Shown: piece by piece, positions 1-64,000 of the stretch
Layout of the letters: the number at the start of each line of letters is the position of its first letter
Numbering within the stretch: position 1 is the first letter of the stretch
DNA from: Kribbella rubisoli
GTDB lineage: Bacteria > Actinomycetota > Actinomycetes > Propionibacteriales > Kribbellaceae
Length of the DNA: 64,000 bases
Assembly (NCBI RefSeq): GCF_004217145.1
Contig: NZ_SHKR01000015.1
Span: forward strand, 434,001-498,000
Direction of reading: 5' to 3'
Notes under the pieces: model-generated
What the model saw: only the letters and a program-made list of their open reading frames with translations
Told to the model about the DNA's origin: nothing
Database searches by the model: none
Translations under genes and position numbers: made by a program

Positions 1-31
1 CATACGGCGGCTGGGTCGCCGCTTGTAGTGG

Positions 32-988
32 TCAGAAAGTGGCGATCGGGTTGACCGGGCTGCCGGAGGTGCCGGCGAAGCGGACCGGCGCGACGGCGAG
101 GTGGAAGTCCCACTGGCCGAGCTCGGCGGCCGTGGCCGCGCACGCCTCGAGGTCGCAGTTGTCGAGGAGCCACAGGCCCATCGCCGCGAGGCCGACGGTG
201 TGAACGGGCATCGCCAGGTCGTCGTACCCCGACGGCTGGACGTCCTGAGGGGTGTCGGCGCCGATCAGCGCGACCTCGCGTTCCTGCAGCCACGGCAGGC
301 AGGACGCGTGCCAGCCGGCCTGGGTGAAATCGCTGGTCGGCCCGGCCTCGTGCCGGGCACGGCCGTAGCCGGTCCGCAGTAGGACCGCGTCGCCGGGCCG
401 CACTCGCACACCCTGGCGACGCTCGGCCTCCTCGAGATCCTCTGGATAGACGCCCTGGCCCGCCTCCAGCCACGGCACATCGCGCACCTTCGCGATGTCC
501 AGCAGGACCCCGCGAGTGACGATCCCGTTCGCCGCCGCTGTGACTGCCGCCCAGGCCGATCCCGTCGTGGCGTCGACCAGCGAGTGCGACCGCCCGTTGT
601 ACATCTGGCCGTCCCAGAAGATGTGGCAGGGTGAGTCGAGGTGGGTGATGGTGTTGCCGTGGAAGAGGATGCCGAGCCGCTCGTTCGAGTAGCCCCAGTG
701 CCGGTCGTTGCGAAATCCGGGCAACGGCATGCTCTCAGCACCCGGCAGGTCAGCGAAGCACGGACACGACGTCGTCGCCCGCTCCATCTCCTCCGGTACG
801 GCAACCTCCCACGCACAAGAAACACTCCGCCCGTGCCGCACACTCCGAGCCGCCGCCAACCGAACGTCGTCGGTGATGTGGTTCAGCGTGCCCAGTTCGT
901 CGTCGTCGCCCCACCGCCCCCAGTTGGACAACGCCTCGAAGTACCCGAGCACCTCGTCCTGAGTAGGCAACGCTCGCCCCACCGCCAT
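32..988 (-). CDS. cyclase family protein (kynurenine-formamidase-like hydrolase)
   Basis: Predicted cytosolic metal-dependent hydrolase of the cyclase/KynB-like superfamily. The family motif HGNTITHLDSPCH, near residues 110-120, supplies the metal ligands, followed by a typical GDAVLLRTGYGR segment and a C-terminal LGQWDFHLAVAPVR region. The 318-residue length fits the plant/actinobacterial branch that acts on larger cyclic amides or lactones; the substrate is unknown. The reading frame stays open upstream to 1360, but that part is arginine-rich, unlike the family, and overlaps the gene on the other strand. I therefore start at ATG 988 (MAVGRALPTQDEV); ATG 1033 is an alternative. No clear ribosome site decides between them. 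The gene stands alone. Confidence 0.85.
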   Translation of the reverse strand: MAVGRALPTQDEVLGYFEALSNWGRWGDDDELGTLNHITDDVRLAAARSVRHGRSVSCAWEVAVPEEMERATTSCPCFADLPGAESMPLPGFRNDRHWGYSNERLGILFHGNTITHLDSPCHIFWDGQMYNGRSHSLVDATTGSAWAAVTAAANGIVTRGVLLDIAKVRDVPWLEAGQGVYPEDLEEAERRQGVRVRPGDAVLLRTGYGRARHEAGPTSDFTQAGWHASCLPWLQEREVALIGADTPQDVQPSGYDDLAMPVHTVGLAAMGLWLLDNCDLEACAATAAELGQWDFHLAVAPVRFAGTSGSPVNPIATF

Positions 989-1156
989 CGCATCCACCGC
1001 CCCGTCCGGTCGCCAACACCCGCCGACTGGCATAACACCAGACCGACGGGTCAGCCCGGGCAGGGGCCTGTTCCTCACCGAATGATGCCGGCGGTGACGC
1101 ACAGTTGAATGTTGCACAGGGTTGTGCATGGGATGGTCGGCGCTCATCGTGGAGGT

Positions 1157-1354
1157 ATGAACAGTGCGGATGAGGACCGTGCAATCGGTGAGGTTGTCGA
1201 TCGGCTCGCCAAGGCGTTTCCCGACGTCGCAGTGGACAAAGTGGCTCAGGTAGTGAGCGAGGCCCGCCCCGAGTTCGAGGAGGTGCCGATCCGCGACTTT
1301 GTGCCGCTGTTCGTCGAACGCGGCGCCAAGCAGCGGCTGCGGGGGCTGGTGTAG
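1157..1354 (+). CDS. small three-helix-bundle domain protein
   Basis: A 65-residue acidic protein of a type common in actinobacteria, with an AIGEVVDRLAKAFP start and a PIRDFVPLFVERGAKQRL end. These features match proteins annotated as three-helix-bundle dimerization domain. It probably forms small dimers; no enzymatic role is visible. GGAGG lies only one base before ATG 1157, so an upstream ATG at 1133 is also possible. It is divergent from the cyclase gene, whose real start is probably 988. Confidence 0.65.
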   Translation: MNSADEDRAIGEVVDRLAKAFPDVAVDKVAQVVSEARPEFEEVPIRDFVPLFVERGAKQRLRGLV

Positions 1355-1449
1355 TCGCAATTCTGGTCAACTGCTTGCGTGGGGGCGTGTTGTCTGGTGG
1401 GGTAACAGGCCTTGCGCCGTGAGTGATGCTGACGAGAGGGAGGCGGCCG

Positions 1450-1623
1450 GTGGCGATGAGCGCGGAAGACCCGCTGCAGGAGGCGGGCGCGGCGTTGCGG
1501 CGGGCGGTCGAGGTACTGCGTCACCGCCCGGCCGACGATGTCGCCGCGAAGATGCTGGTCGCGGAGTTTCATGAGCTGCGCAGTCTGACCACCGCACGGC
1601 AGAGGCTCGAGAGCCTGACCTGA
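1450..1623 (+). CDS. hypothetical small helical protein
   Basis: Not recognised. This 57-residue, alanine/arginine/leucine-rich protein is predicted to be all helical and has no membrane segment. GTG 1450 is chosen because a good GAGGGAGG ribosome site (about 1434-1441) lies eight bases upstream; ATG 1456 is an alternative. It follows another short helical gene on the same strand about 95 bp upstream, possibly in one transcript. Confidence 0.5.
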   Translation: MAMSAEDPLQEAGAALRRAVEVLRHRPADDVAAKMLVAEFHELRSLTTARQRLESLT

Positions 1624-1671
1624 ACGCCGGCTTCATCCGACGCCTACCTCCCTGGCCGTGCCGGGCAGTAG

Positions 1672-2202
1672 TCAGAGCCGGAACCGGCGGGCGAGCCTGA
1701 AGGCGGCGGCCGTGGTCAGGCCGTAGACGAGGTGTGCGCTGAGGTCCTTCGCGAGGGTCACGCGGTCGTACTTCCAGATCGGCTCGTAGAGCTTGGCGGC
1801 GGGCAGTACGACGTACCCCGACGCCCAGACGCCGGCGCCGAACGGTATGCCGTACCAGACCCGCGGAGTCCGTAGCGAGCCGGCGAGCACGCCGTACACG
1901 GCCGCGTTGGCGATGCCGTAGCCCCAGTGCATGATGTTGTTGACCAGCGCGGCCCGGTCGTCGGGCAACTCGCGCTGCAGCAGACCGTCGTACAGACGTC
2001 TCCCGACCTGCGCAGGTGCGGGCGCCTGGTCCCAGCTGTGGATGTCGGCGGAGAACTCCCAGCGCGGGAATCCGCCGTTGCCGCCGCCCTTGCGGTAGCG
2101 GAAGTAAAGCAACGCATCCATGGCGATCGTCCCGACCGCGCCGGCCAGGAGACCGCGCGCAATCGCTCCGACCGGCGTCAGGCCGTCACGGTTGAGTCTC
2201 AT
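1672..2202 (-). CDS. hypothetical integral membrane protein
   Basis: A 176-residue protein with about four hydrophobic segments: GAIARGLLAGAVGTIAMDALL near residues 12-32, an ANAAVYGVLAG helix, a GAGVWASGYVVLPAA helix, and a C-terminal LVYGLTTAAAF helix. The remainder carries a polar loop with WEFSADIHSWDQAP. It resembles unannotated actinobacterial membrane proteins related to DUF1440-like families, but I cannot assign a role. AAGGAGA lies seven bases before ATG 2202. It is divergent from the SRPBCC operon. Confidence 0.65.
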   Translation of the reverse strand: MRLNRDGLTPVGAIARGLLAGAVGTIAMDALLYFRYRKGGGNGGFPRWEFSADIHSWDQAPAPAQVGRRLYDGLLQRELPDDRAALVNNIMHWGYGIANAAVYGVLAGSLRTPRVWYGIPFGAGVWASGYVVLPAAKLYEPIWKYDRVTLAKDLSAHLVYGLTTAAAFRLARRFRL

Positions 2203-2300
2203 GAGGTCGTCTCCTTCACAGCCGGATTGCGAGGTCGCCGTCGAGATCTCTCTCGCCGGCCGTTGTCATCAACCACGGTGCCCCCTGGCCACCCCACCTC

Positions 2301-2322
2301 ACACCAGTGAACCCACTGGTGT
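2301..2322. promoter_or_regulatory. inverted repeat, possible operator
   Basis: Perfect dyad ACACCAGTG-AACC-CACTGGTGT in the 276-bp divergent spacer between the membrane protein (2202) and the SRPBCC gene (2479). A further CACCAGTGG lies at 2395-2404. The placement suits a repressor site, but no regulator is encoded next to it. Confidence 0.35.
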
Positions 2323-2478
2323 ACGCGCGGGTTCGCGCCGTACGGCGTTGTGACTGGGGTGAAAGCCTCGAGCTGACCTGGGGACTGGGCGGTGCACCAG
2401 TGGTTTCCCCTGGGGTGATGCATCAACCTGTGGCGGAATGTGGAGTCATCGAAAGGCTCCTAGCCAAAGGAAGACGCA

Positions 2479-2961
2479 ATGACCACCATCCGCTTCAGCG
2501 AGACCACCACCTCGACGCCCGCGCAGTTCGTCGCGGCGCTGACCGACTTCGGGCCCGGTCGGGCGCAGCTGTTCGCGAACAGCGCCGACGACTACCTGAA
2601 GGTGCACGACCAGGGACCCGGCTTCGCCGACGTCACCGAAGGATCGGGCGGCGTGTGGGAGCGCCTCCACTACAACTGGTCCAACCTGCACCACGTCGTC
2701 CTCACGACCACCGACTCCAACGTCTGGGGCGGCGCGTCCGGACACTCCTACACCCTCACTGAGCACGCCGACGGCTCGACCACGATCGACGTCGTGATCG
2801 TCCGCGAAGGCAAGAACCTCAAGGGTCATCTGATCGCGACGCTCTTCGCCCTCGGCGGCAAGAGCGTGATCCGCAAGGCGTTCGACAACACCGTCCGGGC
2901 CATCGAGGCCCGCAACATCCCGACCACCACCCCCATCACCACCACCAGGACCGAGGTCTGA
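2479..2961 (+). CDS. SRPBCC family (polyketide cyclase/START-like) protein
   Basis: A 160-residue soluble protein with the beta-strand/long C-terminal helix pattern of the SRPBCC fold. The helix is VIRKAFDNTVRAIEARN, and the tail is threonine-rich. Such proteins bind hydrophobic ligands; the ligand is unknown. AAGGAAGA lies before ATG 2479. The stop is five bases before the next gene, a secreted esterase, so the two form an operon. Confidence 0.75.
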   Translation: MTTIRFSETTTSTPAQFVAALTDFGPGRAQLFANSADDYLKVHDQGPGFADVTEGSGGVWERLHYNWSNLHHVVLTTTDSNVWGGASGHSYTLTEHADGSTTIDVVIVREGKNLKGHLIATLFALGGKSVIRKAFDNTVRAIEARNIPTTTPITTTRTEV

Positions 2962-2966
2962 CCACC

Positions 2967-3779
2967 ATGAAGAACTTGATGCCCAAGGCAAGAAACCTGA
3001 TCCTCGCAGCGCTCGGCACCGCGCTGCTGGCCGGCGGCGCGACCACCGCGCAGGCCGCGCAGTCGTCGCCCACCCAAGCGGCTTCGACCCAGGCAAAGCC
3101 GACCATCGTGCTCCTGCACGGTGCGTTCGCCGACGGTTCCACCTGGTCGGAGGTGACCGGACGGCTCCAGCACGACGGCTACACAGTCGTCGCTCCCGCG
3201 GTGCCACTCCGCGGAATCGCCGCCGACACGTCGTACCTGAGCGGCGTACTCGCCACCATCCCCGGCCCGAAGGTCCTCGTCGGGCACTCCTACGGCGGCG
3301 CGCTGGTCAGTGAGCTGGCCGACACAGCCGATGTGAAGTCGCTGGTCTACGTCGCCGCGTTCATCCCGCAGGCCGGCGAGACGCTGGGTGCGCTGAACTC
3401 GCAGTTCCCGGGCAGCGAACTCGGCCCGCAGCTTGTGCCGATCAGCTACCCCGGTGGACTCGACCTCGGGATCAAGCCGGAAAACTCCCGCGCCGTGTTC
3501 GCCGCTGACCTGCCCGTCCGTCAGGCAAACGTGTTCGTAGCCGCTGAGCGTCCGATCGCCGCCTCGGCGTTCGACGAGCCGGTCGCCGAGACCGCTCCGG
3601 CCACGCTTCCGAAGTACGCCGTGATCCCGACCGGTGACCACGCCATCGCCCCCGCCGCCGAACGCTTCATGGCCAAGCGAGCACACGCCACCATCACCGA
3701 GATCCCCGGCGCTTCCCACCTGGTCGCACTGTCACAGCCCGCAGCAGTAACCACCGTGATCGAACGAGCCGCCCGTTGA
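2967..3779 (+). CDS. secreted alpha/beta hydrolase (esterase)
   Basis: A 270-residue hydrolase. A basic, hydrophobic N-terminus (residues 1-30, ending in an AQA-like cleavage site) suggests export. The core shows the oxyanion turn LLHGAFADGSTW, nucleophile elbow GHSYGG (Ser near residue 108), and a GASHL histidine close to the C-terminus. This is the EstC/salicylate-esterase-like branch with short-chain ester or amide substrates. It is the second gene of the SRPBCC operon and is followed directly by a strong terminator hairpin. Confidence 0.85.
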   Translation: MKNLMPKARNLILAALGTALLAGGATTAQAAQSSPTQAASTQAKPTIVLLHGAFADGSTWSEVTGRLQHDGYTVVAPAVPLRGIAADTSYLSGVLATIPGPKVLVGHSYGGALVSELADTADVKSLVYVAAFIPQAGETLGALNSQFPGSELGPQLVPISYPGGLDLGIKPENSRAVFAADLPVRQANVFVAAERPIAASAFDEPVAETAPATLPKYAVIPTGDHAIAPAAERFMAKRAHATITEIPGASHLVALSQPAAVTTVIERAAR

Positions 3780-3791
3780 TAGCCCCACCAA

Positions 3792-3825
3792 AGAGCCGGC
3801 CGGAGCATCTACTCCGGCCGGCTCT
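3792..3825 (+). terminator. intrinsic terminator-like hairpin
   Basis: Perfect 14-bp stem AGAGCCGGCCGGAG / CTCCGGCCGGCTCT with a 6-base loop, 12 bp after the esterase stop. There is no T-run, as is common in actinomycete terminators. It separates the esterase operon from the VOC gene. Confidence 0.8.
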
Positions 3826-3858
3826 GACGTCGTAGTGTCGAAAACGGGAGGGATTGTC

Positions 3859-4821
3859 ATGGTTGAGTCGGTTGCACCGCACGGACTGCATCACGTGACT
3901 GCTATCGCGGAGGATCCGCAGCGCAACGTCGACTTCTACACGACGGTGCTCGGGTTGCGGCTGGTCAAGCGGACCGTTAACTTCGACGCCCCGAGCACCT
4001 ATCACCTGTACTACGGAGATGCCTCGGGCCGGCCGTCGACCCTCTTGACGTTCTTCCCGTGGCCCGGAGCGCCGAACGGCAAACAGGGCACCGGTCTGAC
4101 AACAGCGACCGCGTTCAGCGTTCCACCGGAGTCGCTCGGTTGGTGGCAGCAGCGGCTCCAGACCCTCGGCGTCGACGCAGACGATCCCGTCGCCGCCGGT
4201 GATGAGGAGGTACTGAGGCTGCGCGATCCCGACGGCCTGGTGATCGAGCTGGTGGCCTCCGACGGTGACAGCCGGTCCGGTTGGGACGGCGTCGCGGCCA
4301 TACCGTTCGACAGCGCGATCCGCGGCCTTTTCTCGGTCACGATGACGGAGCAGCTGCTAGACCCGACGGCCGAGATGCTCGACGGCCTGCTGGGGATGCA
4401 GCACGGCCAGGACACCAAAGACGGGACACGCTTCGTGATGTCCGGCGCAGCCGAAGGTACGGCGGTGGATGTCCGGCCGAGCAATGAGAATCGCGGAGTA
4501 CAGGCGGCTGGAACGGTTCACCACATCGCGTTCCGCGCACCTGACGGCGAGACCCAGGCGAAGTGGCGTCTCGAGCTGATCGAGGCCGGCGTACAGGTCA
4601 CCGAGATCCTCGACCGGCAGTACTTCACCTCCATCTACTTCCGCGAACCGGGCGGCGTTCTCCTGGAGATCGCGACCGACCAACCGGGTTTCACCGTCGA
4701 CGAACCGCTGCTCGAGCTCGGCCAGCACCTGAAGCTTCCGCCGTGGCTCGAACCGAACCGCGAACAGATCCAGAACACGTTGCCGTCACTGCGCGTGCCG
4801 CCAGCCCCGAAGTCCGGCTGA
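3859..4821 (+). CDS. VOC family ring-cleaving dioxygenase (MhqO-like)
   Basis: A 320-residue protein with two vicinal-oxygen-chelate modules. Module one begins HHVTAIAEDPQRNVDFYT and contains TFFPWPGAPNG, a hallmark of MhqO/CatE-like glyoxalase-family dioxygenases. Module two has VHHIAFRA and the metal-ligand region FREPGGVLLEIATD. The likely role is iron-dependent cleavage of hydroquinone or catechol-type electrophiles. ATG 3859 follows GGGAGGG by eight bases; GTG 3835 would also be in frame but has no ribosome site. Its TGA overlaps the ATG of the next hydrolase by one base, so the two are translationally coupled. Confidence 0.87.
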   Translation: MVESVAPHGLHHVTAIAEDPQRNVDFYTTVLGLRLVKRTVNFDAPSTYHLYYGDASGRPSTLLTFFPWPGAPNGKQGTGLTTATAFSVPPESLGWWQQRLQTLGVDADDPVAAGDEEVLRLRDPDGLVIELVASDGDSRSGWDGVAAIPFDSAIRGLFSVTMTEQLLDPTAEMLDGLLGMQHGQDTKDGTRFVMSGAAEGTAVDVRPSNENRGVQAAGTVHHIAFRAPDGETQAKWRLELIEAGVQVTEILDRQYFTSIYFREPGGVLLEIATDQPGFTVDEPLLELGQHLKLPPWLEPNREQIQNTLPSLRVPPAPKSG

Positions 4822-5456
4822 TGAGCGAGGACCCGCTCCGTCGCCCGCACATCTGGCAGGCGGGCACGTCCACGCCGCCGCTCCTGTTGCTGCATGGCAC
4901 AGGCGGTGACGAGCATGATCTCCTTGTACTGCGCGAGCACCTCGCGCCCGACGCCCCCGTACTGTCGCCGCGCGGGACGGTCTCGGAGCAGGGGATGGCT
5001 CGGTTCTTCCGGCGGCTCCGCGAGGGCGTGTTCGACGAGGACGACATCCGGCTGCGCGCCGACGAGTTGGCCGCCTTCCTCACCGCCGCGGAAGCGAAGT
5101 ACGACGTACCAGCTGGTTCCTGGATGGCGGTCGGCTTCTCCAACGGAGCCAATATGGCGTCCGCGCTGCTCCTACGCCACCCTGAGTCGCTCGCCGGCGC
5201 GGTGCTGCTGGCCGCGATGGTCCCCTTCGCGGAGGACGAGCCTCGAGACCATGCTCTGACCGGCAAACGGGTGCTCATCGTCAACGGCGACACCGATCCG
5301 ATGGCCACGCCCACGCAGACGAGCAGGCTGGCCGAGCAACTACGCCGACGAGACGCCGACGTACAGCTGCTCCCGTTCTCCGGCGGCCACACCATCGACC
5401 CCGGACAACTTCCCCGCATCAAGAAATTCATCGAGGCCATGGGGGAGGGGACGTAG
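4821..5456 (+). CDS. phospholipase/carboxylesterase family hydrolase (MhqD-like)
   Basis: A 211-residue cytosolic alpha/beta hydrolase with LLLLHGTGGDEHDL, nucleophile GFSNGAN (Ser near residue 106), acid region NGDTDPMA and histidine GGHTID, forming a complete triad. Its size and motifs match MhqD-type thioesterase/carboxylesterase proteins that accompany MhqO dioxygenases in quinone detoxification. The start ATG overlaps the stop of the dioxygenase gene. Confidence 0.87.
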   Translation: MSEDPLRRPHIWQAGTSTPPLLLLHGTGGDEHDLLVLREHLAPDAPVLSPRGTVSEQGMARFFRRLREGVFDEDDIRLRADELAAFLTAAEAKYDVPAGSWMAVGFSNGANMASALLLRHPESLAGAVLLAAMVPFAEDEPRDHALTGKRVLIVNGDTDPMATPTQTSRLAEQLRRRDADVQLLPFSGGHTIDPGQLPRIKKFIEAMGEGT

Positions 5457-5482
5457 TGGCTGTCGGATTGGCCCGCGCGACG

Positions 5483-6265
5483 TTACTCAATTCCCGCGTG
5501 GTGTTGTTGGAGGAAGTCGGTGATGGCTTGGGCTGTGGGTTCGGGTTCTTGTTCGGCGGGGTAGTGGCCGGAGTGTTCCAGGACTAGGCCGGTGACATCT
5601 GTTGCCAGCGTGCGGAGGCCGTCGGCGACGGCGGTGCCGATTGCGTAGCGTCCGCCGATCGCGAGGACCGGCGTGTGGATCGGGTTCTGTTGGAGGCGTT
5701 GGACGTCGGTGATGTCGTCGGCCCTGGTTCGGTAGTAGCCGAGCCCGGCTGCGAGAACGTCGTGCGTCGTGTAGGCGTCGATGTATGAGCGCACTGTCTC
5801 CGCATCCAACCCGGCCGGACCGGCGCTCTGGCGGAGGAAGGTGCCGTAGTAGGCGTGTTCGCGTCCGGGGACGAGTTGCTCGGCGAGGCCGGATTCGCGG
5901 TTGAACGGCCCGTGCCAGGACGGGTAGTGCGCGGCGCCTGGCACGGGGATGTCGACGTCAATGCCGGGGAGGATCTCTTCCTCGATCACGATCGCGTTCA
6001 CCGCTTCGGGCATAGCTGCGGCCAGGAGAAGCGCGACCGTGCCACCCCAGTCATGGCCGACCAGCGAGAATCGCGTGAGCCCACGCTCGCTGAGCTCGTT
6101 GCCGAGGAGGGCGGCAAGGTCGCTCTTCCTGAAACTGGTTGTGCTCCCCGCCGGCCTGCCTAGCCCGGGCAGTGTGACCGGGACCGGCGCGAAACCGCTG
6201 CGACGCAGGAACGGCAGCAGGTCTTGCCAGTGCAGCTCGGTGACCGGCCATCCGTGCACGAGCAC
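5483..6265 (-). CDS. alpha/beta hydrolase (epoxide-hydrolase-like), start unresolved
   Basis: A hydrolase core with the HGWPV oxyanion turn, nucleophile elbow GHDWGG (Asp nucleophile, as in epoxide hydrolases and haloalkane dehalogenases), and C-terminal LEHSGHYPAEQEPE carrying the catalytic histidine. GTG 6265 gives 260 residues but begins inside the first core strand. The frame is open a further 36 codons upstream to about 6375 and encodes a plausible N-terminus (PSSGWPVV just before the GTG), yet holds no ATG, GTG or TTG. Either a CTG is used or the 5' end has been damaged. It lies convergent with the MhqD-like gene and divergent from the TetR gene. Confidence 0.75.
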   Translation of the reverse strand: MLVHGWPVTELHWQDLLPFLRRSGFAPVPVTLPGLGRPAGSTTSFRKSDLAALLGNELSERGLTRFSLVGHDWGGTVALLLAAAMPEAVNAIVIEEEILPGIDVDIPVPGAAHYPSWHGPFNRESGLAEQLVPGREHAYYGTFLRQSAGPAGLDAETVRSYIDAYTTHDVLAAGLGYYRTRADDITDVQRLQQNPIHTPVLAIGGRYAIGTAVADGLRTLATDVTGLVLEHSGHYPAEQEPEPTAQAITDFLQQHHAGIE

Positions 6266-6502
6266 GACCGGCCAACCGCTTGACGGAGTACTCAGCGTCC
6301 CATCATCCCCACGACGAACTGCCGCGCGTTCGATCCCCCTCTCGGCGATGCCGTCGGACGCGCGGCAGTTTGATCACGCTAAGCGACCTGTTCCACGTCG
6401 TCCACCGGCTGCGGCGTAAGGGCGGACAACTGCCTCCCTACAGATCGCCACGTAACGTGACGATTGTTCTGCCCGATGTACTGGCGGGGGGAGGACTTCG
6501 AG

Positions 6503-7276
6503 ATGACGCCACGGCCACCGGCAGCACGAGACGACGAGAGCGCCCGATACTTCCTGGACGCGGCCGCCGAACTGATCGACGCGATGTTCGACGACACGAT
6601 CCGGGAACGTCCGCATCGGCTCCGCGGCATTCACTTTCCGGCCGCGCTCGAGTGGATGCGCGTCAGCGATGTGGTCGGCCTCGCGCAGGAGCGCCACGGT
6701 GACGGAGCGAGCGAGAAGGCCTTCCGCAATCGCTGGCCCGACCGCAACACGTTCGTCAAGGCGGCGATCATCCACACGATGCTGTACCACGACGCGCCCG
6801 AGTCGAACCCGGCGCTGCAGGTGGCGAACCTGCCGGCCGACGCCACCGCGGGGAGCCTGGCGGTCTCGGTGGCGGAGCTGTGCGACGGGCTCCTGCAGTC
6901 GTTGCTGGCCAGGCCGCGCTCCTACCTGCTGCACCACATCGGACCTCTCCTCGACCGGTATCCCGACCTGAGAACGGCGATCATCGAGGACATCGCTCGC
7001 ACTCGCGAGCCATGGCTCGAGGGGTACGCCGTACTCCTCGCGGCGCTCCGGCTCCAGCTCAGGCCGGGGTGGACGATCGAGCGAGTCGGCCTCGCGCTGC
7101 AGGCGATGCTCGACGGGTTCCTGTTCCGATCTCGGATTCAGTCCGAGGAGATGAACGACGCCCGAACGGCGGAGGCAAGCCTGTTCGCCGAGACCGTGAT
7201 CGCCTTCCTCGTCGGCGTACTCGACATCGACGATTCACACAGGTCGACCCACACAACCCTCGACGAAGCCGGCTGA
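6503..7276 (+). CDS. TetR-type transcriptional regulator (divergent)
   Basis: A 257-residue protein read as a TetR-like regulator. An N-terminal helical region has a plausible helix-turn-helix (VGLAQERHG...EKAFRNRWPDRNTFVKAA, about residues 55-85), followed by a helical ligand-binding part. ATG 6503 follows GGGGGGAGGA with good spacing. It is divergent from the epoxide-hydrolase-like gene and may repress it. The HTH is preceded by a longer-than-usual leader of about 45 residues, so the family call is tentative. Confidence 0.65.
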   Translation: MTPRPPAARDDESARYFLDAAAELIDAMFDDTIRERPHRLRGIHFPAALEWMRVSDVVGLAQERHGDGASEKAFRNRWPDRNTFVKAAIIHTMLYHDAPESNPALQVANLPADATAGSLAVSVAELCDGLLQSLLARPRSYLLHHIGPLLDRYPDLRTAIIEDIARTREPWLEGYAVLLAALRLQLRPGWTIERVGLALQAMLDGFLFRSRIQSEEMNDARTAEASLFAETVIAFLVGVLDIDDSHRSTHTTLDEAG

Positions 7277-7365
7277 GGAAAGATCCTGCGGTGGTTGTGA
7301 CACGGAGGATGTATGGCTAGGAATCTGTTGCTAACTCGGTGCCGTTGCCGCCGCTGGAAGGCCTG

Positions 7366-7635
7366 ATGGGTGTCACCAGGGGGTTCGTCGGCCGTCGTGC
7401 CGCGGATTCGTCGCGAGTGCCGCCCGGGCAGTACGTCACGCGGGATTTTCCGGTGCTGTCGGCCGGCCCGACGCCGTACACGCCCCTCGACGAGCTCGAG
7501 TTCCGTGGACCGGTCGGCGGCCATCTCGTCTGGGACGACGACCTCGTACCCGTTCGGCTGCTCTGCTCGGCACGCTCGCGCGGGTTGCTGATCTATCGTG
7601 GGCGGACCGAACGGTTCGGCGGGACAGGGGTGTGA
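7366..7635 (+). pseudogene. collapsed sulfite-oxidase-like / ferredoxin-reductase fossil
   Basis: An 89-codon frame that looks like pieces of two adjacent genes joined by deletions. Residues 1-40 (VTRGFVGRR, RVPPGQYVTRDFPVLSAGPT) match the conserved N-terminus of sulfite-oxidase-like molybdopterin oxidoreductases. The next part, DELEFRGPVGGHLVW, resembles the flavin-domain strand of ferredoxin reductases (typically DELELRGPIGGYFVW). VPVRLLCSARS and IYR resemble their NAD-domain, and the end RTERFGGTG resembles their C-terminus. In relatives as I know them these two genes precede a DUF6510 gene, and here a DUF6510 gene follows with a GTGA overlap. ATG 7366 has a GGAAGG ribosome site, so a short chimera may still be made. 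No enzyme activity is expected. Confidence 0.7.
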
Positions 7636-7877
7636 CGAGCATGGAACCTCTCGACGGCAATGCGATGGCAGGCGTCCTGCAAGACCTCTTTGCGCGCGAC
7701 ATGACCACGATGGGCTACGAGTGCCCGGGGTGTCGCGGCACCGGGGTCGTAGCCGAGATGGCGGTGTACATGTCAGGGCCTGGCACGGTGGCCCGTTGCA
7801 AGGACTGCGACACGATCCTTGTGATGCTCACCGAACGTCACGGGATGTACTGCGTAGACACGCCTGGAATGGCTTAG
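7632..7877 (+). CDS. DUF6510 family zinc-ribbon protein
   Basis: An 81-residue protein with two CxxC knuckles (YECPGCRG and ARCKDCD) forming a zinc ribbon, and the typical opening LDGNAMAG. DUF6510 proteins usually follow a sulfite-oxidase-like gene and a ferredoxin reductase, and the remnant upstream is consistent with that. GTG 7632 overlaps the upstream stop (GTGA); ATG 7641 is an alternative. It survives although its presumed partners are lost. Confidence 0.75.
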   Translation: MTSMEPLDGNAMAGVLQDLFARDMTTMGYECPGCRGTGVVAEMAVYMSGPGTVARCKDCDTILVMLTERHGMYCVDTPGMA

Positions 7878-7911
7878 ATTCGGGCTCAGCCCCTCACCTT
7901 GGAAGGCACTG

Positions 7912-8292
7912 ATGACCATTCAGACCCCGCCCGACCCGAGCGCCGCCGACCTGGCGAAGCACCTGCCGCAGGCGATCACGAAGTACCTTCGTGAGTCCGA
8001 CCCGCAGCACAAGGCGAATGCGCATGACCTGCTGGCGGCCTTCGCGACCAACGCCACCGTGGTCGACGACGGCAAGACCTACACCGGTCACGACGAGATC
8101 CACCGCTGGCGGGAGAACGAGGCCAGCCAGTACACCTACACGGTCGAGCTCAGCCACGTCGAGAAGCTCGACGACGACCGCTACGTGGTGACCACCCACC
8201 TGGAGGGCGACTTCCCGGGCGGCGTGGTCGACCTCCTCTACCGTTTCACTCTCGCCGACGACCTCATCACGATGCTCGAGATCGCTCCCTGA
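7912..8292 (+). CDS. NTF2-like / SnoaL-like protein
   Basis: A 126-residue protein with the cone-shaped NTF2 fold pattern: helix LPQAITKYLRES, a helix with LLAAFATNATVVDDGKTY, GHDEIHRWRE, then three antiparallel strands. It is likely a small ligand-binding or stress protein; no catalytic set is assignable. TTGGAAGG lies before ATG 7912. It is probably co-transcribed with the next two genes (gap 32 bp). Confidence 0.8.
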   Translation: MTIQTPPDPSAADLAKHLPQAITKYLRESDPQHKANAHDLLAAFATNATVVDDGKTYTGHDEIHRWRENEASQYTYTVELSHVEKLDDDRYVVTTHLEGDFPGGVVDLLYRFTLADDLITMLEIAP

Positions 8293-8324
8293 CGCTCGGC
8301 TCCGAAAGGTAGAGGTGGAAGGTC

Positions 8325-8570
8325 ATGACGGGGTGGCCGGAGGGACTGGAGCGATTCCTGGCGACCGACCCACATGACGTCGGGTGTGACGATGCCAGGG
8401 CCGTTCTGCATCTGTACGCCGAACAGGCCGCGTCCGGCGCCGATGCTGCCGAGCGCTTCCCAGGAGTGGCGTCGCACCTTGCTGCCTGCGAATCGTGCGC
8501 GGAGGATGCAGACGGGCTGTTGGCTGCTGTCATCGCTATGGAAGACCAAGAAGAGGAGCACGGATCATGA
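8325..8570 (+). CDS. small zinc-finger (anti-sigma-like) protein
   Basis: An 81-residue protein with an HLAACESC motif (HxxxCxxC type, about residues 54-61), as in the zinc-binding N-terminus of anti-sigma factors. There is no membrane segment or sensor part. GGAAGG precedes ATG 8325. Its stop overlaps the start of msrA (ATGA), indicating coupled translation. A redox-sensing role with MsrA is an inference only. Confidence 0.6.
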
Positions 8571-9115
8571 CCAGCGGAGTTAACGACACCGGACAGGTCA
8601 CCCAGACGCCGGGCGCAGAGACAGCCGTCCTGGCCGGCGGGTGTTTCTGGGGTGCGGAGGACCTCATTCGCCGGCAGCCCGGCGTACTCGCCACGCGCGT
8701 CGGGTACACGGGCGGGCGGAACGATCATGCGACCTACCGCAATCACCCCGGGCACGCGGAAGCTGTCGAGATCGTCTTCGACCCGGCGCAGACGACGTAC
8801 CGTGACATCCTGGCGTTCTTCTTCCAGATCCACGACCCGTCGACGCTGGACCGCCAGGGCAATGACGTTGGCACAAGCTATCGCTCGGCGATCTTTCCGC
8901 TCACTCCCGAACAGGAGAAGGTCGCTCGCGAGACGATCGCCGACGTCGATGCGTCAGGGCTCTGGCCGGGCAAGGCCGTGACGACGATCGAGCCCGCGGG
9001 GCCGTTCTGGGAGGCGGAGCCCGAGCACCAGGACTACCTGATCAAATACCCGAGCGGCTACACCTGCCACTTCGTCCGCCCGAACTGGGTGCTGCCGCGG
9101 CGCACCACCACCTGA
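8567..9115 (+). CDS. msrA: peptide-methionine (S)-S-oxide reductase
   Basis: A 182-residue MsrA that repairs oxidised methionine. The catalytic motif GGCFWG has its cysteine near residue 26. [16 protein letters not shown] and the C-terminal [18 protein letters not shown] region follow. The start ATG overlaps the stop of the zinc-finger gene. A short hairpin follows the stop. Confidence 0.95.
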
Positions 9116-9116
9116 G

Positions 9117-9134
9117 ACGCCCGAACGCGGGCGT
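9117..9134 (+). terminator. short terminator-like hairpin
   Basis: ACGCCCG-AACG-CGGGCGT, a 7-bp GC-rich stem directly after the msrA stop. There is no T-run. The remaining 230 bp up to the sigma-factor gene show no convincing gene. Confidence 0.45.
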
Positions 9135-9368
9135 TCGAGGTGTGGTTCCTGATCTCGGCACGGATCGCGGTGTGTTCGTCGGCGCGCTGATGGGACCATT
9201 TGGACCAGTTAGTCACCCAGACGTCGATGGTCGCCTCTGTGGCGGCGGTTGCGGTGATGTGCTCCGGATCACCTGTATTGCGGGCTATTCAGCCGTGCGG
9301 TCCGCGGCGAAGGGACCTGGCTGGTGCCGGGTGGACTGTGTGCGAAATGGACTGTATCGTCCATAGTG

Positions 9369-10037
9369 ATGAAGAGTGAAGGTTCCGAGTTGTTGTCGCA
9401 AGTGCGGGTCGTCTCTGCGGAGGTGGCCCGGGAGAACCGAGACTGGGTTCGCGACCTGAGTAGCACTGGGGACCGGCGCGAGCTTGCGTGCCGACGGTTG
9501 TACGACGTACTCCTGCGAGCCGCGAGGGCGGAGGTCAGGCGGCGGTCGGCCAGACTGCGGCTCGCAGGCCCCGAGGTGGACGACATCGCTCACCAGGCCG
9601 CGGCTGATGCCCTACTGGCGATCAGCGGCAAGGTCGAGACGTTCCGGGGTGACTGCAAGTTCACCACCTGGGCCTACAAGTTCGTCATCTTCGACGTGGC
9701 GGCCAAGGTCAATCGGCACTTCTGGCAGCGGGCCGGTGTTGCGTTCGACGACGAGGACTGGGAGCGCCTTCCCGCGCGGATCGGGATCGAGCCGGAGGCA
9801 CAGGCCGAGAGCCGGGATCTGCTGAGCGCCGTACGTCGCGCCGTCGATGAGAAGCTGACGGCGAAGCAGCGGATGGTCTTCGTCGCCCTGGCGCTGAACG
9901 GGATGCCCACCGACGTGCTTGCCGATCAGCTCGGTGCTACGCAGAACGCGATCTACAAGATGATGTTCGACGCCCGCCGCAAGCTGCGGAACGCCTTGGT
10001 AGACGCCGGCTACCTACCGGAGCAGCAGATCGCGTGA
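9369..10037 (+). CDS. RNA polymerase sigma factor, ECF-like
   Basis: A 222-residue sigma-70 family protein. A region 2 with FRGDCKFTTWAYKFVIFDVAAKV (core binding and -10 recognition) is followed by an acidic linker. Region 4 has LTAKQRMVFVALALNGMPTDVLADQLGATQNAIYKMMFDARRKLR. The N-terminal 45 residues are longer than in minimal ECF factors. ATG 9369 and GTG 9366 are possible starts; neither has a good ribosome site. No anti-sigma gene adjoins it, although the zinc-finger gene 0.8 kb upstream is a remote candidate. Confidence 0.85.
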   Translation: MKSEGSELLSQVRVVSAEVARENRDWVRDLSSTGDRRELACRRLYDVLLRAARAEVRRRSARLRLAGPEVDDIAHQAAADALLAISGKVETFRGDCKFTTWAYKFVIFDVAAKVNRHFWQRAGVAFDDEDWERLPARIGIEPEAQAESRDLLSAVRRAVDEKLTAKQRMVFVALALNGMPTDVLADQLGATQNAIYKMMFDARRKLRNALVDAGYLPEQQIA

Positions 10038-10128
10038 GCTCAACCGGTTGCCGATAGGGCCCCCGTAGCCCTGCAGGTACAGCCCCATCGGTCCGGTGAA
10101 GTCGGTGGCCGGCAACGCCTCGTCGGCG

Positions 10129-10902
10129 TTAGTTGCGGCCGGCCATCACGCCCCCGTCGACGTTGAGAATTGCGCCGGTGATCCAGCTGGCCTCGGGGGA
10201 GAGGAGGAAGACGATCGAGGAGGCGATGTCCTGGGCTGTTCCGACCCGTCCCAGCGGGTGGAAGCCGTCGAACTCCTTCACGGCCGCCTCGAGCTTGTCG
10301 GCGGGGATGAAGCCCTCGTACAGCGGAGTCGCCACCACTGCCGGCGCCACAGCGTTGACGCGAATGCCGTCGGCCGCGAGTTCCATGGCCAGGTTGTGGG
10401 TCAGCGCATGCAGGCCGGCCTTCGCCATCGAGTAGGCGGTCGCCGGTGTAGCCGCCACCGCCTGATGCGCCCACATGCTGCCGATGTTGACGATCGCACC
10501 GCCAGATCCGGCAGCCTTCATACCCCGTACGACGGTCTGGGTCAGGAAGAACGTCGCCCGGCTCAGCTCCAGGTACGCGTCGTAGTCCTCCTCGCTGTAG
10601 TCGAGGAAGCCCTTGGGGATGAAGAAGCCGGCCGCGTTGACCAGCAGCGTCGCATCGGCATGCTCGGCTGCGAGCTGCGCCTGGACATCCTCCACCTGCT
10701 TGCGATCAGCCAGGTCGGCTGTGATTCCCCAGGCCTTGCCCTTCTTGCCGAGCTCGGCGACCGTCTCGTCGACCTTCGCCTGCTGACGCCCGACGATGAC
10801 GGCGTTGCCGCCTTGCCCGACAACGTCCACCGCGGTCTGCCGCCCCATGCCGCTGCTGCCACCGATCACGATGATCTTGCGGCCTTCGAAGTACCCACTC
10901 AT
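10129..10902 (-). CDS. SDR family oxidoreductase
   Basis: A 257-residue short-chain dehydrogenase with Rossmann motif GGSSGMGR (residues 14-21), NAAG, catalytic IGSM...YSMAK and the C-terminal [11 protein letters not shown] signature. It is likely an NAD(P)-dependent alcohol/ketone oxidoreductase of unknown substrate. GAGGAGA lies before ATG 10902. It is monocistronic and convergent with the sigma-factor gene. Confidence 0.92.
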
Positions 10903-10975
10903 AAGGTTCTCCTCGATCTCAGCCGGGTCGGAGTGACCCGGATTCCCTTATATGTGTGCAGATTGGGCGTCGGCC

Positions 10976-11956
10976 TTACTGGTCGTCGGGGGTGCCGAAC
11001 AAGTAATGGGAGACGGCCGAATGACGATTCGCGTTCTCGACCGGCTCGGTCGGAAGTCCTCGTCCTTCCAGTTCGTCCCAGGTCGAGTCGGCGATGCGCC
11101 ACAGGTGACGTGCTATTCGTCCGGCGACTCCCGCATGCGGCGAGTTGGGGTGCGGTCTCGTCGGCGAGCTCCACTGCCGTTTCGCCAAGGCCCGGGCCAG
11201 ATCCGCGGCGCCGTCGGCACCGTGGAGCGCCTCGAGGCCGGACACGATCTTCTTCTCATGCGACTCGTGCTCAGCCAGGAGCCGCTCGGCCTCCCGCCAG
11301 GTCTCGGCTGTGCTGAGGTCCAGGAAGCGTGCGTCGCCGTAGGCCCGGCCCTTGAGCACCCGCAGCGACTGCTCGAACTCCTTGAGATTGGCGAGCATGG
11401 CCGCGGCGTCCTCACCGGACGACGTCCTGGCGGCTGTGAGCAGGACATCGGCGACAGCCGCGGCGTGCTGCGCGGCAATGGCAGTGAACTGGTCCGCGAT
11501 CCGGCGCCGGTCGAACCCGTCGATGCTCGAGTCCTCGGAACCCGCGGCGAGCTCTCTGAGTCTGGAGTGCTGGATGTGAATCAAGTGCTGCAGTGGTTTG
11601 GAGCCGCGCTGGATCGAAGGGTGCGAAGGATCGAGGACCACGAGGTACTCCGGATGCCCGTCGAGGAACCGCTCAACCGCAGGGCAGTAGTTCGTGATCC
11701 GGACTTCCTCGGCGATGAGGTCGTCGAGGATCGCCTTGATCAGGGCCGTCCCCAGTCCGCGGCCGCGATGCTCGGCTGTGATCTCCGTGTGTCCCAATAC
11801 GCGCCGCGGCCCGAGGACACGGAAGTCGAGGGTCCCTACCGTCGTCCCTGCCAGGAGTAGCTCGTACCTTCGCGACTCGCCGTTCTCGACCACGGTCAGA
11901 TTGCGCTGGGAGTCCTCCATCAGGGTTCTCGTCGCCGTGCGCTCTTCAGTTGACAT
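10976..11956 (-). CDS. GNAT acetyltransferase fused to hemerythrin-like helical domain
   Basis: A 326-residue two-domain protein. Residues 13-100 form a short GNAT domain of the YidJ-like type, with the acetyl-CoA loop EHRGRGLGTALI and a NYCPAVERFLDGHPEY end. After an HPSIQRGSK linker, a helical C-terminal domain contains QHAAAVADVLLTA, LAEHESHEKKI and HPNSPHAGV, reminiscent of actinobacterial HHE (hemerythrin-like) proteins. Not all di-iron ligands are obvious. ATG 11956 follows GGAG by eight bases and overlaps the preceding DUF5709 gene by 11 bp, so the two are coupled. Confidence 0.7.
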   Translation of the reverse strand: MSTEERTATRTLMEDSQRNLTVVENGESRRYELLLAGTTVGTLDFRVLGPRRVLGHTEITAEHRGRGLGTALIKAILDDLIAEEVRITNYCPAVERFLDGHPEYLVVLDPSHPSIQRGSKPLQHLIHIQHSRLRELAAGSEDSSIDGFDRRRIADQFTAIAAQHAAAVADVLLTAARTSSGEDAAAMLANLKEFEQSLRVLKGRAYGDARFLDLSTAETWREAERLLAEHESHEKKIVSGLEALHGADGAADLARALAKRQWSSPTRPHPNSPHAGVAGRIARHLWRIADSTWDELEGRGLPTEPVENANRHSAVSHYLFGTPDDQ

Positions 11957-12386
11957 CGTCGAGCTCCAGCGGCTCGTCGTCCACAACGTGGATCGCAGCT
12001 TCCTCAGCGCTCGCAGCGCCCGCGTCGATTCCGGCGTCGGCCGCGATGAGCTCTTCCTCGAGATCGAAGTGCGACCCTTCGTCCGGGGCCACGAGGCGAC
12101 CGGCGCGATCCCGGCCGACCTCCGGGCCGTCGACGTACTCCGTCGGCGTCGCGTAAGGGTCGATGTCCGGATCCTCCTGCGCAAGCCGCTGCTCGAACGT
12201 CTCACCCTGCAATGCCTCGGCTGCCGTCGTACCGAAGCCCTCACCGGCCGACCACTTCTCCGGGGGCGAATAGCCTTCGTCGAGAAGGTCGGCGACCCCT
12301 CGCCCGTCGAGCGTGTCGGAGGACTGCAGCTGGTCCTCGTCGTCCACGCTGTAACTGCCGTAATACTCCCGACTGACCTCGCTCAT
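11946..12386 (-). CDS. DUF5709 family protein
   Basis: A 146-residue, very acidic, probably flexible protein with YYGSYSVDDEDQLQ, LDEGYSPPEKWSAGEGFGTTAAEA and TFEQRLAQEDPD, characteristic of DUF5709. It has no membrane segment and no known activity. GGGAGG lies just before ATG 12386. It is the first gene of a pair with the GNAT-hemerythrin-like protein. Confidence 0.85.
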   Translation of the reverse strand: MSEVSREYYGSYSVDDEDQLQSSDTLDGRGVADLLDEGYSPPEKWSAGEGFGTTAAEALQGETFEQRLAQEDPDIDPYATPTEYVDGPEVGRDRAGRLVAPDEGSHFDLEEELIAADAGIDAGAASAEEAAIHVVDDEPLELDDVN

Positions 12387-12458
12387 TGGTCCTCCCGACC
12401 GCGGGCCGGCTGCATGCCGGCTCCTCACGAGAGTTGGTGTCGGCCCCGCCCCGTGTAC

Positions 12459-13670
12459 TTACCCGTCGTGCGGGTTGCGCGCAGCGAAGGCAGCGAGCAA
12501 GGTGGCGACGAGGGCAAGTCCGGCGTACCCGCGGGCGATCTCCGGGACCGTGAAGAAGTTGGTGAGGCGCGCGGAGATGAGGCTGGGAATGGTCGCGCCG
12601 CTGTAGCTGAGGAGATAGACCACGGCGAAGGTGGGTGCCCGGTCAGACAGAGTGCTGCCGAAGAGCAGGCCCCGGGTTGCGGCGCTGATGGCGATGCCTT
12701 GAGCGGCTCCCGCGATGATGGTTGCCGCGATGAACAACGGCAACGTACCGGTGGTGATCGCTGTGATCAGGCCGATCCATCCAGCCAGGAAGGCGATCAT
12801 GCCGATGCGCTGAGCTGCCGCCGGTGAGAATCGGCCGCCGAGGGGAGCACCCACAGCGCTGGGGAGCATGTACGCGGCGAACACCAGCCCGAGGACGAGC
12901 GAGCTCCTGGTGTGAAGTTGATCCGCGACCAGCGCGGGCACGAAGGCCTGGTAGAAAGCACCAGTCGCCCACGTGGCCAGGAAGACGGCGGCCGCGACGG
13001 GGAGCAGGTGCCTGACTTGGACCGGTACGCGAACGCTGGGGCGCAGCGATCGCCAACCTCCCGGCGTACGAGTCACGGTCTCTGAGCTGATGCCGACGAG
13101 CGCGGCGGACAACAAGAGCAGGCCGATGGCAACCAGGTAGATGAGGTCGCGCGGCCACGGGCCGAACTGGACCAAGGCACCGGAGGCGATGGCGCCGACT
13201 GCGAGACCGAGCATGACTGTCTGGCTGGAAGCAACTGACGCCAGCCAGGTCGGCCTGGCCGGTGCAGTGTCAACGATGTACGCCGTGAGGCTGCTGCTGG
13301 CCAGCCCAGCGCCGAGGCCCATCAGGAGCCGACCTGCGATCAGGACGCCGATGTCGTGCACGTTCAAGAGGAGCAGGCAGGCGAGTGCGAGCAGTCCCAG
13401 GCTGGCGATGGCGACGGGCCGTCGGCCCACGTGATTGGACAGTCGTCCCAGCACCAGGAGTGTGCTGAGAGTCGCAGCGGAGTAGGCGACGACGGTCAAC
13501 GAGATGCCGGCGTTGGTGAACCCTTCCTCGGCGCGGTAGATGTTGAACAAGGGGATTGTCGCGCCCACCGCGGCGAACACCGCGATCAGGGCGATCACCG
13601 CGGAGACGAACGCCAGGCGGGGCGTTCGGTCGCGGCGTCCCAGGTTGATCACCGGTGCCAGGTTTTGCAT
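12459..13670 (-). CDS. MFS transporter (DHA1-like efflux)
   Basis: A 403-residue membrane protein with about 12 hydrophobic segments. The MFS loop LGRLSNHVGRRPVA lies between helices 2 and 3. A LLMGLGAGLASSSLTAYI segment suggests the drug:H+ antiporter branch. The substrate is unknown. ATG 13670 follows GGAGAGAGG. A 72-bp spacer with a GCCGGC/GCCGGC stem separates it from the DUF5709 gene downstream. Confidence 0.85.
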   Translation of the reverse strand: MQNLAPVINLGRRDRTPRLAFVSAVIALIAVFAAVGATIPLFNIYRAEEGFTNAGISLTVVAYSAATLSTLLVLGRLSNHVGRRPVAIASLGLLALACLLLLNVHDIGVLIAGRLLMGLGAGLASSSLTAYIVDTAPARPTWLASVASSQTVMLGLAVGAIASGALVQFGPWPRDLIYLVAIGLLLLSAALVGISSETVTRTPGGWRSLRPSVRVPVQVRHLLPVAAAVFLATWATGAFYQAFVPALVADQLHTRSSLVLGLVFAAYMLPSAVGAPLGGRFSPAAAQRIGMIAFLAGWIGLITAITTGTLPLFIAATIIAGAAQGIAISAATRGLLFGSTLSDRAPTFAVVYLLSYSGATIPSLISARLTNFFTVPEIARGYAGLALVATLLAAFAARNPHDG

Positions 13671-13762
13671 CGAGCCGTGCCTCTCTCCAGTTCCGAGCGT
13701 CGTCGTCCATCTCATCAGCGTCGATCCGCGAGGCGGTCTTACCGAGATCAGTAAGATCGCCG

Positions 13763-13888
13763 GACGAACGGACGTACACGATGGTTGCCGGCGGCACCGA
13801 ACAGGAAGCCCTCTACACAGACGCATACCAGAAGCGCGAAGGCACCTGGGTCTGCGTCTCGGCCTGCGCGATCGCTCCAGGGACCTGA
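13763..13888 (+). pseudogene. C-terminal remnant of a DUF4440/SnoaL-like protein
   Basis: In the 226-bp space between the MFS and SulP genes, the + strand reads ...RTYTMVAGG, ALYTDAYQKREGTWVCVSAC and then stops. The YTD(A/V)Y-KR-G-W-CVSA pattern is the last two strands of DUF4440/SnoaL-like NTF2-fold proteins. Nothing upstream in frame resembles the rest, so I read it as a decayed 3' end. It is short, and chance similarity is possible. Confidence 0.4.
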
Positions 13889-13896
13889 ACTCCGAC

Positions 13897-15588
13897 TCAC
13901 TGATCCTTGGCGTCGCCGCGGTGGTCGACCGCCCAGGTCTCCGCTTCGTGGAGGGCCTTCGCGGTCGATTCGCCGACCAGCTCGCTGGCCTCGAAGACCT
14001 GGACCGGCCCGGATACGTCCACCCGGTCGGTACGACGTAGCAGCTCGGCAAGGCCGTGGTCCACGCCGCTGAGGTACAGCCGGCCGCCTACCGCATGCAG
14101 GGCGGCCGCGTAGTCGGCCAGAACCTTTACGAATGTCGCACCGGCGGCTGTCCGGCCACGAAGCCGGAGTACGACGGCGGGTGCCTCGGCGCCGGCCGGG
14201 TCGGGCAGGTGGGCGCCGAGCGTGCGGGAACCCGCATAGAGCAGGCTGCCGTACACGTCGAGCACGATCGTGTGATGGCTCGTCAGCGACTGGGGTGCCG
14301 CCTGCTCGATCCACCGGCCCTCGCCGGCGGGCTTCAGCTCGACGACCTTGAGATCCATCGCTTCTTGGTTGAGCTGGAGCAGCAGCGACAGCGTCACGCC
14401 GATCCCGACGGCGGCGGCGACCGGAAGGAACAACGTCGCGAGGAAGGTCGAGATGATCGCGATCTGCGAGGTCGGTCCAGTGCGCAGGATCGTCTTCAAC
14501 TCGCCCGGCCTGAGCGAACCGGCGGCCGCAAAGACGAGTACTGCCGCCAGGGTGGGCATCGCGACAAGTCCGACCACGCCGGAGAAGGCCGCCAGGATGA
14601 CCAGCATCCACAGTCCCGAAAAGATCGCCGCCCACCTGGTGCGGCCGCCGACTGCCTGGTTCAGAGCGGTCTGGCCGACTGAGCCGCCGACCGGTTGACC
14701 GCGGAAGAAGCCGGCCGCGAGGTTGCCGACGCCCTGGGCGATGAAATCCTGGTTCGGGTTGGAAACGGTTCCGTCGCGATTGGGTGCGGCTTCGGCGACC
14801 CCACTGCCCTGGACGAGAACGATGGCGGCGACGGCCAGCGCTCCGGTCACCAGTGGAAACGACAGCAGGCTGAGGCTGGGGAGGTGGGGCAACGGAACAC
14901 CGCTCGGAATCTGCCCGACGTCTTCCACACGTGCCACCGAATCGGCACCGACGATCAGCACAATCGCAGTCGGGACAACCAGCGCGACCAGTGCGCTCAC
15001 CGCTCTGAGCCTCGTCCGGGACAGGCCGACGAGGATTCCGAGGGCCGTCAGGCCGGTCAGCAGGGACGCGACGTCGATCCGCGATGGATGGAGTACGACG
15101 TCTATCGCCTTGGCCAGCGCGAATTCTCCGGTGGCCTTCGCGCCGGTGAGGTCGGGGATCTGGCCGAAGAAGATGTTGGCCGAGATCCCGGTCAGGAAGC
15201 CGATCATGACCGAGTGCGACACGAACCGCGTGTAACGCCCCAGTCGTGCGATCCCCGCCACGATCATCGCCACGCCGGCGATGATCGTCAGCAGGACCAG
15301 CGCGTCCGGCCGGTCCGCGGGATCGACTCCTTCCAGCGCCGAGCCGGCCGCCAGTGCCGCCGCGGTGGTCGTGGTGATCACCATCAGCCGGGTACTCGAG
15401 GTCAGCCCGCCCGCGATCGGAGCGGCGAAACTCGCATACAGGCCGTGGATCGGGTTCACTCCGACCAGTACGGCGGCTGCCATCCCGTCCGGCACGCTGC
15501 TGATCGCGCCCGGCAGACCGGCGACCACATCGGCACGCAGGTTCGGCCGCTCCGACCGCAGGTAACGGAGTACGGGATGTGCGCCCAC
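13897..15588 (-). CDS. SulP family anion transporter with C-terminal STAS domain
   Basis: A 563-residue transporter. The N-terminal half holds 10-12 hydrophobic segments with SulP signatures (GLPGAISSVPDGMAAAVLVGV, GLYASFAAP, AAGFFRGQPVGGSVGQTALN). The C-terminal 110 residues form a STAS domain (IVLDVYGSLLYAG, AVVLRLRGR, LYLSGVD). Sulfate, bicarbonate or another anion is the probable substrate. GTG 15588 is chosen for the GAGGAG ribosome site; a longer frame to 15651 would overlap the operator. It has at least two copies of the island operator upstream and is the leftmost regulon member. Confidence 0.9.
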   Translation of the reverse strand: MGAHPVLRYLRSERPNLRADVVAGLPGAISSVPDGMAAAVLVGVNPIHGLYASFAAPIAGGLTSSTRLMVITTTTAAALAAGSALEGVDPADRPDALVLLTIIAGVAMIVAGIARLGRYTRFVSHSVMIGFLTGISANIFFGQIPDLTGAKATGEFALAKAIDVVLHPSRIDVASLLTGLTALGILVGLSRTRLRAVSALVALVVPTAIVLIVGADSVARVEDVGQIPSGVPLPHLPSLSLLSFPLVTGALAVAAIVLVQGSGVAEAAPNRDGTVSNPNQDFIAQGVGNLAAGFFRGQPVGGSVGQTALNQAVGGRTRWAAIFSGLWMLVILAAFSGVVGLVAMPTLAAVLVFAAAGSLRPGELKTILRTGPTSQIAIISTFLATLFLPVAAAVGIGVTLSLLLQLNQEAMDLKVVELKPAGEGRWIEQAAPQSLTSHHTIVLDVYGSLLYAGSRTLGAHLPDPAGAEAPAVVLRLRGRTAAGATFVKVLADYAAALHAVGGRLYLSGVDHGLAELLRRTDRVDVSGPVQVFEASELVGESTAKALHEAETWAVDHRGDAKDQ

Positions 15589-15647
15589 CGAGCACTCCTC
15601 ACGCCAGGACTGGTTGTCGAGCGTAGGGAGCGGCGTCCGGCGGAACC

Positions 15648-15664
15648 TCATCCCGGCGGGACGA
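15648..15664 (-). promoter_or_regulatory. island operator (17-bp palindrome) for SulP gene at 13897
   Basis: TCATCCCGGCGGGACGA, close to the consensus TCAYCCCGCNGGGRTGA. On the - strand TACGCT (15625-15620) follows after 22 nt, a good -10 element. It lies 59 bp before the GTG. Confidence 0.75.
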
Positions 15665-15684
15665 TCCGAGCGGTCGGGACGAGA

Positions 15685-15701
15685 TCGTCCACCAGGGATG
15701 A
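15685..15701 (-). promoter_or_regulatory. second island operator upstream of SulP gene
   Basis: TCGTCCACCAGGGATGA, a good match 20 bp upstream of the first site and so about 3.5 helical turns away centre to centre. A weaker third copy, TCATCCTCTGAGGGGCG, lies at 15752-15768. Confidence 0.6.
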
Positions 15702-15834
15702 GGCGCAGTGGTCCGGGCGGACCTAGCGTCGAATGGGCAGGGCTCTTGGCGTCATCCTCTGAGGGGCGGATGGCGCCAAGAGCCGAAACCCGTTGTAGGA
15801 CAGCAAAATCGTGCGTGCGTCCTGGAAGAAGTCG

Positions 15835-16095
15835 TCATTCCGGAGCAAGGTCGTGGGACTGCGGTGGATCGTCGATCTCCGCACGGCGCGCGGCCGCGCT
15901 CTCGACGACGTCAGCTGCTACGACATCGACCGAGCGGCCGAGATACTCCGCCAGCACGAACAGCAGCGTTCGCGCCTCGGCCGGCTCGATCTGGTGATAC
16001 TCGGCCAGAACGCCGATTGCCTGCTCTCTGAGCGCGGCCGTCTCCACGCTGTCGGCGAGTGAAGGATCTACCTCGTCGCCGGGGTCGGAACCCAT
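15835..16095 (-). CDS. small ANTAR-like domain protein
   Basis: An 86-residue protein whose middle part (ALREQAIGVLAEYHQIEPAEAR, then LLFVLAEYLGRSVDVVAADVV) follows the ANTAR pattern: an alanine/aromatic two-helix RNA-binding antiterminator module. There is no receiver or GAF sensor attached, so partner control must come in trans. ATG 16095 is preferred because the upstream extension is poor; GAGGG lies 11 bases before it. The gene sits upstream of the SulP gene in the same direction, but operators lie between them. Confidence 0.55.
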   Translation of the reverse strand: MGSDPGDEVDPSLADSVETAALREQAIGVLAEYHQIEPAEARTLLFVLAEYLGRSVDVVAADVVESAAARRAEIDDPPQSHDLAPE

Positions 16096-16228
16096 GTATA
16101 CAAGCCCTCTGACTTCCCGTGCCGACGCGGCACTCTCGGGACCACCGCTTCGACTGTACTCCAAAACGGTTAACCCGATGGGGGAGGGTGTCCTGGCCCC
16201 GGTGGCCGTTGCCTGCCGGGCGGCTCCG

Positions 16229-17536
16229 TCACGGCTGATCGGTCCTGAAGGGTGCTGGAGGTTGCGGAGAATGCTGGGCGGGACGTCGTGATCGGGGCCC
16301 GGCGCTCAGGTCTTCCTCAACCTGTTCCAGGTGGACGTAGCGGCGTCCGAGAGGACCGGCCGTGACACCGTGGAGCACCACACTCAGGAACACCGTGAGC
16401 GCAACGGCGGCGACGGATCGCTCGACCACCGGGAGGTTGCCGAGCTGCTCGATTGCCAGCAGCGCGAACACGACCGATGCCAGACCGCGCGGGCCGAACC
16501 AGCCCATGAATACAACGGTCCTGCGATCAAGACCCGTTCCCAGCAGCGACAGGGCGACCGGAGCCATGCGAACCACGGTCAGGCTCAGTACGGCGTACGC
16601 GAGCAGCGTGAGGTCGAAGTTGTGAAGGGCGATCGGCACCAGCGCGGCACCGAAGAGGAACCAGGCGGCGAGGGCGAGGACCTCACCGAGCAGCTCCGGC
16701 AGCTCGACGGCGGAGTCCGCGTCGACAGCATCCTGGTCGAGTGCCGCTCTGAAGGCGATGCCGGCGACGAAGGCTGCGATGAAGCCGTTGCCGCTGAACG
16801 CGACGGCGAGGGTGAAGCTGCCGAGGGCGGCCGCAAGTGTTCCGAGCCGCGTTGCACCCGTACTCATCCAGCGGCGTCGAGAGCCGATGGACAGCAGCCA
16901 GGCGCTCGTCGTACCGACCACCAGGCCGACGACGAGACCGACGGCGAGTTCGAGCAAGGCTCCGCCGCTGTCGTCGGCGACGCCGTCGTGACTCTCTATC
17001 CCGAGTAGGCCCGCAGCGACAGCCAGTGTGAACGTGACGACAGGTGTGACGATGCCGTCGTTGAGTCCGCTTTCCACATTGAGTGCGCGACGCAGGCGCA
17101 CGGGGATCCTGCGATCGTTGATCACCTGCGCGCTGAGTGCAGCGTCAGTGGGAGCCAGCGTGGCGCCCACGAAGCCTGCCAGTGCCCAGGTGAAGTCGTC
17201 GAAAAGCCAGGCGGCCAGGAGAGAGCCCAGGATCACGGACACCGGAAGGCCGAACGCGAGCAGACGGCCGGGTAGGCGAATGTCTCGTTTGAGTCGTGAC
17301 ACGTTGACTCTGGCAGCATCCGAGAACAACAGCAGCGCCAGCGTCAGCTCCGCGATCAGGTGGATGGACGGCGCCTCGACGTCCACCGAGAGCGGGCCGC
17401 TGTCAGGATTCCCCAGTGCGTAGCCGGCGACGGCGAACACGAGCGGGCCGGTGATGTTCAAGCGGGCCAGGAGATCCGAGGTCACTGCCCACACAAGGAC
17501 GAGGAGCGCGAGGACCGCGAAGGTTGCCTCTGTCAC
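16229..17536 (-). CDS. CPA1-family cation:proton antiporter
   Basis: A 435-residue protein with about 12 membrane segments. Antiporter signatures include LTLALLLFSDAARVNV, GATLAPTDAALSAQV (the conserved acidic ion-binding region), NVESGLNDG and a WFGPRGLASVVFALL helix. It probably exchanges Na+ or K+ for H+. The C-terminal tail is short, with no TrkA domain. GTG 17536 follows GGAGG. It lies 49 bp after the LuxR regulator gene in the same direction and has no operator of its own, so it is probably in the regulator's transcript. Confidence 0.9.
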   Translation of the reverse strand: MTEATFAVLALLVLVWAVTSDLLARLNITGPLVFAVAGYALGNPDSGPLSVDVEAPSIHLIAELTLALLLFSDAARVNVSRLKRDIRLPGRLLAFGLPVSVILGSLLAAWLFDDFTWALAGFVGATLAPTDAALSAQVINDRRIPVRLRRALNVESGLNDGIVTPVVTFTLAVAAGLLGIESHDGVADDSGGALLELAVGLVVGLVVGTTSAWLLSIGSRRRWMSTGATRLGTLAAALGSFTLAVAFSGNGFIAAFVAGIAFRAALDQDAVDADSAVELPELLGEVLALAAWFLFGAALVPIALHNFDLTLLAYAVLSLTVVRMAPVALSLLGTGLDRRTVVFMGWFGPRGLASVVFALLAIEQLGNLPVVERSVAAVALTVFLSVVLHGVTAGPLGRRYVHLEQVEEDLSAGPRSRRPAQHSPQPPAPFRTDQP

Positions 17537-17585
17537 CTGTCACCTCCGGGAGCCGGCGGACCGTTCAACCTGGTGCGGCGGCTTG

Positions 17586-20207
17586 TCAGGTCTCGGGGCG
17601 TTGGGGCAGCAGTCCCAGGTCCCATGCTCGCCGTACTGCCTCATTGCGCCGGGAGGCGCTCAGCTTGCGCAGGATGCTCCGTACGTGGCTGCGGACCGTG
17701 TTGACCGAGACGTGCATGGTGTTGGCGATCTCTTCGGTTGTCAGTAGTTCGGCGAGGTACCGGAGCACCTCGTGCTCCTTGCTGCTCAAGGTGTTGGTGA
17801 CAACCAGTTCGTAGCGGGTCCGGCTCGATTGATCCGCCGCACGCTCGCGCCCAGGTCGCGGCGCGTGGAGCCAGGCGTGACGTCGCATCAATTCATTGGT
17901 TGGCTGGAGCAACTTTCGCAGTTGTGGCGGTGTGTGCGAGAACGGACGGCGGAAGTGTTCGGGTGCGGCCAGCCTCAAGGCGCGCTCGACCTGGACGCTG
18001 CTCCGGCGGGAGTCGCCGGTTCTGATCGACTCCGCGGCTTGAACCAGGTACCTGTCGATCTGTGTCTCCAGGGACGTGGCGCGGTGGCCGACCGCGGACG
18101 TCGGGGCAGGACCCTGCTGGCCGGCCTCGGTAGCCGCCCGCTGCAGCACCAGGATCGATTCGACCTGGTCGCGGCCAGGAGAGTCCTCGATCACGGCGAT
18201 TGCCTCATGCGGCAGGTGCTGAGCCACGAGAATCTTCGCCTCGTCGAGGACGAGGGACTGGCCGAGCCAGTCGTCGATCCCCGCACCGTAGCCGTCGGCG
18301 GCCGCCCTGAGCTCAGCACGGGCCACCTCAGCCTGTCCGCCCGATCGGAGCACTCTTGCGCGGACCAGAGCCCCGAAGGCGGCCAGCATGCGTGCATCGA
18401 GCGTCGGTACGGCGTCCCCGGCGCGATGCACCAGGTCCCGTGCTGCCGTGACCTCACCCCGGTCGACGCTGACCCAGGCTCGGGCCACGATCGCTGACTG
18501 CGGCTCATCGAGGTGACCCCCGGCCTCCGCCATCGCGGTTGCTTGCTCGGCGAGCTCGCCGGCCCGACGCAGATGTCCCCACACCGCCTCCACCAGCGCG
18601 GCCATCCCCAAGACGTGCGCCAAGGCCTCGTGCAGACCGGCTTCGTCGGCGATCGCGATCGCCTCGGCGAAGGCCTCCGAGGCTCCAGGGAGGTCCCCCC
18701 GCTCGAGCAGGACCCTACCTTTGCATCCGGCAACGAGTACCTTCGCCTCCGGAGGCGGGCCGCTCGATCCGGCCGATGCCGCTCGGAGCGCGGCCTCGGC
18801 GGCGAGGCTCGCGTCCAACGCCTTGGTTACATCGGCCTCGAGACTCGTACAGATCGCCTCCAGCACGGTGATGGCCAGATCGTAGAAGCGGGTCGGAGGC
18901 AGGACACCTCGCTCCAGACTGGTTCGGGCCTTGCTCAGTTCCGCGGCGCACACGTCGATATCGAAGGCTGCCAGCGCTCGAACGGACCGGACCACGGCGG
19001 CACCCGCTCCGTCCAGGTCGTCGGGAAGGTCAGCGACCAACACTGGCAGGAGCGCCCGCCGGGGCCCGACAAGTAGCTTCGCGAAGTCGAGATCCTCCAC
19101 CAGATACCGTGCCGCGTCGCCCCACTCCAGGGCCGTGATGGCGTGGCGGACCGCTGTCAGCCGGTGCCCGTTCTGTGCGAACCAACCGGCAGCGGTTCGG
19201 TGCAGCTCGGTGACCAGATCCGGCCGCTCGAACAACAGTTGGGCCCGGAGGAACTCACGGAAGAGTGACTGGTACCGGTAGCAGCCGTCGGTCCCCGGAA
19301 CGCGCCGGATGAACGCGTTCTCATGCGACATGAACTCCAACGACCGGCGGTCACAAACGCGACTCGTCAGCGCCTCGGCCAGCGCAGGCCAGAGCTGGTC
19401 GACGATGCAGGTCCGGAGCAGGAACTCCCGCTGCACACCCGGCTGCGCTTGGAGTACCTCGGTCATCAGGAACGCCGACACGTTCCCGATGTCGCCACGG
19501 AACGCTCGGATCGTCTGGGCGATGTCGGCCGTTCCGGCCAGGTTCATCGCCGCGAACGCCAGACCCGCCGGCCAGCCGTCCGTCCTCGCCCGGAGCTCGG
19601 CCACCTCGACCGGTGCCAGATCAAGATTCTCCCGCCGCATCAGCTCGGTTGCCTCCTCCGCCGTGAAGGCGAGGTCGGCCGCGCGAATCTCCGTCAGCAT
19701 CTCCGCCAGCCGATAGCTGTGAAGAGGCAACGGCGGGTCCGCGCGGGTCAGCAGGACGATCCGTATCCTTGCGGCATCGTCGCGGATGACGCGGTCGAGG
19801 CTGTCCCCGAGTTCGGGCGTGAGGCAGAGGTCGCCGCAGTCGACCACGAGGACCAGCGCAGGATCTTCTGCGCGGGCGGCAGCTCTGCGACGGAGACCGT
19901 CGAGCACAGACTGCATCGAGGCCGCAGTCTGTTCATCGGCGGCGTCCACAGCGACGTGCTCGACCGGGCCGGACCAGGTGCCGAGTGCCTCCCACGAGAG
20001 CAGGAGCATCGTCTTTCCGAAGCCCGCCGGCGCACTGACAAGCGTCAGCGGCCGCCGTACTCCTCGGCTCACCAAGTCCAGAAGACGCTGCCGTACGACG
20101 GTCCTCCAGAGCATGGCCGATGCTCCCGCCAGCGGCGTCTGCCCATCCTCGCGAATCGGGGTCCAGCGATGTCCGCGCCCTTTGTCTGCCTGTTGACCCC
20201 CCGGCAT
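17586..20207 (-). CDS. MalT-like LuxR family ATPase regulator 1
   Basis: An 873-residue STAND-type transcription activator. Residues 58-67 carry a Walker A (SAPAGFGKT), and LVLVVDCGDL is the Walker B region. A winged-helix portion and a long TPR-like helical region follow. The last 65 residues are a LuxR helix-turn-helix (SKEHEVLRYLAELLTTEEIA, then VSVNTVRSHVRSILRKLSASRR). An inducer-triggered oligomer is expected to activate promoters. ATG 20207 is chosen because GGAGGGGAG precedes it exactly as in the paralogue at 51012-53618; frames from 20267 or 20237 are longer but lack a ribosome site. It has an island operator upstream, suggesting autoregulation. Confidence 0.92.
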   Translation of the reverse strand: MPGGQQADKGRGHRWTPIREDGQTPLAGASAMLWRTVVRQRLLDLVSRGVRRPLTLVSAPAGFGKTMLLLSWEALGTWSGPVEHVAVDAADEQTAASMQSVLDGLRRRAAARAEDPALVLVVDCGDLCLTPELGDSLDRVIRDDAARIRIVLLTRADPPLPLHSYRLAEMLTEIRAADLAFTAEEATELMRRENLDLAPVEVAELRARTDGWPAGLAFAAMNLAGTADIAQTIRAFRGDIGNVSAFLMTEVLQAQPGVQREFLLRTCIVDQLWPALAEALTSRVCDRRSLEFMSHENAFIRRVPGTDGCYRYQSLFREFLRAQLLFERPDLVTELHRTAAGWFAQNGHRLTAVRHAITALEWGDAARYLVEDLDFAKLLVGPRRALLPVLVADLPDDLDGAGAAVVRSVRALAAFDIDVCAAELSKARTSLERGVLPPTRFYDLAITVLEAICTSLEADVTKALDASLAAEAALRAASAGSSGPPPEAKVLVAGCKGRVLLERGDLPGASEAFAEAIAIADEAGLHEALAHVLGMAALVEAVWGHLRRAGELAEQATAMAEAGGHLDEPQSAIVARAWVSVDRGEVTAARDLVHRAGDAVPTLDARMLAAFGALVRARVLRSGGQAEVARAELRAAADGYGAGIDDWLGQSLVLDEAKILVAQHLPHEAIAVIEDSPGRDQVESILVLQRAATEAGQQGPAPTSAVGHRATSLETQIDRYLVQAAESIRTGDSRRSSVQVERALRLAAPEHFRRPFSHTPPQLRKLLQPTNELMRRHAWLHAPRPGRERAADQSSRTRYELVVTNTLSSKEHEVLRYLAELLTTEEIANTMHVSVNTVRSHVRSILRKLSASRRNEAVRRAWDLGLLPQRPET

Positions 20208-20263
20208 CTCCCCTCCCGGCGATTGACTACCGACCATGCTGCCCCAGGACTGAGCGGGGTAGC

Positions 20264-20280
20264 TCACCCCGCAGGGATGA
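20264..20280 (-). promoter_or_regulatory. island operator for LuxR regulator 1
   Basis: TCACCCCGCAGGGATGA, a near-consensus copy 56 bp before ATG 20207. CAGCAT (20241-20236, - strand) follows after 22 nt. The left half also takes part in a second dyad, GCGGGGT-AGCTC-ACCCCGC (20254-20272). Confidence 0.75.
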
Positions 20281-20346
20281 GGCGTGGTCCACCGTCGCCT
20301 GGGCCAGACTCATGACCGCTTGCGGGCGCAGGGCTCTGAGCGGTTC

Positions 20347-20363
20347 TCACCCCGGCGGGAGGA
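20347..20363 (+). promoter_or_regulatory. island operator for membrane protein at 20452
   Basis: TCACCCCGGCGGGAGGA, 88 bp before GTG 20452. CATGCT (20387-20392) follows after 23 nt. It shares the divergent spacer with the LuxR1 operator. Confidence 0.7.
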
Positions 20364-20451
20364 GGCGACGACCTGCCGGCCCCGTGCATGCTGACGCTCT
20401 GAGCTCGGTGGCGAAAGACGCGATCGAGAACCGGGGCAAAGGACTGAGAAC

Positions 20452-21168
20452 GTGAGCGAGATGATGCGGTCATCCGGCGCCGATGGATCCGAACCCAGCA
20501 CCTCCCGCGGCCGCGGCCGAACTGTCCGGATGTGGTGCGTCGACCTGGCTGTCACAGCGGGCCTCGTCTGTGCGATCGGCAACTGGGGTCTGGGACGCGT
20601 GCTCATCAGTGTGTTCGTTGTCGCGATGGTGACAGCAGTCATCGCCTCGTCCACCTGGGAAGGGCATGGGCGGCCCGCGGCGCTCAGCATCGCTCGGGTC
20701 ACCTTCGCCATCGCGCTGATCATGCCGGCCGCCGTGGGCCTGATAGCGGTCCTCGGCTTCGCCGGCGTCTTGATCGTGCTGGCACTGGCGGCGACCACGC
20801 CGGCTCTCACCTCGCGCTTCCGGGCGCGACGGCGCGCGCAGGCGGATGCTCCCGTCGTACATCCGGAGCGGGCGACACCCCGCGACCCCGCGACGTCGCC
20901 CGCCGACGGTCCTGCGGACGCCCCGGAGCGAGAGCTCAGTTCCCTCGCCGACGTGGAGTTGTGCCTGATCTGGCGCCAGAGCTTCTTGCTGCTGGAGACT
21001 GCCCGTACAGCTGCGGAGCGCCAGTCCGTCGTCGAACTGCGGCAGCTGTACCTCGACGAGCTCCATCGGCGATCTCCGGAGGGTTTCGCGGCCTGGCTCG
21101 CCTCCGGCGCACGAGCATCGGGAAACCCGTTTCCGTATGTCGACGATGCCCGGCGCCGAGCAGGCTGA
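20452..21168 (+). CDS. hypothetical membrane protein with conserved C-terminal segment
   Basis: A 238-residue protein. Four hydrophobic segments lie between residues 25 and 125; two of them pair as in small four-helix membrane proteins. A proline-rich linker follows, then a soluble tail with LSSLADVELCLIWRQSFLLL and LRQLYLDELHRRSPEGFAAWL, which looks like a defined helical domain. The function is unknown. AAAGGA precedes GTG 20452. It is divergent from LuxR1. Confidence 0.65.
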   Translation: MSEMMRSSGADGSEPSTSRGRGRTVRMWCVDLAVTAGLVCAIGNWGLGRVLISVFVVAMVTAVIASSTWEGHGRPAALSIARVTFAIALIMPAAVGLIAVLGFAGVLIVLALAATTPALTSRFRARRRAQADAPVVHPERATPRDPATSPADGPADAPERELSSLADVELCLIWRQSFLLLETARTAAERQSVVELRQLYLDELHRRSPEGFAAWLASGARASGNPFPYVDDARRRAG

Positions 21169-21198
21169 GTCCAGGACTCGAGCGCAACGAACCGGCCG

Positions 21199-21648
21199 TC
21201 AGCTGGTGAAATCGCGGACATCGCGTCCGTGTACGGCCAGCGCCCAGATGACGAAGATGTCGATGGCGATGATGGTCAGCGCCCAGAACGGGTAGTACGG
21301 GATGAAGGTGAAGTTGGCCAGAGCGCTCAACGACGCCAGGACGATGGCCACCACCCGCGCCCAGGTCTGGCCTGCCATGACCGCGAAACCTGCCACCATC
21401 ACCAGGACGCCGAACAGCAGGTGGATCCAGCCCCACGCGGTGGCGTCGAACTGGAACAGGTAGTTGCGGGTGCTGACGTAGAACTCGTTCTGGAAGAGCG
21501 CCACCAGACCGGAGAAGATCTGGAAGCCTCCGGCCAGGACCATCATGACGCCGGCGAACAGGACGAACCCGATTGCCCAGCCGCTGACCTCGTGTTCCTC
21601 GCCCGCGCTTTCGTAATGCGATGCCGCTGCACCGTGTGCCACTGTCAT
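21199..21648 (-). CDS. DUF7144 family membrane protein (copy 1)
   Basis: A 149-residue protein with four membrane helices. The family features are a first helix FVLFAGVMMVLAGGFQIFSGL, a lumenal FYVSTRNYLF strand, the signature TAWGWIHLLFGVLVM, and a last helix ending DIFVIWALAVHGRDV. It is one of four copies in the window. Its role is unknown. GGGAG lies before ATG 21648. It has its own operator, 85 bp upstream. Confidence 0.85.
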   Translation of the reverse strand: MTVAHGAAASHYESAGEEHEVSGWAIGFVLFAGVMMVLAGGFQIFSGLVALFQNEFYVSTRNYLFQFDATAWGWIHLLFGVLVMVAGFAVMAGQTWARVVAIVLASLSALANFTFIPYYPFWALTIIAIDIFVIWALAVHGRDVRDFTS

Positions 21649-21733
21649 TCACTCCCTTGTGCCACGTCGTGATCGAACCGTTCCGCCGTCGCGGAGGGTG
21701 ACACCAGGCTGTCGAATCACCTCGGGCGCGGCA

Positions 21734-21750
21734 TCATCCTCAGGGGACGA
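21734..21750 (-). promoter_or_regulatory. island operator for DUF7144 copy 1
   Basis: TCATCCTCAGGGGACGA, with CAGCCT (21711-21706, - strand) 22 nt downstream. Confidence 0.7.
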
Positions 21751-21764
21751 GCCGGGCCACCTGC

Positions 21765-22418
21765 TCAGATCTCGACACTGACCGGGAAGGTGGCGATCCA
21801 GGCGATGGCGATGACGAAGACGAGGCAGCCGATCCCGATGAGGATCCAGCGCAGGCGCCGGCCGGCGATCTTGGTGCTCATCCCGGCGAAGAACAGGACC
21901 ACGGCGTACAGGACGACCGTGAGCACATAGTTGCTGGCTGTTTGGAGGTCGCGGAGGACCTCGGCCGTGGAGGCCGCCGCGGCCGCGTCGAGCCGTTCGG
22001 CCTCCTGGTGCGACGCGAGCTGGTACTGCGGCATGGCGAACGGCGTCGGCGGCGCATCCGGGTTGGTGGACGGCCGGGTCGCCATCCAGGCGTTGAACGC
22101 GGGCCGGAACTCCGGGCGGAAACGGTGGGCGTAGAAGTCGGCGATGTCGGCCTCACCTCGGCGATCCGCGTCCACCCAGGCGATGAACGTGGCGACGTCC
22201 ACCTGGCTCTGGGACTGGGCCAGGCCTTGGGCCCGGGCAGCGTCGATCCTGATCGCGTTGAGGCGGCCGGCCACCTTGGCCTGTTCTCCCGTCCACCTGG
22301 TCGCCTGGTAGCTGCTCCACGACGTACCGAGGGCGGCGACCACCAGCAGGATGGTGACGAGCACCTCCTGCCAGGTCCGGCCGCGCCCGGGCCGCTCGTC
22401 AGCGCCGGCTGCCGTCAT
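21765..22418 (-). CDS. hypothetical two/three-helix membrane protein
   Basis: A 217-residue protein. One N-terminal helix (VLVTILLVVAALGTSWSSYQ) is followed by a roughly 120-residue helical extracytoplasmic region with FIAWVDADRRGEADIADFYAHRF, and then two closing helices near residues 160-215. The layout resembles DUF4337-like proteins, but I cannot assign a function. Its start overlaps the end of the preceding DUF4239 gene by 20 bp, so it is the last gene of a three-gene operon. Confidence 0.7.
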   Translation of the reverse strand: MTAAGADERPGRGRTWQEVLVTILLVVAALGTSWSSYQATRWTGEQAKVAGRLNAIRIDAARAQGLAQSQSQVDVATFIAWVDADRRGEADIADFYAHRFRPEFRPAFNAWMATRPSTNPDAPPTPFAMPQYQLASHQEAERLDAAAAASTAEVLRDLQTASNYVLTVVLYAVVLFFAGMSTKIAGRRLRWILIGIGCLVFVIAIAWIATFPVSVEI

Positions 22419-23223
22419 CCGCGCACGGAAGAGTCACGTCGAGCCCGAGCAGCTTGACCTGCGTGTCGATCAGGCCGATGGTTCGTACCATCGCTGTCGG
22501 CTGCAGCCTGCCGACGCCGGCGCCGTGTGGATGGTCGAAGAACACCAGCAGGAACAGCAGGAGGGTGATGACGACCGTCACGCTGCCCATCAGGATGCCC
22601 TGCGTCAGCGCGCGCTCGCCCGGGTCGGCGAAGAACAGCAGGTACACGAAGATCACCACCGAGATCACCGACAGGACCAGCCACACGGGCGCCGGGATGA
22701 TCCCCTCCGCCCCGTGCACCCTGTCGATGCGCGCCTGCTCCCGATCGGCGGTCTGATCCATCCAGCGGTCGTACGCCGACTGCTCGGTCGGAGTTCGCGG
22801 ATCGACGGTCGAGATCGTCCGGAACATCTCCACGCCCCACGGGTTGACCGAATTGCCCAGCGTGCCTGTGTTCAGCGCATTCCACTCGACCCCGGCCACG
22901 GACCGTGCGTAGCAGCTCAGCTCACCGGTGAGCTCCGCACGCGTCTTGCCGGGCATGAACTGGGCCGTCTGAAGCTGCTGCGCCACGATCGTCGCCTCCG
23001 ACTCGGCGCCGGCTCGCGACTGGTCGTACGACGTGAACGACAAGAAGATGATGAAACCGAGCAGCACGGAGAACCCGGTGGCCAGCACGCCGAAGACACC
23101 CGAGGCGCGATCACCGTCACTGAAGTAGCTGCCTTTCGGCGCCCGCCTGCGCACGAGAAGCATTGCAGTGACGGTGACCGCCGTCGAAACGACCATGACC
23201 AGAGCGGCCCAGACGATGTTCAT
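22399..23223 (-). CDS. DUF4239 family (bestrophin-like) membrane protein
   Basis: A 274-residue protein with an N-terminal helix (MNIVWAALVMVVSTAVTV), a second helix GFSVLLGFIIFLSFTSYDQSR, a helical domain with SEATIVAQQL, and two C-terminal helices including ILMGSVTVVITLLLFLLVFFDHP. The FSDGDRASGVFGVL opening and overall layout match DUF4239. Channel function has been proposed for the family but is not shown here. ATG 23223 follows the upstream gene by 28 bp; the ribosome site is weak. Confidence 0.75.
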   Translation of the reverse strand: MNIVWAALVMVVSTAVTVTAMLLVRRRAPKGSYFSDGDRASGVFGVLATGFSVLLGFIIFLSFTSYDQSRAGAESEATIVAQQLQTAQFMPGKTRAELTGELSCYARSVAGVEWNALNTGTLGNSVNPWGVEMFRTISTVDPRTPTEQSAYDRWMDQTADREQARIDRVHGAEGIIPAPVWLVLSVISVVIFVYLLFFADPGERALTQGILMGSVTVVITLLLFLLVFFDHPHGAGVGRLQPTAMVRTIGLIDTQVKLLGLDVTLPCADDGSRR

Positions 23224-23251
23224 GTGCGCCCGCCGCCGCTGCCACAGCCGG

Positions 23252-24556
23252 CTAGTTCGCGGTTCCGGGAACGGCTTCGGCCGGTGGGACGGGACGGGAG
23301 GCGGACGAAGCCCGGCCGGCGCCGACCAGGAGCTGCACGACGACCAGCAACAGGGCCACGAGCGCGAGCGACCAGAACAGCCTGCCGGTCGAGATGTTGT
23401 TGCCCCAGAGCAGTACGACGGCGCCCAGCAGGCCGACGGCCACGCGCAGCCACCGGGCGTTGACCGCGACCCACCGGCCCGCGGTGCCGACCGGACCGTT
23501 GGACAGGGCCGCGCCGATACCTTCCAAGCCATCGCGGATGGCAGCGCGTACGGCGGTGCCGGACTTGTTGGGTCCCGTGAACCAGCCGATGACAATGATC
23601 GCCAGAGCCAGCCGGAAGAACACTTGCCGGCCACGCTCGAGGTAGGACAGCAGCGTGTCGTAGAAGACCGCGCTCGCCGGACCGAACGTCGTACCCGACA
23701 GTGCGTCGATGAACAACTGCCGTCCGACGGTCAGCGCCGCGGCGATCAATAACGCGTTCACCGCCAGCAGCACCCCGATGATTACCGTCGTCCGGGGACG
23801 CCGGCGCGAGAGCACCAGCGCAAGCAGATAGAGCCCGGCCACCACCACGATCAGCCATTGCGCAACCGGGTTCGCGAACGCATAGATCGTTCGCAGCTGC
23901 TTCACCTGCGGCGCTTCCACCAGCACGATCTGCTTGTCGACGTCGGGGACAGGCACGTTCTGCAAGATCGTGAGGCCTCGATCGACCAGGCGTTGCTTGA
24001 CCTGGTCGATGACCTGAGAGACGTCGAGGACGATCTGTTCATCCTGCAGCGAGACGGCTCCGGTTTGATCACCCTTCAGGATGCGCTGGAGCGTCTGCTG
24101 GGCCCTGGTGTTGGCGGCTGTCCAGAGGTCGGCGAACGCATCCGACGCGAGGAACTCCCGGACCTGGCGGTCGATCAGGCTGTTGATCGCGCCGGACAGC
24201 GGCCCGACCAGTCGCTGCAGACGCGGACGGTCGGTGATGACACCTGCGAACACGGCGTTGAGGAGCGCCTCGATGTCGACCTGTTCCTGGATCGTGTCGG
24301 TGACCTTCGTAGCGATGGCGTCCTGCACCTCCGGCGAGTCCACCAGCGGGCCGACGGTGTTCACGTAGCGCGTGGTGTCGTTCAGCGTGCGCTGTCCCCA
24401 GTACGCGATCGCCGCCGGAGTGGTCAGCAACGCCGCCAGCACCAAGCAGACGATCACCGCGGCCGAACGCCCCTTCGAGGGCCGCTTCGCCTCGGCTGTC
24501 CCGGCCGGCACGCCGCTTTCTGTACGTCCGGACAGCGTTGGGTCTGGAACAGCCAT
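23252..24556 (-). CDS. large hypothetical membrane protein
   Basis: A 434-residue protein. After a polar N-terminus there is one helix (AAVIVCLVLAALLTTPAAIA, about residues 30-50). A 170-residue extracytoplasmic helical domain follows (NDTTRYVNTVGPLVDSPEVQ, SLIDRQVREFLASDAFADLW), then five or six helices. This architecture is common in actinobacteria, but no function is known to me. GAGGAGG precedes ATG 24556. It leads the operon with the DUF4239 and 21765-22418 genes, under an island operator. Confidence 0.75.
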   Translation of the reverse strand: MAVPDPTLSGRTESGVPAGTAEAKRPSKGRSAAVIVCLVLAALLTTPAAIAYWGQRTLNDTTRYVNTVGPLVDSPEVQDAIATKVTDTIQEQVDIEALLNAVFAGVITDRPRLQRLVGPLSGAINSLIDRQVREFLASDAFADLWTAANTRAQQTLQRILKGDQTGAVSLQDEQIVLDVSQVIDQVKQRLVDRGLTILQNVPVPDVDKQIVLVEAPQVKQLRTIYAFANPVAQWLIVVVAGLYLLALVLSRRRPRTTVIIGVLLAVNALLIAAALTVGRQLFIDALSGTTFGPASAVFYDTLLSYLERGRQVFFRLALAIIVIGWFTGPNKSGTAVRAAIRDGLEGIGAALSNGPVGTAGRWVAVNARWLRVAVGLLGAVVLLWGNNISTGRLFWSLALVALLLVVVQLLVGAGRASSASRPVPPAEAVPGTAN

Positions 24557-24618
24557 GCCGCGCCTCCTCGCCGCTCGGGCTAAGGGATCGATCGTCGCCG
24601 CCACGGGCGAACGGAACC

Positions 24619-24635
24619 TCACCCCGCGTGGATGA
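24619..24635 (-). promoter_or_regulatory. island operator for three-gene membrane operon
   Basis: TCACCCCGCGTGGATGA, 62 bp before ATG 24556. GACGAT (24596-24591, - strand) follows after 22 nt. Confidence 0.75.
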
Positions 24636-24644
24636 ACCTCGGTG

Positions 24645-24944
24645 TCAGGCCTGGACGCCGCCCGGGTAGCCGGGGGCCTGGCGGCGCTGGGTCCAGCCGG
24701 CGCCCCAATGGACGATGTCTAGGAACCCGGCGAAGACGACCCAGAACCAGTCGAAGCCGGTCAGGCCGCCCCCGGTGTAGAGGACGACGTACATCAGCGT
24801 CGCAAAGGGTAGGAAGATGATGCCGAGCAGTGGCCAGAACCACGAGTCGAAGGCGGCGTCCACCAGTTTGGGGCGCGCCACCCAGACGAACAGCAGTGCC
24901 AGGCGCGGAAAGACCCCGGCAAGCAAGGCGAAGAAGCACCCCAT
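24645..24944 (-). CDS. small three-helix membrane protein
   Basis: A 99-residue protein with hydrophobic segments at about 2-22, 36-58 and 62-80, and a proline/glycine-rich tail. The aromatic-rich stretch GFDWFWVVFAGFLDIVHWGAGW is unusual. It is similar in type to small actinobacterial membrane proteins of unknown role. AAAGGAA lies before ATG 24944. An operator lies 82 bp upstream. Confidence 0.65.
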   Translation of the reverse strand: MGCFFALLAGVFPRLALLFVWVARPKLVDAAFDSWFWPLLGIIFLPFATLMYVVLYTGGGLTGFDWFWVVFAGFLDIVHWGAGWTQRRQAPGYPGGVQA

Positions 24945-25026
24945 GTCATTCCTTTCGCGCTTTCCCAGGCACCCCCGGTGGGGCGACAGCCGACTTGGAT
25001 CGTTGCGCGAGGGCCGATGGTGAGCA

Positions 25027-25043
25027 TCATCCGCGCGGGGTGA
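25027..25043 (-). promoter_or_regulatory. island operator for small membrane protein 24645-24944
   Basis: TCATCCGCGCGGGGTGA. AACGAT (25004-24999, - strand) follows after 22 nt. It shares a divergent spacer with the DUF1269 gene. Confidence 0.75.
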
Positions 25044-25076
25044 TCCGACCCGGGAGGGCACGCCGCTCGGCGTACA

Positions 25077-25093
25077 TAGTCCGCCCGGGGTGA
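25077..25093 (+). promoter_or_regulatory. island operator for DUF1269 operon
   Basis: TAGTCCGCCCGGGGTGA, 89 bp before GTG 25183. GATGGT (25117-25122) follows after 23 nt. Confidence 0.65.
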
Positions 25094-25182
25094 GGCTTTC
25101 CACCCGGGGTCGAGGCGATGGTGAGGGCGAGAAGTACCGCGACCGCGCGCGGTCGCGGTCGCCCGATCCAGAGGAGAGACCC

Positions 25183-25683
25183 GTGGGATCTGACAGCAAG
25201 GCTCCAGTCGATCTGTACATCGCCGCCTATCCGGACGCGGGCGCAGCGCAAGGTGACTGGGACGCCATCAAGCAGGCCGCTTCGGACGATGTGATCAAGG
25301 TCGACGGACTCGTCCTGGTCAGCCGTGACTCCGACGGCAAGATCCACGTCGACGACGATTTCCACACGGCGAGGAAGGGTGCGATGTGGGGCGCGGTAGG
25401 CGGTGCCGTCGTCGGGCTGATCTTCCCGCCGAGCCTGCTGGCCGGCGCTGCGATCGGTGCGGGTGCGGGACTCGGTATCGGCGGCCTGAAATCCCACCGG
25501 GAGAAGAAGGCGATCAAGGCTGACGTCGAAGACGCCTTGCCGGTCGACAGTTCGGGAATCGTGGCGCTCTTCGAAGAGACGTGGGTGACGGACGTCGACA
25601 AGGCCCTTTCGCACGCCGCCAAGCTCACCAAGCACGAGGTCGACGCGGACAGTGCCGCGGAGGTCAAGAAAGCCGCGGAGTAG
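25183..25683 (+). CDS. DUF1269 family protein
   Basis: A 166-residue protein. An alpha/beta N-terminal part (VDLYIAAYPDAGAAQGDWDAI) is followed by a glycine/alanine-rich hairpin (GAMWGAVGGAVVGLIFPPSLLAGAAIGAG) and a second alpha/beta half ending in LSHAAKLTKHEVD. This matches DUF1269, proteins repeatedly linked to stress and membrane association. GTG 25183 follows GAGGAGA. The lipoprotein gene starts 16 bp downstream, so the two share a transcript. Confidence 0.85.
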   Translation: MGSDSKAPVDLYIAAYPDAGAAQGDWDAIKQAASDDVIKVDGLVLVSRDSDGKIHVDDDFHTARKGAMWGAVGGAVVGLIFPPSLLAGAAIGAGAGLGIGGLKSHREKKAIKADVEDALPVDSSGIVALFEETWVTDVDKALSHAAKLTKHEVDADSAAEVKKAAE

Positions 25684-25699
25684 TCGCGGGGGAGCGGTC

Positions 25700-26143
25700 A
25701 TGCCGCGAACCGGCGTACGTCGAGCGGTCGTCGGCGCTCTGCTGGCCGTCGTCCTGCTCGTCGTACCAATGGCCTGCAGCGACAGTTCGACGCCGGCAGC
25801 AGGGGAGCCGACGGCGGACTGCGCTGCCTCGTCGGCATTGAAGTCCTCGCTGGACACGCTCACGAAAGTAGAGCCGCTACAGGACGGTCTCACCGCGCTG
25901 AACGCCGCCGTGGCCGACGTCAAGACCAGCCTGAACACCGCGGCAGCCTCGGCATCGGACGCACTGCGGCCCGCCGTAGACGGCGTCAAAACGGCGTTCT
26001 CGGAGTTGGAGACCGCGGCCAGTGGCCTGACCGCGGACAACCTCAGACAGAAGGGGCCGGCGATCAGCTCGGCGCTCAGGCAGGTGGGCACCGCGGCGAC
26101 GTCGTTGGGCACCGCGTTGAAGGAGAGCTGTCCAGCGCGCTGA
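25700..26143 (+). CDS. lipoprotein, helical
   Basis: A 147-residue protein with a lipoprotein signal: basic MPRTGVRR, hydrophobic core, lipobox VPMAC with Cys near residue 26. The mature part is alanine-rich and helical, with heptad-like spacing (LTALNAAVADVKTSLNTAA) and two cysteines that could form a disulfide. It is expected on the outer face of the membrane. Its function is unknown. GGGGAG precedes ATG 25700. Confidence 0.75.
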   Translation: MPRTGVRRAVVGALLAVVLLVVPMACSDSSTPAAGEPTADCAASSALKSSLDTLTKVEPLQDGLTALNAAVADVKTSLNTAAASASDALRPAVDGVKTAFSELETAASGLTADNLRQKGPAISSALRQVGTAATSLGTALKESCPAR

Positions 26144-26236
26144 CCGTCGGCCATCACAAGGAGCCACAGGGATGCCCAGCTCGACGGCAAACAGCGGCCC
26201 TGAACGAGTGCTGACAGGCGGTGCGGAGGGGTAGGT

Positions 26237-26908
26237 ATGGGCGGTGTGCTCGGGGAGATCCTTCCCCTCGCGCTGGGTGTCGCGATCAGTCCGATCCCCA
26301 TCATCGCGGCGATCCTCATGCTGCTGTCGCCGAACGCGAAGACTACCGGCGTCGGGTTCCTGGGCGGCTGGATCGCCGGGATCGTCGTTGCGATCGTGTC
26401 CTTCACCTTGCTCTCCGCTGCCCTGCCCGAGGACGACTCGGACGCATCGCGCCCGATCCAGGGCACGATCAGACTCGCCCTCGGCATACTTCTGATCCTC
26501 TTGGCCGCCAAACAGTGGCGGGGCCGTCCACACGGTCAGGCAGCTCCCGAGTTACCGAAATGGATGTCGGCCATCGACACGCTGACACCGGTCAAGGGCA
26601 TCGGCCTCGGCCTTCTCCTGTCCGCGCTGAACCCCAAGAACCTCATCATGGCGGCCGGGGCGGGCATCGCGATTGGTGCCGGCGGCATCGACACCACGCA
26701 GACGGTCGTCGTCATCGCTGTCTACACGGCGATCGCCGCGGCTACCGTCGCGCTGCCTGTCATCGCCGACCTCGCGGCCGCCGACCGAATGGCCCAGCCA
26801 CTCGAGACTCTGCGCGAATGGCTGGTCCGGGAGAACACGGTGGTTATGGCCGTCCTTCTCCTCGTCATCGGCGTCGTCATGATCGGCAAGGGGATCGGGA
26901 GCTTCTAG
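26237..26908 (+). CDS. GAP family (sulfolipid-addressing-like) membrane protein
   Basis: A 223-residue protein with six membrane helices. It has the repeated pattern LPLALGVAISPIPIIAAILMLLS and LGLLLSALNPKNLIMAAGAG that defines the GAP/Sap family, which includes the mycobacterial sulfolipid-1-addressing protein. A role in exporting lipids or small amphipathic compounds is plausible. GGAGGGG precedes ATG 26237. The 93-bp spacer upstream has no good operator, so it probably belongs to the DUF1269 transcript. Its stop overlaps the stop of the convergent HAD gene by 4 bp. Confidence 0.8.
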   Translation: MGGVLGEILPLALGVAISPIPIIAAILMLLSPNAKTTGVGFLGGWIAGIVVAIVSFTLLSAALPEDDSDASRPIQGTIRLALGILLILLAAKQWRGRPHGQAAPELPKWMSAIDTLTPVKGIGLGLLLSALNPKNLIMAAGAGIAIGAGGIDTTQTVVVIAVYTAIAAATVALPVIADLAAADRMAQPLETLREWLVRENTVVMAVLLLVIGVVMIGKGIGSF

Positions 26909-27861
26909 TCGTCGCGGACTTTGTCGGCGAAGACGGTTGCCCAGTCGTTCTTGATGCTGACCACCGTCCAGTCCTGGGTGCGGGCCTGCTCGAGTGACGC
27001 CTCGGCTCCGGCGGTGTAGCTGAACTCGCGTTCCTCGTCGTCGTGCAGGATCAGCAACCGGAGTCCGGGACGCGAGGGACGCCCGGCGTACCTGAGCATC
27101 GGGACGTCGCCGTTGGAGTTGCCGCCGGCAACGACAGGTCGCCGGCCGGTCCGGCTCCAGATGCGTACCGGTTTCATCGGGCCGTCGTCGAAGCCGTCCA
27201 TCTTCGCCTCGTAGACGATCGAACCTCCGGTGTCGTCACCGCGGTACCTGAGCCCGGCCGAGCTGCCGATGACGCGCTCGGCCGGGATACCGTAGACCTC
27301 CTCGGTGATCGGTCGCATGAAGTCGCGGTCGCCCCCGGACGCGATGTAGGTCGTGAACCCGTAGGCCTCCAGGTAGCGCAACAGTTCGACCATCGGGACG
27401 TAGGTGCACTCCCGGAGCAGCCGCCCGAGCATCGGGTGTCGCGCCGTCCGGAGGAAGCGCTCGGCGATCTCCGCGTAGGTGTCGACGCTCATGTCGGCGA
27501 ACGTCTGGAGGATGCCGTCCAGGAGTACCTTCAGATCGCTGTCGTCGCCGTGGTAGTGCTTGGTGATCATGTCCCCGAGCCAGGCGTAGTCCTTGTCCCG
27601 GGCAGCCTGCCACGGCTGCTGTGCGCGAAGGCTTGAATCCTGTTCGGCCGTCTCGGCGAGCTGCTGGAGGATGAAGCCGAGTTCGACCGGCATCGGCTTC
27701 TCGCACCACAGTGTGCCGTCGTTGTCGAACACCGCGATTCGCTCGGAGGGCGGGACGTACTGCGCCCCGCCCTCCTGCACGGCTCGGTCGACGTAGTCCA
27801 CGATCACCTGTCGTGCCGGGGTGTCCCGCCAGGACGCCAGCAGGGCGTGATCAGTCGTCAC
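26905..27861 (-). CDS. HAD family phosphatase-like protein
   Basis: A 318-residue haloacid-dehalogenase-fold protein. The nucleophile motif FDNDGT (residues 45-50) gives the DxD pair, ASGGD is the motif II region, and GNSNGDVPML is motif IV. A large helical cap lies between. It is likely a phosphohydrolase of unknown substrate. GTG 27861 follows GGAG by nine bases and lies 12 bp after the sulfatase stop, so it is co-transcribed with the sulfatase. Confidence 0.85.
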   Translation of the reverse strand: MTTDHALLASWRDTPARQVIVDYVDRAVQEGGAQYVPPSERIAVFDNDGTLWCEKPMPVELGFILQQLAETAEQDSSLRAQQPWQAARDKDYAWLGDMITKHYHGDDSDLKVLLDGILQTFADMSVDTYAEIAERFLRTARHPMLGRLLRECTYVPMVELLRYLEAYGFTTYIASGGDRDFMRPITEEVYGIPAERVIGSSAGLRYRGDDTGGSIVYEAKMDGFDDGPMKPVRIWSRTGRRPVVAGGNSNGDVPMLRYAGRPSRPGLRLLILHDDEEREFSYTAGAEASLEQARTQDWTVVSIKNDWATVFADKVRDD

Positions 27862-27873
27862 AGCCGGGATCTC

Positions 27874-30228
27874 CTACTCTCGCATCAGCATCAGGGCGGC
27901 TTCGCGTTCGAGATCCATGTACGGCTCACCGCTGACGTCGACGGCCACCCGGTTGATCGTGCCGCCGGTGAAGTAGTGCGGCGGCTCGCCCGGGTAGTCG
28001 TCGGTGATCGGCTCGCCGCCGTGCCTGCCGACGTACAGGCCTGAACCCGCGATGGCGAAGGCTCCGAGCTGGGTCTTGATGTGTCCCTCGCCGACTTTCT
28101 CGTCCCCGTGGAAGAGCGAGAGCGTTCCGGTCGCGGCGTCCGGGTCCATCCCCTGCTTCTCGAAGGAGGCCGACAGGATCAGGTTCTTACCCGTCGGGAT
28201 GTCCTTCGTCCCGACGATCTGCTGCTCCAGCGCGCCGACGAAACTGTTCACGTAGTGGAGACGATTGTTCTTCACGTACAGCGCATGGCCACCGAATCTG
28301 GCCCCCATCGCGAACAACACACCTTCGGCTCCCGGCGCCGGGATGTCGACCAGCGCGCCGATCGTGAAGGAGCGGTTGCGGGTGTTGACCGCCTGCCACT
28401 CCGACACCGGGGCGGTGTCCGGGTAGTACACGTACCGGTCCTTCGGCGCGCTCAGCTGGGGCCGTGGGGTGGTGAGGATCTCCAGCGCGGAGCGATCGTC
28501 GAGCGGGAACGCGTTGTTCGCCCCGGCCTCCGCGAACCAGATGTTCACCAGCTCGCGCAGCTTGTCCGGCTGCTCCGCCGCGAGGTTCTTGATCTCGGAT
28601 CGATCCACCTCGACGTGGTACAACTCCCATTCGTCGGCGTTGAAGTTGGCCCAGCCGGAAACGGTCGGGTGGGTGGTGACCGCCTTCCACCCCTCGTGGT
28701 AGATCGAGCGGGATCCCAGCATCGAGTAGAACTGTGTCTTTCGTCCGGACTCTGCGGATGCGTCGTCGACGCTGCCGCGCATGCTCACCCCGTCGAAGGT
28801 GCTCTGGGTGTGCCCCTTGATCGTCTCCGGCGCTTCGACGCCCAGTACGTCGAGAATCGTCGGGACGATGTCGATCGCGTGGTGGTACTGGTGACGGAGC
28901 TCGCCGCGTGCCCGGACGCCCTTCGGCCACGAGATGATGCAGGGGTCAGCGGTGCCGCCGTTGTACTCGTACCGCTTCCACATCTTGAACGGGGTGTTGA
29001 AGGCCATCGCCCAGCCGTTCGGGTAGTGGTTATAGGTCCTGGTGCCACCCAGGTCGTCGAGCTTGGCGAGGTTCTCGGCCAGGTCGTCGCGGATCCCGTT
29101 GGCGAACTTCATCTCGTTGACCGAGCCGTTCGGACCGCCTTCGCCGCTCGCACCGTTGTCGGACACGACCACGACCATGGTGTTGTCCAACTGCTCGATC
29201 TGCTCGAGGTAGGCGAGCAACCGGCCGATGTGGTGATCGGCGTGCGCGAGGAATCCGGCGTACACCTCGGCCATCCGGGCGAAGAGGCGCTTCTCGTCGG
29301 CGTTCAGCGTGTCCCACGGCCGGGTGTAGTCCAGCTCCGGGAACGGCTGGTGGTCCGGGCCGCTGCGCGTCTGGGGCGAGCCGATCGGATTCAGCGGTGC
29401 GACTTCGGTGTTCTCCGGTACCAGACCGAGCTTCTTCTGGCGCGCCAGCGTCTCGTCCCGCATCGCCTCGTACCCCTGGTCGAAACGGCCGGCGAACTTC
29501 TCGATCCAGTCCTTCGGTGCGTGGTGGGGTGCGTGGCAGGCGCCAGGCGCGTAGTACAGGAGGAACGGCTTGTCCGGAGCGATCGCCTTGGCGTCCTTGA
29601 TGAACTCGATCGCCTTGTCGGTGATGTCGTCGGTCAGGTGGTAGCCCTCCGCGGGGGAGCGCGGCGGCTCGACCGGGTGGTTGTCGTAGACGAGGTCGGG
29701 ATACCACTGGTTGGTCTCGGCCCCGAGGTACCCGTACCACCGCTGGAAGCCCCGGCCGGACGGCCAGTTGCGGCGCGTCGACGCGAGGTTCATCTCGTCG
29801 GTCGGGCACAGGTGCCACTTGCCCACCATGTAGGTGTTCCAGCCGCGCTCTCCGAGGATCTCCGAGAGCATCCCGTTCGCCGGCGGGATCGTGCCGCTCG
29901 CGTTCGGGAATCCGATCGCCGCTTCGGTGATGCACGCCATGCTGTTACGCGTGTGGTTGCGGCCGGTCAGCAGACACGACCGGGTCGGTGAGCACAGCGC
30001 CGTCGTGTGCCACTGGGTGAAACGCACCCCGCGAGCGGCGATCGCGTCGATGTTAGGGGTCTCGATCGGCCCGCCGTAGCAGCTCATGGCCGAGTAGCCG
30101 ACGTCGTCCAGGACGATGTAGACGACATTCGGCGCACCGTCCGGCGCCTTCGCCGGCTCGAACGGCGACCAGTCCGGCACTGAGTCGCGAATATCGACGT
30201 TGATCGATCCCCGGAACTGCACAGGCAT
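27874..30228 (-). CDS. type I sulfatase (arylsulfatase)
   Basis: A 784-residue sulfatase. Metal ligands DD lie at residues 41-42. The formylglycine signature CSPTR starts at Cys79, followed by SCLLTGRNH. GKWHLCP, VVVVSDNGASGEGG and the NGGTADPCIISWPKG region complete the active-site set. The C-terminal 170 residues form a beta-rich, lectin-like domain. No signal peptide is visible, so it may act in the cytosol or leave by an unknown route. It needs a formylglycine-generating enzyme encoded elsewhere. ATG 30228 is chosen because GGAGG lies five bases upstream; ATG 30240 would lack one. Confidence 0.92.
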   Translation of the reverse strand: MPVQFRGSINVDIRDSVPDWSPFEPAKAPDGAPNVVYIVLDDVGYSAMSCYGGPIETPNIDAIAARGVRFTQWHTTALCSPTRSCLLTGRNHTRNSMACITEAAIGFPNASGTIPPANGMLSEILGERGWNTYMVGKWHLCPTDEMNLASTRRNWPSGRGFQRWYGYLGAETNQWYPDLVYDNHPVEPPRSPAEGYHLTDDITDKAIEFIKDAKAIAPDKPFLLYYAPGACHAPHHAPKDWIEKFAGRFDQGYEAMRDETLARQKKLGLVPENTEVAPLNPIGSPQTRSGPDHQPFPELDYTRPWDTLNADEKRLFARMAEVYAGFLAHADHHIGRLLAYLEQIEQLDNTMVVVVSDNGASGEGGPNGSVNEMKFANGIRDDLAENLAKLDDLGGTRTYNHYPNGWAMAFNTPFKMWKRYEYNGGTADPCIISWPKGVRARGELRHQYHHAIDIVPTILDVLGVEAPETIKGHTQSTFDGVSMRGSVDDASAESGRKTQFYSMLGSRSIYHEGWKAVTTHPTVSGWANFNADEWELYHVEVDRSEIKNLAAEQPDKLRELVNIWFAEAGANNAFPLDDRSALEILTTPRPQLSAPKDRYVYYPDTAPVSEWQAVNTRNRSFTIGALVDIPAPGAEGVLFAMGARFGGHALYVKNNRLHYVNSFVGALEQQIVGTKDIPTGKNLILSASFEKQGMDPDAATGTLSLFHGDEKVGEGHIKTQLGAFAIAGSGLYVGRHGGEPITDDYPGEPPHYFTGGTINRVAVDVSGEPYMDLEREAALMLMRE

Positions 30229-30283
30229 GACGTCCTCCATCTTCGATGTCAGTCCAGGCTCGATCTCCTGCGGTCCCGAGTCG

Positions 30284-30300
30284 TCACCCCCGCGGGATGA
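30284..30300 (-). promoter_or_regulatory. island operator for sulfatase-HAD operon
   Basis: TCACCCCCGCGGGATGA, 55 bp before ATG 30228. GAGCCT (30261-30256, - strand) follows after 22 nt. Confidence 0.78.
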
Positions 30301-30306
30301 TCCGGC

Positions 30307-32079
30307 TCACCGCCGCGAATCCTGGTCGTCGGTCTTCGGCTGCGGACTGTGCCAGCTCGCGCCCGTCTGCCGTACGTATTCGGCGACAGCCGCGTCGAGG
30401 GTCGGGAGGAAATGCGCCGGGTTGATCGTGCGGGTGAGCTCGTACCGCTCGATCTTCGAGCGGACCGGATCCTTCAGCTCCGCGAACACCAGGGAGACAT
30501 CGCGCGCGTTGAGCCAGGCGTCCAGCTCCTGCAGCATGTCGGAGGCCGTGGTGTCGACGTCGGTGATCGGCTCGGCGGCCACGATGATCCACCGGACCTC
30601 GGGATCGTCCGAGGCGATCTCCCGCACCTTCTCACCGAACATCCGCGCGTTCGCGAAGATCAGCGGTGCGTCGAAGCGGTAGACGACCAGACCAGGGAGG
30701 AGCTCGGCGTCGGGATAGCTCTTGGTGTCGTGCAGGCCGGCGATTCCTTCCACCCGGCCGAGCTCGGCCTCGTGCGGCCACCAGGCGCGGCGGAAGACGT
30801 TCAGGATCGACAGGCCGACGGCAATCAGAATGCCGGGCAGGACACCCAGCAGGGCCACGCCGAGCAGCGCGATGATGGACAGCCCGAACTCGGTCTTCCG
30901 CTGATGCCACAACCGGCGCGTCCCGGCGATGTCGGCCAACGACAGGGCGGCGGCGATGACGATCGCGCCCAGGGTCGGCTGCGGCACGTACTGCATCAGA
31001 GAGGTGGCGACGACCAGGACCACGGTGATCGTCGCGGCGCCGACGATACCGGTCACCTGGGACCGGGAACCGGCCTGCTCGGCGACCGCCGTGCGGGACC
31101 CGCTGGTGCTGACCGGGAAGCCTTGGAAGAACCCTGCCGCGATGTTGGCGGCGCCGATGCCGACCATCTCCTGGTTCCCGCGGACCCGGTCGCCCCTGCG
31201 GGCGGCGAATGCCGATGCCGTCGACATCGTGTCGGCGAGCGCGACGACAGCGATGGCCAGCGCTCCGACGAACAAGGGTGGCAGATCGCTCCAGCTGACC
31301 CCTGGGACAGTGAACGGCGGGAACCCCTGGGGGAGCTTGCCGACCGTGTCGACGTCGTGGGACTGCAGGTCGAACGCGCTGACCAGGATGGAGGCGAGCA
31401 CCACGATGATCAGGACGCTCGGCAGCTTGCGCAGGAACCGATTCAGCAGCAGGATGCCGGCGAGCGAACCGATCCCGAGGAGCGCGGCCGTCGTGTTGGC
31501 GTCGCCGTCCGCGAGCCCCGAGAAGAAGGCGCCTGCCTCGGCCAGCAGCCCGTCGGCGTCGACCGAGAACCCGAACAGCTTGGCCAGTTGACCGATCACG
31601 ATGGTCAGCGCGAGCCCGTTCATGTAGCCGATCTGGGTCGGCTTCGACAGCAGGTCCGCGACGAACCCGAACCGGGCCAGCCCGGCGACCGTCATCACCA
31701 CGCCGACCATCACCGCCAGCATCGACGCGAGCGCGACGGCCCGAGCGGGATCACCGTTGGCCAGCAGGAGCGGCGCTATCGTCGCCGCGATCATCGGGCC
31801 CAGCGACGAGTCGGGACCGAGCACCAGCACCCTGGACGGACCGAAGACCGCGTAGCCGAGCAGGCACAGGATCGAGGTGTAGAGCCCGGTCACCGGCGGC
31901 AAGCCGGCAAGCTCGGCGTACGCCATGCCCTGCGGCACCAGCAGCGCGGACAGGACCAGGCCGGCGACGATGTCCTTGGGCAGCCACGCCCGCTGGTACG
32001 ACCTGGCCACGCCCGCACCCGGCACGTACTCCTGCCACGCGGGCGTCTTGATCGCCGGGTGCTTGCCGTCGTCGGCCAC
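30307..32079 (-). CDS. SulP family transporter with STAS domain (copy 2)
   Basis: A 590-residue transporter. The opening WLPKDIVAGLVLSALLVPQGMAYAELAGLPPVTGLY is classic SulP. A membrane core of 10-12 helices (GFFQGFPVSTSGSRTAVAEQ) follows, then a C-terminal STAS domain with WIIVAAEPITDVDTTASDML, the phosphorylatable Ser/Thr loop region. Compared with the copy at 13897 it is closer to the sulfate/bicarbonate type. GTG 32079 lies 21 bp after the ppk2 stop, so the two form an operon. Confidence 0.92.
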   Translation of the reverse strand: MADDGKHPAIKTPAWQEYVPGAGVARSYQRAWLPKDIVAGLVLSALLVPQGMAYAELAGLPPVTGLYTSILCLLGYAVFGPSRVLVLGPDSSLGPMIAATIAPLLLANGDPARAVALASMLAVMVGVVMTVAGLARFGFVADLLSKPTQIGYMNGLALTIVIGQLAKLFGFSVDADGLLAEAGAFFSGLADGDANTTAALLGIGSLAGILLLNRFLRKLPSVLIIVVLASILVSAFDLQSHDVDTVGKLPQGFPPFTVPGVSWSDLPPLFVGALAIAVVALADTMSTASAFAARRGDRVRGNQEMVGIGAANIAAGFFQGFPVSTSGSRTAVAEQAGSRSQVTGIVGAATITVVLVVATSLMQYVPQPTLGAIVIAAALSLADIAGTRRLWHQRKTEFGLSIIALLGVALLGVLPGILIAVGLSILNVFRRAWWPHEAELGRVEGIAGLHDTKSYPDAELLPGLVVYRFDAPLIFANARMFGEKVREIASDDPEVRWIIVAAEPITDVDTTASDMLQELDAWLNARDVSLVFAELKDPVRSKIERYELTRTINPAHFLPTLDAAVAEYVRQTGASWHSPQPKTDDQDSRR

Positions 32080-32100
32080 GTTCGCCGTACCCCCCTCGGC

Positions 32101-33030
32101 CTACTGTTGCTTGAACGGATCGGCCGCCGCGCCCTCCGGGGCCTGTGCCTCGAGGTCGCGCCTGATCTCCTGCAGGGCTTCGCGTGTCTTCTTCCCGACC
32201 TTGGGATAGCGAGGATCGATCTCGATCAGCGTGTTGGCGATCACCGCGGCAGCGGCGATGCGTCCGTACCACTTGCGGTCGGCGGGAATCACGTACCAGG
32301 GCGCCCAGTCGGTGCTGGTCCTGGACAGCATCGTCGAGAACGCGCGCTGGTAGTCGTCCCAGTAGTCGCGCTCGCGGATGTCGGCCGCGGAGAACTTCCA
32401 GTTGTGGTCGCGAAGGTCGATCCGGCGCAGGAAGCGGGTCCGCTGCTCCTCGTTGGACAGGTTCAGGAAGAGCTTCACAATCATGATGCCGTTGTCGCTG
32501 AGGGTTCGCTCCCACTCGTTGATCTCGCGATAACGCCGTTTCCACAGCCCTTTGCGGGATCCGGGCGGGAGTTTCTGCCGGTCGAGGAGTTCGGGGTGCA
32601 CGCGGACGACCAGCACTTCCTCGTAATGCGATCGGTTGAAGATGCCGATCTGACCGCGTGCCGGTAGGCGCAGCCCGTAGCGCCAGAGGTAGTCGTGATC
32701 CAGCTCATCGTTGGAGGGGACCTTGAAGCTGCTCACGGCCACACCCTGCGGATTCACTCCGGTCATGACATGGCGGATGGTGCCGTCCTTCCCGCCGGCG
32801 TCGAGCGCCTGCAGGACAACGAGGACACCGTGGGTGTGCTGCGCGTACAGCCGGGACTGGTACTCGGACAGCAGCTCGATGCCCTGGTTCAGCAGCTTGC
32901 GGCCGCGCTTCTTCGAACGGATCGTGCCCCTGAAGTCCGGCTCGAAGTCCTTGGCCAGGTTGACCTTCGAGCCCGGTTCGACCCGGAACGGCTCGATGAA
33001 GTCGGCGATCCGCCGCTCGCGAGATGTCAT
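32101..33030 (-). CDS. ppk2: polyphosphate kinase 2 family phosphotransferase
   Basis: A 309-residue PPK2 that moves phosphate between polyphosphate and nucleotides. Walker A is ALDAGGKDGT (about residues 75-84). GIFNRSHYEEVLVVRVHPE and the lid/Walker B region IMIVKLFLNLSNEEQ follow, with WKFSAADIRERDYWDDY late in the protein. The length and single domain suggest the class I/III-like group that makes NTP or NDP from polyP. AGGAGA precedes ATG 33030. It leads the operon with SulP copy 2. Confidence 0.93.
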   Translation of the reverse strand: MTSRERRIADFIEPFRVEPGSKVNLAKDFEPDFRGTIRSKKRGRKLLNQGIELLSEYQSRLYAQHTHGVLVVLQALDAGGKDGTIRHVMTGVNPQGVAVSSFKVPSNDELDHDYLWRYGLRLPARGQIGIFNRSHYEEVLVVRVHPELLDRQKLPPGSRKGLWKRRYREINEWERTLSDNGIMIVKLFLNLSNEEQRTRFLRRIDLRDHNWKFSAADIRERDYWDDYQRAFSTMLSRTSTDWAPWYVIPADRKWYGRIAAAAVIANTLIEIDPRYPKVGKKTREALQEIRRDLEAQAPEGAAADPFKQQ

Positions 33031-33094
33031 GCGCTGTCTCCTGCCTTCGTACTCACCGGCGACACCAGTCGACCGCCCGGCCGAACGTTGTGCA

Positions 33095-33111
33095 TCACCC
33101 CGAGCGGACGA
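33095..33111 (-). promoter_or_regulatory. island operator for ppk2-SulP operon
   Basis: TCACCCCGAGCGGACGA, 64 bp before ATG 33030. The hexamer 22 nt downstream is TCGACT, a poorer -10 than at most sites. Confidence 0.68.
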
Positions 33112-33128
33112 GCCGGAACGCCGCGGAT

Positions 33129-35915
33129 CTAGGCTCCGGGCGCGCTCCAGGCACGGGCCGGCGCGACGGCGTGCTCCGGCCCGAGCGCCGTACGCTGCTG
33201 CTGCCCGCGCCTCCTGACCAACTTGCTCAACTCGACGACGATCGGCAGGATCGCCGCCAGCCCGATGCAGGTGAGCCACTGTCGGGGAGACAGCGAGACG
33301 GTGAGCAGCCCGGTCTGGATCGTCGGCAGCTGGGTCGCCAGGAAAAGCAGGACGACGGGGACCAGGCCGATCGCCAGGGCCTTCACGATCGGTGCTGTCA
33401 GACCGCTGGTCGGGTCGCGACGGTTCACCACCGCGTTGAACACAGTCCCCAGCCCCATCACCACGAAGGTCATCGTCATCGACACGCTGCCGTGCGTCGT
33501 ACTCAGCTCGTCCGGCCCCGCGACCAGCGGCAGAAAGGTGACGACGAACAGCACCAGGGCATAGCAGATCCACGTGATCACCGCGCTGCGGTTCGTGATC
33601 GGTACGCCGGCGTCGCGCGGGGGACGATGCATGACGTCGGGATCGCCGGGGTCGACGGCGATGATCACGACACCGACGGCGGTCGCGAAGAACAACAGGA
33701 AGAGCACCATCGACGGAGTCATCGCCACCCCGTCATTGATGTCGAACACCGTGGCGGCGAGGAAGAGCAGGACCAGCGACAGCAGTTGCGTCATCTGGTA
33801 GCGCACGTACGAGACGACCTTGTCGTAGACGCGCCGCCCGATCTCGACCGCGTGGACGAGCGTGCCGAAGTTGTCATCGGTGAGCACCATCCGCGCGGCC
33901 TGCTTGGTGACCTCGCTGCCGCTTCCCATCGCCACCCCGATGTCGGCCTGTTTGAGGGCAGCCGCATCGTTGACGGCGTCGCCGGTCATCGCGACGATCA
34001 TGCCCTCCTCCTGCATGACCCGGGCGAGCCGCAGCTTGTCCTCGGGCGTGACCCGTCCGAATACGTGCAATGCGGGCAACTGGTGCTTCAGCTGCTCGTC
34101 GGTGAGCGCCACCAGGTCCGGCCCGCTGATCGCTCCGGGACCGAGTCCCAGCTCGGCGCCGATCGCCTGAGCCGTGACCGCGTGGTCACCGGTGATCATG
34201 CGTACGTCGATACCGGCGGCGAGCGCCGTACCGACCGCGCTCTTGGCCTCCGCGCGCAGCGGGTCGATGATTCCCGCCAACCCGACGAACGACAGCCCTC
34301 GGGTCAAGGACATCGGATCGTCGGTCATCGTGGTCAGCTCGTGATCGGCGACCAGCCGGGCCGCGAACGCGAGGATGCGCAGACCCTTGCGGCCCATCCG
34401 TTCGTTGGCCGCGGTGATGCCGTCCTGCGACTCCGCGATCGGGACCTGCGAGCCGCTGAGTGGTCCACCCGCTTGGCTGCAGCGCGCGAGGACGACGTCC
34501 GGTGCGCCCTTGATCAGCTCGATGACCTGCTCCACGCCGTCGACGGTCACCCGGTGGAACGTCGCCATGAACTTGTACTCGGAATCGAACGGGACCTCCG
34601 ACAGCCGCGGGTATCTGTGCCGGGTCTCGTCCGCGTCGATGCCGAGCTTCGCGGCCAGCACCACCAGCGCCGCCTCGGTCGGGTCGCCGATCACCGAGCC
34701 GTCGTAGCCGACGACTGCGTCGGTGTCGAGTGCCAGCCCGAGGCCGAGCCGGGTGAAGTCGGGGACCGGGCCGCCTGCCACCGAACGGATCGCGCCGCTG
34801 GTGCGGTACCCCTCTCCATCGACGGTGAACCATGACCCGTTCACGTACAGCGTCGAGACCATCATCTGGTTCAGCGTGAGCGTCCCGGTCTTGTCGGTGT
34901 TGATCACACTGGTCGCACCGAGAGTCTCGACATCGGTGAGGTTCTTCACCACGGCCTTGGCCTCGGCCAGCTGCTTCGCACCGAGCGAGAGCAGGCCCGA
35001 GACGAACGCCGGCATGCCGGTCGGTATCGCCGAGATGGCCATGGCGGTGCCGAGCAGCAGCAGGTCCTTGGCCGGCGTCCCACGGATCAGGCCGACCACC
35101 ACGATCACCGCAACCGAGCCCCAGGCAACGAGTCCGAGGACCTTCGTCAGCGAGTCCAGCTCCCGCTGGAGCGGTGACCGGGTGCGCGTCACCGAGGTCA
35201 GCATCGTCGCGATCCGGCCCATCTGCGTCTGCATCCCGGTCGCGGTGATCACGATCGTGCCGGTGCCCCGGGTCACGGAGGTGCTCTGGAACAACATGTT
35301 GGTCTGGTCGCCCAGGCCGACGTCGGAGGAGGCCAGTGCGCCGGCGCCCTTCGCGATCGGCGCACTCTCTCCGGTCAGCGCGGCCTCCTGCGCCTCGAGC
35401 GTCGCGGACCGGACGATGCGACCGTCGGCGGGCACGATGTCACCCGCCTCGACCTGGACGATGTCGCCAGGAACCACCTGCGTGGCCGCGATCATCGCCA
35501 CGTCGCCGTCGCGGACCACCCGCGCCTGCGGCACCTGCAGGTTGGACAGAGCATCGACGCTCGCCCGCGCCGTCAACTCCTGGCGGGTGCCCAGTCCTAC
35601 GTTCAGCAGGATGAGCAGGGCAACGATGATGCCGGTCGAGAGTTCCCCGATCACCAGGCTGACGACCACGACCGCGACCAGCATGAGGTTCATCGGGTCG
35701 CGCAGTTGCTGAGTGGCGACGGCCCAGATCGACGGCGGCTTCTCCGCGGCGATCTCGTTCGGACCGTACGACGAGAGCCGGCGCGTCGCCTCGGCTCCCG
35801 TAAGCCCTGCATCGGCATCCGAGCCGGCCGCGGCAACCACAGCTTCGGCCGCCAGGGTGTACGGCGCTGCCTCGACGCCAGTCGCCGAGGACGCTGCCAT
35901 GCCGGTCTCGCTCAT
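33129..35915 (-). CDS. cation-translocating P-type ATPase with atypical motifs
   Basis: A 928-residue P2-type ATPase. The actuator motif is LTGES (near residue 180), the phosphorylation motif DKTGTLTLNQM (near 340), nucleotide-binding KGAPDVVL, and hinge MTGDAVNDAAALKQADIGVAMG, with about ten membrane helices. The fourth-helix ion-site sequence is IPTGMP, where Ca2+ and Na+/K+ pumps have PEGLP/L, so the liganding glutamate is missing. The hinge has TGDA where TGDG is usual. The transported ion cannot be inferred. ATG 35915 has GAGGAG and lies 25 bp after the SulP copy 3 stop, so it is the last gene of the DUF2252-SulP-ATPase operon. Confidence 0.9.
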   Translation of the reverse strand: MSETGMAASSATGVEAAPYTLAAEAVVAAAGSDADAGLTGAEATRRLSSYGPNEIAAEKPPSIWAVATQQLRDPMNLMLVAVVVVSLVIGELSTGIIVALLILLNVGLGTRQELTARASVDALSNLQVPQARVVRDGDVAMIAATQVVPGDIVQVEAGDIVPADGRIVRSATLEAQEAALTGESAPIAKGAGALASSDVGLGDQTNMLFQSTSVTRGTGTIVITATGMQTQMGRIATMLTSVTRTRSPLQRELDSLTKVLGLVAWGSVAVIVVVGLIRGTPAKDLLLLGTAMAISAIPTGMPAFVSGLLSLGAKQLAEAKAVVKNLTDVETLGATSVINTDKTGTLTLNQMMVSTLYVNGSWFTVDGEGYRTSGAIRSVAGGPVPDFTRLGLGLALDTDAVVGYDGSVIGDPTEAALVVLAAKLGIDADETRHRYPRLSEVPFDSEYKFMATFHRVTVDGVEQVIELIKGAPDVVLARCSQAGGPLSGSQVPIAESQDGITAANERMGRKGLRILAFAARLVADHELTTMTDDPMSLTRGLSFVGLAGIIDPLRAEAKSAVGTALAAGIDVRMITGDHAVTAQAIGAELGLGPGAISGPDLVALTDEQLKHQLPALHVFGRVTPEDKLRLARVMQEEGMIVAMTGDAVNDAAALKQADIGVAMGSGSEVTKQAARMVLTDDNFGTLVHAVEIGRRVYDKVVSYVRYQMTQLLSLVLLFLAATVFDINDGVAMTPSMVLFLLFFATAVGVVIIAVDPGDPDVMHRPPRDAGVPITNRSAVITWICYALVLFVVTFLPLVAGPDELSTTHGSVSMTMTFVVMGLGTVFNAVVNRRDPTSGLTAPIVKALAIGLVPVVLLFLATQLPTIQTGLLTVSLSPRQWLTCIGLAAILPIVVELSKLVRRRGQQQRTALGPEHAVAPARAWSAPGA

Positions 35916-35940
35916 GAGTCGCTTCTCCTCTCAGGGACCA

Positions 35941-37644
35941 TCACGGCGCACTCGCAGCTAGGTCGGCCCGGTAGGCGCGGAAGGTCTCCGCCAAGGTCGG
36001 GAAGATGTTGTCCTCGCCGATCGCGTCCAGCGTGTGGTACGCACGCAGTGTCGCGAGCAGTTGGGTATCGGGCCGGACAAGCACGAAGCGGGCGTTGTGG
36101 GCCTGGCAGTACTTGACCAGGCTGGCCAGGGTCACGCCGGCCGAGTAGTCGATGTCGTCGATCGCGCCGCAGTCCAGCACGACCCAGCGGACGGGGTCGG
36201 GAGCGGCGGAGATCACCGACTCGAGGTCGTCGGCGAAGCGATTGGCGTTGGCGTAGAAGAGTTCCGCGTCGTAGCGGAAGACGACGAGACCGGGCAGGCT
36301 CTGCGCCCCTGGCACCGCCGGCTGATAGGTCGGTTCGCCGGCCCGGTCCTGACCGATGACATAGTCGCCCGGTGTGTACTGCCGCCGGACGAGGTCGAGC
36401 AGCGAGAGCACGACGGCGAGGATGATTCCCGGCTCGACGCCCACGGCGAAAACCGTGACCGTCGTGATGAGAGCCACCACGAACTCGTTCTTGCGTCGCA
36501 TCCACAGCCGACGAAGGCCGGGCAGGTCGATCAGGCTGACGCCGATCAGGAAGACGATCCCGGCGAGCACTGCGGTGGGCATGTCCGCCAGTAGCCCGGT
36601 GAAGAACAGCGTGAACAGCAGCGCGACCGCCGCCATCGTCAGGTTGGCGAGCTGGGTGTGTCCTTTCTGCTCGTCGAGGATCTGCGTCTTGGTCGGACTG
36701 CCGTTGACCGCGAAGGTGCCGGTGAGGCCGGCGGCGAGGCTGGCCCCGCTGAGTCCCACGATGTCCCGGTTGATGTCGACCGCATCTCCGTGCTTGAACG
36801 CGAAACTGCGGGAGGTGGCAGCGCTCTGGGCGATGATCAGCACCGAGCAGGACACGGCGGTCGGCAGCACCTTGGATACGTCCGACCACGAGATTCCCGA
36901 CGGCAGGCCGAGCGGCGGGAAGCCGCCTTTGACGGCACCCACGACGGCCACGCCGTGCGCCTGCGCGTCGGTCAGGGCAGAGATGGCAGTCAGCAGGATG
37001 ACGGCGACGATGGCACCCGGGACGACCGGGATGACGCGTTTGAAGAGCTGGATGATCACGATCGTGCTCAGGCCGAAGGCGAGTGTGCCGAGCCGGACCG
37101 AGGAGAGTGAGGTGATCCAGTGCCACTGCTGTTCGAACCAGCCGCCCTTGCCCTTCGGAATGCCGAGTAGGTCGGGGATCTGCCCCGACAGGACCTGGAT
37201 GCCGACACCGGTGAGGAACCCGATCAGTACGGACGCGCTGAGGAAGTCCCCGACGAAGCCCAGTCGCAGCAGCCGCGCCACGATGAGCAGTACGCCGCAG
37301 ACGAGCGCCGTCAGGCTAGTGAGGGCAAGCCAGTCGGCCGATCCGGGGGTGACGCCGGCGATACCGAGACCGGTCATGCCCGCGGCGAGCACCGCGGCGG
37401 TGGCCGAGTCCGCGCCGACGACGAGCAGCCGCGAGGAGCCCAGCAGGGCGAAGACGAGGGTAGGGAAGATGATCGTGTACAACCCGGTGACGATCGGCGT
37501 ACCGGCGATGGACGTGTAGCCCATCACCTCGGGGATCGCCACAGCCGCCAGCGTCAGACCGGCGATGATGTCGCGCGTCAGCCAGGCCGAGTCGTAGCCC
37601 CGCAACGACTTCGGCACCAGCTTCGTTCCGTCGTACCGGGTCAT
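35941..37644 (-). CDS. SulP family transporter with STAS domain (copy 3)
   Basis: A 567-residue transporter. The opening DIIAGLTLAAVAIPEVMGYTSIAGTPIVTGLY is typical of the family. The core includes LTGTFAVNGSPTKTQILDEQKG. The C-terminal STAS domain has VRWVVLDCGAIDDIDYSAG and FVLVRPDTQLL. ATG 37644 overlaps the DUF2252 stop by four bases (ATGA), so the two proteins are translationally coupled and probably made in fixed ratio. Confidence 0.92.
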   Translation of the reverse strand: MTRYDGTKLVPKSLRGYDSAWLTRDIIAGLTLAAVAIPEVMGYTSIAGTPIVTGLYTIIFPTLVFALLGSSRLLVVGADSATAAVLAAGMTGLGIAGVTPGSADWLALTSLTALVCGVLLIVARLLRLGFVGDFLSASVLIGFLTGVGIQVLSGQIPDLLGIPKGKGGWFEQQWHWITSLSSVRLGTLAFGLSTIVIIQLFKRVIPVVPGAIVAVILLTAISALTDAQAHGVAVVGAVKGGFPPLGLPSGISWSDVSKVLPTAVSCSVLIIAQSAATSRSFAFKHGDAVDINRDIVGLSGASLAAGLTGTFAVNGSPTKTQILDEQKGHTQLANLTMAAVALLFTLFFTGLLADMPTAVLAGIVFLIGVSLIDLPGLRRLWMRRKNEFVVALITTVTVFAVGVEPGIILAVVLSLLDLVRRQYTPGDYVIGQDRAGEPTYQPAVPGAQSLPGLVVFRYDAELFYANANRFADDLESVISAAPDPVRWVVLDCGAIDDIDYSAGVTLASLVKYCQAHNARFVLVRPDTQLLATLRAYHTLDAIGEDNIFPTLAETFRAYRADLAASAP

Positions 37645-39152
37645 ACTTGCTGGAGAGCTTCGATCCGGTGTGTCCTGATCGCATCGGTGAAGTTTGCGAA
37701 GTCCTGCTCGTTCTGGGCGGCGTACCGTTCGGAGAAGTCGGTGATCGACAGGTCGAAGGCATCGTCGTCGCCGAGATACGCAGCGATGGACACCGCGTCG
37801 CCCGATCGTGCGTGCGCACGGGCCAGCGTCCATCCGCAGGTGCGGGCGTAGAACGCCATGGTCGCCGGCGCCATCAGCTCCACGAGCGCAGAGCCCTTCA
37901 TGTCGCGCAGCTGGCGCCAGTAGTAGTAGCGATCGGCCTGCACCCCTTTCGACCAGCCGAGGAAGATGTCGCTGCTGGCCTGCATCAAGCGCTGGCCCTG
38001 GACCACTCGCTCGCCCGGTTGCCTGAACGCACTCTTGCGCAAGGGTCCTTCGAGCACCGACCTGGTCGCTTCCTTGACCTGGAGGAACAGCGGATCGTCG
38101 CGGTCACGGCCCTGCAGCAGGACGATGAACGCCCGGGTTCCGACGCTGCCGACGCCGACGACCTTCCGGGCCCAGTCGATGATCTCGAAGCGCTCCAGCA
38201 GTTGCCGGACGTCGGGCCGAAGGGTGGAACGGTAATCCCGGAACAGGTCGAACACGACGTCCTCGAGCTCTCCGGGCTTGATGCCGTACGCCGTGTGGAG
38301 GTCACGGGCGGGGACGATCACCGGCGGGACGCTGACGATGCGGTAGCGGCCGTCGACCTCTTCGCCGAGCTTGGACAGCGCCTGGTCGCTGTTGCGGGAG
38401 TGGGCCTTCTGCGCGTTCTTCTCGAACCGCTTCGTGGCCTCTTTGCGCTGCTTGCCCGTCATGCTGGTCGTGTCGTCCGCGCTGCCGCCGTGCTTGCCCT
38501 TGTGCTTGTGCTTGCCCTTGCCGTCGCCCTTGCCGTCGCCCTTGCCGTTGGCACCGGCGAGGAAGGCGGCGATCGACTGTTTGATGTCCTCCTCGGAGGT
38601 GTGGGCGTACCACACGTCGAGAGTTCTCATCAAGGCGAACTCGGCCATCGCCTCACGGTAGGACGTGACCATGGTCTTCGTGATCGCATGGGCGTCCGAC
38701 TTCGAGAACCCGTTGTTGGAGGCGGCCACCGTCAGACTCGCTGCCAGGCGTTTGACGTCGTACTCGAAGGGGCCCGGAAGGGTCTCGTCGAAGTCGTTGA
38801 TGTCGAACACCATCGTTCGCTCCGGCGAGGCGTAGGCGCCGAAGTTCGACAGGTGCGCGTCACCACACAACTGCACCTCGAGACCGGAGGTCGGCGTCAG
38901 GGCGAGGTCGACGGCCATGATCTTGGCGGCACCGCGGTAGAACGTGAACGGTGATGCCATCATCCGGCCGTGCCGCACCGGGAGCAGGTCCCCGTCACGC
39001 CGCAGGTTCTGCTCCTCGATGAGCGACACCGGGTCCGGGCGGTCGGGGGCGGGAGTCCACCCGGTGTGACTGTCCGGATTGGCTCGCGCGCGCGCCGCCA
39101 GACCGCGTGCACTGCGCTCGTCCAGCGTCAGGTGTTCAACAGTCGTTGGCAT
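37641..39152 (-). CDS. DUF2252 family protein with Lys/Gly/His-rich insert
   Basis: A 503-residue protein. CGDAHLSNFG (residues 96-105) and FDINDFDE (116-123) resemble the catalytic loop and metal-binding segment of aminoglycoside-phosphotransferase-like kinases. VRHGRMMASPFTFYRG precedes them, and GWTLARAHARSGD lies near the C-terminus. Phosphotransfer is unproven for the family. Residues 203-221 form a G-K-G-D-G-K / K-H-K-H low-complexity insert absent from the second DUF2252 in the window. ATG 39152 leads the operon with SulP copy 3 and the ATPase; the ribosome site GAAGGGTGG is distant. Confidence 0.85.
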   Translation of the reverse strand: MPTTVEHLTLDERSARGLAARARANPDSHTGWTPAPDRPDPVSLIEEQNLRRDGDLLPVRHGRMMASPFTFYRGAAKIMAVDLALTPTSGLEVQLCGDAHLSNFGAYASPERTMVFDINDFDETLPGPFEYDVKRLAASLTVAASNNGFSKSDAHAITKTMVTSYREAMAEFALMRTLDVWYAHTSEEDIKQSIAAFLAGANGKGDGKGDGKGKHKHKGKHGGSADDTTSMTGKQRKEATKRFEKNAQKAHSRNSDQALSKLGEEVDGRYRIVSVPPVIVPARDLHTAYGIKPGELEDVVFDLFRDYRSTLRPDVRQLLERFEIIDWARKVVGVGSVGTRAFIVLLQGRDRDDPLFLQVKEATRSVLEGPLRKSAFRQPGERVVQGQRLMQASSDIFLGWSKGVQADRYYYWRQLRDMKGSALVELMAPATMAFYARTCGWTLARAHARSGDAVSIAAYLGDDDAFDLSITDFSERYAAQNEQDFANFTDAIRTHRIEALQQV

Positions 39153-39262
39153 GATCGGCCACCCTTCTCGCCGTCGCCGGCCGGGCTCGTCGGACGAGCC
39201 CGGTCCCCACCCTGCGATCCGCGTACTCCGCCGACGATTCAGCAGAACCAGCGGTCGCCGCA

Positions 39263-39279
39263 TCACCCCGCAGGGAGGA
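39263..39279 (-). promoter_or_regulatory. island operator for DUF2252-SulP-ATPase operon
   Basis: TCACCCCGCAGGGAGGA, 110 bp before ATG 39152. AATCGT (39239-39234, - strand) follows after 23 nt. A hairpin CCGGGCTCG/CGAGCCCGG lies in the leader at 39180-39202. Confidence 0.7.
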
Positions 39280-39312
39280 TCAGGCCGCGATCCCGGTCGG
39301 TCCGGGGACGGA

Positions 39313-39329
39313 TCATCCCGGGTGTGGGA
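39313..39329 (+). promoter_or_regulatory. degenerate island operator for diacylglycerol-kinase-like gene
   Basis: A perfect left half (TCATCCC), but the right half is displaced (GGGATG ends at 39332). CAGGAT (39352-39357) lies 22 nt downstream. If used, transcription would start near 39364, which argues against the in-frame ATGs at 39329 and 39356. Confidence 0.4.
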
Positions 39330-39421
39330 TGCCTCGGGCATGGCGGCCGCACAGGATGGGCCTGGCGTCGGGACTCGGCGCCGGAGCGGAGATTCTGAGG
39401 CGGTCCGATGGGGTGGAACTC

Positions 39422-40708
39422 GTGAGGCGCCGGATGGCGGCGGTTGTGGCGCTGGTGGTGGGGGCGGCGACGGCCGTGCTTGCCGTGGCGGTCGCCGTGA
39501 ATCAGTTTCCGCGGGGGCTCGGTGTGCTCGCCTGCGTTGTGATCGCTGCTGTCGCGGCATGGTTCGGCGTATTGCGTCGAGGGATCGCGCGCGTGCTGGG
39601 GCTGACCGTGGCGGCGCTGGCGCTTGCCGGTGCGGTGATCTTCGTTGTTGCGGGCGGGAAGTTCGGTGTCGATCTGTTCGTCCTGGCGGGGCTCCTGGTC
39701 ACTCTGGCGGCGACTCGAGCCAGCTTTGCCGCCCACGTGGATCTGTCGCGCGTGCCGCCTCCGGAGCATCCGGTGCTGTTCTTCAATCCGAAGTCCGGCG
39801 GGGGAAAGGCAGCACGCTTCGCAGTCGCCAAGGAGGCGCGCGATCGCGGCATCGAGCCGATCGAGCTCAAGCGCGGGGACGACCTCGAAACCCTGGTCCG
39901 CGGTGCGGTGGCCCGGGGCGCCGACGGACTCGCGATGGCCGGCGGGGACGGATCGCAGGCGGTCGTCGCCGCGATCGCCGCCGAACTCTCGCTGCCCTAC
40001 GCCTGTATACCTGCGGGCACGCGTAACCACTTCGCGCTCGACCTCGGGGTCGACCGTGACGATGTGGTCGGTGCCCTGGACGCCTTCGTCGACGGCGGCG
40101 AGCGGCTGGTGGACCTGGCCGAGGTCAACGGCCGGGTGTTCGTCAACAACGTGTCGCTCGGCCTGTACGCCGAGGCCGTGCAGCGCAGCGGGTACCGCGC
40201 CGCCAAGATCCGGACCATCCTCGATACCGTGCCGGACGCACTCGGCGCCGGTGGTAGCGAACTGGACATGCGCTGGACCGGGCCGGGCGGTGACGGACAC
40301 CGCGGCGGCGCGGCCCTCCTCGTCTCCAACAACCGGTACCGACTCGGTCGCGCGGTGGGTTCCGGCACCCGTCCGCGCATCGACGACGGCGTACTCGGCA
40401 TCACCGTTATGGGGGCGCCCGCGGGTGAAGGGCAGCGTCAGCGTCCGTGGCGCGAGTGGTCGGCTCCGTCCTTCGAGGTCGATGCCGATCGCCAACTGCC
40501 TGCCGGCGTCGACGGGGAGGCACTCGTCCTCGACACACCGCTGCAGTTCCGGATCCGGCCCCGAGTTCTCCGGGTACGCATCGCGCACCAGCACCCCGGC
40601 ACGTCGCCGTCGGCGCTTGCTCCAGAGGGCCTTCGGGACGGCTTGGCCGAGCTGGTGCGCATCGCGCTCGGCCGGGACGGTCACAGAGTGACGGAAGCCG
40701 CTGCGTGA
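39422..40708 (+). CDS. diacylglycerol kinase family protein with membrane N-terminus
   Basis: Three N-terminal membrane helices (about residues 5-85) precede a DAGK/sphingosine-kinase-like catalytic domain. That domain begins VLFFNPKSGGGKA, with the nucleotide motif AMAGGDGSQ and PAGTRNHFALDLG, and closes with a beta-sandwich containing VNNVSLGLYAEAV. It probably phosphorylates a lipid such as diacylglycerol. GTG 39422 (428 residues) follows GGGGTGGA; ATG 39434, 39329 and 39356 are alternatives. Its stop overlaps the PAP2 gene start (GTGA), pairing a lipid kinase with a lipid phosphatase. Confidence 0.87.
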   Translation: MRRRMAAVVALVVGAATAVLAVAVAVNQFPRGLGVLACVVIAAVAAWFGVLRRGIARVLGLTVAALALAGAVIFVVAGGKFGVDLFVLAGLLVTLAATRASFAAHVDLSRVPPPEHPVLFFNPKSGGGKAARFAVAKEARDRGIEPIELKRGDDLETLVRGAVARGADGLAMAGGDGSQAVVAAIAAELSLPYACIPAGTRNHFALDLGVDRDDVVGALDAFVDGGERLVDLAEVNGRVFVNNVSLGLYAEAVQRSGYRAAKIRTILDTVPDALGAGGSELDMRWTGPGGDGHRGGAALLVSNNRYRLGRAVGSGTRPRIDDGVLGITVMGAPAGEGQRQRPWREWSAPSFEVDADRQLPAGVDGEALVLDTPLQFRIRPRVLRVRIAHQHPGTSPSALAPEGLRDGLAELVRIALGRDGHRVTEAAA

Positions 40709-41289
40709 GCGACTCGCCGCACCTTATCGCCGGCTACGACCGCGCCGTCTACCGATCAGTGGCACGGCTGTCGACGCCGGTCCTGGACGAGCCCTTGCGA
40801 CGGGTGTCGAATTTCGCCAACTTCTCCAAGCTGTGGTTCGTGGTGGCCGGTGCGCTTGCTCTGTGCGGCGGCCCGCGCGGCCGGCGTGCGGCGTTGTCGG
40901 GGCTCACCGCGATCGGCGCGACGTCCCTCGTCGTGAACCAGCCGATCAAGAAGCTGACGGGCGAACGCATCCGGCCCGACCGGCCCGGCCTCGGCGTTCC
41001 GGTGCAGCGGTGGGTGCGCATGCCTTCCTCGGGATCCTTCCCGTCCGGGCACTCCGCGTCCGCAGCGGCCTTCGCCGTCGCCGTCGGAGGCATGCTGCCC
41101 GGGCTGCGTCCGGCGTTGCGGGCGATGGCGTCGGTCGTCGCGTTCTCCCGGGTGTACACGGGTGTGCACTACCCGAGCGACGTTCTGGTCGGGGCGGCCG
41201 TAGGAGCGCTGTTCGGTCGGTTGGCCGAGCGGCTGGCGCTCCGCCGGTGGCCGCCATCGCAGCCGAAAGACAAGGAGCACTTGTCATGA
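40705..41289 (+). CDS. PAP2 family phosphatase
   Basis: A 194-residue membrane phosphatase. All three PAP2 signature motifs are present: KKLTGERIRPDRP, PSSGSFPSGHSAS, and SRVYTGVHYPSDVLVG with the catalytic histidines. About five membrane helices are predicted. The substrate is probably phosphatidic acid or an isoprenyl diphosphate. GTG 40705 overlaps the kinase stop; the stop overlaps the next gene's ATG. Such tight coupling suggests a lipid phosphorylation/dephosphorylation unit. Confidence 0.9.
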   Translation: MSDSPHLIAGYDRAVYRSVARLSTPVLDEPLRRVSNFANFSKLWFVVAGALALCGGPRGRRAALSGLTAIGATSLVVNQPIKKLTGERIRPDRPGLGVPVQRWVRMPSSGSFPSGHSASAAAFAVAVGGMLPGLRPALRAMASVVAFSRVYTGVHYPSDVLVGAAVGALFGRLAERLALRRWPPSQPKDKEHLS

Positions 41290-41747
41290 CAGTTCACCCC
41301 GCGCAAGGCGATGCGAACGTGGTGGCAGGCGGCCGGCTGTGGGCCGGCGGTGCGGCCACAGCTGTCGTCGCCGCACTCATCGCGGTCGTCGGCATCCTGA
41401 TCGCTCGCGGCGTCTTCGGCGTACCCGTTCTCGCACCTGAGGGCGAGGGGACGTGGGGGGACGCGGACACGGGAAAGTACGCGCTGTACTGCGCTGTCGC
41501 CGCGCTGATCGCCACCGGCCTGATGCATCTGTTGCTGATCTCCACACCCCGGCCCAGGCAGTTCTTCAACTGGATCATGATGCTGGCCACAGTGGCGGCA
41601 GCGCTCGCTCCCTTCGTGACCGAGGGCTCGACGTCGTCGAAGATCGCGACCGGACTGATCAACCTCGCCGTCGGGATCGCCATCGGCACTCTGGTGGGCG
41701 GAGCAGCGCGCGCGGCGACGCGCGAGCGCCGTACAGGCCTGCAGTAG
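41286..41747 (+). CDS. DUF6069 family membrane protein
   Basis: A 153-residue protein with four membrane helices: LWAGGAATAVVAALIAVVGILIARG, YALYCAVAALIATGLMHLLLI, FFNWIMMLATVAAALAPF, and a glycine/alanine-rich last helix. This matches DUF6069. Its function is unknown. The start ATG overlaps the PAP2 stop (ATGA). Third gene of the lipid operon. Confidence 0.8.
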   Translation: MTVHPAQGDANVVAGGRLWAGGAATAVVAALIAVVGILIARGVFGVPVLAPEGEGTWGDADTGKYALYCAVAALIATGLMHLLLISTPRPRQFFNWIMMLATVAAALAPFVTEGSTSSKIATGLINLAVGIAIGTLVGGAARAATRERRTGLQ

Positions 41748-41765
41748 CCGAACACCGTCGCCATC

Positions 41766-41782
41766 TCCTCCTCGCCGGACGA
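41766..41782 (+). promoter_or_regulatory. weak island operator for DUF7144 copy 2
   Basis: TCCTCCTCGCCGGACGA, two or three mismatches in the conserved positions, 65 bp before ATG 41848. CATCGT (41806-41811) follows after 23 nt. Confidence 0.5.
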
Positions 41783-41847
41783 TGCGGTACGGGGGATCGG
41801 CGGGGCATCGTCGTTCAAGAAGTCAGATGACCAGGAGGGCGAGCAGG

Positions 41848-42267
41848 ATGACGTACAGCGACCTGAACCCCATGGACTCACACAAGAAGGTCCCGAGCGG
41901 GGCGGTCGGCGGCATCGCGTTCGCCGGGTTCACCCTGCTCATCATCGGCACGTTCTCCACGGTCGCCGGGCTGGCCGCGATCCTCGACGACGATTATCTG
42001 GTCGTCAGCCGGCGCTACGCCTTCGACCTCTCCACTGTCGGGTGGGGCTGGATCCACCTGGTGCTGGGGATCGGCGCCATCCTGGTCGCCGGCGGCGTCT
42101 TCACCAGCAAGGCCTGGGCGGGAACAGTCGCGATCGTGATCGCGGGCCTGACCGCGTTGGACTTCTTCTTCTTCATTCCCTACCAACCGGCGTGGTCGCT
42201 GGTGGTGATCGGGCTCAGCGTGTGGATCATCTGGTCGATCACCCAGGCTCGCGGGCAAGATATCTGA
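41848..42267 (+). CDS. DUF7144 family membrane protein (copy 2)
   Basis: A 139-residue, four-helix protein with the family core VGGIAFAGFTLLIIGTFSTVAGLAA, a DDYLVVSRRYAFDL strand, GWGWIHLVLG and FFFIPYQPAWSLVVIGLSVWIIW. It is closest in sequence to copy 3 at 44285. ATG 41848 is preferred for GGAGG upstream; ATG 41872 is also possible. It has a weak operator and lies convergent with the next gene, only 2 bp apart. Confidence 0.85.
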   Translation: MTYSDLNPMDSHKKVPSGAVGGIAFAGFTLLIIGTFSTVAGLAAILDDDYLVVSRRYAFDLSTVGWGWIHLVLGIGAILVAGGVFTSKAWAGTVAIVIAGLTALDFFFFIPYQPAWSLVVIGLSVWIIWSITQARGQDI

Positions 42268-42269
42268 CG

Positions 42270-42884
42270 TCAGGGTTTGTGCAGACCTGTCAGGTGCCGC
42301 CGCGGCCAGCGCGCGTGGCGGCTGAGGGCGCGGACGGAGAACTCGCCCAGCTGGTAGTGCGGGTCGGGCGAGGTGGCGAGCGACTCCGGCGAGCCGAACG
42401 CGACATCCTCGATCGTGAGCCGGGATCCTCGGCTGAGCGCATCGTGGTAGCCGACGAGCCGCCCGTCCACACGGATGTACGTCTTGCCGCTGGTGTGCCA
42501 GTCGAATCCCAGTTCCGTGAAGCTCGAACTGGGGTTCGGCAGTTGGCCGATGTCGTGCCAGACCCGGTGGACCCGGACGCGGACCAGAGCCTGGAACGTG
42601 GTCAACGGTTCGAGACTCAGAACGAACTCGTCGCCGAGGCGAAGGATCCGCACCGACGAGGTGACGGCTCGCCCTGGGTGCCTGAACCGCACCCGGCAGC
42701 TGACCCCGATCACGTCGAGCAGGGGAGTTTCCAGCACGTAGTGGAGACTGCGGCCCGGTGCGATCAGGATGATGCCTTCGGACGGGCTCAGCGCGAGCGA
42801 GCCCGGCGACAGGCTGCCGGGGAGGCCTTCGAAGGATCGGATGTTGCGATCCTCGAACTCGTGCAGCAGAACTGAGCGCCACAT
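42270..42884 (-). CDS. hypothetical beta-rich protein
   Basis: A 204-residue protein without membrane segments, rich in beta-strands (GIILIAPGRSLHYVLETPLLDVIGVSCRV, FVLSLEPLTTFQALVRVRVHRVW, and YIRVDGRLVGYHDALS). The pattern suggests a concanavalin-like or other beta-sandwich; this is only a fold guess. GAGGAGG precedes ATG 42884. It starts 10 bp after the AI-2E transporter stop, in the same operon. Confidence 0.6.
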   Translation of the reverse strand: MWRSVLLHEFEDRNIRSFEGLPGSLSPGSLALSPSEGIILIAPGRSLHYVLETPLLDVIGVSCRVRFRHPGRAVTSSVRILRLGDEFVLSLEPLTTFQALVRVRVHRVWHDIGQLPNPSSSFTELGFDWHTSGKTYIRVDGRLVGYHDALSRGSRLTIEDVAFGSPESLATSPDPHYQLGEFSVRALSRHARWPRRHLTGLHKP

Positions 42885-42894
42885 GGCGACCTCC

Positions 42895-44073
42895 TCATCC
42901 GACGTGCCCGGCTTGCTCGGCTTGCTCGGCGGCGACTTCGTCCGGGGGAGGCTCCGCACGCGCTGCCGGCGGGGCCTGTTCCGGGAGTGGGCCGCCGGCG
43001 ATCAGGCCGGCCAGCCAGTGGGTGGAGGGCGCGGCGTCGAGGAGCAAGGCCTTGACCAGCAGCGACAGTGGAATGGCCAGTACGGCGCCCAGTGGGCCGA
43101 GAAGCCAGGCCCAGAAGACCAGCGAGAGGAAGGTCAGGGTTGTGGAGAGCCCGACCGTGTCGCCGACGACCTTCGGCTGGATGATCGACTGGATGATGAA
43201 GTTGATGACGCTGTACAGCACGATCACCCATAACAAGGCTCCCCAGCCCTGGTCGAGAAGTGCCAGCAGCGCGGGCGGGATCACCCCGATGAAGAATCCG
43301 ACGTTCGGTATGTAGTTGGTGATGAGGGCGAGCAGTCCCCACAGCCAGGGCAGCGGGATGTCCAGCAGATAGAGGACCGCGACGTCGAACGCCGCCACGA
43401 TCACCCCGAAGACGGTGGAGACGATCAGGTACCGCGTCGTACCTCGCGTGAAGCCGGTCAAAGCGGCAATGACGTCCGGCTTGACCTGTGCCGCCTGCCT
43501 CAGCCGGCCCGGGAAGTCCACGGCGTCGATGCCCATGAAGAACAGCACGGCGACGATGAAGGCCAGGACGGAGAAGATCCCGAGGAGTCCGCTCAGCCAG
43601 CCTTGCAGGATGTCGAAGAACTTGCCGAGGTCGAACTTCTGCAGGACAGCCTCGAGCTGTTCCTGGCCGACGCCGAGGCCGGCCAGCCAGCCGCGGGCAT
43701 CCGCGACCAACTCGGCGAACTTGTCCTGATACGTGGGCAGCAGGCCCGCCAGTTCGGCGACCGAGAAGGCCAGCATCGCCGCGACTCCGAGCAAGAAGGC
43801 GTTCACGACCACGAGTGCGATCAGCCCGGCCAACCACCCCTTGACGCCTCGCCTGAGCAGCAACCGGCGCAGCGGACTCACCGCGATCGTGAGGACGAGC
43901 GCGAGGAAGACCGGACCGACGATCTCCGCGAAGCTGCGGATCCCGGCGGCCGTCACGACCGCGCCTGCGGTGCCGAGGAGGACGACAACTCCGCGTGGCA
44001 GCGCCCCGGGGGCAGTCGGCGCGTCGGCGGCCGGCATCCTGCCGTCGGGGGAGTCCGTGGAGCCTGCGGACAT
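42895..44073 (-). CDS. AI-2E family transporter
   Basis: A 392-residue membrane protein of the AI-2E/PerM type: eight hydrophobic segments with ITNYIPNVGFFIGVIPPALLALLDQ, SIIQPKVVGDTVGLSTTLTFLSLVFW and the LGPLGAVLAIPLSLLVKALL end. Despite the family name, members include Na+/H+ antiporters and the substrate is unknown here. The C-terminal 40 residues are alanine/glutamate/proline-rich. GGGAGG precedes ATG 44073. Confidence 0.88.
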   Translation of the reverse strand: MSAGSTDSPDGRMPAADAPTAPGALPRGVVVLLGTAGAVVTAAGIRSFAEIVGPVFLALVLTIAVSPLRRLLLRRGVKGWLAGLIALVVVNAFLLGVAAMLAFSVAELAGLLPTYQDKFAELVADARGWLAGLGVGQEQLEAVLQKFDLGKFFDILQGWLSGLLGIFSVLAFIVAVLFFMGIDAVDFPGRLRQAAQVKPDVIAALTGFTRGTTRYLIVSTVFGVIVAAFDVAVLYLLDIPLPWLWGLLALITNYIPNVGFFIGVIPPALLALLDQGWGALLWVIVLYSVINFIIQSIIQPKVVGDTVGLSTTLTFLSLVFWAWLLGPLGAVLAIPLSLLVKALLLDAAPSTHWLAGLIAGGPLPEQAPPAARAEPPPDEVAAEQAEQAGHVG

Positions 44074-44139
44074 CGTCGCAACCTCCCTGGTCCGGCCGGC
44101 CTGGGCTTCGAAGATCGCTCAGATCGTCCCGGACCGGCA

Positions 44140-44156
44140 TCCCCCACCTGGGATGA
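44140..44156 (-). promoter_or_regulatory. island operator for AI-2E operon
   Basis: TCCCCCACCTGGGATGA, 66 bp before ATG 44073. GATCTT (44116-44111, - strand) follows after 23 nt. Confidence 0.6.
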
Positions 44157-44188
44157 TCCTTCGCGACTCCACGGACCGCGCCCGGATA

Positions 44189-44205
44189 CCGTCCGCCAAG
44201 GGTGA
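44189..44205 (+). promoter_or_regulatory. island operator for DUF7144 copy 3 / phospholipase operon
   Basis: CCGTCCGCCAAGGGTGA, 79 bp before ATG 44285. TACTGT (44229-44234), a strong -10, follows after 23 nt. Confidence 0.65.
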
Positions 44206-44284
44206 CGCCCCAACGGTCGGCGCGGTCCTACTGTCGACGCGCACTCGACGTCCGTCGAGGACTGTGCAGGAGAGGTGGAGACAG

Positions 44285-44695
44285 ATGACCGACGACCGCG
44301 CTGTCGAGTCGCAGGCCGACTCGGGCTGGGCGATGAGCGGAGTCGCCTTCGCCGCCACGATGCTGCTGATGATCGGCGGCTTCCAGGTGATCACCGGCCT
44401 GGCCGCGATAATCAACGACGATTACTTCGTGCGGGTCAGGGGTTACGCCTTCGATCTGGACATCACCGCCTGGGGATGGATCCACCTGATCCTCGGCCTG
44501 GCCCTCATCGTGACCGGGATCGGCTTGTTCTCCCGGGCGGTCTGGGCCGGCGTCATCGCGCTGTTCCTGGTGGTGCTGAGCGCGATCGACAACTTCTTCT
44601 TCATTCCCTATCAGCCGTTCTGGTCGCTGCTGCTGATCGCCCTCGACGTGTGGATCATCTGGGCGCTGACGCGTCCGCGCGCCCTCCGTAGGTAA
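44285..44695 (+). CDS. DUF7144 family membrane protein (copy 3)
   Basis: A 136-residue, four-helix protein: GVAFAATMLLMIGGFQVITGLAAI, DDYFVRVRGYAFDL, TAWGWIHLILGLALIV, and FFFIPYQPFWSLLLIALDVWIIWALT. Ribosome site GGAGAGGTGGAG precedes ATG 44285. It is the first gene of a four-gene operon that continues with the holin-phosphodiesterase, phospholipase D and a membrane protein (gaps of 13, 27 and 1 bp). Confidence 0.88.
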   Translation: MTDDRAVESQADSGWAMSGVAFAATMLLMIGGFQVITGLAAIINDDYFVRVRGYAFDLDITAWGWIHLILGLALIVTGIGLFSRAVWAGVIALFLVVLSAIDNFFFIPYQPFWSLLLIALDVWIIWALTRPRALRR

Positions 44696-44708
44696 CGGCC
44701 GCGCCACC

Positions 44709-46736
44709 GTGTCCACGCCGCTGGTCCGCGCCGGTGATCTCGGCCGGGTCGTTGCGACCTATGTCAGCTCGGTCCTGGCCCTCGCCCTCGCGGGTGCCGT
44801 GCTGCCCGGCCTGCGATTCTCGTCGTTCCCGCAGTTGCTCGCCTCGGCGGCGGCGACGTTCCTGGTCGGTGCCCTGGTGCGCCCGTTGCTGGTGGCCGCG
44901 AGCGCCGCGATCGGATGGCTCGCGGTACTCCTCGTAGCGGTGCTCGGACAGGCCGTGATCCTCGCGGGGGCGCTCACACTGATCCCGGGGGTCGAGGCGG
45001 ATTCGTTCTGGGTCGTGCTCGCCGCGGCGTGGATCGCAGCGGCCGTGGCGACGATCGTGGCGTGGCTGTGCACCTCTGGTACGTCGGAAGCCTTCACCGC
45101 GGCCCTCGTACGCCGGACCAGGCGGCGGCAGAAGCCTGTCGAGGATCCCGAGGCTCCCGGCGTCATCTTCGTCCAGCTCGACGGCGTGCCCTTCCCGGTA
45201 CTGCGCTGGAAACTTCTCGCTGCCAGCCTGCCCACGATGGGGCGCTGGATCCGCGACGGTGGCTATCGGCTGGTGGAGTGGACCCCGGTGCTGCCACCCA
45301 CCACGCCCGCCAGTCAGTTGGGGATCCTGCACGGCCGCATCGACGGCGTACCCGCCTTCCGTTGGTACGACCGGGCCCTGGGGCGCGTACTGGTCGCCAA
45401 TCGGACCGCTGATGCGGCGGAGATCGAGCGCCGGGCCTCCGACGGCCGCGGTCTGCTGGCCGATGGCGGCGTGAGCATCTCCAACCTCTTCAGCGGCGAC
45501 GCCGAGCGGTCGGTGCTGACCATGAGCAAGATCGAGCTCGCCCGCGGTTCGGCCGACACGCGTCGCCGTGCTGCCTGGTATCTCGCCCGGCCGGACGGTT
45601 TCGCCGGCAGCCTGTCCGGGGCGGTCGCGGAGATTGCGCGGGAGCGGTTCGAGTCGCGTCGGCAACGCCGCCTCGATGTTCGCCCGAGAGGAGAGCGCGG
45701 CTGGCTGTTCGCCGGCATGCGCGCGGTGACGAACGTCGTACTGCGCGACCTCAACACCGCGCTGGTGGCCGAGGAGATGATGCATGGCACGCGGGTTGTG
45801 TATGTCGACTATGTCGACTATGACGAGGTGGCCCATCACGCCGGCGCTTTGCGGCCGGAGTCGCTGGGTACGCTGGATCGGCTCGATCGTGTTCTGGCCT
45901 GTTTGGAGGCCGTCGCCGCGGCGGCGCCGCGGCCGTACCGCCTCGTCATCCTGTCCGACCACGGTCAGTCCCAGGGAACGATCTTCGCCGATCGGCACGG
46001 GATCGACCTGGCTGCGGTCTGCTCGCAGTTGACCGCCGCACGGGTCGAAACGGTCGAGCAGTCGGTCGAGGGCTGGGGCCGCCTGAACGGCCTTCTGGCG
46101 GATCTGTCCGGCGGCGGCTCCGGCACCGGACGGGTGGCCCATCATGCGGCGCTGCGGGTGCAGCACCGTGCCGCACCGCCGGCGGTCACCACGAGTTCGG
46201 AGCTGGTCGTCCTCGGGTCGGGAAACCTCGGCCTGGTGTACGCCGCCGAGGAGCGCCGGCTGACGATGGAGGAGATCACCGGTCGCTGGCCGGCTCTCAT
46301 CCCCGGGCTCGTGGACCACGACGGGATCGGCTTCATCGCGGTGCTGAGCACCGAGCATGGGCCGCTGGCACTCGGGCCGTCGGGTGTACACCGGCTGTCC
46401 GACGCGAAGGTGACCGGCGTCGACCCGCTCGAGCCGTTCGGGCCGCATGCCTCCGCAGACCTGCTGCGAGCGGTATCGATGCCCGAGGCACCTGACCTGT
46501 ATGTGAACAGCTCTGTCGACCAGGACACCGGCGAGGTTTCCGCGTTCGAGGGTCTGGTCGGCTCTCACGGCGGACTCGGCGGGTGGCAGGGACGGGCGCT
46601 GCTCCTGGCTCCACCGGACCTGGTGATACCCGACCGGCCGATCCGCGGCGCGGACGAGCTCCACCGCGTGCTCGTCGGGTATCTCGAACAGCTCGGTCAG
46701 CGCAGCGGGCTCTCCCGCGATACCGCGGACGTCTGA
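44709..46736 (+). CDS. holin-like membrane domain fused to phosphodiesterase-type domain
   Basis: A 675-residue fusion. Residues 15-125 contain four membrane helices of the phage-holin-family-4 kind (VVATYVSSVLALALAGAVLPGL, ATFLVGALVRPLLVAASAAIGW). From about residue 150 an alkaline-phosphatase-superfamily domain begins (VIFVQLDGVPFPVLRW, metal ligand Asp), with LPPTTPASQLGILHG, YVDYVDYDEVAHHAG and LSDHGQSQG supplying the remaining ligands. It probably hydrolyses a phosphodiester or phosphonate at the membrane. GTG 44709 has only a weak ribosome site and is likely reached by coupling to the DUF7144 gene. Confidence 0.82.
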   Translation: MSTPLVRAGDLGRVVATYVSSVLALALAGAVLPGLRFSSFPQLLASAAATFLVGALVRPLLVAASAAIGWLAVLLVAVLGQAVILAGALTLIPGVEADSFWVVLAAAWIAAAVATIVAWLCTSGTSEAFTAALVRRTRRRQKPVEDPEAPGVIFVQLDGVPFPVLRWKLLAASLPTMGRWIRDGGYRLVEWTPVLPPTTPASQLGILHGRIDGVPAFRWYDRALGRVLVANRTADAAEIERRASDGRGLLADGGVSISNLFSGDAERSVLTMSKIELARGSADTRRRAAWYLARPDGFAGSLSGAVAEIARERFESRRQRRLDVRPRGERGWLFAGMRAVTNVVLRDLNTALVAEEMMHGTRVVYVDYVDYDEVAHHAGALRPESLGTLDRLDRVLACLEAVAAAAPRPYRLVILSDHGQSQGTIFADRHGIDLAAVCSQLTAARVETVEQSVEGWGRLNGLLADLSGGGSGTGRVAHHAALRVQHRAAPPAVTTSSELVVLGSGNLGLVYAAEERRLTMEEITGRWPALIPGLVDHDGIGFIAVLSTEHGPLALGPSGVHRLSDAKVTGVDPLEPFGPHASADLLRAVSMPEAPDLYVNSSVDQDTGEVSAFEGLVGSHGGLGGWQGRALLLAPPDLVIPDRPIRGADELHRVLVGYLEQLGQRSGLSRDTADV

Positions 46737-46763
46737 GCGCCCACGCGACCGAGGGAGGTCACG

Positions 46764-48359
46764 ATGATCGACGACACTGCCGGGCAATGGTTCCTCCGAC
46801 CGGACGAGCGCGGCAATCCCGGAACCGACATCGACCGGGTGGGAGACGTGGACGGGTCCTGGGTCGACGGCAACCTGGTCCGTCCGCTGATCCACGGGGC
46901 GACCTACTTCCGTCGGTTGTACGAAGAACTGTGCGCGCTGCGGGCCGGTGACCGGGTCTATTTCACCGACTGGCGTGGCGACTCGGACGAGAAGTTGCTG
47001 CCCGACGGTCCGACGATCGGAACCGTGCTGGCTGATCTGGCCCGATCGGGAGTCGAGGTCAGGGGTCTGCTCTGGCGATCGCACTCGGATCACCTGCGAT
47101 TCAACGCACGGGAGAACCAGCGGCTGGGGACGAAGCTCAACGAGGCCGGCGCCGAGGTGCTGCTCGACCAGCGGGTCCGGCATCTGTCCTCGCACCACCA
47201 GAAGCTGTTCGTGATCCGGCACAAGGGTCGCGCAGACCTGGGTGTCGCGTTCGTCGGCGGCATCGATCTGTCCCACCAGCGTCGTGACGACGGCGAGCAT
47301 CTGGGCGATCCGCAACAGGCGCCGATGGATCGCAGGTACGGCGACCGCACGCCCTGGCACGACGCGGCGCTGGAGATCCGGGGACCGGTCGTCGGCGATC
47401 TGCTCCGCACCTTCGTCGAGCGCTGGGACGACGGTCATCCGCTCGACCGGCGGACGCCGTACCGGATGATCGTGCAACGACTCGCGCGGATGCCGCGCCA
47501 TCCGAAGTCACTGCCGGAGGAGTTCCCCGATCCGCCGCCGGCCGGGCCGCACGCCGTACAGGTCCTGCGAACGTATGCCCGCAAACGTCCCGGCTATCCG
47601 TTCGCGCCGCAGGGGGAGCGGAGCATCGCCCGGGCCTACGGCAAGGCATTCGCCAGGGCCCGGAAATTGATCTACCTGGAGGACCAGTACCTGTGGTCCG
47701 AGCTGATCGCGGAAGGGATCCGCGATGCTCTCGAGCGGTCGCCCGGCCTCCGCGTGATCATCGTCGTACCGCGGTACCCGGATGCCGACGGCCCCGTGAG
47801 CGGCCCCCCGGAACGCTTCGGTCAGTTGCGCGCCGTGCGGCTGCTGCGCGAGGCTGCGCCTGCCCGGGTCGGCATCTACAACCTCGAGAACGCCGCGGGG
47901 GCGCCGATCTACGTGCACGCGAAGATCTGCATCGTGGACGACGTGTGGTTCACCTGCGGCTCGGACAACTTCAACCGTCGTTCCTGGACCAGTGACAGCG
48001 AACTCACCTGCGCGGTTCTGGACGCGACCCCCGACGACCGGGATCTAGTTGCTGAGGGCACCCGTCGGCTCGCCCGCGACCTGCGGCTCGAGGTGTGGTC
48101 GGAGCATCTCGGGTGGCCGCGGTCCAGTCTGGCGCAGCTCGACCTGTTGACAGGGTTCGAGCTGTGGCAGCGCACCGCCGCGGATCTGGAGTCCTGGTAT
48201 GCCGGTGGCAGGAAGGGCCCCCGTCCGTCCGGAAGCATCCGCCCGCACGAGACGCAACACGTGACCCGGTTCCAGGCGCTCTGGGCCGAACCGTTGTACC
48301 GGCTGATCTACGATCCCGACGGCCGCCCCCGCCGGATGCGCCGGAGTGGGGAGTTCTGA
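46764..48359 (+). CDS. phospholipase D family protein
   Basis: A 531-residue PLD-superfamily enzyme with two HxK motifs. SSHHQKLFVI (His145, Lys147) is followed by arginine where HKD normally has Asp, then AFVGGIDLSHQRRDD. VHAKICIVDDVWFTCGSDNFNRRS is a complete HKD. A cardiolipin-synthase or phospholipase D reaction is likely; there is no signal peptide or membrane helix. GAGGGAGG precedes ATG 46764. Third gene of the operon. Confidence 0.88.
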   Translation: MIDDTAGQWFLRPDERGNPGTDIDRVGDVDGSWVDGNLVRPLIHGATYFRRLYEELCALRAGDRVYFTDWRGDSDEKLLPDGPTIGTVLADLARSGVEVRGLLWRSHSDHLRFNARENQRLGTKLNEAGAEVLLDQRVRHLSSHHQKLFVIRHKGRADLGVAFVGGIDLSHQRRDDGEHLGDPQQAPMDRRYGDRTPWHDAALEIRGPVVGDLLRTFVERWDDGHPLDRRTPYRMIVQRLARMPRHPKSLPEEFPDPPPAGPHAVQVLRTYARKRPGYPFAPQGERSIARAYGKAFARARKLIYLEDQYLWSELIAEGIRDALERSPGLRVIIVVPRYPDADGPVSGPPERFGQLRAVRLLREAAPARVGIYNLENAAGAPIYVHAKICIVDDVWFTCGSDNFNRRSWTSDSELTCAVLDATPDDRDLVAEGTRRLARDLRLEVWSEHLGWPRSSLAQLDLLTGFELWQRTAADLESWYAGGRKGPRPSGSIRPHETQHVTRFQALWAEPLYRLIYDPDGRPRRMRRSGEF

Positions 48360-48360
48360 C

Positions 48361-49449
48361 ATGAGTGTCGAGGTCGTGTTCTGGTGTGTGGTTCTCGCGC
48401 GCTTCGCGCTGCCGCTGCTGATCCCGGTGTTCCCGTTGCCGGCGATCATCGCCTGTCCCCTGCTCGACGGCGTCGACCAGACGATCTTCCAGACCTTCGG
48501 GTACGACCCGCCGAATTACCAGAGCTACGACAAGGCGATGGACGTCTTCTACCTTTCCATCGCCTATCTGGCGACGCTGCGGAACTGGACCAATCACGGC
48601 GCGGTCCGGATCGGCCGCTTCCTGTTCTTCTTCCGGCAGGTCGGCGTCGTGGCGTTCGAGTTGAGCGGCGCCCGGCTGCTGCTCTTGTTGTTCCCGAACA
48701 CGTTCGAGTACTTCTTCATCGCCTACGAAGGGGTGCGCACCCGACGGAACCCGCTGCGCTACGCGTTCCGGTTCTGGGTACTCGTCGCCGCCGCGATCTG
48801 GATCTTCGTCAAGCTGCCGCAGGAGTACTGGATCCACATCGCCCAGCTGGACCTCACCGACACGATCCGGGATGTTCCGTGGTTCCTCCCGGCGCTCGTC
48901 GTCGCCGTCCTCGTTCTGCTCGCGGTCGTGTACTTCGTCATCCGTCCGCGGCTGAGTCCGGCCGACTGGACCTGGCGGTTCCGCGCCGACCCGCTACCTG
49001 AGGGAATCGACGACGCCCGCCAGCGCGCCGCCTACCAAGCCGCGCACCGGAAAGTCCTCGATACGACAACGTTGGAGAAGACCTTCCTGATCGGCCTGAT
49101 CAGCGTGATCTACGGCGAGGTGCTGCCAGGCGTCGAGTCGAACAACCTCCAACTGTTCCTCGGCATCGCGGTCTTCCTCGTGATCAACGCCGCGCTCGGC
49201 CTGTGGGCCGCGAAGCGCGGCTATTCGTGGAACTCGGTTGTGGTCTCGTTCGGGATCGTCTTCGCGACGAACGTCGTACTCGTGGTGCTGGCCGACGTAC
49301 TGCTGTCCCGTGGACCAGGCCGGCTGCACCTGACGGACGCGTTGTTCTTCGTGCTCCTGTTCAGCGTCCTCACCACCCTCTACGATCGCTACCGCCCAAT
49401 CGCCGACTATCGCGTCGCCGCCTCGGCCCGGAGCGAAGCCGAGCGTTGA
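48361..49449 (+). CDS. hypothetical multi-spanning membrane protein
   Basis: A 362-residue protein with seven or eight membrane helices and a central soluble loop (LSPADWTWRFRADPLPEGIDDARQR). The aromatic-rich segment RNWTNHGAVRIGRFLFFFRQVGV and LLLLFPNTFEYFFIAYEGVRTRRNP are the most distinctive parts. I do not recognise the family. It begins one base after the phospholipase D stop, so a joint role in lipid metabolism is plausible. Confidence 0.75.
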   Translation: MSVEVVFWCVVLARFALPLLIPVFPLPAIIACPLLDGVDQTIFQTFGYDPPNYQSYDKAMDVFYLSIAYLATLRNWTNHGAVRIGRFLFFFRQVGVVAFELSGARLLLLLFPNTFEYFFIAYEGVRTRRNPLRYAFRFWVLVAAAIWIFVKLPQEYWIHIAQLDLTDTIRDVPWFLPALVVAVLVLLAVVYFVIRPRLSPADWTWRFRADPLPEGIDDARQRAAYQAAHRKVLDTTTLEKTFLIGLISVIYGEVLPGVESNNLQLFLGIAVFLVINAALGLWAAKRGYSWNSVVVSFGIVFATNVVLVVLADVLLSRGPGRLHLTDALFFVLLFSVLTTLYDRYRPIADYRVAASARSEAER

Positions 49450-49459
49450 TCAGGCGGTT

Positions 49460-49476
49460 TACCCCACCACGGATGA
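49460..49476 (+). promoter_or_regulatory. island operator for 49511-50992 operon
   Basis: TACCCCACCACGGATGA, a weaker copy (an 18-bp form TTACCCC-ACCA-CGGATGA from 49459 also fits). GAGCAT (49499-49504) lies 22 nt downstream and only 6 nt before GTG 49511, implying a leaderless transcript. Confidence 0.6.
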
Positions 49477-49510
49477 GGTGGCGCCCGGCGTCGCGACGGA
49501 GCATGGTCGC

Positions 49511-50077
49511 GTGGGTACTTCAGAGCAGTCCGAGAACCCGCCTGACGCGCCTCCGGCGAGCCAGGACGTGATCATCGTGCTCGACGCGGCGGTCGGAGCC
49601 GCCACGCTGGCGGCGGCCGCCGCCCAGTCGATCGGACGCCGGGTCGGGGGACTTCTCAGCCCGGTCGGACGGCGGGTCGGGGGAGTTGTCAGCCCGGTCG
49701 CCGTCGTGATCCTGCGACCGCCCATGCTGGCCGAGCGGTACCAGGCAGCCACCTTGCTGGAAGGTCTGGCCAGGCGCGGTGGCCAAGGACGTACGGAGCT
49801 TGGACGCCAACTGTCCGTCGTACTGGACCGGATGGTTCCCGCGGTGGCGGCAGAGGTGCTGGCCCGGATCGACATGGCCGGGCTGGCGGAGGGGGTCATC
49901 GCGGAGGTCGATCTCGCCGAGATGATCCGGCAGTCCACCGGATCTGTTGCCTCCGACACTGTCCGCGGCGTGCGCCTGCAAGGCATCTCCGGCGATGAGG
50001 CGGTGGGCCGGGTGGTGGCGCGGCTGAGGCTGCGGCGCACCCGGGCCGAACCCGAGATGACGCCCCAGCAACCATGA
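49511..50077 (+). CDS. hypothetical protein with internal duplication
   Basis: A 188-residue protein. After an acidic, proline-rich start comes an alanine-rich helix (VIIVLDAAVGAATLAAAAA). Next is a tandem copy GRRVGG-LLSPV / GRRVGG-VVSPV encoded by a 36-bp direct repeat, then a helical domain (LDRMVPAVAAEVLARIDMAGLAEGV). The function is unknown. GTG 49511 is preferred over GTG 49478 because the latter abuts the operator. It is probably leaderless, although GGAG also lies nine bases upstream. Confidence 0.65.
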   Translation: MGTSEQSENPPDAPPASQDVIIVLDAAVGAATLAAAAAQSIGRRVGGLLSPVGRRVGGVVSPVAVVILRPPMLAERYQAATLLEGLARRGGQGRTELGRQLSVVLDRMVPAVAAEVLARIDMAGLAEGVIAEVDLAEMIRQSTGSVASDTVRGVRLQGISGDEAVGRVVARLRLRRTRAEPEMTPQQP

Positions 50078-50556
50078 GAACGGACGGGCCGGTGTCGATC
50101 GTCCCGCGGGAGGCGCTGCAGTACCAGGGACGGCGAGCAGGACTCGTGACCCGATCGGTCGCCGGTGTCATCGACGGAATCGTCGTGGTGGTAGCGGTGC
50201 TGGCCGGCTATGTGGGCGTCAACGGGCTGAGGTTCCTGGTCCGTCCGCGGGGTTTCCAGTTCAGTGAGGCATCGCCGCTGCCGGCCGTGACGACCGTACT
50301 GCTGGTTCTGGTCGGCTACCTCTTCGTCGCCTGGTCGATCACCGGACGGACCTACGGCTGCCACGTGATGGGCCTGCGGGTCGTCGGTCGTGGTGGTGAA
50401 CGGACAGGTCCCCTTGTTGCGCTGCTGCGGGCCCTGTTCTGTGTGTTGTTCCCGCTCGGACTGCTGTTGTGTGCCGGCGGCCGCCAGCACTCTCTGCAGG
50501 ACGTCGTCCTGCGTACGTCGGTCATCTACGACTGGCGACCCGGACCGCCACGATGA
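50074..50556 (+). CDS. RDD family membrane protein
   Basis: A 160-residue protein with the RDD pattern: GLVTRSVAGVIDGIVVVVAVLAGY (basic residue followed by Asp in helix 1), SITGRTYGCHVMGLRVVGRGGE, and a C-terminal QDVVLRTSVIYDW. Four hydrophobic segments are present. Its role is unknown; some RDD proteins act as ion antiporters. The start ATG overlaps the preceding stop (ATGA). Confidence 0.85.
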   Translation: MRTDGPVSIVPREALQYQGRRAGLVTRSVAGVIDGIVVVVAVLAGYVGVNGLRFLVRPRGFQFSEASPLPAVTTVLLVLVGYLFVAWSITGRTYGCHVMGLRVVGRGGERTGPLVALLRALFCVLFPLGLLLCAGGRQHSLQDVVLRTSVIYDWRPGPPR

Positions 50557-50566
50557 GGAGTTGACC

Positions 50567-50992
50567 ATGTCGGACATCGACAGGCGCGTCGCGGCGCCGC
50601 ACGGGGGCTGGGTGGGCCCGATCGTCTTCGCCGCCGTAGTGATGATGGTCATCGGTACCATGCACGGATTCGAGGGGATCGTCGCTTTGCTGAACGACGA
50701 CTACTACGCGGTGCCGAAGAGCGGTCTGGCCATCCATGTCGACTACACCGCCTGGGGCTGGACACATCTGATCGTCGGCACTGCCGTCCTGGTGGCCGGA
50801 TTCGGTGTCCTGCTCGGTCAGGTGTGGGCGCGGGCCGTCGGGGTGGTCATCGCCGTCGTGAGCATTCTGACGAATATGGCCTTCCTCTCCGCGTCTCCCG
50901 GCTGGACCACGATCATGGTCGCTCTCGACGTCCTGGTGATCTGGGCGCTCACCTTCCACGGTCGTGACGTCCGGCCGAAGCACGGCGCCTGA
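50567..50992 (+). CDS. DUF7144 family membrane protein (copy 4)
   Basis: A 141-residue, four-helix protein: GWVGPIVFAAVVMMVIGTMHGFEG, DDYYAVPKSGLAIHVDYTAWGWTHL, a VGVVIAVVSILTNMAFL helix, and LDVLVIWALTFHGRDV. Like copy 1 it ends in HGRDV, while copies 2 and 3 share the FFFIPYQP form, so there are two sub-lineages. GAGGAG precedes ATG 50567. Last gene of the 49511 operon and convergent with LuxR regulator 2. Confidence 0.87.
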   Translation: MSDIDRRVAAPHGGWVGPIVFAAVVMMVIGTMHGFEGIVALLNDDYYAVPKSGLAIHVDYTAWGWTHLIVGTAVLVAGFGVLLGQVWARAVGVVIAVVSILTNMAFLSASPGWTTIMVALDVLVIWALTFHGRDVRPKHGA

Positions 50993-51011
50993 CCGGTTGC
51001 GGGCGGGTGGG

Positions 51012-53618
51012 CTAGGCCTCAGGGCGCGAGGGCAGCAGCCCCAACTCCCAGGCCCGCCGTACGGCCTCGTTGCGGCGTGATGCGCTCAGCTTGCGCAGAA
51101 TGCTCCGGACATGGCTCCGAACCGTGTTGACGGAGACGTACATCGTCTCGGCGATCTCCTCGGTCGTCAGCAACTCGGCGAGGTACTCGAGCACCTCGTG
51201 CTCCTTGCTTGTCAACGCTGCGGTGATGACCAACTCACGTGGTGTCACTCCCCAGCGACTGGCGGTCCGGTCGCGACCGCGAAGACCCGGCGTGCGCAGC
51301 CACGGGTGATGTGTCATCAGGTCACCGCTGGGCCGCAGCAGCGGTCGCAGCGCCGGCGGCGCCTCCGCGAACGGACGGCGGAGCTGCTCGGGTGCAGCCA
51401 GTCTGAGCGCCCGTTCCAGGCAGAGCCCGCTACGACCGGTGTCTCCGGTCCTGATCGATTCCGCGGCTTGGACGAGCCAGCCGTCGACCTGGATCTCGAG
51501 TGCGACGCCGCGATCCGTGGCCGGGAGCGGTTGAGGGGACGGGGGGTCGCCGGCCTCGGCAGCTGCTCGCTGCAGCACCAGACGCGATCCGACGTTGTCA
51601 CGACCCGCGGACTGCTCGATCGTCGTGATGGCCTCGCGTGGCCGGTGTTGTGCCACGAGCGTCTTCGCCTCGTCGATGGTCAGGGCCTCCCCGAGCCAGC
51701 CACCCTGCGCGCCATAGGAGTCGCGCGCCGCCCGGAGCTCCGCGGCGGCACGATCGATCTTGCCGGTCGCCCGCAGCAGCCTGGCCCTGACCAGGGCGAG
51801 AGCGGCCGCGAGAACCCGGGTGTCATGGGTGGGTGCGGCTTCCTCGGCACGCTGCACCATTTCTTCGGCGCTGGGTAGCTCGCTCCGATCGGTGTGCACC
51901 CAGGCCCCCGCCACGATCGCGGACTGCGGCAGTTGCGCCCCCGACTCTGCCACCGAGGTCGCGTGCGCGACGACTTCCCCGGCTCGCCGCAGATGTCCCC
52001 AGGCCGCTTCCACCAGCGCGGCCATGCCGAGGAAGTCGACGAGGGCATCCTGGGCGCCGTTCTCCTCCGCGAGCGCGATCCCCTCGGTGAAGGCTCCCAG
52101 GGCGGCCGGGAAGTCTCCGCGCTGGAGCAGCACGCGGCCCTTGCTGCCGGCAACCAGCAGTCTCGGCTCCGGATGCGCAACGGCTGACTCCGGCGACGTC
52201 GCTCTCAGGTCGGCCTCGGCGATCAGGACCGGGACCAGCCCGCTCTCGGGATTCTCGCTGAGGCTTGCGCAGACCGCTTGCAGCACCCTGATGGCCGACT
52301 CGGCCGGCTGTCGTCGAGCGGACGTCTGACGGTCCAGGCGGACCGCGGCCTTGCCGAGTTGCGACGTACAGCGGTCGACATCGAACTCGGCCAGCGCGCG
52401 GGCGGCGTTGATGATCGCGGCCTCCGAACCGTCCAGATCATCGGGGAAGCCGGCGAACAACGTTGTCAGCTGTTGCCGTCGGCGCCCGACGAGGAGACCG
52501 GCGACCTCGAAATCCTCCACCAGGTACCGGGCTGCGTGCTGCCAGTCACCGGCCGCGACAGCGTGGTGGATCGCATGCAACGGCTGACCGTTCTGGGCGA
52601 ACCAGGCCGCGGCATCGCGGTGGAGTGCAGGGACGAGGGTCGGCGATTCGAACATCAGCTGCGCGCGAAGGAACTCGCGGAACAACGCCTGGTAGCTATA
52701 GCAGTCTGCTGTTCCCGGAACAGGCTGGATGAACGAGTTGCCGTGCGAGAGGAACTGCAACGACCGACCGGCAGAAGCCTGGCCGGTCAGGAGTGCGGCC
52801 AACTCCGGCCGGACCTCGTCGACGATGCAGGTCCGGAGCAGGAACTCGCGCATCTCCGGCGGCTGGGCATCGAGTACCTCGGTCATCAGGTACGCCGCCA
52901 GGTTCCCGGAGTCGCCGCGGAAGTCCCGAATGACCTGGTCCGCGTCGGCCTTCCCGGTCAGGTTCATGGCCGCGAACATCAGGGCGGCCGGCCAGCCGTC
53001 GGTGCGGGCCTGGAGTTCGGCGACCTCCGAGATCGTCAACTCGAGTTTGTGCTCGCGCATCAGTGCTGTGGTTTCGTCGATCGTGAAGGCCAGGTCCGCG
53101 GCCCGGATCTCGGCGATCGTGCCTGCCAGCCGATAGAGGTGCAACGGGAGCGGCGGGTCGGACCGGGTCGCCAGCACGATCCGGACGCGTCCGGCATTGC
53201 CGCGGATCAGGCGCTGCAGACTGCGTCCGAACTTGGGCGTCACCGTGAGGTCGCCACAGTCCACCAAGAGCACCTGCACGTTGCGATCGCGGCGGGACAG
53301 ACCCTCCCGCACTGACTCCACCATTGCCGGCGGGTCTTCGCTGGCGGCATCCAAGGCGATTCGTCTGACGACGGCCGGACCCTGGTACTGCCCTGCCCAT
53401 GACTTCAGCAGCATCGTCTTGCCGAAGCCTGCCGGCGCACAGACCAGCGTGAGCGGCCGCTGAACCCCCAGGCTCATGCGGTCGACAAGGCGTTGCCGCG
53501 GTACTGTCCCCGGTGGGATCACCGAGGTCTTGGTCCGGGACCTCAGGTGACCGTAGAACGGTGCATCCGGTGACGTACTGCGCTGGTTTTCCACCCCTAC
53601 GTACTGATCGCTCGGCAT
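51012..53618 (-). CDS. MalT-like LuxR family ATPase regulator 2
   Basis: An 868-residue paralogue of the regulator at 17586. Walker A is CAPAGFGKT (about residues 60-68), and VQVLLVDCGDL is the Walker B region. A TPR-like middle region follows. The C-terminal LuxR HTH (SKEHEVLEYLAELLTTEEIA, VSVNTVRSHVRSILRKLSASRR) is almost identical to copy 1 through the recognition helix, while sensor regions differ more. The two probably read the same DNA site but different signals. ATG 53618 follows GAGGAGGGGAG, the same context as copy 1. The nearest island operator is 190 bp upstream and fits the divergent gene better. Confidence 0.92.
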   Translation of the reverse strand: MPSDQYVGVENQRSTSPDAPFYGHLRSRTKTSVIPPGTVPRQRLVDRMSLGVQRPLTLVCAPAGFGKTMLLKSWAGQYQGPAVVRRIALDAASEDPPAMVESVREGLSRRDRNVQVLLVDCGDLTVTPKFGRSLQRLIRGNAGRVRIVLATRSDPPLPLHLYRLAGTIAEIRAADLAFTIDETTALMREHKLELTISEVAELQARTDGWPAALMFAAMNLTGKADADQVIRDFRGDSGNLAAYLMTEVLDAQPPEMREFLLRTCIVDEVRPELAALLTGQASAGRSLQFLSHGNSFIQPVPGTADCYSYQALFREFLRAQLMFESPTLVPALHRDAAAWFAQNGQPLHAIHHAVAAGDWQHAARYLVEDFEVAGLLVGRRRQQLTTLFAGFPDDLDGSEAAIINAARALAEFDVDRCTSQLGKAAVRLDRQTSARRQPAESAIRVLQAVCASLSENPESGLVPVLIAEADLRATSPESAVAHPEPRLLVAGSKGRVLLQRGDFPAALGAFTEGIALAEENGAQDALVDFLGMAALVEAAWGHLRRAGEVVAHATSVAESGAQLPQSAIVAGAWVHTDRSELPSAEEMVQRAEEAAPTHDTRVLAAALALVRARLLRATGKIDRAAAELRAARDSYGAQGGWLGEALTIDEAKTLVAQHRPREAITTIEQSAGRDNVGSRLVLQRAAAEAGDPPSPQPLPATDRGVALEIQVDGWLVQAAESIRTGDTGRSGLCLERALRLAAPEQLRRPFAEAPPALRPLLRPSGDLMTHHPWLRTPGLRGRDRTASRWGVTPRELVITAALTSKEHEVLEYLAELLTTEEIAETMYVSVNTVRSHVRSILRKLSASRRNEAVRRAWELGLLPSRPEA

Positions 53619-53810
53619 CTCCCCTCCTCGCGACGGCGTGCGACATCACAAAACGCTGGGGAGGCGGTGCGCGATGAATCGCACCCTTTGAAGAAATCAC
53701 GGAATACCCTGTAAAACCAGCGTTTCTCGTCCGATTGCCGGACGTTCTGAGACTCGGCAGTATCGGCTCGAGCAGGCGGACCGAACCTGCATCCGGTTCG
53801 GCGCGGCAGT

Positions 53811-53827
53811 TCACCCCACAGGGATGA
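53811..53827 (+). promoter_or_regulatory. island operator for small-protein operon at 53888
   Basis: TCACCCCACAGGGATGA, 60 bp before ATG 53888. GAGCGT (53850-53855) follows after 22 nt. Confidence 0.75.
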
Positions 53828-53887
53828 AGCCGCGGCACGTCACCTTTGCGAGCGTCGAACGCACACGTTCGGAACGGAGTGGGTTCG

Positions 53888-54154
53888 ATGGTCGACGCGA
53901 CGTACGAGATCCGCGTTGCGGGCGCCGTACCTGAAGAGGACCTCCGGGACATGGAGGCTGTGACATTGGCAGTCGACCAGGTCAGCACCGTCGTGTACAG
54001 CATCCCCGACGAGTCGGCCCTCTATGGTCTGCTGGCCAGACTGCGGGCCCTGGGCATCGAGGTCGTCGAGGTCCACCGGATCCTGGGCACTGCCCCGGCA
54101 TCGACAGAGCGGATCGACATCGATCCGGATGGGGAAGATGATGGCAGCGCATGA
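53888..54154 (+). CDS. small ACT/ferredoxin-fold-like protein A
   Basis: An 88-residue acidic protein with a strand-helix-strand layout: YEIRVAGAVPEEDL, VSTVVYSIPDESALYGLLARLRALGI and EVVEVHRI. The pattern resembles a single ACT-like small-molecule-binding module, but no family was recognised. It is related to the next gene. GGAG precedes ATG 53888. It is divergent from LuxR2, and its stop overlaps the next start. Confidence 0.65.
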   Translation: MVDATYEIRVAGAVPEEDLRDMEAVTLAVDQVSTVVYSIPDESALYGLLARLRALGIEVVEVHRILGTAPASTERIDIDPDGEDDGSA

Positions 54155-54392
54155 GTGCCGCGGCTCGTCGTACCAGGTTGCCGTGCAGGGGGAGCTGAAA
54201 CCTCCCGTTCTCGTCTTCTGCGCGGGCCCGCTGGCTCATCACAAGACGTCCGGAGTCTTTCGGCTGCAGGTCCACGACGAGCAGGGAATCGCCGACCTGG
54301 TCGCGATGCTCCAGACCGCGGGCCTGATGATCCTGAGTATCCGGCAGCTCACGCCGCACCCGGTTGCGGCCTCCGCGAGCCTGCCCTCCTGA
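54138..54392 (+). CDS. small ACT/ferredoxin-fold-like protein B
   Basis: An 84-residue protein with the same layout as protein A: YQVAVQGELKPPVLVF, GVFRLQVHDEQGIADLVAMLQTAGL and MILSIRQL. It is a likely tandem paralogue. ATG 54138 follows GGGGAAG; ATG 54129 and 54141 are alternatives. Overlap with the preceding gene points to coupled synthesis, perhaps a heterodimer. Confidence 0.6.
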   Translation: MMAAHECRGSSYQVAVQGELKPPVLVFCAGPLAHHKTSGVFRLQVHDEQGIADLVAMLQTAGLMILSIRQLTPHPVAASASLPS

Positions 54393-54394
54393 GC

Positions 54395-54411
54395 TCATCC
54401 CGCGTGGGTGA
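54395..54411 (+). promoter_or_regulatory. island operator for DUF6325-SHOCT-MFS operon
   Basis: TCATCCCGCGTGGGTGA, 81 bp before ATG 54493. CACTGT (54434-54439) follows after 22 nt. Confidence 0.77.
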
Positions 54412-54492
54412 TGACGCCGCCGGCAGCGCGAGGCACTGTGGCGATGAACAGGACGCAGAGTCGCCGACATCCGTGTGGAGGGGTGGACAGTC

Positions 54493-54939
54493 ATGCCAGA
54501 CACAGAGGTTCATGGCCCCATCGACTATGTACTTCTCGAGTTCACCGGCAACAAGTTGACCGGTAGAACGGCCGAGGAACTGGTGAACCTCGTCGAGCGC
54601 GGCATCGTCAACGTGTACGACGTGATGGTGGTCGGCAAGGATGTCAACGACTCCATCTACATGGTCGACCTGGCCGAGTCGTCAGGTGAGGGCGGCGGCT
54701 TCGCCGCGCTCAACGGTGCCCGGACGGGAATCCTGGACGAAGACGACCTCCGTGAGGTGGCCGGCGCGATGCAACCCGGCACTCTGGCGGCGCTGATCGT
54801 CTACGAGAACACCTGGGCGATCCCGTTCGTCGCGGCGGCCTTGGAGTCGGGCGGCCAGATGATCGCCGGCGGACGTATTCCGGCCCAGGACGTGATGGAC
54901 GTACTCGACGCCATGGAAGCCCTGGAATCGACGAGTTGA
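54493..54939 (+). CDS. DUF6325 family protein
   Basis: A 148-residue protein typified by GPIDYVLLEFTGNKLTGR, an alpha/beta half with VYDVMVVGKDVNDSIYMVDL, and GTLAALIVYENTWAIPFVAAALESGGQMIAGGRI. It matches DUF6325, which is related in plan to DUF1269 and often co-occurs with SHOCT proteins. Its role is unknown. GGAGGGG lies about 12 bases before ATG 54493. First gene of a three-gene operon. Confidence 0.83.
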   Translation: MPDTEVHGPIDYVLLEFTGNKLTGRTAEELVNLVERGIVNVYDVMVVGKDVNDSIYMVDLAESSGEGGGFAALNGARTGILDEDDLREVAGAMQPGTLAALIVYENTWAIPFVAAALESGGQMIAGGRIPAQDVMDVLDAMEALESTS

Positions 54940-54949
54940 GGAGCCTGAC

Positions 54950-55312
54950 ATGCCACTGTTGCGAGGATTAGCGAAGACCGCGGCTGTCGCGGGCACCGCG
55001 TCGGCTGTCGCGGGCCGGGTGCGGCGGCGGCAGGACGCCAAGTTCGCCAAGCAGGACGCTGCGGCGGCACCAGAGCCGGCACCCGCCGCACCTGCGCCCG
55101 CGCCGGCACCCACCTACGCTGCGCCCGCCCCGGCACCCACCTACGCGGCACCGGCATCGGCACCCACCTACGCGGCACCGGCATCGGCACCGGCCCCGCC
55201 GACCACGGCCGACCGTTTGGAGCAGCTCAAGTCGTTGGGCGAACTCAAGGATGCGGGCGTTCTCACCGAGGCGGAGTTCCAGGCACAGAAGGCCAAGATC
55301 CTCGCGGGCTGA
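54950..55312 (+). CDS. SHOCT domain protein with Ala/Pro/Tyr repeats
   Basis: A 120-residue protein. A basic alanine-rich N-terminus is followed by a linker of four APxPTYA-type repeats (encoded by roughly 24-bp direct repeats, 55085-55190). The last 33 residues are a SHOCT module (LEQLKSLGELKDAGVLTEAEFQAQKAKIL). SHOCT modules help oligomerise or tether proteins. GAGGAG precedes ATG 54950. Confidence 0.85.
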   Translation: MPLLRGLAKTAAVAGTASAVAGRVRRRQDAKFAKQDAAAAPEPAPAAPAPAPAPTYAAPAPAPTYAAPASAPTYAAPASAPAPPTTADRLEQLKSLGELKDAGVLTEAEFQAQKAKILAG

Positions 55313-55321
55313 GATGTTGTC

Positions 55322-56845
55322 ATGACCGAAGAGACACGGAACGTTCCGGCGGGGACGGCAGCCAGCCCAAGGCTCGCCGTCCTCTTGGCGATGGCGATGT
55401 TCGTGCTCGTCGTGGACACCTCGCTGATGAACGTGTCCATCTCCTCGGTGGTGAAGGACCTCGACACGACGGTGAGCGGTGTCCAGTCCGCCATCGCGCT
55501 CGAGGCGCTGGTGTCCGCGGCCTTCATCCTGATCGGGAGCAAGGTCGGTGATCTGATCGGGCGTAAGCGCGCCTACCTGCTGGGCCTGTTCGGCTACGCG
55601 ATCGGCGCTCTGGCGATGGCCCTGGCTCAGAGCCTGACCGCGATCATCGTGTTCTGGGCCCTGGTCGGTGGCCTCGGGGCGTCACTCCTGCTGCCCGCCA
55701 TGCAGTCCCTGATCCACGGCAACTTCGAAGGCGCGGCCCAGGTGAAGGCCTATGCCATGGTTGGAGCTGCCGCTGCTCTGGCTGCCGCCGTCGGACCGCT
55801 GCTCGGAGGCTTCATCACCACCTACCTGTCGTGGCGGATAGCGTTCTTGCTCGAGGTTCTGGTGATCGGCATCGTTGTCAGCGGCCAGCATCTCGTTCAC
55901 GACGTGCCGTACACCGGATCCCGGCGAGTGGACGTGGTCGGTGCCATCCTGTCGGTGCTGGGCATGGGCGGCATCGTGCTGAGCGTGCTGGTGTGGCAGG
56001 AAGGCGGGGAGTTCGTCGGTCTGATCATGGCCACGGGCGCGATCGCTCTCACGGCGCTCGTCTACTGGCTGGTACGACGCAAGCGGCAGGGCAAGCCGAC
56101 GCTCCTCGACCCGGGCCTGTTCAGTTCGGCTGTCTACCGACTCGGTATCTCCGGGCAGATGCTTCAGCAGATCGCTCTGGGCGGCACGATGATCGTGCTG
56201 CCGATCTATCTGCAGATGGTCCTCGAGTACAACGCGATGCAGGCGGGCCTGTCGCTCGCTCCGCTCTCGCTCAGCATGTTCGGGACGGCGATCCTGGCCG
56301 AGAAGAAGGCGGGCGGGCGACGCCCGAGCAGCATCATCAGGTGGGGATTCACGTCCTTGACCGTAGGCCTGCTGCTGCTGCTCCCGATCGTGCCCCGGGC
56401 GGACTCCGGCTGGATCCTGATCGGTCCGCTGATCATTGCCGGCGTGGGGCTGGGGCTGCTGGTGTCGCAGCTCAACAACTACACGCTGGGGCCGATCTCG
56501 GAAGAGCGGGTCAGCGAGGCGGCGGGCGTCAACTCGGCCGCGGGATCGTTCGGACTCTCGTTCGGGCTGGCATTCGCCGGTGCCATCATGCTGGCCACGC
56601 TGTCGTTCACCTTCACGAACCTGGCGGACTCGAGCACGGTCCTCCCGCCGGCGCAGCAGGAGCAGGTCGCCCAGGCGCTGGACAGCGATGCGGAGGTGAT
56701 GACCAACACCGAGCTCGAGAAGGTGCTCGCCAAGCAACCGCAGACGATCCGGGACGAGATCATCCGCATCAATACCGACGCAAGGCCGATCGCCCTTCAA
56801 GTGGCACTGGGGATTCCGATTCTCGCCGGTCTTGCCGGGTGGTGA
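55322..56845 (+). CDS. MFS transporter, DHA2-like, C-terminus frameshifted
   Basis: A 507-residue carrier with about 14 hydrophobic segments: FVLVVDTSLMNVSISSV, GSKVGDLIGRKRAY (MFS loop), and LVGGLGASLLLPAMQSLI. It probably exports drugs or metabolites using protons. The frame ends in LAGLAGW, but the +1 frame immediately continues VNSFRMVRRQDPAHSR and stops at 56892, the tail normal for this family (LLNSFRM-type). A one-base loss near 56840 thus removed about 17 residues. The membrane part is intact, so it may still work. Last gene of the operon. Confidence 0.85.
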   Translation: MTEETRNVPAGTAASPRLAVLLAMAMFVLVVDTSLMNVSISSVVKDLDTTVSGVQSAIALEALVSAAFILIGSKVGDLIGRKRAYLLGLFGYAIGALAMALAQSLTAIIVFWALVGGLGASLLLPAMQSLIHGNFEGAAQVKAYAMVGAAAALAAAVGPLLGGFITTYLSWRIAFLLEVLVIGIVVSGQHLVHDVPYTGSRRVDVVGAILSVLGMGGIVLSVLVWQEGGEFVGLIMATGAIALTALVYWLVRRKRQGKPTLLDPGLFSSAVYRLGISGQMLQQIALGGTMIVLPIYLQMVLEYNAMQAGLSLAPLSLSMFGTAILAEKKAGGRRPSSIIRWGFTSLTVGLLLLLPIVPRADSGWILIGPLIIAGVGLGLLVSQLNNYTLGPISEERVSEAAGVNSAAGSFGLSFGLAFAGAIMLATLSFTFTNLADSSTVLPPAQQEQVAQALDSDAEVMTNTELEKVLAKQPQTIRDEIIRINTDARPIALQVALGIPILAGLAGW

Positions 56846-56879
56846 ACTCCTTCCGCATGGTGCGTCGGCAGGACCCGGC

Positions 56880-57416
56880 TCACTCGCGATGACGGAGACT
56901 GCGCTGCACGGCACCGAGGAGTGTGCGAGCGACAAGACCGACGATGATGAGATCACCGAGCATCTGCAGGGTGGCAACCACGCGGGCGGATTGTGACACG
57001 GCCACGATGTCGCCGAAGCCGACCGTCGCGAAGACGGTCACGGTGAAGTACGCCGCATCGAGCCGGGTCAGCGGCTCGGAGAAGTTCGAAGGCTGAGCAC
57101 GTCCCATCAGGAAGTAGGTGGACGCGAACACCGCGAGGAACAGGGGCACCGACGTCGCCATCGCCCCGACGGCTCTGAGCCGGGGATAGGGCGAGCGGGC
57201 GATCTCACGGATCTGCCATGCCAGCAGGATTCCCACCAAGGTCAGCCCGCCGACCAGGCCCAGTACGGCCACCGAGCCGTCCAGGCGCAGAGGCAGGAGG
57301 AAATAGCCCGCACAGATGACCGACGACACCAGCAGAGAACGCAGCAGCGACGCCACCGCGACGCGGCGGCGGGCCCTCGGAGGGAGCTGGGCGTAACCGG
57401 CCTCGCTGTCTCTCAC
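56880..57416 (-). CDS. potassium channel family protein
   Basis: A 178-residue protein with four hydrophobic segments. The last two flank a pore loop, AAYFTVTVFATVGFGDIVA, whose TVGFGD is the K+ selectivity filter. No cytosolic RCK domain is present. GTG 57416 has no ribosome site, but a -10-like TTCACT (57428-57423) six bases upstream suggests a leaderless mRNA. It shares an operator with the divergent DUF2252 gene. Its 3' end overlaps the lost tail of the convergent MFS gene. Confidence 0.85.
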   Translation of the reverse strand: MRDSEAGYAQLPPRARRRVAVASLLRSLLVSSVICAGYFLLPLRLDGSVAVLGLVGGLTLVGILLAWQIREIARSPYPRLRAVGAMATSVPLFLAVFASTYFLMGRAQPSNFSEPLTRLDAAYFTVTVFATVGFGDIVAVSQSARVVATLQMLGDLIIVGLVARTLLGAVQRSLRHRE

Positions 57417-57450
57417 AACGTCAGTGAAGCCCGAACCGGCCTCGGCCGGT

Positions 57451-57467
57451 TCATCCGGCCGGGGTGA
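57451..57467. promoter_or_regulatory. shared island operator between K+ channel and DUF2252 copy 2
   Basis: TCATCCGGCCGGGGTGA, the most symmetric copy, 34 bp from the channel GTG and 90 bp from the DUF2252 ATG. Hexamers at the standard spacing are TTCACT (- strand) and TTGGCT (57491-57496, + strand), both weak. Confidence 0.72.
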
Positions 57468-57557
57468 TGCTCGCCAAGCGACCTCCGGTGTTGGCTGGCC
57501 CGTGGGGGATCAGAGTCTGCTGACCTGGCGTGACCATGTCCGGAGGGGAAGAGCAGC

Positions 57558-59051
57558 ATGAGCGCACGGATCACGATGGTGGACGCAGGGAAGGCCTCAC
57601 CCGCACCGAGATCGGCTCGCGCCGACGGACGACCGGCGTACGCGTCCCGTCGCCTCGCTCCGGCCGACCGGGCCCGCCTCGGACTCGCAGCGCGGGCGGC
57701 GCTGCCGCCGCGCGAGCAGGCGGAGCTGGTCCTACCCTCGAACCGTCCGGATCCGGTCACGTTGCTCGAGCAGCAGGCCCGGTCCCGCATCGCCGAACTC
57801 GTGCCGGTGCGGCACGGCCGGATGATGATGTCGCCGCTCGCCTTCTTCCGGGGCAACGCCCTCGGGATGGCCACCGACCTCGGCGCGGCACCGGTATCGG
57901 GTCTCGGCGCCCAACTGTGCGGTGACGCCCACCTGTCGAACTTCGGGGTGTCCGGATCTCCCGAACGGCGAGTGCTCTTCGACATCAACGACTTCGACGA
58001 GACCATCGCCGGTCCGTGGGAGTGGGACGTCAAACGTCTCGCCGCGAGCCTGGCGGTGGCCGGCCGGGGTAACGGGTTCTCGCGGAAGGAACGCCGCAAG
58101 TGCGTCCTGGAGAGCATCCGGCGCTATCGCGACGCCAGTGCCGAGTTCGGAACCATGCGAGCCCTGGACGTCTGGTACGCCCGTGCGGACATCGATGAGG
58201 TCGAGGCGGCGCTGCGCAGCAAGATGTCCTCGAGTCGGCGCATCAATGTCGACGAGACCTTGCTGAAGGCACGCGGTAGCGGAAGGCTCAAGGCGTCCGC
58301 GAAGCTCACCGAGATGACCGATGACGGCGTCCGGCTCAAGGCAGACCCGCCGTTGATGGTTCCGATCGCCGAATGCCTGCCCGACACCGACCGGGAACAG
58401 CTTGAGAACGGGATCAAGGAGCTGCTGGCCCTCTACCGCCGGTCGTTGCCGCCCGAGCGACGGGACCTGTTCGACCAGTTCGAGTTCGTCGACCTGGCTC
58501 GCAAGGTGGTCGGGGTGGGCAGTGTCGGCACGCGGTGCTGGATCGTCCTGCTGCGCGGCAGGGACGACGGTGATCCGCTTCTCCTCCAGGTCAAGGAGGC
58601 CGAGCCCTCGGTGCTGAAGACGATGGTGCCCACCGTGCTCCGGCAGCGGTCTGCTCCCCGCAACGAGGGCGAGCGCGTCGTGGTGGGGCAAGGTCTCATG
58701 CAGGCAGCCAGTGACATCTTCCTCGGCTGGCAGCGGGTCGCAGGGATCGACGGACAGACCCGGGACTTCTACATCCGGCAGTTGCGGGACATGAGGGCCT
58801 CGGCCGCGGTGGAGAAGATGGACCCGCGCAGCATGACGATGTACGGCCAGCTGTGCAGCTGGACGCTGGCCAGGGCGCACGCGCGATCCGGTGACCGGAT
58901 CGCGCTGGCGACGTACCTGAACAGCGACGATGCCTTCCCCGAGGCGATGGCCGAGTACGCCGAGGCGTACGCCGACCAGAACGAGCGCGATTACCGGGTG
59001 TTCATGGACGCCATCAAGAGCGGCCGCCTGGACGCCGAGAGCGGACTGTAG
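57558..59051 (+). CDS. DUF2252 family protein (copy 2)
   Basis: A 497-residue protein with VPVRHGRMMMSPLAFFRG, CGDAHLSNFG, FDINDFDET, KVVGVGSVGTRCWIVLL and SWTLARAHARSGD, the same kinase-like landmarks as copy 1 at 37641. It lacks the Lys/Gly/His insert and instead has a basic linker with SSSRRINVDETLLKARGSGRL. GGAGGGGAAG precedes ATG 57558. It is a single-gene unit followed by a strong terminator. Confidence 0.87.
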   Translation: MSARITMVDAGKASPAPRSARADGRPAYASRRLAPADRARLGLAARAALPPREQAELVLPSNRPDPVTLLEQQARSRIAELVPVRHGRMMMSPLAFFRGNALGMATDLGAAPVSGLGAQLCGDAHLSNFGVSGSPERRVLFDINDFDETIAGPWEWDVKRLAASLAVAGRGNGFSRKERRKCVLESIRRYRDASAEFGTMRALDVWYARADIDEVEAALRSKMSSSRRINVDETLLKARGSGRLKASAKLTEMTDDGVRLKADPPLMVPIAECLPDTDREQLENGIKELLALYRRSLPPERRDLFDQFEFVDLARKVVGVGSVGTRCWIVLLRGRDDGDPLLLQVKEAEPSVLKTMVPTVLRQRSAPRNEGERVVVGQGLMQAASDIFLGWQRVAGIDGQTRDFYIRQLRDMRASAAVEKMDPRSMTMYGQLCSWTLARAHARSGDRIALATYLNSDDAFPEAMAEYAEAYADQNERDYRVFMDAIKSGRLDAESGL

Positions 59052-59056
59052 CTCGG

Positions 59057-59107
59057 ACCTGCCTGCTCGCCCGGACGGCCGTCGCCGGCAGGGACGAGCA
59101 GGCAGGT
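59057..59107. terminator. bidirectional terminator-like hairpin
   Basis: Perfect 13-bp outer stem ACCTGCCTGCTCG / CGAGCAGGCAGGT around a 25-base GC-rich interior that can fold further. It lies between the convergent DUF2252 and PLDc_N-SHOCT genes and probably ends both. Confidence 0.8.
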
Positions 59108-59123
59108 GGCTGTCGGTGACCGA

Positions 59124-59504
59124 TCAGGCCGCGAGCGCCTTCGCCTTCAGGGCGTCGAACTCGGCCTGCGAGATCTTGCCGGTGTCGAGGAGCGAGCTCG
59201 CCTGGGCGATCTGGTCGGCCGGACTGGCTGCGCCGGCGACCTGCTTGATGTAGTCGTCCTGCTGGCGCTGGAGGTCAGCGTGGCTGGCCGCCGTCCGCCG
59301 TGCCATCCCTTTTCCGCGGGCGATGACATAGATCAGCGCGGTGACGAACGGGAAGAAGAGAAGGGCGACAAGCCAGATGGCTTTGACCCATCCTGAGGTC
59401 TCGCTGTCGCGGAACAGGTCCGTGATGATCGAGAACAGCATCATCAGGTAGGCGACGAACGCGAAGCTGATGATGATGAACCACACAATGTCCCAGAAAC
59501 TCAT
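59124..59504 (-). CDS. PLDc_N plus SHOCT domain membrane protein
   Basis: A 126-residue protein with two membrane helices (VWFIIISFAFVAYLMMLFSI, VKAIWLVALLFFPFVTALIYVIARG) of the PLDc_N type. A charged linker follows, then a C-terminal SHOCT module (DQIAQASSLLDTGKISQAEFDALKAKAL). It is a common actinobacterial envelope-stress architecture. GAAAGGA precedes ATG 59504. Its operator lies 69 bp upstream. Confidence 0.85.
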   Translation of the reverse strand: MSFWDIVWFIIISFAFVAYLMMLFSIITDLFRDSETSGWVKAIWLVALLFFPFVTALIYVIARGKGMARRTAASHADLQRQQDDYIKQVAGAASPADQIAQASSLLDTGKISQAEFDALKAKALAA

Positions 59505-59573
59505 TGCAGCGTCCTTTCTCCGGTACGCGAAACGCGCGTGATCAAACCCTGGCGTCTCGCGGCCGGGGCAACC

Positions 59574-59590
59574 TCACCTCGCGGGGATGA
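59574..59590. promoter_or_regulatory. shared island operator, PLDc_N-SHOCT gene and HdeD-like gene
   Basis: TCACCTCGCGGGGATGA in a divergent spacer. Good hexamers lie at 22 nt on both sides: CAGGGT (59551-59546, - strand) and CATGAT (59613-59618, + strand). It is the rightmost operator found. Confidence 0.75.
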
Positions 59591-59668
59591 TCTTCCGGGC
59601 CTCGATCCGGACCATGATGAGCCTGATCGCACAACCTGTCGTGTGCGCCGGCCGGGGGAGGTCTGGAC

Positions 59669-60235
59669 ATGGATCGGGAGCTGTTCACGTCGAGCTGGAA
59701 GATGATGGTGGTCCGCGGAGCGGTCGCCATCGTGTTCGGGATCGCGGCGATCGCCTGGCCGATCGAGACCGGGCTCGCCCTGATGTTGCTGTGGGGATTC
59801 TGGGCGTTGCTGGAAGGCATCAGCCTGCTGGTGCAGGCGGTTCGACCCAGTGGTCAGGGAAGCCGGGCGGGACGTGCGCTCCTGGGTGTGATCGCGGTGA
59901 TCGTGGCGTTCTTCGCAATCTTCAGTCCGGGCGTGACGGCGCAGACACTGACCTGGATCTTCGGCATCTGGCTCATTGTCCGTGGGGTGTTCGAGGCATT
60001 CACGGCGTTCAGCAGCTACCGGCTCTCACCCCGCTGGCTGCTCCTCCTGGGCGCCGCACTGTCGATCGTTCTGGGCGTGTTCTTTGTCGCCAATCCCGGC
60101 CGCGCCGCGGTTGGCATCGCGGTCTGGCTCGGTCTGATCGCGTTGTGCTGGGGCGTGGTCTTCGTGGTAGCCGGTTTCCTGCACCGCCGCGAACACAACT
60201 GGCCCGCCGCCCCCGCGAACCCCGCACCCGCCTGA
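59669..60235 (+). CDS. HdeD family membrane protein
   Basis: A 188-residue protein with six short membrane helices in three pairs, including VVRGAVAIVFGIAAIAWP, LLWGFWALLEGISLLV, TLTWIFGIWLIVRGVFEAF and LLLLGAALSIVLGVFFVANPG. This matches the HdeD/DUF308 family, linked to acid and other stress. GGGGGAGG precedes ATG 59669. Last member of the island regulon. Confidence 0.88.
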   Translation: MDRELFTSSWKMMVVRGAVAIVFGIAAIAWPIETGLALMLLWGFWALLEGISLLVQAVRPSGQGSRAGRALLGVIAVIVAFFAIFSPGVTAQTLTWIFGIWLIVRGVFEAFTAFSSYRLSPRWLLLLGAALSIVLGVFFVANPGRAAVGIAVWLGLIALCWGVVFVVAGFLHRREHNWPAAPANPAPA

Positions 60236-60270
60236 GTCCTCGAGAACGCCCTGAACCGACTCGCCCCACC

Positions 60271-60489
60271 CCGGGCACCTGCCGCCGTACGCATCGTGGC
60301 GAACAGGTCGCCGGCCACCGCGGGCACGTCATCCGCGGGAAGGGTCGGCCGGAGCGCGGCGAGCATCCGACCGGTCTCGGGCTGCCCGAACCCCATCTTG
60401 AGCTCGACATCCGGACTGATCGAGACCGAACCGCCGGTGTCCCCGATCATCTGGATCTCGTCGTCGCCGAGGCCGGCGTGATGACCAGA
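60271..60489 (-). pseudogene. internal fragment of an amidohydrolase
   Basis: In the 286-bp space between the HdeD and NPCBM-like genes the - strand reads GLGDDEIQMIGDTGGSVSIS, PDVELKMGFGQPETGRMLAA, LRPTLPADD and GDLFATMRTA. This is the order seen in the C-terminal half of cytosine-deaminase/SAH-deaminase-like amidohydrolases (SDEE-ADSGG-VSVSPEVELQMGHG-P-TGRLLA-GIRPSLSID-GDLF-MRT). The frame has no matching N-terminus and loses similarity after ARG, so it is a relic. Confidence 0.6.
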
Positions 60490-60521
60490 GGACGCAACCC
60501 CGAAAAGCCAGATCGCAGTGT

Positions 60522-61259
60522 TCAGGTGAGGAGTTGGGGTGTGGTGAGTCCGGCGTTGGGCATCTGGCTGCCCTTGCCGGCCGCCGCGTCGGCGCCGGCC
60601 TGGATGGGGGACTTGAGATCGGTCGGGGCGAAGATCCGGATCCTCAGCCGGAGGGCGCCGCGGACGTCGAGTTTGATCGGCACGGACTTGCCAACGCGTG
60701 CTGTATAGAAGTGGGCTTCGCCGTCAACGTCGACCTCGATCTTCGTGGTCGTCTTCTCCCCGCCGGCGGTGTCGGCCACTGCGGCTCGCGCGACGAACTG
60801 CGTGTACCTCCTGCCGAGGCTCACCTCCCACGTCTGCGGCGAGGTTCCGTTGCAGAACAGATTGCACCGGTAGGTCAGGCTGTTCGCGTAGTCGGTGCCG
60901 TTGACGGTCAGGCCCTCGAAGCGCAGGTCGATGGACGAGTTCGCGCCGTCGGAGTTGTCGACCGGCGGGAGGTCGGACAGCAACGCCGGCGGAACCCTCG
61001 GTCGGGTCGGTGGCGGGGGACTGGGTTTCGGCGAGCTGGGTGTGGGCTTCACCGTTGGGTGCGCCGTCGTCCGGGCCGGCGGTGCGGACCCGTGGGTCGG
61101 ACTGGTCGTGACCGGGGATGTGGGCGCCGGCTTCGCCCACGGGAAGCGGTAGTCCTCGGCCCCTGCCCAGACCAGGACGAGCCCGATGAGGATCGTCAGC
61201 GCGGCACCGAGCACAGCCTTCCAAGCGGACTTCTTTCGCTCGGGTGAGGTGTCGCCCAT
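60522..61259 (-). CDS. membrane-anchored NPCBM-like domain protein
   Basis: A 245-residue protein. One N-terminal helix (AVLGAALTILIGLVLVWAGA, residues 15-35) is followed by a proline/threonine/serine-rich stalk (40-95) and a beta-rich C-terminal domain (IDLRFEGLTVNGTDYANSL, WEVSLGRRYTQFVARAAV, and PIKLDVRGALRLRIRIFAP). The layout is that of NPCBM/NEW2 carbohydrate-binding modules. It is expected to face outward and bind cell-wall or external glycans. ATG 61259 is followed upstream by few ribosome-site bases. It has no island operator. Confidence 0.72.
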   Translation of the reverse strand: MGDTSPERKKSAWKAVLGAALTILIGLVLVWAGAEDYRFPWAKPAPTSPVTTSPTHGSAPPARTTAHPTVKPTPSSPKPSPPPPTRPRVPPALLSDLPPVDNSDGANSSIDLRFEGLTVNGTDYANSLTYRCNLFCNGTSPQTWEVSLGRRYTQFVARAAVADTAGGEKTTTKIEVDVDGEAHFYTARVGKSVPIKLDVRGALRLRIRIFAPTDLKSPIQAGADAAAGKGSQMPNAGLTTPQLLT

Positions 61260-62102
61260 ACGGCCAGGATAGGTGACAGGTCAGACATCTCGGATGCGCC
61301 GGAACCGCGTCGTGCGTCGGCGGCGTCTACGGACTGCTTCGTGCGAGTGTTCGCCCGACCGCAATGCCCTTCTGATAATCAGCTCACCCCGCCGTCTCCT
61401 TGGCGCGCGACTGGGTGCTAGTACGGTATCAACGAACGTTGGGGTCGTAACGCGCACCAGGCCCGGCGACGTCGACGGCGTGGCCGTGATCGGTCAGAGG
61501 AGTGGATATCCGCCGTCGTTGTGCCTTCTCTGCTGGTGTGCGAGCAGAGAAGGCACAACTCGCGGGGTTATCCGCTCGTGTTGTCGCAGCCGGGGAGATT
61601 TGGGTTGCAACCACAACGTTTCTTGCGGCAGCACTAGCACGTCGATTGAGATCCTCCACACGGATAGCTGGCGTTGTGGCTTCGGTAGGGTCGGTCCTCG
61701 TTGCCGCCTACGTCACTACGCTGTCGTCAGGGCTGGAGTCGTCCTCCGGTCTGAACGGGGCAACCTCGGCTGTCCAGCCGTCGTACGGCCCACTGCGATT
61801 CATCGGTGTCGCGGACACCGTGATCGGGATGCCGCAGTCCGAGACTGCGGATCAGAGGACTGCAGAGCCGCTCGACCAGGTCAGGTGGCCGAGGCCGAGG
61901 TACGACGGACCGTGGCGCCGCCGGGTTACCTTCGGGGTGACGTGATGCCGGGGACCCGCACCTCGTGCTCGGCCTGCACCAGGTGGCCCGAATGGTTGCT
62001 GTCAGCAACTTATCCCGGAACCCCGCGACAACCGACGCCGGAGTGCCGCACGTCTTCAGTATGGCTGCTGCTGTCCGCACCGAGCCGGTATCGGCGGACC
62101 GA
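61260..62102. other. 843-bp stretch without a convincing gene
   Basis: No frame here shows a recognised family, a good ribosome site and consistent codon use together. The frame 61502-61945 (+) could encode a short membrane protein (IAGVVASVGSVLVAAYVTTL segment), but it runs straight through a perfect hairpin and has no ribosome site; I give it about 0.15. A half-operator (TCACCCC) at 61384 has no right half. Base composition is slightly lower in GC than the surroundings by eye. The stretch may be decayed DNA or a non-autonomous mobile insertion. Confidence 0.5.
61518..61559. repeat. perfect 17-bp inverted repeat hairpin
   Basis: GTTGTGCCTTCTCTGCT and its exact complement AGCAGAGAAGGCACAAC, separated by eight bases (GGTGTGCG). 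Flanking sequences (GGATATCCGC before, GCGGGGTTATCC after) extend the pairing with small bulges to about 30 bp per arm. It has no T-run. It could be a terminator, a MITE-like element or a recombination site. Confidence 0.7.
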
Positions 62103-63086
62103 TCATGTGGATTGCCCGACCGGGTCCTCCCTGATGCTCAGGCGTTGTAGGGCCTCCGAGAACCGGCCGCCGGCCCGGAGGCGTGCGAGGCCGCTCGTGT
62201 AGTCGGTCACCTGCTGCCACTCGTTGTCTGCCACGTAGTAGACGTGTGGACTCACAGGGCCTGGTGAGTCCGCGAAGAAGCTGCTCGCGATTCTGACGAG
62301 CATCCCGAAGGCGCCGACCACGGTGTGATCTCGTAACACGTGGATGAGCAACATGTCTCGTGCGGGCATGGCGACGAGGCAGCCGAGCGGCGGACTCTCG
62401 ACTCGCAGCGATTCGCGCAGCACGGTATCGAGGACCAGTGCTCGGGAGGCGGTGAACATACTGCCGGTGAGCATGGCGACGTCGGCATCCGGTCCTTGCA
62501 CATACTCGACCTGGTCCTTCAGTCGGCGCAGATTCGCCAGGCCTATCCGGGAGGCCTCTTCCCACGGCACCCCGAGACTGTCGACGTCGAAATGCATCGC
62601 GACGCCGCGCCCGACGTAGCTGGCCGGCACGGTGACCACACCTGGCACGAACTCAGGCACACTCTCGGCCCAGGTGGGCTCGATCGTGGTCGCACATACC
62701 AAGCGAAGATAGAGCTCGCCCTCCAAATCATCCGGAACTGTCGGCCGTCCGTCGACAGGCATCATCTGGTCGAAGTGCGCAGCCACCGCGGCGCGCCACT
62801 GTTGTCTTGGCAATCCGGCGACTGTGCGGGCGAGGTTCACGAGACCCGCGACCATCCCGTTTGCGATGTCGCTGTCTCCTCCGATCGGCACCAGCGCCGC
62901 CGAGCCGTCGTACCGCAGCGGCAGCCCGCGTTGGGCGACCGCACGCTCGGCCAGACGCACCAACCGCTTCGCCTGGGTCATCGTCAGCGGCATCAGGGTC
63001 GGGTGCGACCGATCCCCGTCTGCGTCCTTGCGCCGTCGTCCGCCACCACAGCCGTTCCGACGGTCCCTGTCTTTGCCAGCACTCAT
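62103..63086 (-). CDS. hypothetical protein
   Basis: A 327-residue soluble protein I do not recognise. A basic, low-complexity N-terminus (first 30 residues) precedes a mixed alpha/beta body. Landmarks are ALVPIGGDSDIANGMVAGLVNLARTV, LYLRLVCATTIEPTW, a MLTGSMFTASRALVLDTVL segment, and YVADNEWQQVTDYTSGLARL near the end. GGAGG lies seven bases before ATG 63086. It has no operon partner and no island operator. Confidence 0.65.
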   Translation of the reverse strand: MSAGKDRDRRNGCGGGRRRKDADGDRSHPTLMPLTMTQAKRLVRLAERAVAQRGLPLRYDGSAALVPIGGDSDIANGMVAGLVNLARTVAGLPRQQWRAAVAAHFDQMMPVDGRPTVPDDLEGELYLRLVCATTIEPTWAESVPEFVPGVVTVPASYVGRGVAMHFDVDSLGVPWEEASRIGLANLRRLKDQVEYVQGPDADVAMLTGSMFTASRALVLDTVLRESLRVESPPLGCLVAMPARDMLLIHVLRDHTVVGAFGMLVRIASSFFADSPGPVSPHVYYVADNEWQQVTDYTSGLARLRAGGRFSEALQRLSIREDPVGQST

Positions 63087-63336
63087 CGAGCACCTCCTTG
63101 CCCAAAGAAGATATGGACTTTCATCGGCCTGAACCGGACGAGTTCACAACCTGTGGACAACTACTCGACAACCACGGCCCTCACGACAGAGCTCGAGTCA
63201 AAGCTCGAGCCTGAGGCCCCGGATCTGGCTGACTTGTCGGGTAGTGGACTGTACGGTTGGGCCAGATTCATCCTGCGGATCACGCCCGATGGACCATCCG
63301 TTCGCGCCAGTCCTCGAGGACTGCGGAGGAGGAATT

Positions 63337-64000
63337 GTGGGACGTGTCGACCGTCGCCGCGGTTATCTGTTGATCATCTGCGCATTGGCTGTTGGGCTGG
63401 TGGCCGCAACGGGCCTGCCGGCGGATGCCGCCGCCGGACGCGTGTCGGTGTTCTCGCCGGGCGCACCAGGGGCCGGGGATCCGTACTTCCCCGACATGGG
63501 CAACGGCGGCTATGACGTCAGCCATTACGACATCAGGCTGGCGTTCGACCCCAGGACCAAGGCGATCAACGCGACCACGACGATCCTTGCCAGAGCCACG
63601 CAGAATCTCTCCCGGTTCAACCTGGATTTCCAGGGACCACTGAAGATCAGCAAGCTCTCGGTCAACGGACGCGACGCGTCTTTCGCCCGCAGCGGTGCGC
63701 AGGAGTTGGTGATCACTCCGCGGCGCGGCCTGTGGCGGGGGAGCACGTTTGTCGTCTCGGTGACCTACGCAGGCGTCCCGCAGAAGGTCGACGACCCGGC
63801 GCTGGGCGTTTCCGGCTGGGTCGCCACCAAGGACGGCGCGGTCGCAGTCAATCAGCCCATCGGCGCGGCGACGTATTTCCCGGTGAACGACAGCACCGAC
63901 GACAAGGCGACGTACACCCAGACCATCACCGTGCCGACCGGACTTACCGTGCTGGCCAATGGTGAACCGGGGCCTACCACCAAGCACAACGGCCGGACGA
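63337..64000 (+). CDS. secreted M1-type metallopeptidase, N-terminal part
   Basis: The first 221 codons of a gene that runs off the window. GTG 63337 follows GGAGGAGG. Residues 1-34 form a signal peptide (RRR, hydrophobic LLIICALAVGLVAA, ADAAA cleavage region). The next part, DPYFPDMGNGGYDVSHYDI, and beta-strands IRLAFDP, INATTTILARAT, LSRFNLDF are the N-terminal beta domain of M1 aminopeptidases. YFPVNDSTDDKATY precedes the catalytic domain. The zinc site HExxH lies beyond the edge and cannot be checked. Confidence 0.85.
   Translation, partial: MGRVDRRRGYLLIICALAVGLVAATGLPADAAAGRVSVFSPGAPGAGDPYFPDMGNGGYDVSHYDIRLAFDPRTKAINATTTILARATQNLSRFNLDFQGPLKISKLSVNGRDASFARSGAQELVITPRRGLWRGSTFVVSVTYAGVPQKVDDPALGVSGWVATKDGAVAVNQPIGAATYFPVNDSTDDKATYTQTITVPTGLTVLANGEPGPTTKHNGRT

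Follow-up and report, generated by a model that had tools for sequence, protein, structure and literature searches.

An island of the Kribbella rubisoli genome carries two giant LuxR-type regulators whose DNA-binding ends are nearly the same, which raises the question of what DNA they read, which genes they control, and whether they act as two inputs on one operator. We addressed this in a window of 64,000 nucleotides on contig C5 of the host genome (8.64 Mb), together with 38 genomes of the genus and a sample of 196 genomes of the order. Our results argue that both proteins are very likely MalT-type STAND activators with one DNA specificity and one regulon.

Two MalT-type regulators

The two genes and their DNA-binding domains are located as follows:

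17586 to 20207, minus strand: copy 1 (LAL1), MalT-type STAND regulator of 873 aa read from the ATG at 20207, with a NOD ATPase, a TPR sensor and a C-terminal GerE/LuxR HTH
17607 to 17801, minus strand: HTH of copy 1, 57 of 65 residues the same as in copy 2
51012 to 53618, minus strand: copy 2 (LAL2), MalT-type STAND regulator of 868 aa
51033 to 51227, minus strand: HTH of copy 2, residues 798 to 862

A preliminary description of this DNA had reported two large MalT-like LuxR proteins of these lengths, and both open frames are confirmed; for copy 1 there is also an alternative longer ORF of 893 aa with a GTG start at 20267. By their ATPase and HTH, both copies belong to the broad MalT-type STAND LuxR family. 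The Walker A sequence APAGFGKT is present in each, the GerE HTH (PF00196) scores 47.9 and 47.5 bits (cut-off 23.5), and a profile of the two copies matches the NOD of MalT (8bob) with an E value of 3.7e-34. The MalT-like TPR sensor (PF17874) reaches 44.8 and 35.6 bits with a cut-off of 45, and scores for the MalT equivalog (NCBIfam NF003420) are 183.1 and 201.5 bits versus a cut-off of 537. The next-best long match to the regulators in the host genome is only 33% identical.

A structure model of copy 2 (seven sequences, mean pLDDT 71.6) is of middling quality, with HTH blocks at pLDDT 41-53, and is thus uninformative for the HTH. Its top Foldseek match is the MalT ATPase 8bob (E 2.9e-13; Z 20.5, rmsd 7.2, 351 aligned); against MalT domain III (1hz4) it gives Z 19.6 and rmsd 4.4 with 303 aligned, which ties with other TPR proteins.

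Over 841 aligned positions the copies are 61% identical. The preliminary description had the ATPase shared and the TPR part diverged; identity is in fact highest in the HTH (88%), with 63% for the NOD and 57% for the arm and TPR. Since the HTH alone stands out, there is no special divergence of the sensor, while the near-identical DNA-binding ends are borne out: VSVNTVRSHVRSILRKLSASRR is common to the two copies with no difference. Gene conversion was considered as the cause of this likeness and rejected, as fourfold sites differ in the HTH (13/33) nearly as they do in the NOD (58/127) and TPR (73/159). Hence, the HTH protein has been conserved by selection and not by recent gene conversion.

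The common start-site context also holds, as GAGGGGAGATGCC occurs within the window at the starts of copy 1 and copy 2 only. The string looks like a strong ribosome-binding site of the usual kind followed by the start codon, and its presence in both copies is most simply explained by inheritance from a common ancestor. A version of the start context with two free bases was discarded, being at chance level (11 matches versus 24.6 expected); this gapped pattern failed because the true context has no gap.

The palindrome and promoter geometry

The palindrome found at the promoters of the island has the consensus TCAYCCC-N3-GGGRTGA. Allowing at most one mismatch, TCAYCCCNNNGGGRTGA occurs at 23 places in the 8.64 Mb genome, against 2 for the same pattern written backwards. 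Eleven of the 23 fall in the window, which is 0.74% of the genome (simple binomial 5e-18, a value that, like the Fisher value below, overstates independence because genomes are related and genes orthologous). With at most two mismatches the window has 16 sites, versus a mean of 1.30 in 100 shuffles (sd 1.16, largest 4). The preliminary description had named two sites, at 20264 and 54395, where the island has about a dozen. These sites, with the putative −10 hexamers of two promoters and two small genes beside copy 2, are listed below; offsets are from the palindrome centre.

15648 to 15664: palindrome, 1 mismatch, phased for the SulP permease gene 13897-15651
15685 to 15701: palindrome, 2 mismatches, phased for the plus side (TAGCGT at +31)
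20236 to 20241, minus strand: putative −10 of copy 1, CAGCAT, +31 from the 20264 site
20264 to 20280: perfect palindrome within the promoter of copy 1; 57 bp separate its low end from the ATG
20347 to 20363: palindrome, 1 mismatch, phased for the plus-strand gene at 20452 (CATGCT at +32)
21734 to 21750: palindrome, 2 mismatches, upstream of a DUF7144 gene (21199-21648, minus)
24619 to 24635: palindrome, 1 mismatch, at the upstream end of gene 23252-24622 (minus; GACGAT at +31)
25027 to 25043: palindrome, 1 mismatch, upstream of a DUF1269 gene (plus), phased on the minus side (AACGAT at +31)
30284 to 30300: perfect palindrome before the sulfatase gene 27874-30240 (minus; GAGCCT at +31)
39263 to 39279: palindrome, 1 mismatch, upstream of a diacylglycerol-kinase-domain gene (plus), phased on the minus side (AATCGT at +32)
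53811 to 53827: perfect palindrome between copy 2 and a divergent small gene, 193 bp upstream of the copy 2 ATG
53850 to 53855, plus strand: putative −10 of the divergent small gene, GAGCGT, +31 from the 53811 site
53888 to 54154, plus strand: small protein gene, divergent from copy 2
54141 to 54392, plus strand: further small ORF that overlaps the preceding one, as read from the sequence
54395 to 54411: palindrome, 1 mismatch, before a DUF6325 gene (CACTGT at +31)
57451 to 57467: palindrome, 1 mismatch, between an ion channel gene (minus) and gene 57558-59051 (plus)
59574 to 59590: palindrome, 1 mismatch, between a SHOCT gene (minus) and a DUF308 gene (plus), phased both ways

As the 15648 site is phased for the SulP permease, the true start of that gene should lie further in. 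In L155 and L161 the sites at the DUF7144 promoters have 1 mismatch. On the minus side of the 25027 site a small gene of 105 aa is found in L155 and L161, and a gene likewise lies on the minus side of the 39263 site in L156 and L162. The diacylglycerol-kinase promoter also holds a wider-spaced inverted pair, TCATCCCGGGTGTGGGATGC, at 39313-39332, with a similar one there in L156, L159 and L162.

The spacer is fixed. In 580,006 bases, made up of the window and 28 loci from 11 genomes (L155 to L185 minus L171, L181 and L182, with L186 to L194 outside the count), a spacer of 3 gives 90 sites with at most one mismatch, against none for spacers of 0, 1, 2, 5, 7 and 8, one for 4 and 14 for 6. Over the same bases, 60 scrambled palindromes yield a mean of 1.6 and a largest count of 25. 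Crude gene calls, which often place ORF starts too early, put 68 of the 90 palindromes between genes versus 15% of the bases, and just 12 of the 21 perfect ones; a called gene start lies −40 to 350 bp from 80 of the 90. Sites that recur in several genomes stand at the regulator genes, DUF6325, the sulfatase, DUF7144, the channel, gene 57558, gene 23252, DUF1269 and others.

The phase to the promoter is likewise constrained. Among 99 oriented flanks, xANNNT peaks at +31 from the palindrome centre (37%, family-weighted), with +32 as runner-up (15%) and a mean of 3.6% over 73 offsets; the complete hexamer TANNNT shows no enrichment at +31 in these flanks (3%). In the window, xANNNT at +30 to +32 accompanies 10 of the 11 sites with at most one mismatch in at least one direction, and 13 of the 16 with at most two, where the background is 7.6% per direction; it is absent in both directions at the 57451 site. 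The usual distance from a −10 to the transcription start is about 7 nt. A −10-like hexamer at +31 thus predicts a start some 35 nt past the 3′ end of the motif, or about 43 bp from the palindrome centre. As the palindrome would then be centred over the −35 element, binding should activate transcription.

Being short inverted repeats that are often intergenic, the palindromes could instead be dispersed repeats or RNA hairpins (terminator or REP-like) with no operator function. The fixed spacer and the enriched phase to a −10-like hexamer speak against this, as do a distribution linked to the regulator clade (see below) and the little conservation beyond ±11 of the centre save for that hexamer and its mirror; we regard such an origin as extremely improbable.

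The regulator clade as probable reader of the palindrome

The two window proteins were placed in a tree of 48 homologues (48 ORFs, minus one below 600 aa and one with a duplicate end, plus the window pair), which represents part of the genus places matched. Seventeen island proteins form one clade (100/100) inside a clade of 25 (100/99). The larger clade includes three Micromonosporaceae proteins, L047_9977, L048 and L049; the Actinoplanes regulator ACSP50_3915 itself is not in the tree, and where the island clade joins L182_11370 and L184_8562 the tree program warns of a possible long-branch effect. A palindrome with at most one mismatch lies within about 450 bp upstream of 20 of the 25 clade members, versus 0 of the 23 other homologues. 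In the island subclade all 17 have one, 16 of them perfect; the Micromonosporaceae members have weak upstream sites (2 mismatches in two, none in one), and L182_11370 and L184_8562 have no palindrome in 450 bp upstream. HTH identity to copy 2 is 54-100% inside the clade and 38-51% outside.

Throughout the genus, perfect palindromes occur in all 11 genomes with an island-type regulator (35 sites), versus 4 of the 27 without one (4 sites; Fisher 1e-6, subject to the overstated independence mentioned above). Those four genomes, G010, G013, G017 and G029, have one site each, and weaker homologues exist in all of them; the G013 site is near DUF6325- and DUF6069-like genes. The backward control pattern matches once across the 38 genomes. 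At E ≤ 1e-200 the sulfatase is found in exactly the 11 of 38 genomes that bear the island-type regulator, and therefore island and regulator travel together.

Across the order, the link of palindrome and clade is looser than in the genus. With the looser pattern TCAYCCN5GGRTGANG, counted on both strands so that one palindrome may count twice, 107 of the 196 genomes have at least one hit. At a threshold of at least 8 hits, chosen after viewing the order table, sites are abundant in 16 of the 20 genomes that have a homologue at E ≤ 1e-60, versus 7 of the 176 that lack one. All seven of the latter have a homologue between 2e-34 and 7e-54, which says little because 29 of the 38 genus genomes match at 1e-30, mostly outside the clade and in site-poor genomes. 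Seven genomes with lower counts served as controls from the order: a homologue is present in G040 and G045, and at 1e-15 there is no match in G060, G039, G055, G062 or G079. Regulators of a sister group (L142, L190, L191) have TCACCCCATCGGGGCGA upstream in three genomes, which suggests a further regulon whose operator is almost the same.

If conserved sites were seen only in front of the regulator genes, they would also fit another reader, with the two LuxR genes as mere targets. Yet the palindrome tracks this HTH clade, and among 29 places of the host genome matched by copy 2 only the two copies exceed about 46% in the HTH region. Furthermore, in Actinoplanes SE50/110 a 51-gene region contains two MalT-like genes and the motif TCATCC-5nt-GGATGA upstream of 17 transcription starts, and deletion and overexpression of MalT (ACSP50_3915), the activator of that region, shift the genes behind the motif, according to the text available from that study (Droste et al. 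2020, PMC7567727, itself cited by PMC11205506). A different reader is hence very unlikely. As the preliminary description had proposed, the two near-identical HTHs are the candidates for reading the palindrome, a claim strongly supported by the co-occurrence of palindrome and clade and by this experimental counterpart. They very probably recognise it before about a dozen promoters of the island.

Other sites lie elsewhere in the genome. A second small cluster, L036 (G000:C1:775000-794999), holds a LuxR homologue and DUF7144-, AI-2E-, sulfatase- and DUF6325-like genes, with palindromes nearby, including L037 6570-6586; one of these is perfect. They are possibly remote targets of the two copies. 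The homologue there (C1:778.8-781.0k, 761 aa), also near palindromes, was examined as a third reader and set aside, since the likeness of its HTH to that of copy 2 is 46% and the tree puts the protein on a long branch outside the clade. Another perfect palindrome, L038 3883-3899 (G000:C11:42882-42898), is distant from the island and lies between two minus-strand genes.

Two copies, one probable operator, and the Actinoplanes counterpart

The operator just upstream of copy 1 that had been described is the perfect palindrome at 20264. The autoregulation proposed with it draws its support from promoter geometry, the centre being followed by CAGCAT at +31, a hexamer that also appears in the LAL1 promoters of L155, L160 and L161; copy 1 probably activates itself. 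Copy 2 had been treated as lacking an operator; the other site named was 54395. The perfect palindrome at 53811, which had been missed, is nearer, while 54395 stands before DUF6325. In the direction of copy 2, the 53811 site has CAGGTT at +30 in the window, which is absent from other genomes, and the genomes compared have no conserved −10 at the proper distance. In the other direction, a hexamer at the GAGCGT position occurs in 4 of 5 labelled rows, L184 being the exception. Given this phasing, copy 1 is well positioned for positive autoregulation and copy 2 not clearly so; the nearest site of copy 2 would instead serve to activate the divergent small gene. Relatives of that gene (53888-54154) adjoin related LAL genes in L182 and L184, and its longer ORF, 53846-54154, has no Pfam match. 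By eye, it and the overlapping ORF 54141-54392 are alike.

The regulator genes differ in number among the genomes that bear them: six of the 11 have two copies, and five (G012, G020, G023, G032, G034) have one. In the tree, the copies that join copy 1 come from G006, G016, G026 and G035 (both copies in the last), and those that join copy 2 from G006, G016, G026 and the five single-copy genomes, the latter grouping being weak (84/83). Both G015 copies lie inside the clade at a position not placed. The duplication clearly took place within the Kribbella clade, and the two products would have retained their DNA specificity.

This bears on the claim that two inputs converge on one operator, which is possible but open to doubt, as five of 11 genomes have a single copy, the sensors are still 57% identical, and the second Actinoplanes regulator has slight effects. 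It would also be compatible with shared specificity if only the copy 2 type drove the regulon, copy 1 being a redundant or minor duplicate. The regulator of the single-copy genomes groups, if weakly, with copy 2, and the island genes and sites are kept there; moreover, deletion of the second gene in Actinoplanes, ACSP50_3917, had merely slight effects, according to unpublished data quoted in PMC7567727. On the other hand, copy 1 retains an open frame and a conserved HTH, is present in G000, G006, G016 and G026, and has a phased perfect operator in all four LAL1 promoters examined (window, L155, L160, L161). The second Micromonosporaceae regulator that could be placed, L047_5136, belongs to another clade, so that the second Actinoplanes gene may be a poor model. 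A regulon driven by copy 2 alone is plausible, though we incline against it. A further and more doubtful idea, offered tentatively, is that the pair is a duplicated STAND switch in which the operator is shared and the inducers differ, with mixed assemblies perhaps forming on a single palindrome; copy 1 would activate itself, copy 2 would feed the divergent small proteins, and the island would work as an OR gate or mixed-oligomer integrator.

For the shared regulon that we favour, the following mechanism is proposed. By analogy with E. coli MalT, where the inducer drives opening of the NOD (PMC4381067, in the part available), an inducer bound by the TPR sensor would open the ATPase and allow the protein to assemble. 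The HTHs of the assembled protein would bind TCAYCCC-N3-GGGRTGA, each half acting as a MalT-box-like GGGRTGA, with the centre about 43 bp before the predicted start and over the −35 element. The regulon would comprise the surrounding island and a few remote promoters, its members including SulP permeases, a Na/H exchanger, the sulfatase, a P-type ATPase, DUF7144, DUF1269, DUF6325, DUF308 and SHOCT proteins and the ion channel.

A Pfam scan of 30 island proteins left 9 without a match. It identified transport proteins and enzymes (three sulfate permeases, Na/H exchanger, sulfatase, cation ATPase, diacylglycerol kinase domain, AI-2E transporter) as well as DUF7144 (three), DUF6069, DUF1269, DUF6325, DUF308, SHOCT, ion channel, PLD-like and other domains. 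No maltose gene was recognised and no biosynthetic family found by Pfam among these 30. From its gene content, the island looks like an envelope or ion-homeostasis set. A 948-aa ORF at 44655-47501 (minus strand) overlies plus-strand genes with Pfam matches (44709-46736 and 46764-48359) and is probably a high-GC artefact.

The likeness to Actinoplanes, as far as its available description goes, covers a large region of poorly annotated genes, several of them membrane- or transport-related, with two MalT-like LuxR genes inside, and TCATCC-N5-GGATGA in the surrounding promoters, a motif that the Kribbella island has as well. The motif overlaps the −35 in Actinoplanes, as is predicted for Kribbella; the distance from its 3′ end to the start that is predicted in Kribbella from the −10-like signal agrees with the 34.4 ± 1.0 nt measured in Actinoplanes (PMC7567727). 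The Actinoplanes region is described as patchy and rearranged in relatives. The systems differ in that both Kribbella regulators are copies of one subclade, whereas in Jidongwangia, our proxy for Actinoplanes, the second regulator (L047 5136-7895) is in another clade; the gene content of the Micromonosporaceae proxies L047-L049 overlaps that of the island only partly. PMC7567727 compares Micromonosporaceae, and its available text does not contain the word Kribbella, which is also unmentioned in the best-matching part of the related literature.

E. coli MalT shares the STAND ATPase and LuxR HTH and probably the TPR sensor, the ATPase being alike by sequence and fold and domain III by fold. The half-sites are similar to the MalT box, quoted in PMC7567727 as GGGGA(T/G)GAGG, but Kribbella has one fixed palindrome where MalT has repeated boxes. 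The LAL regulators of actinomycete metabolite clusters have, by the descriptions available, the same broad architecture of ATPase and C-terminal LuxR HTH; the Kribbella island differs from such clusters in lacking a biosynthetic family among the proteins scanned.

Taken together, the sequence comparisons suggest that the Kribbella system is a variant of one shown experimentally in Actinoplanes, with the two in-clade copies as its novel feature. They would give a large, as yet unexplained pool of actinobacterial genes (DUF7144, DUF6325, DUF1269, SulP, sulfatase and others) an operator, a promoter geometry and a clade of regulators, and would extend this assignment outside the family of the original discovery. 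The two regulators also provide a natural duplicate pair in which STAND sensors may be compared against a fixed DNA target.
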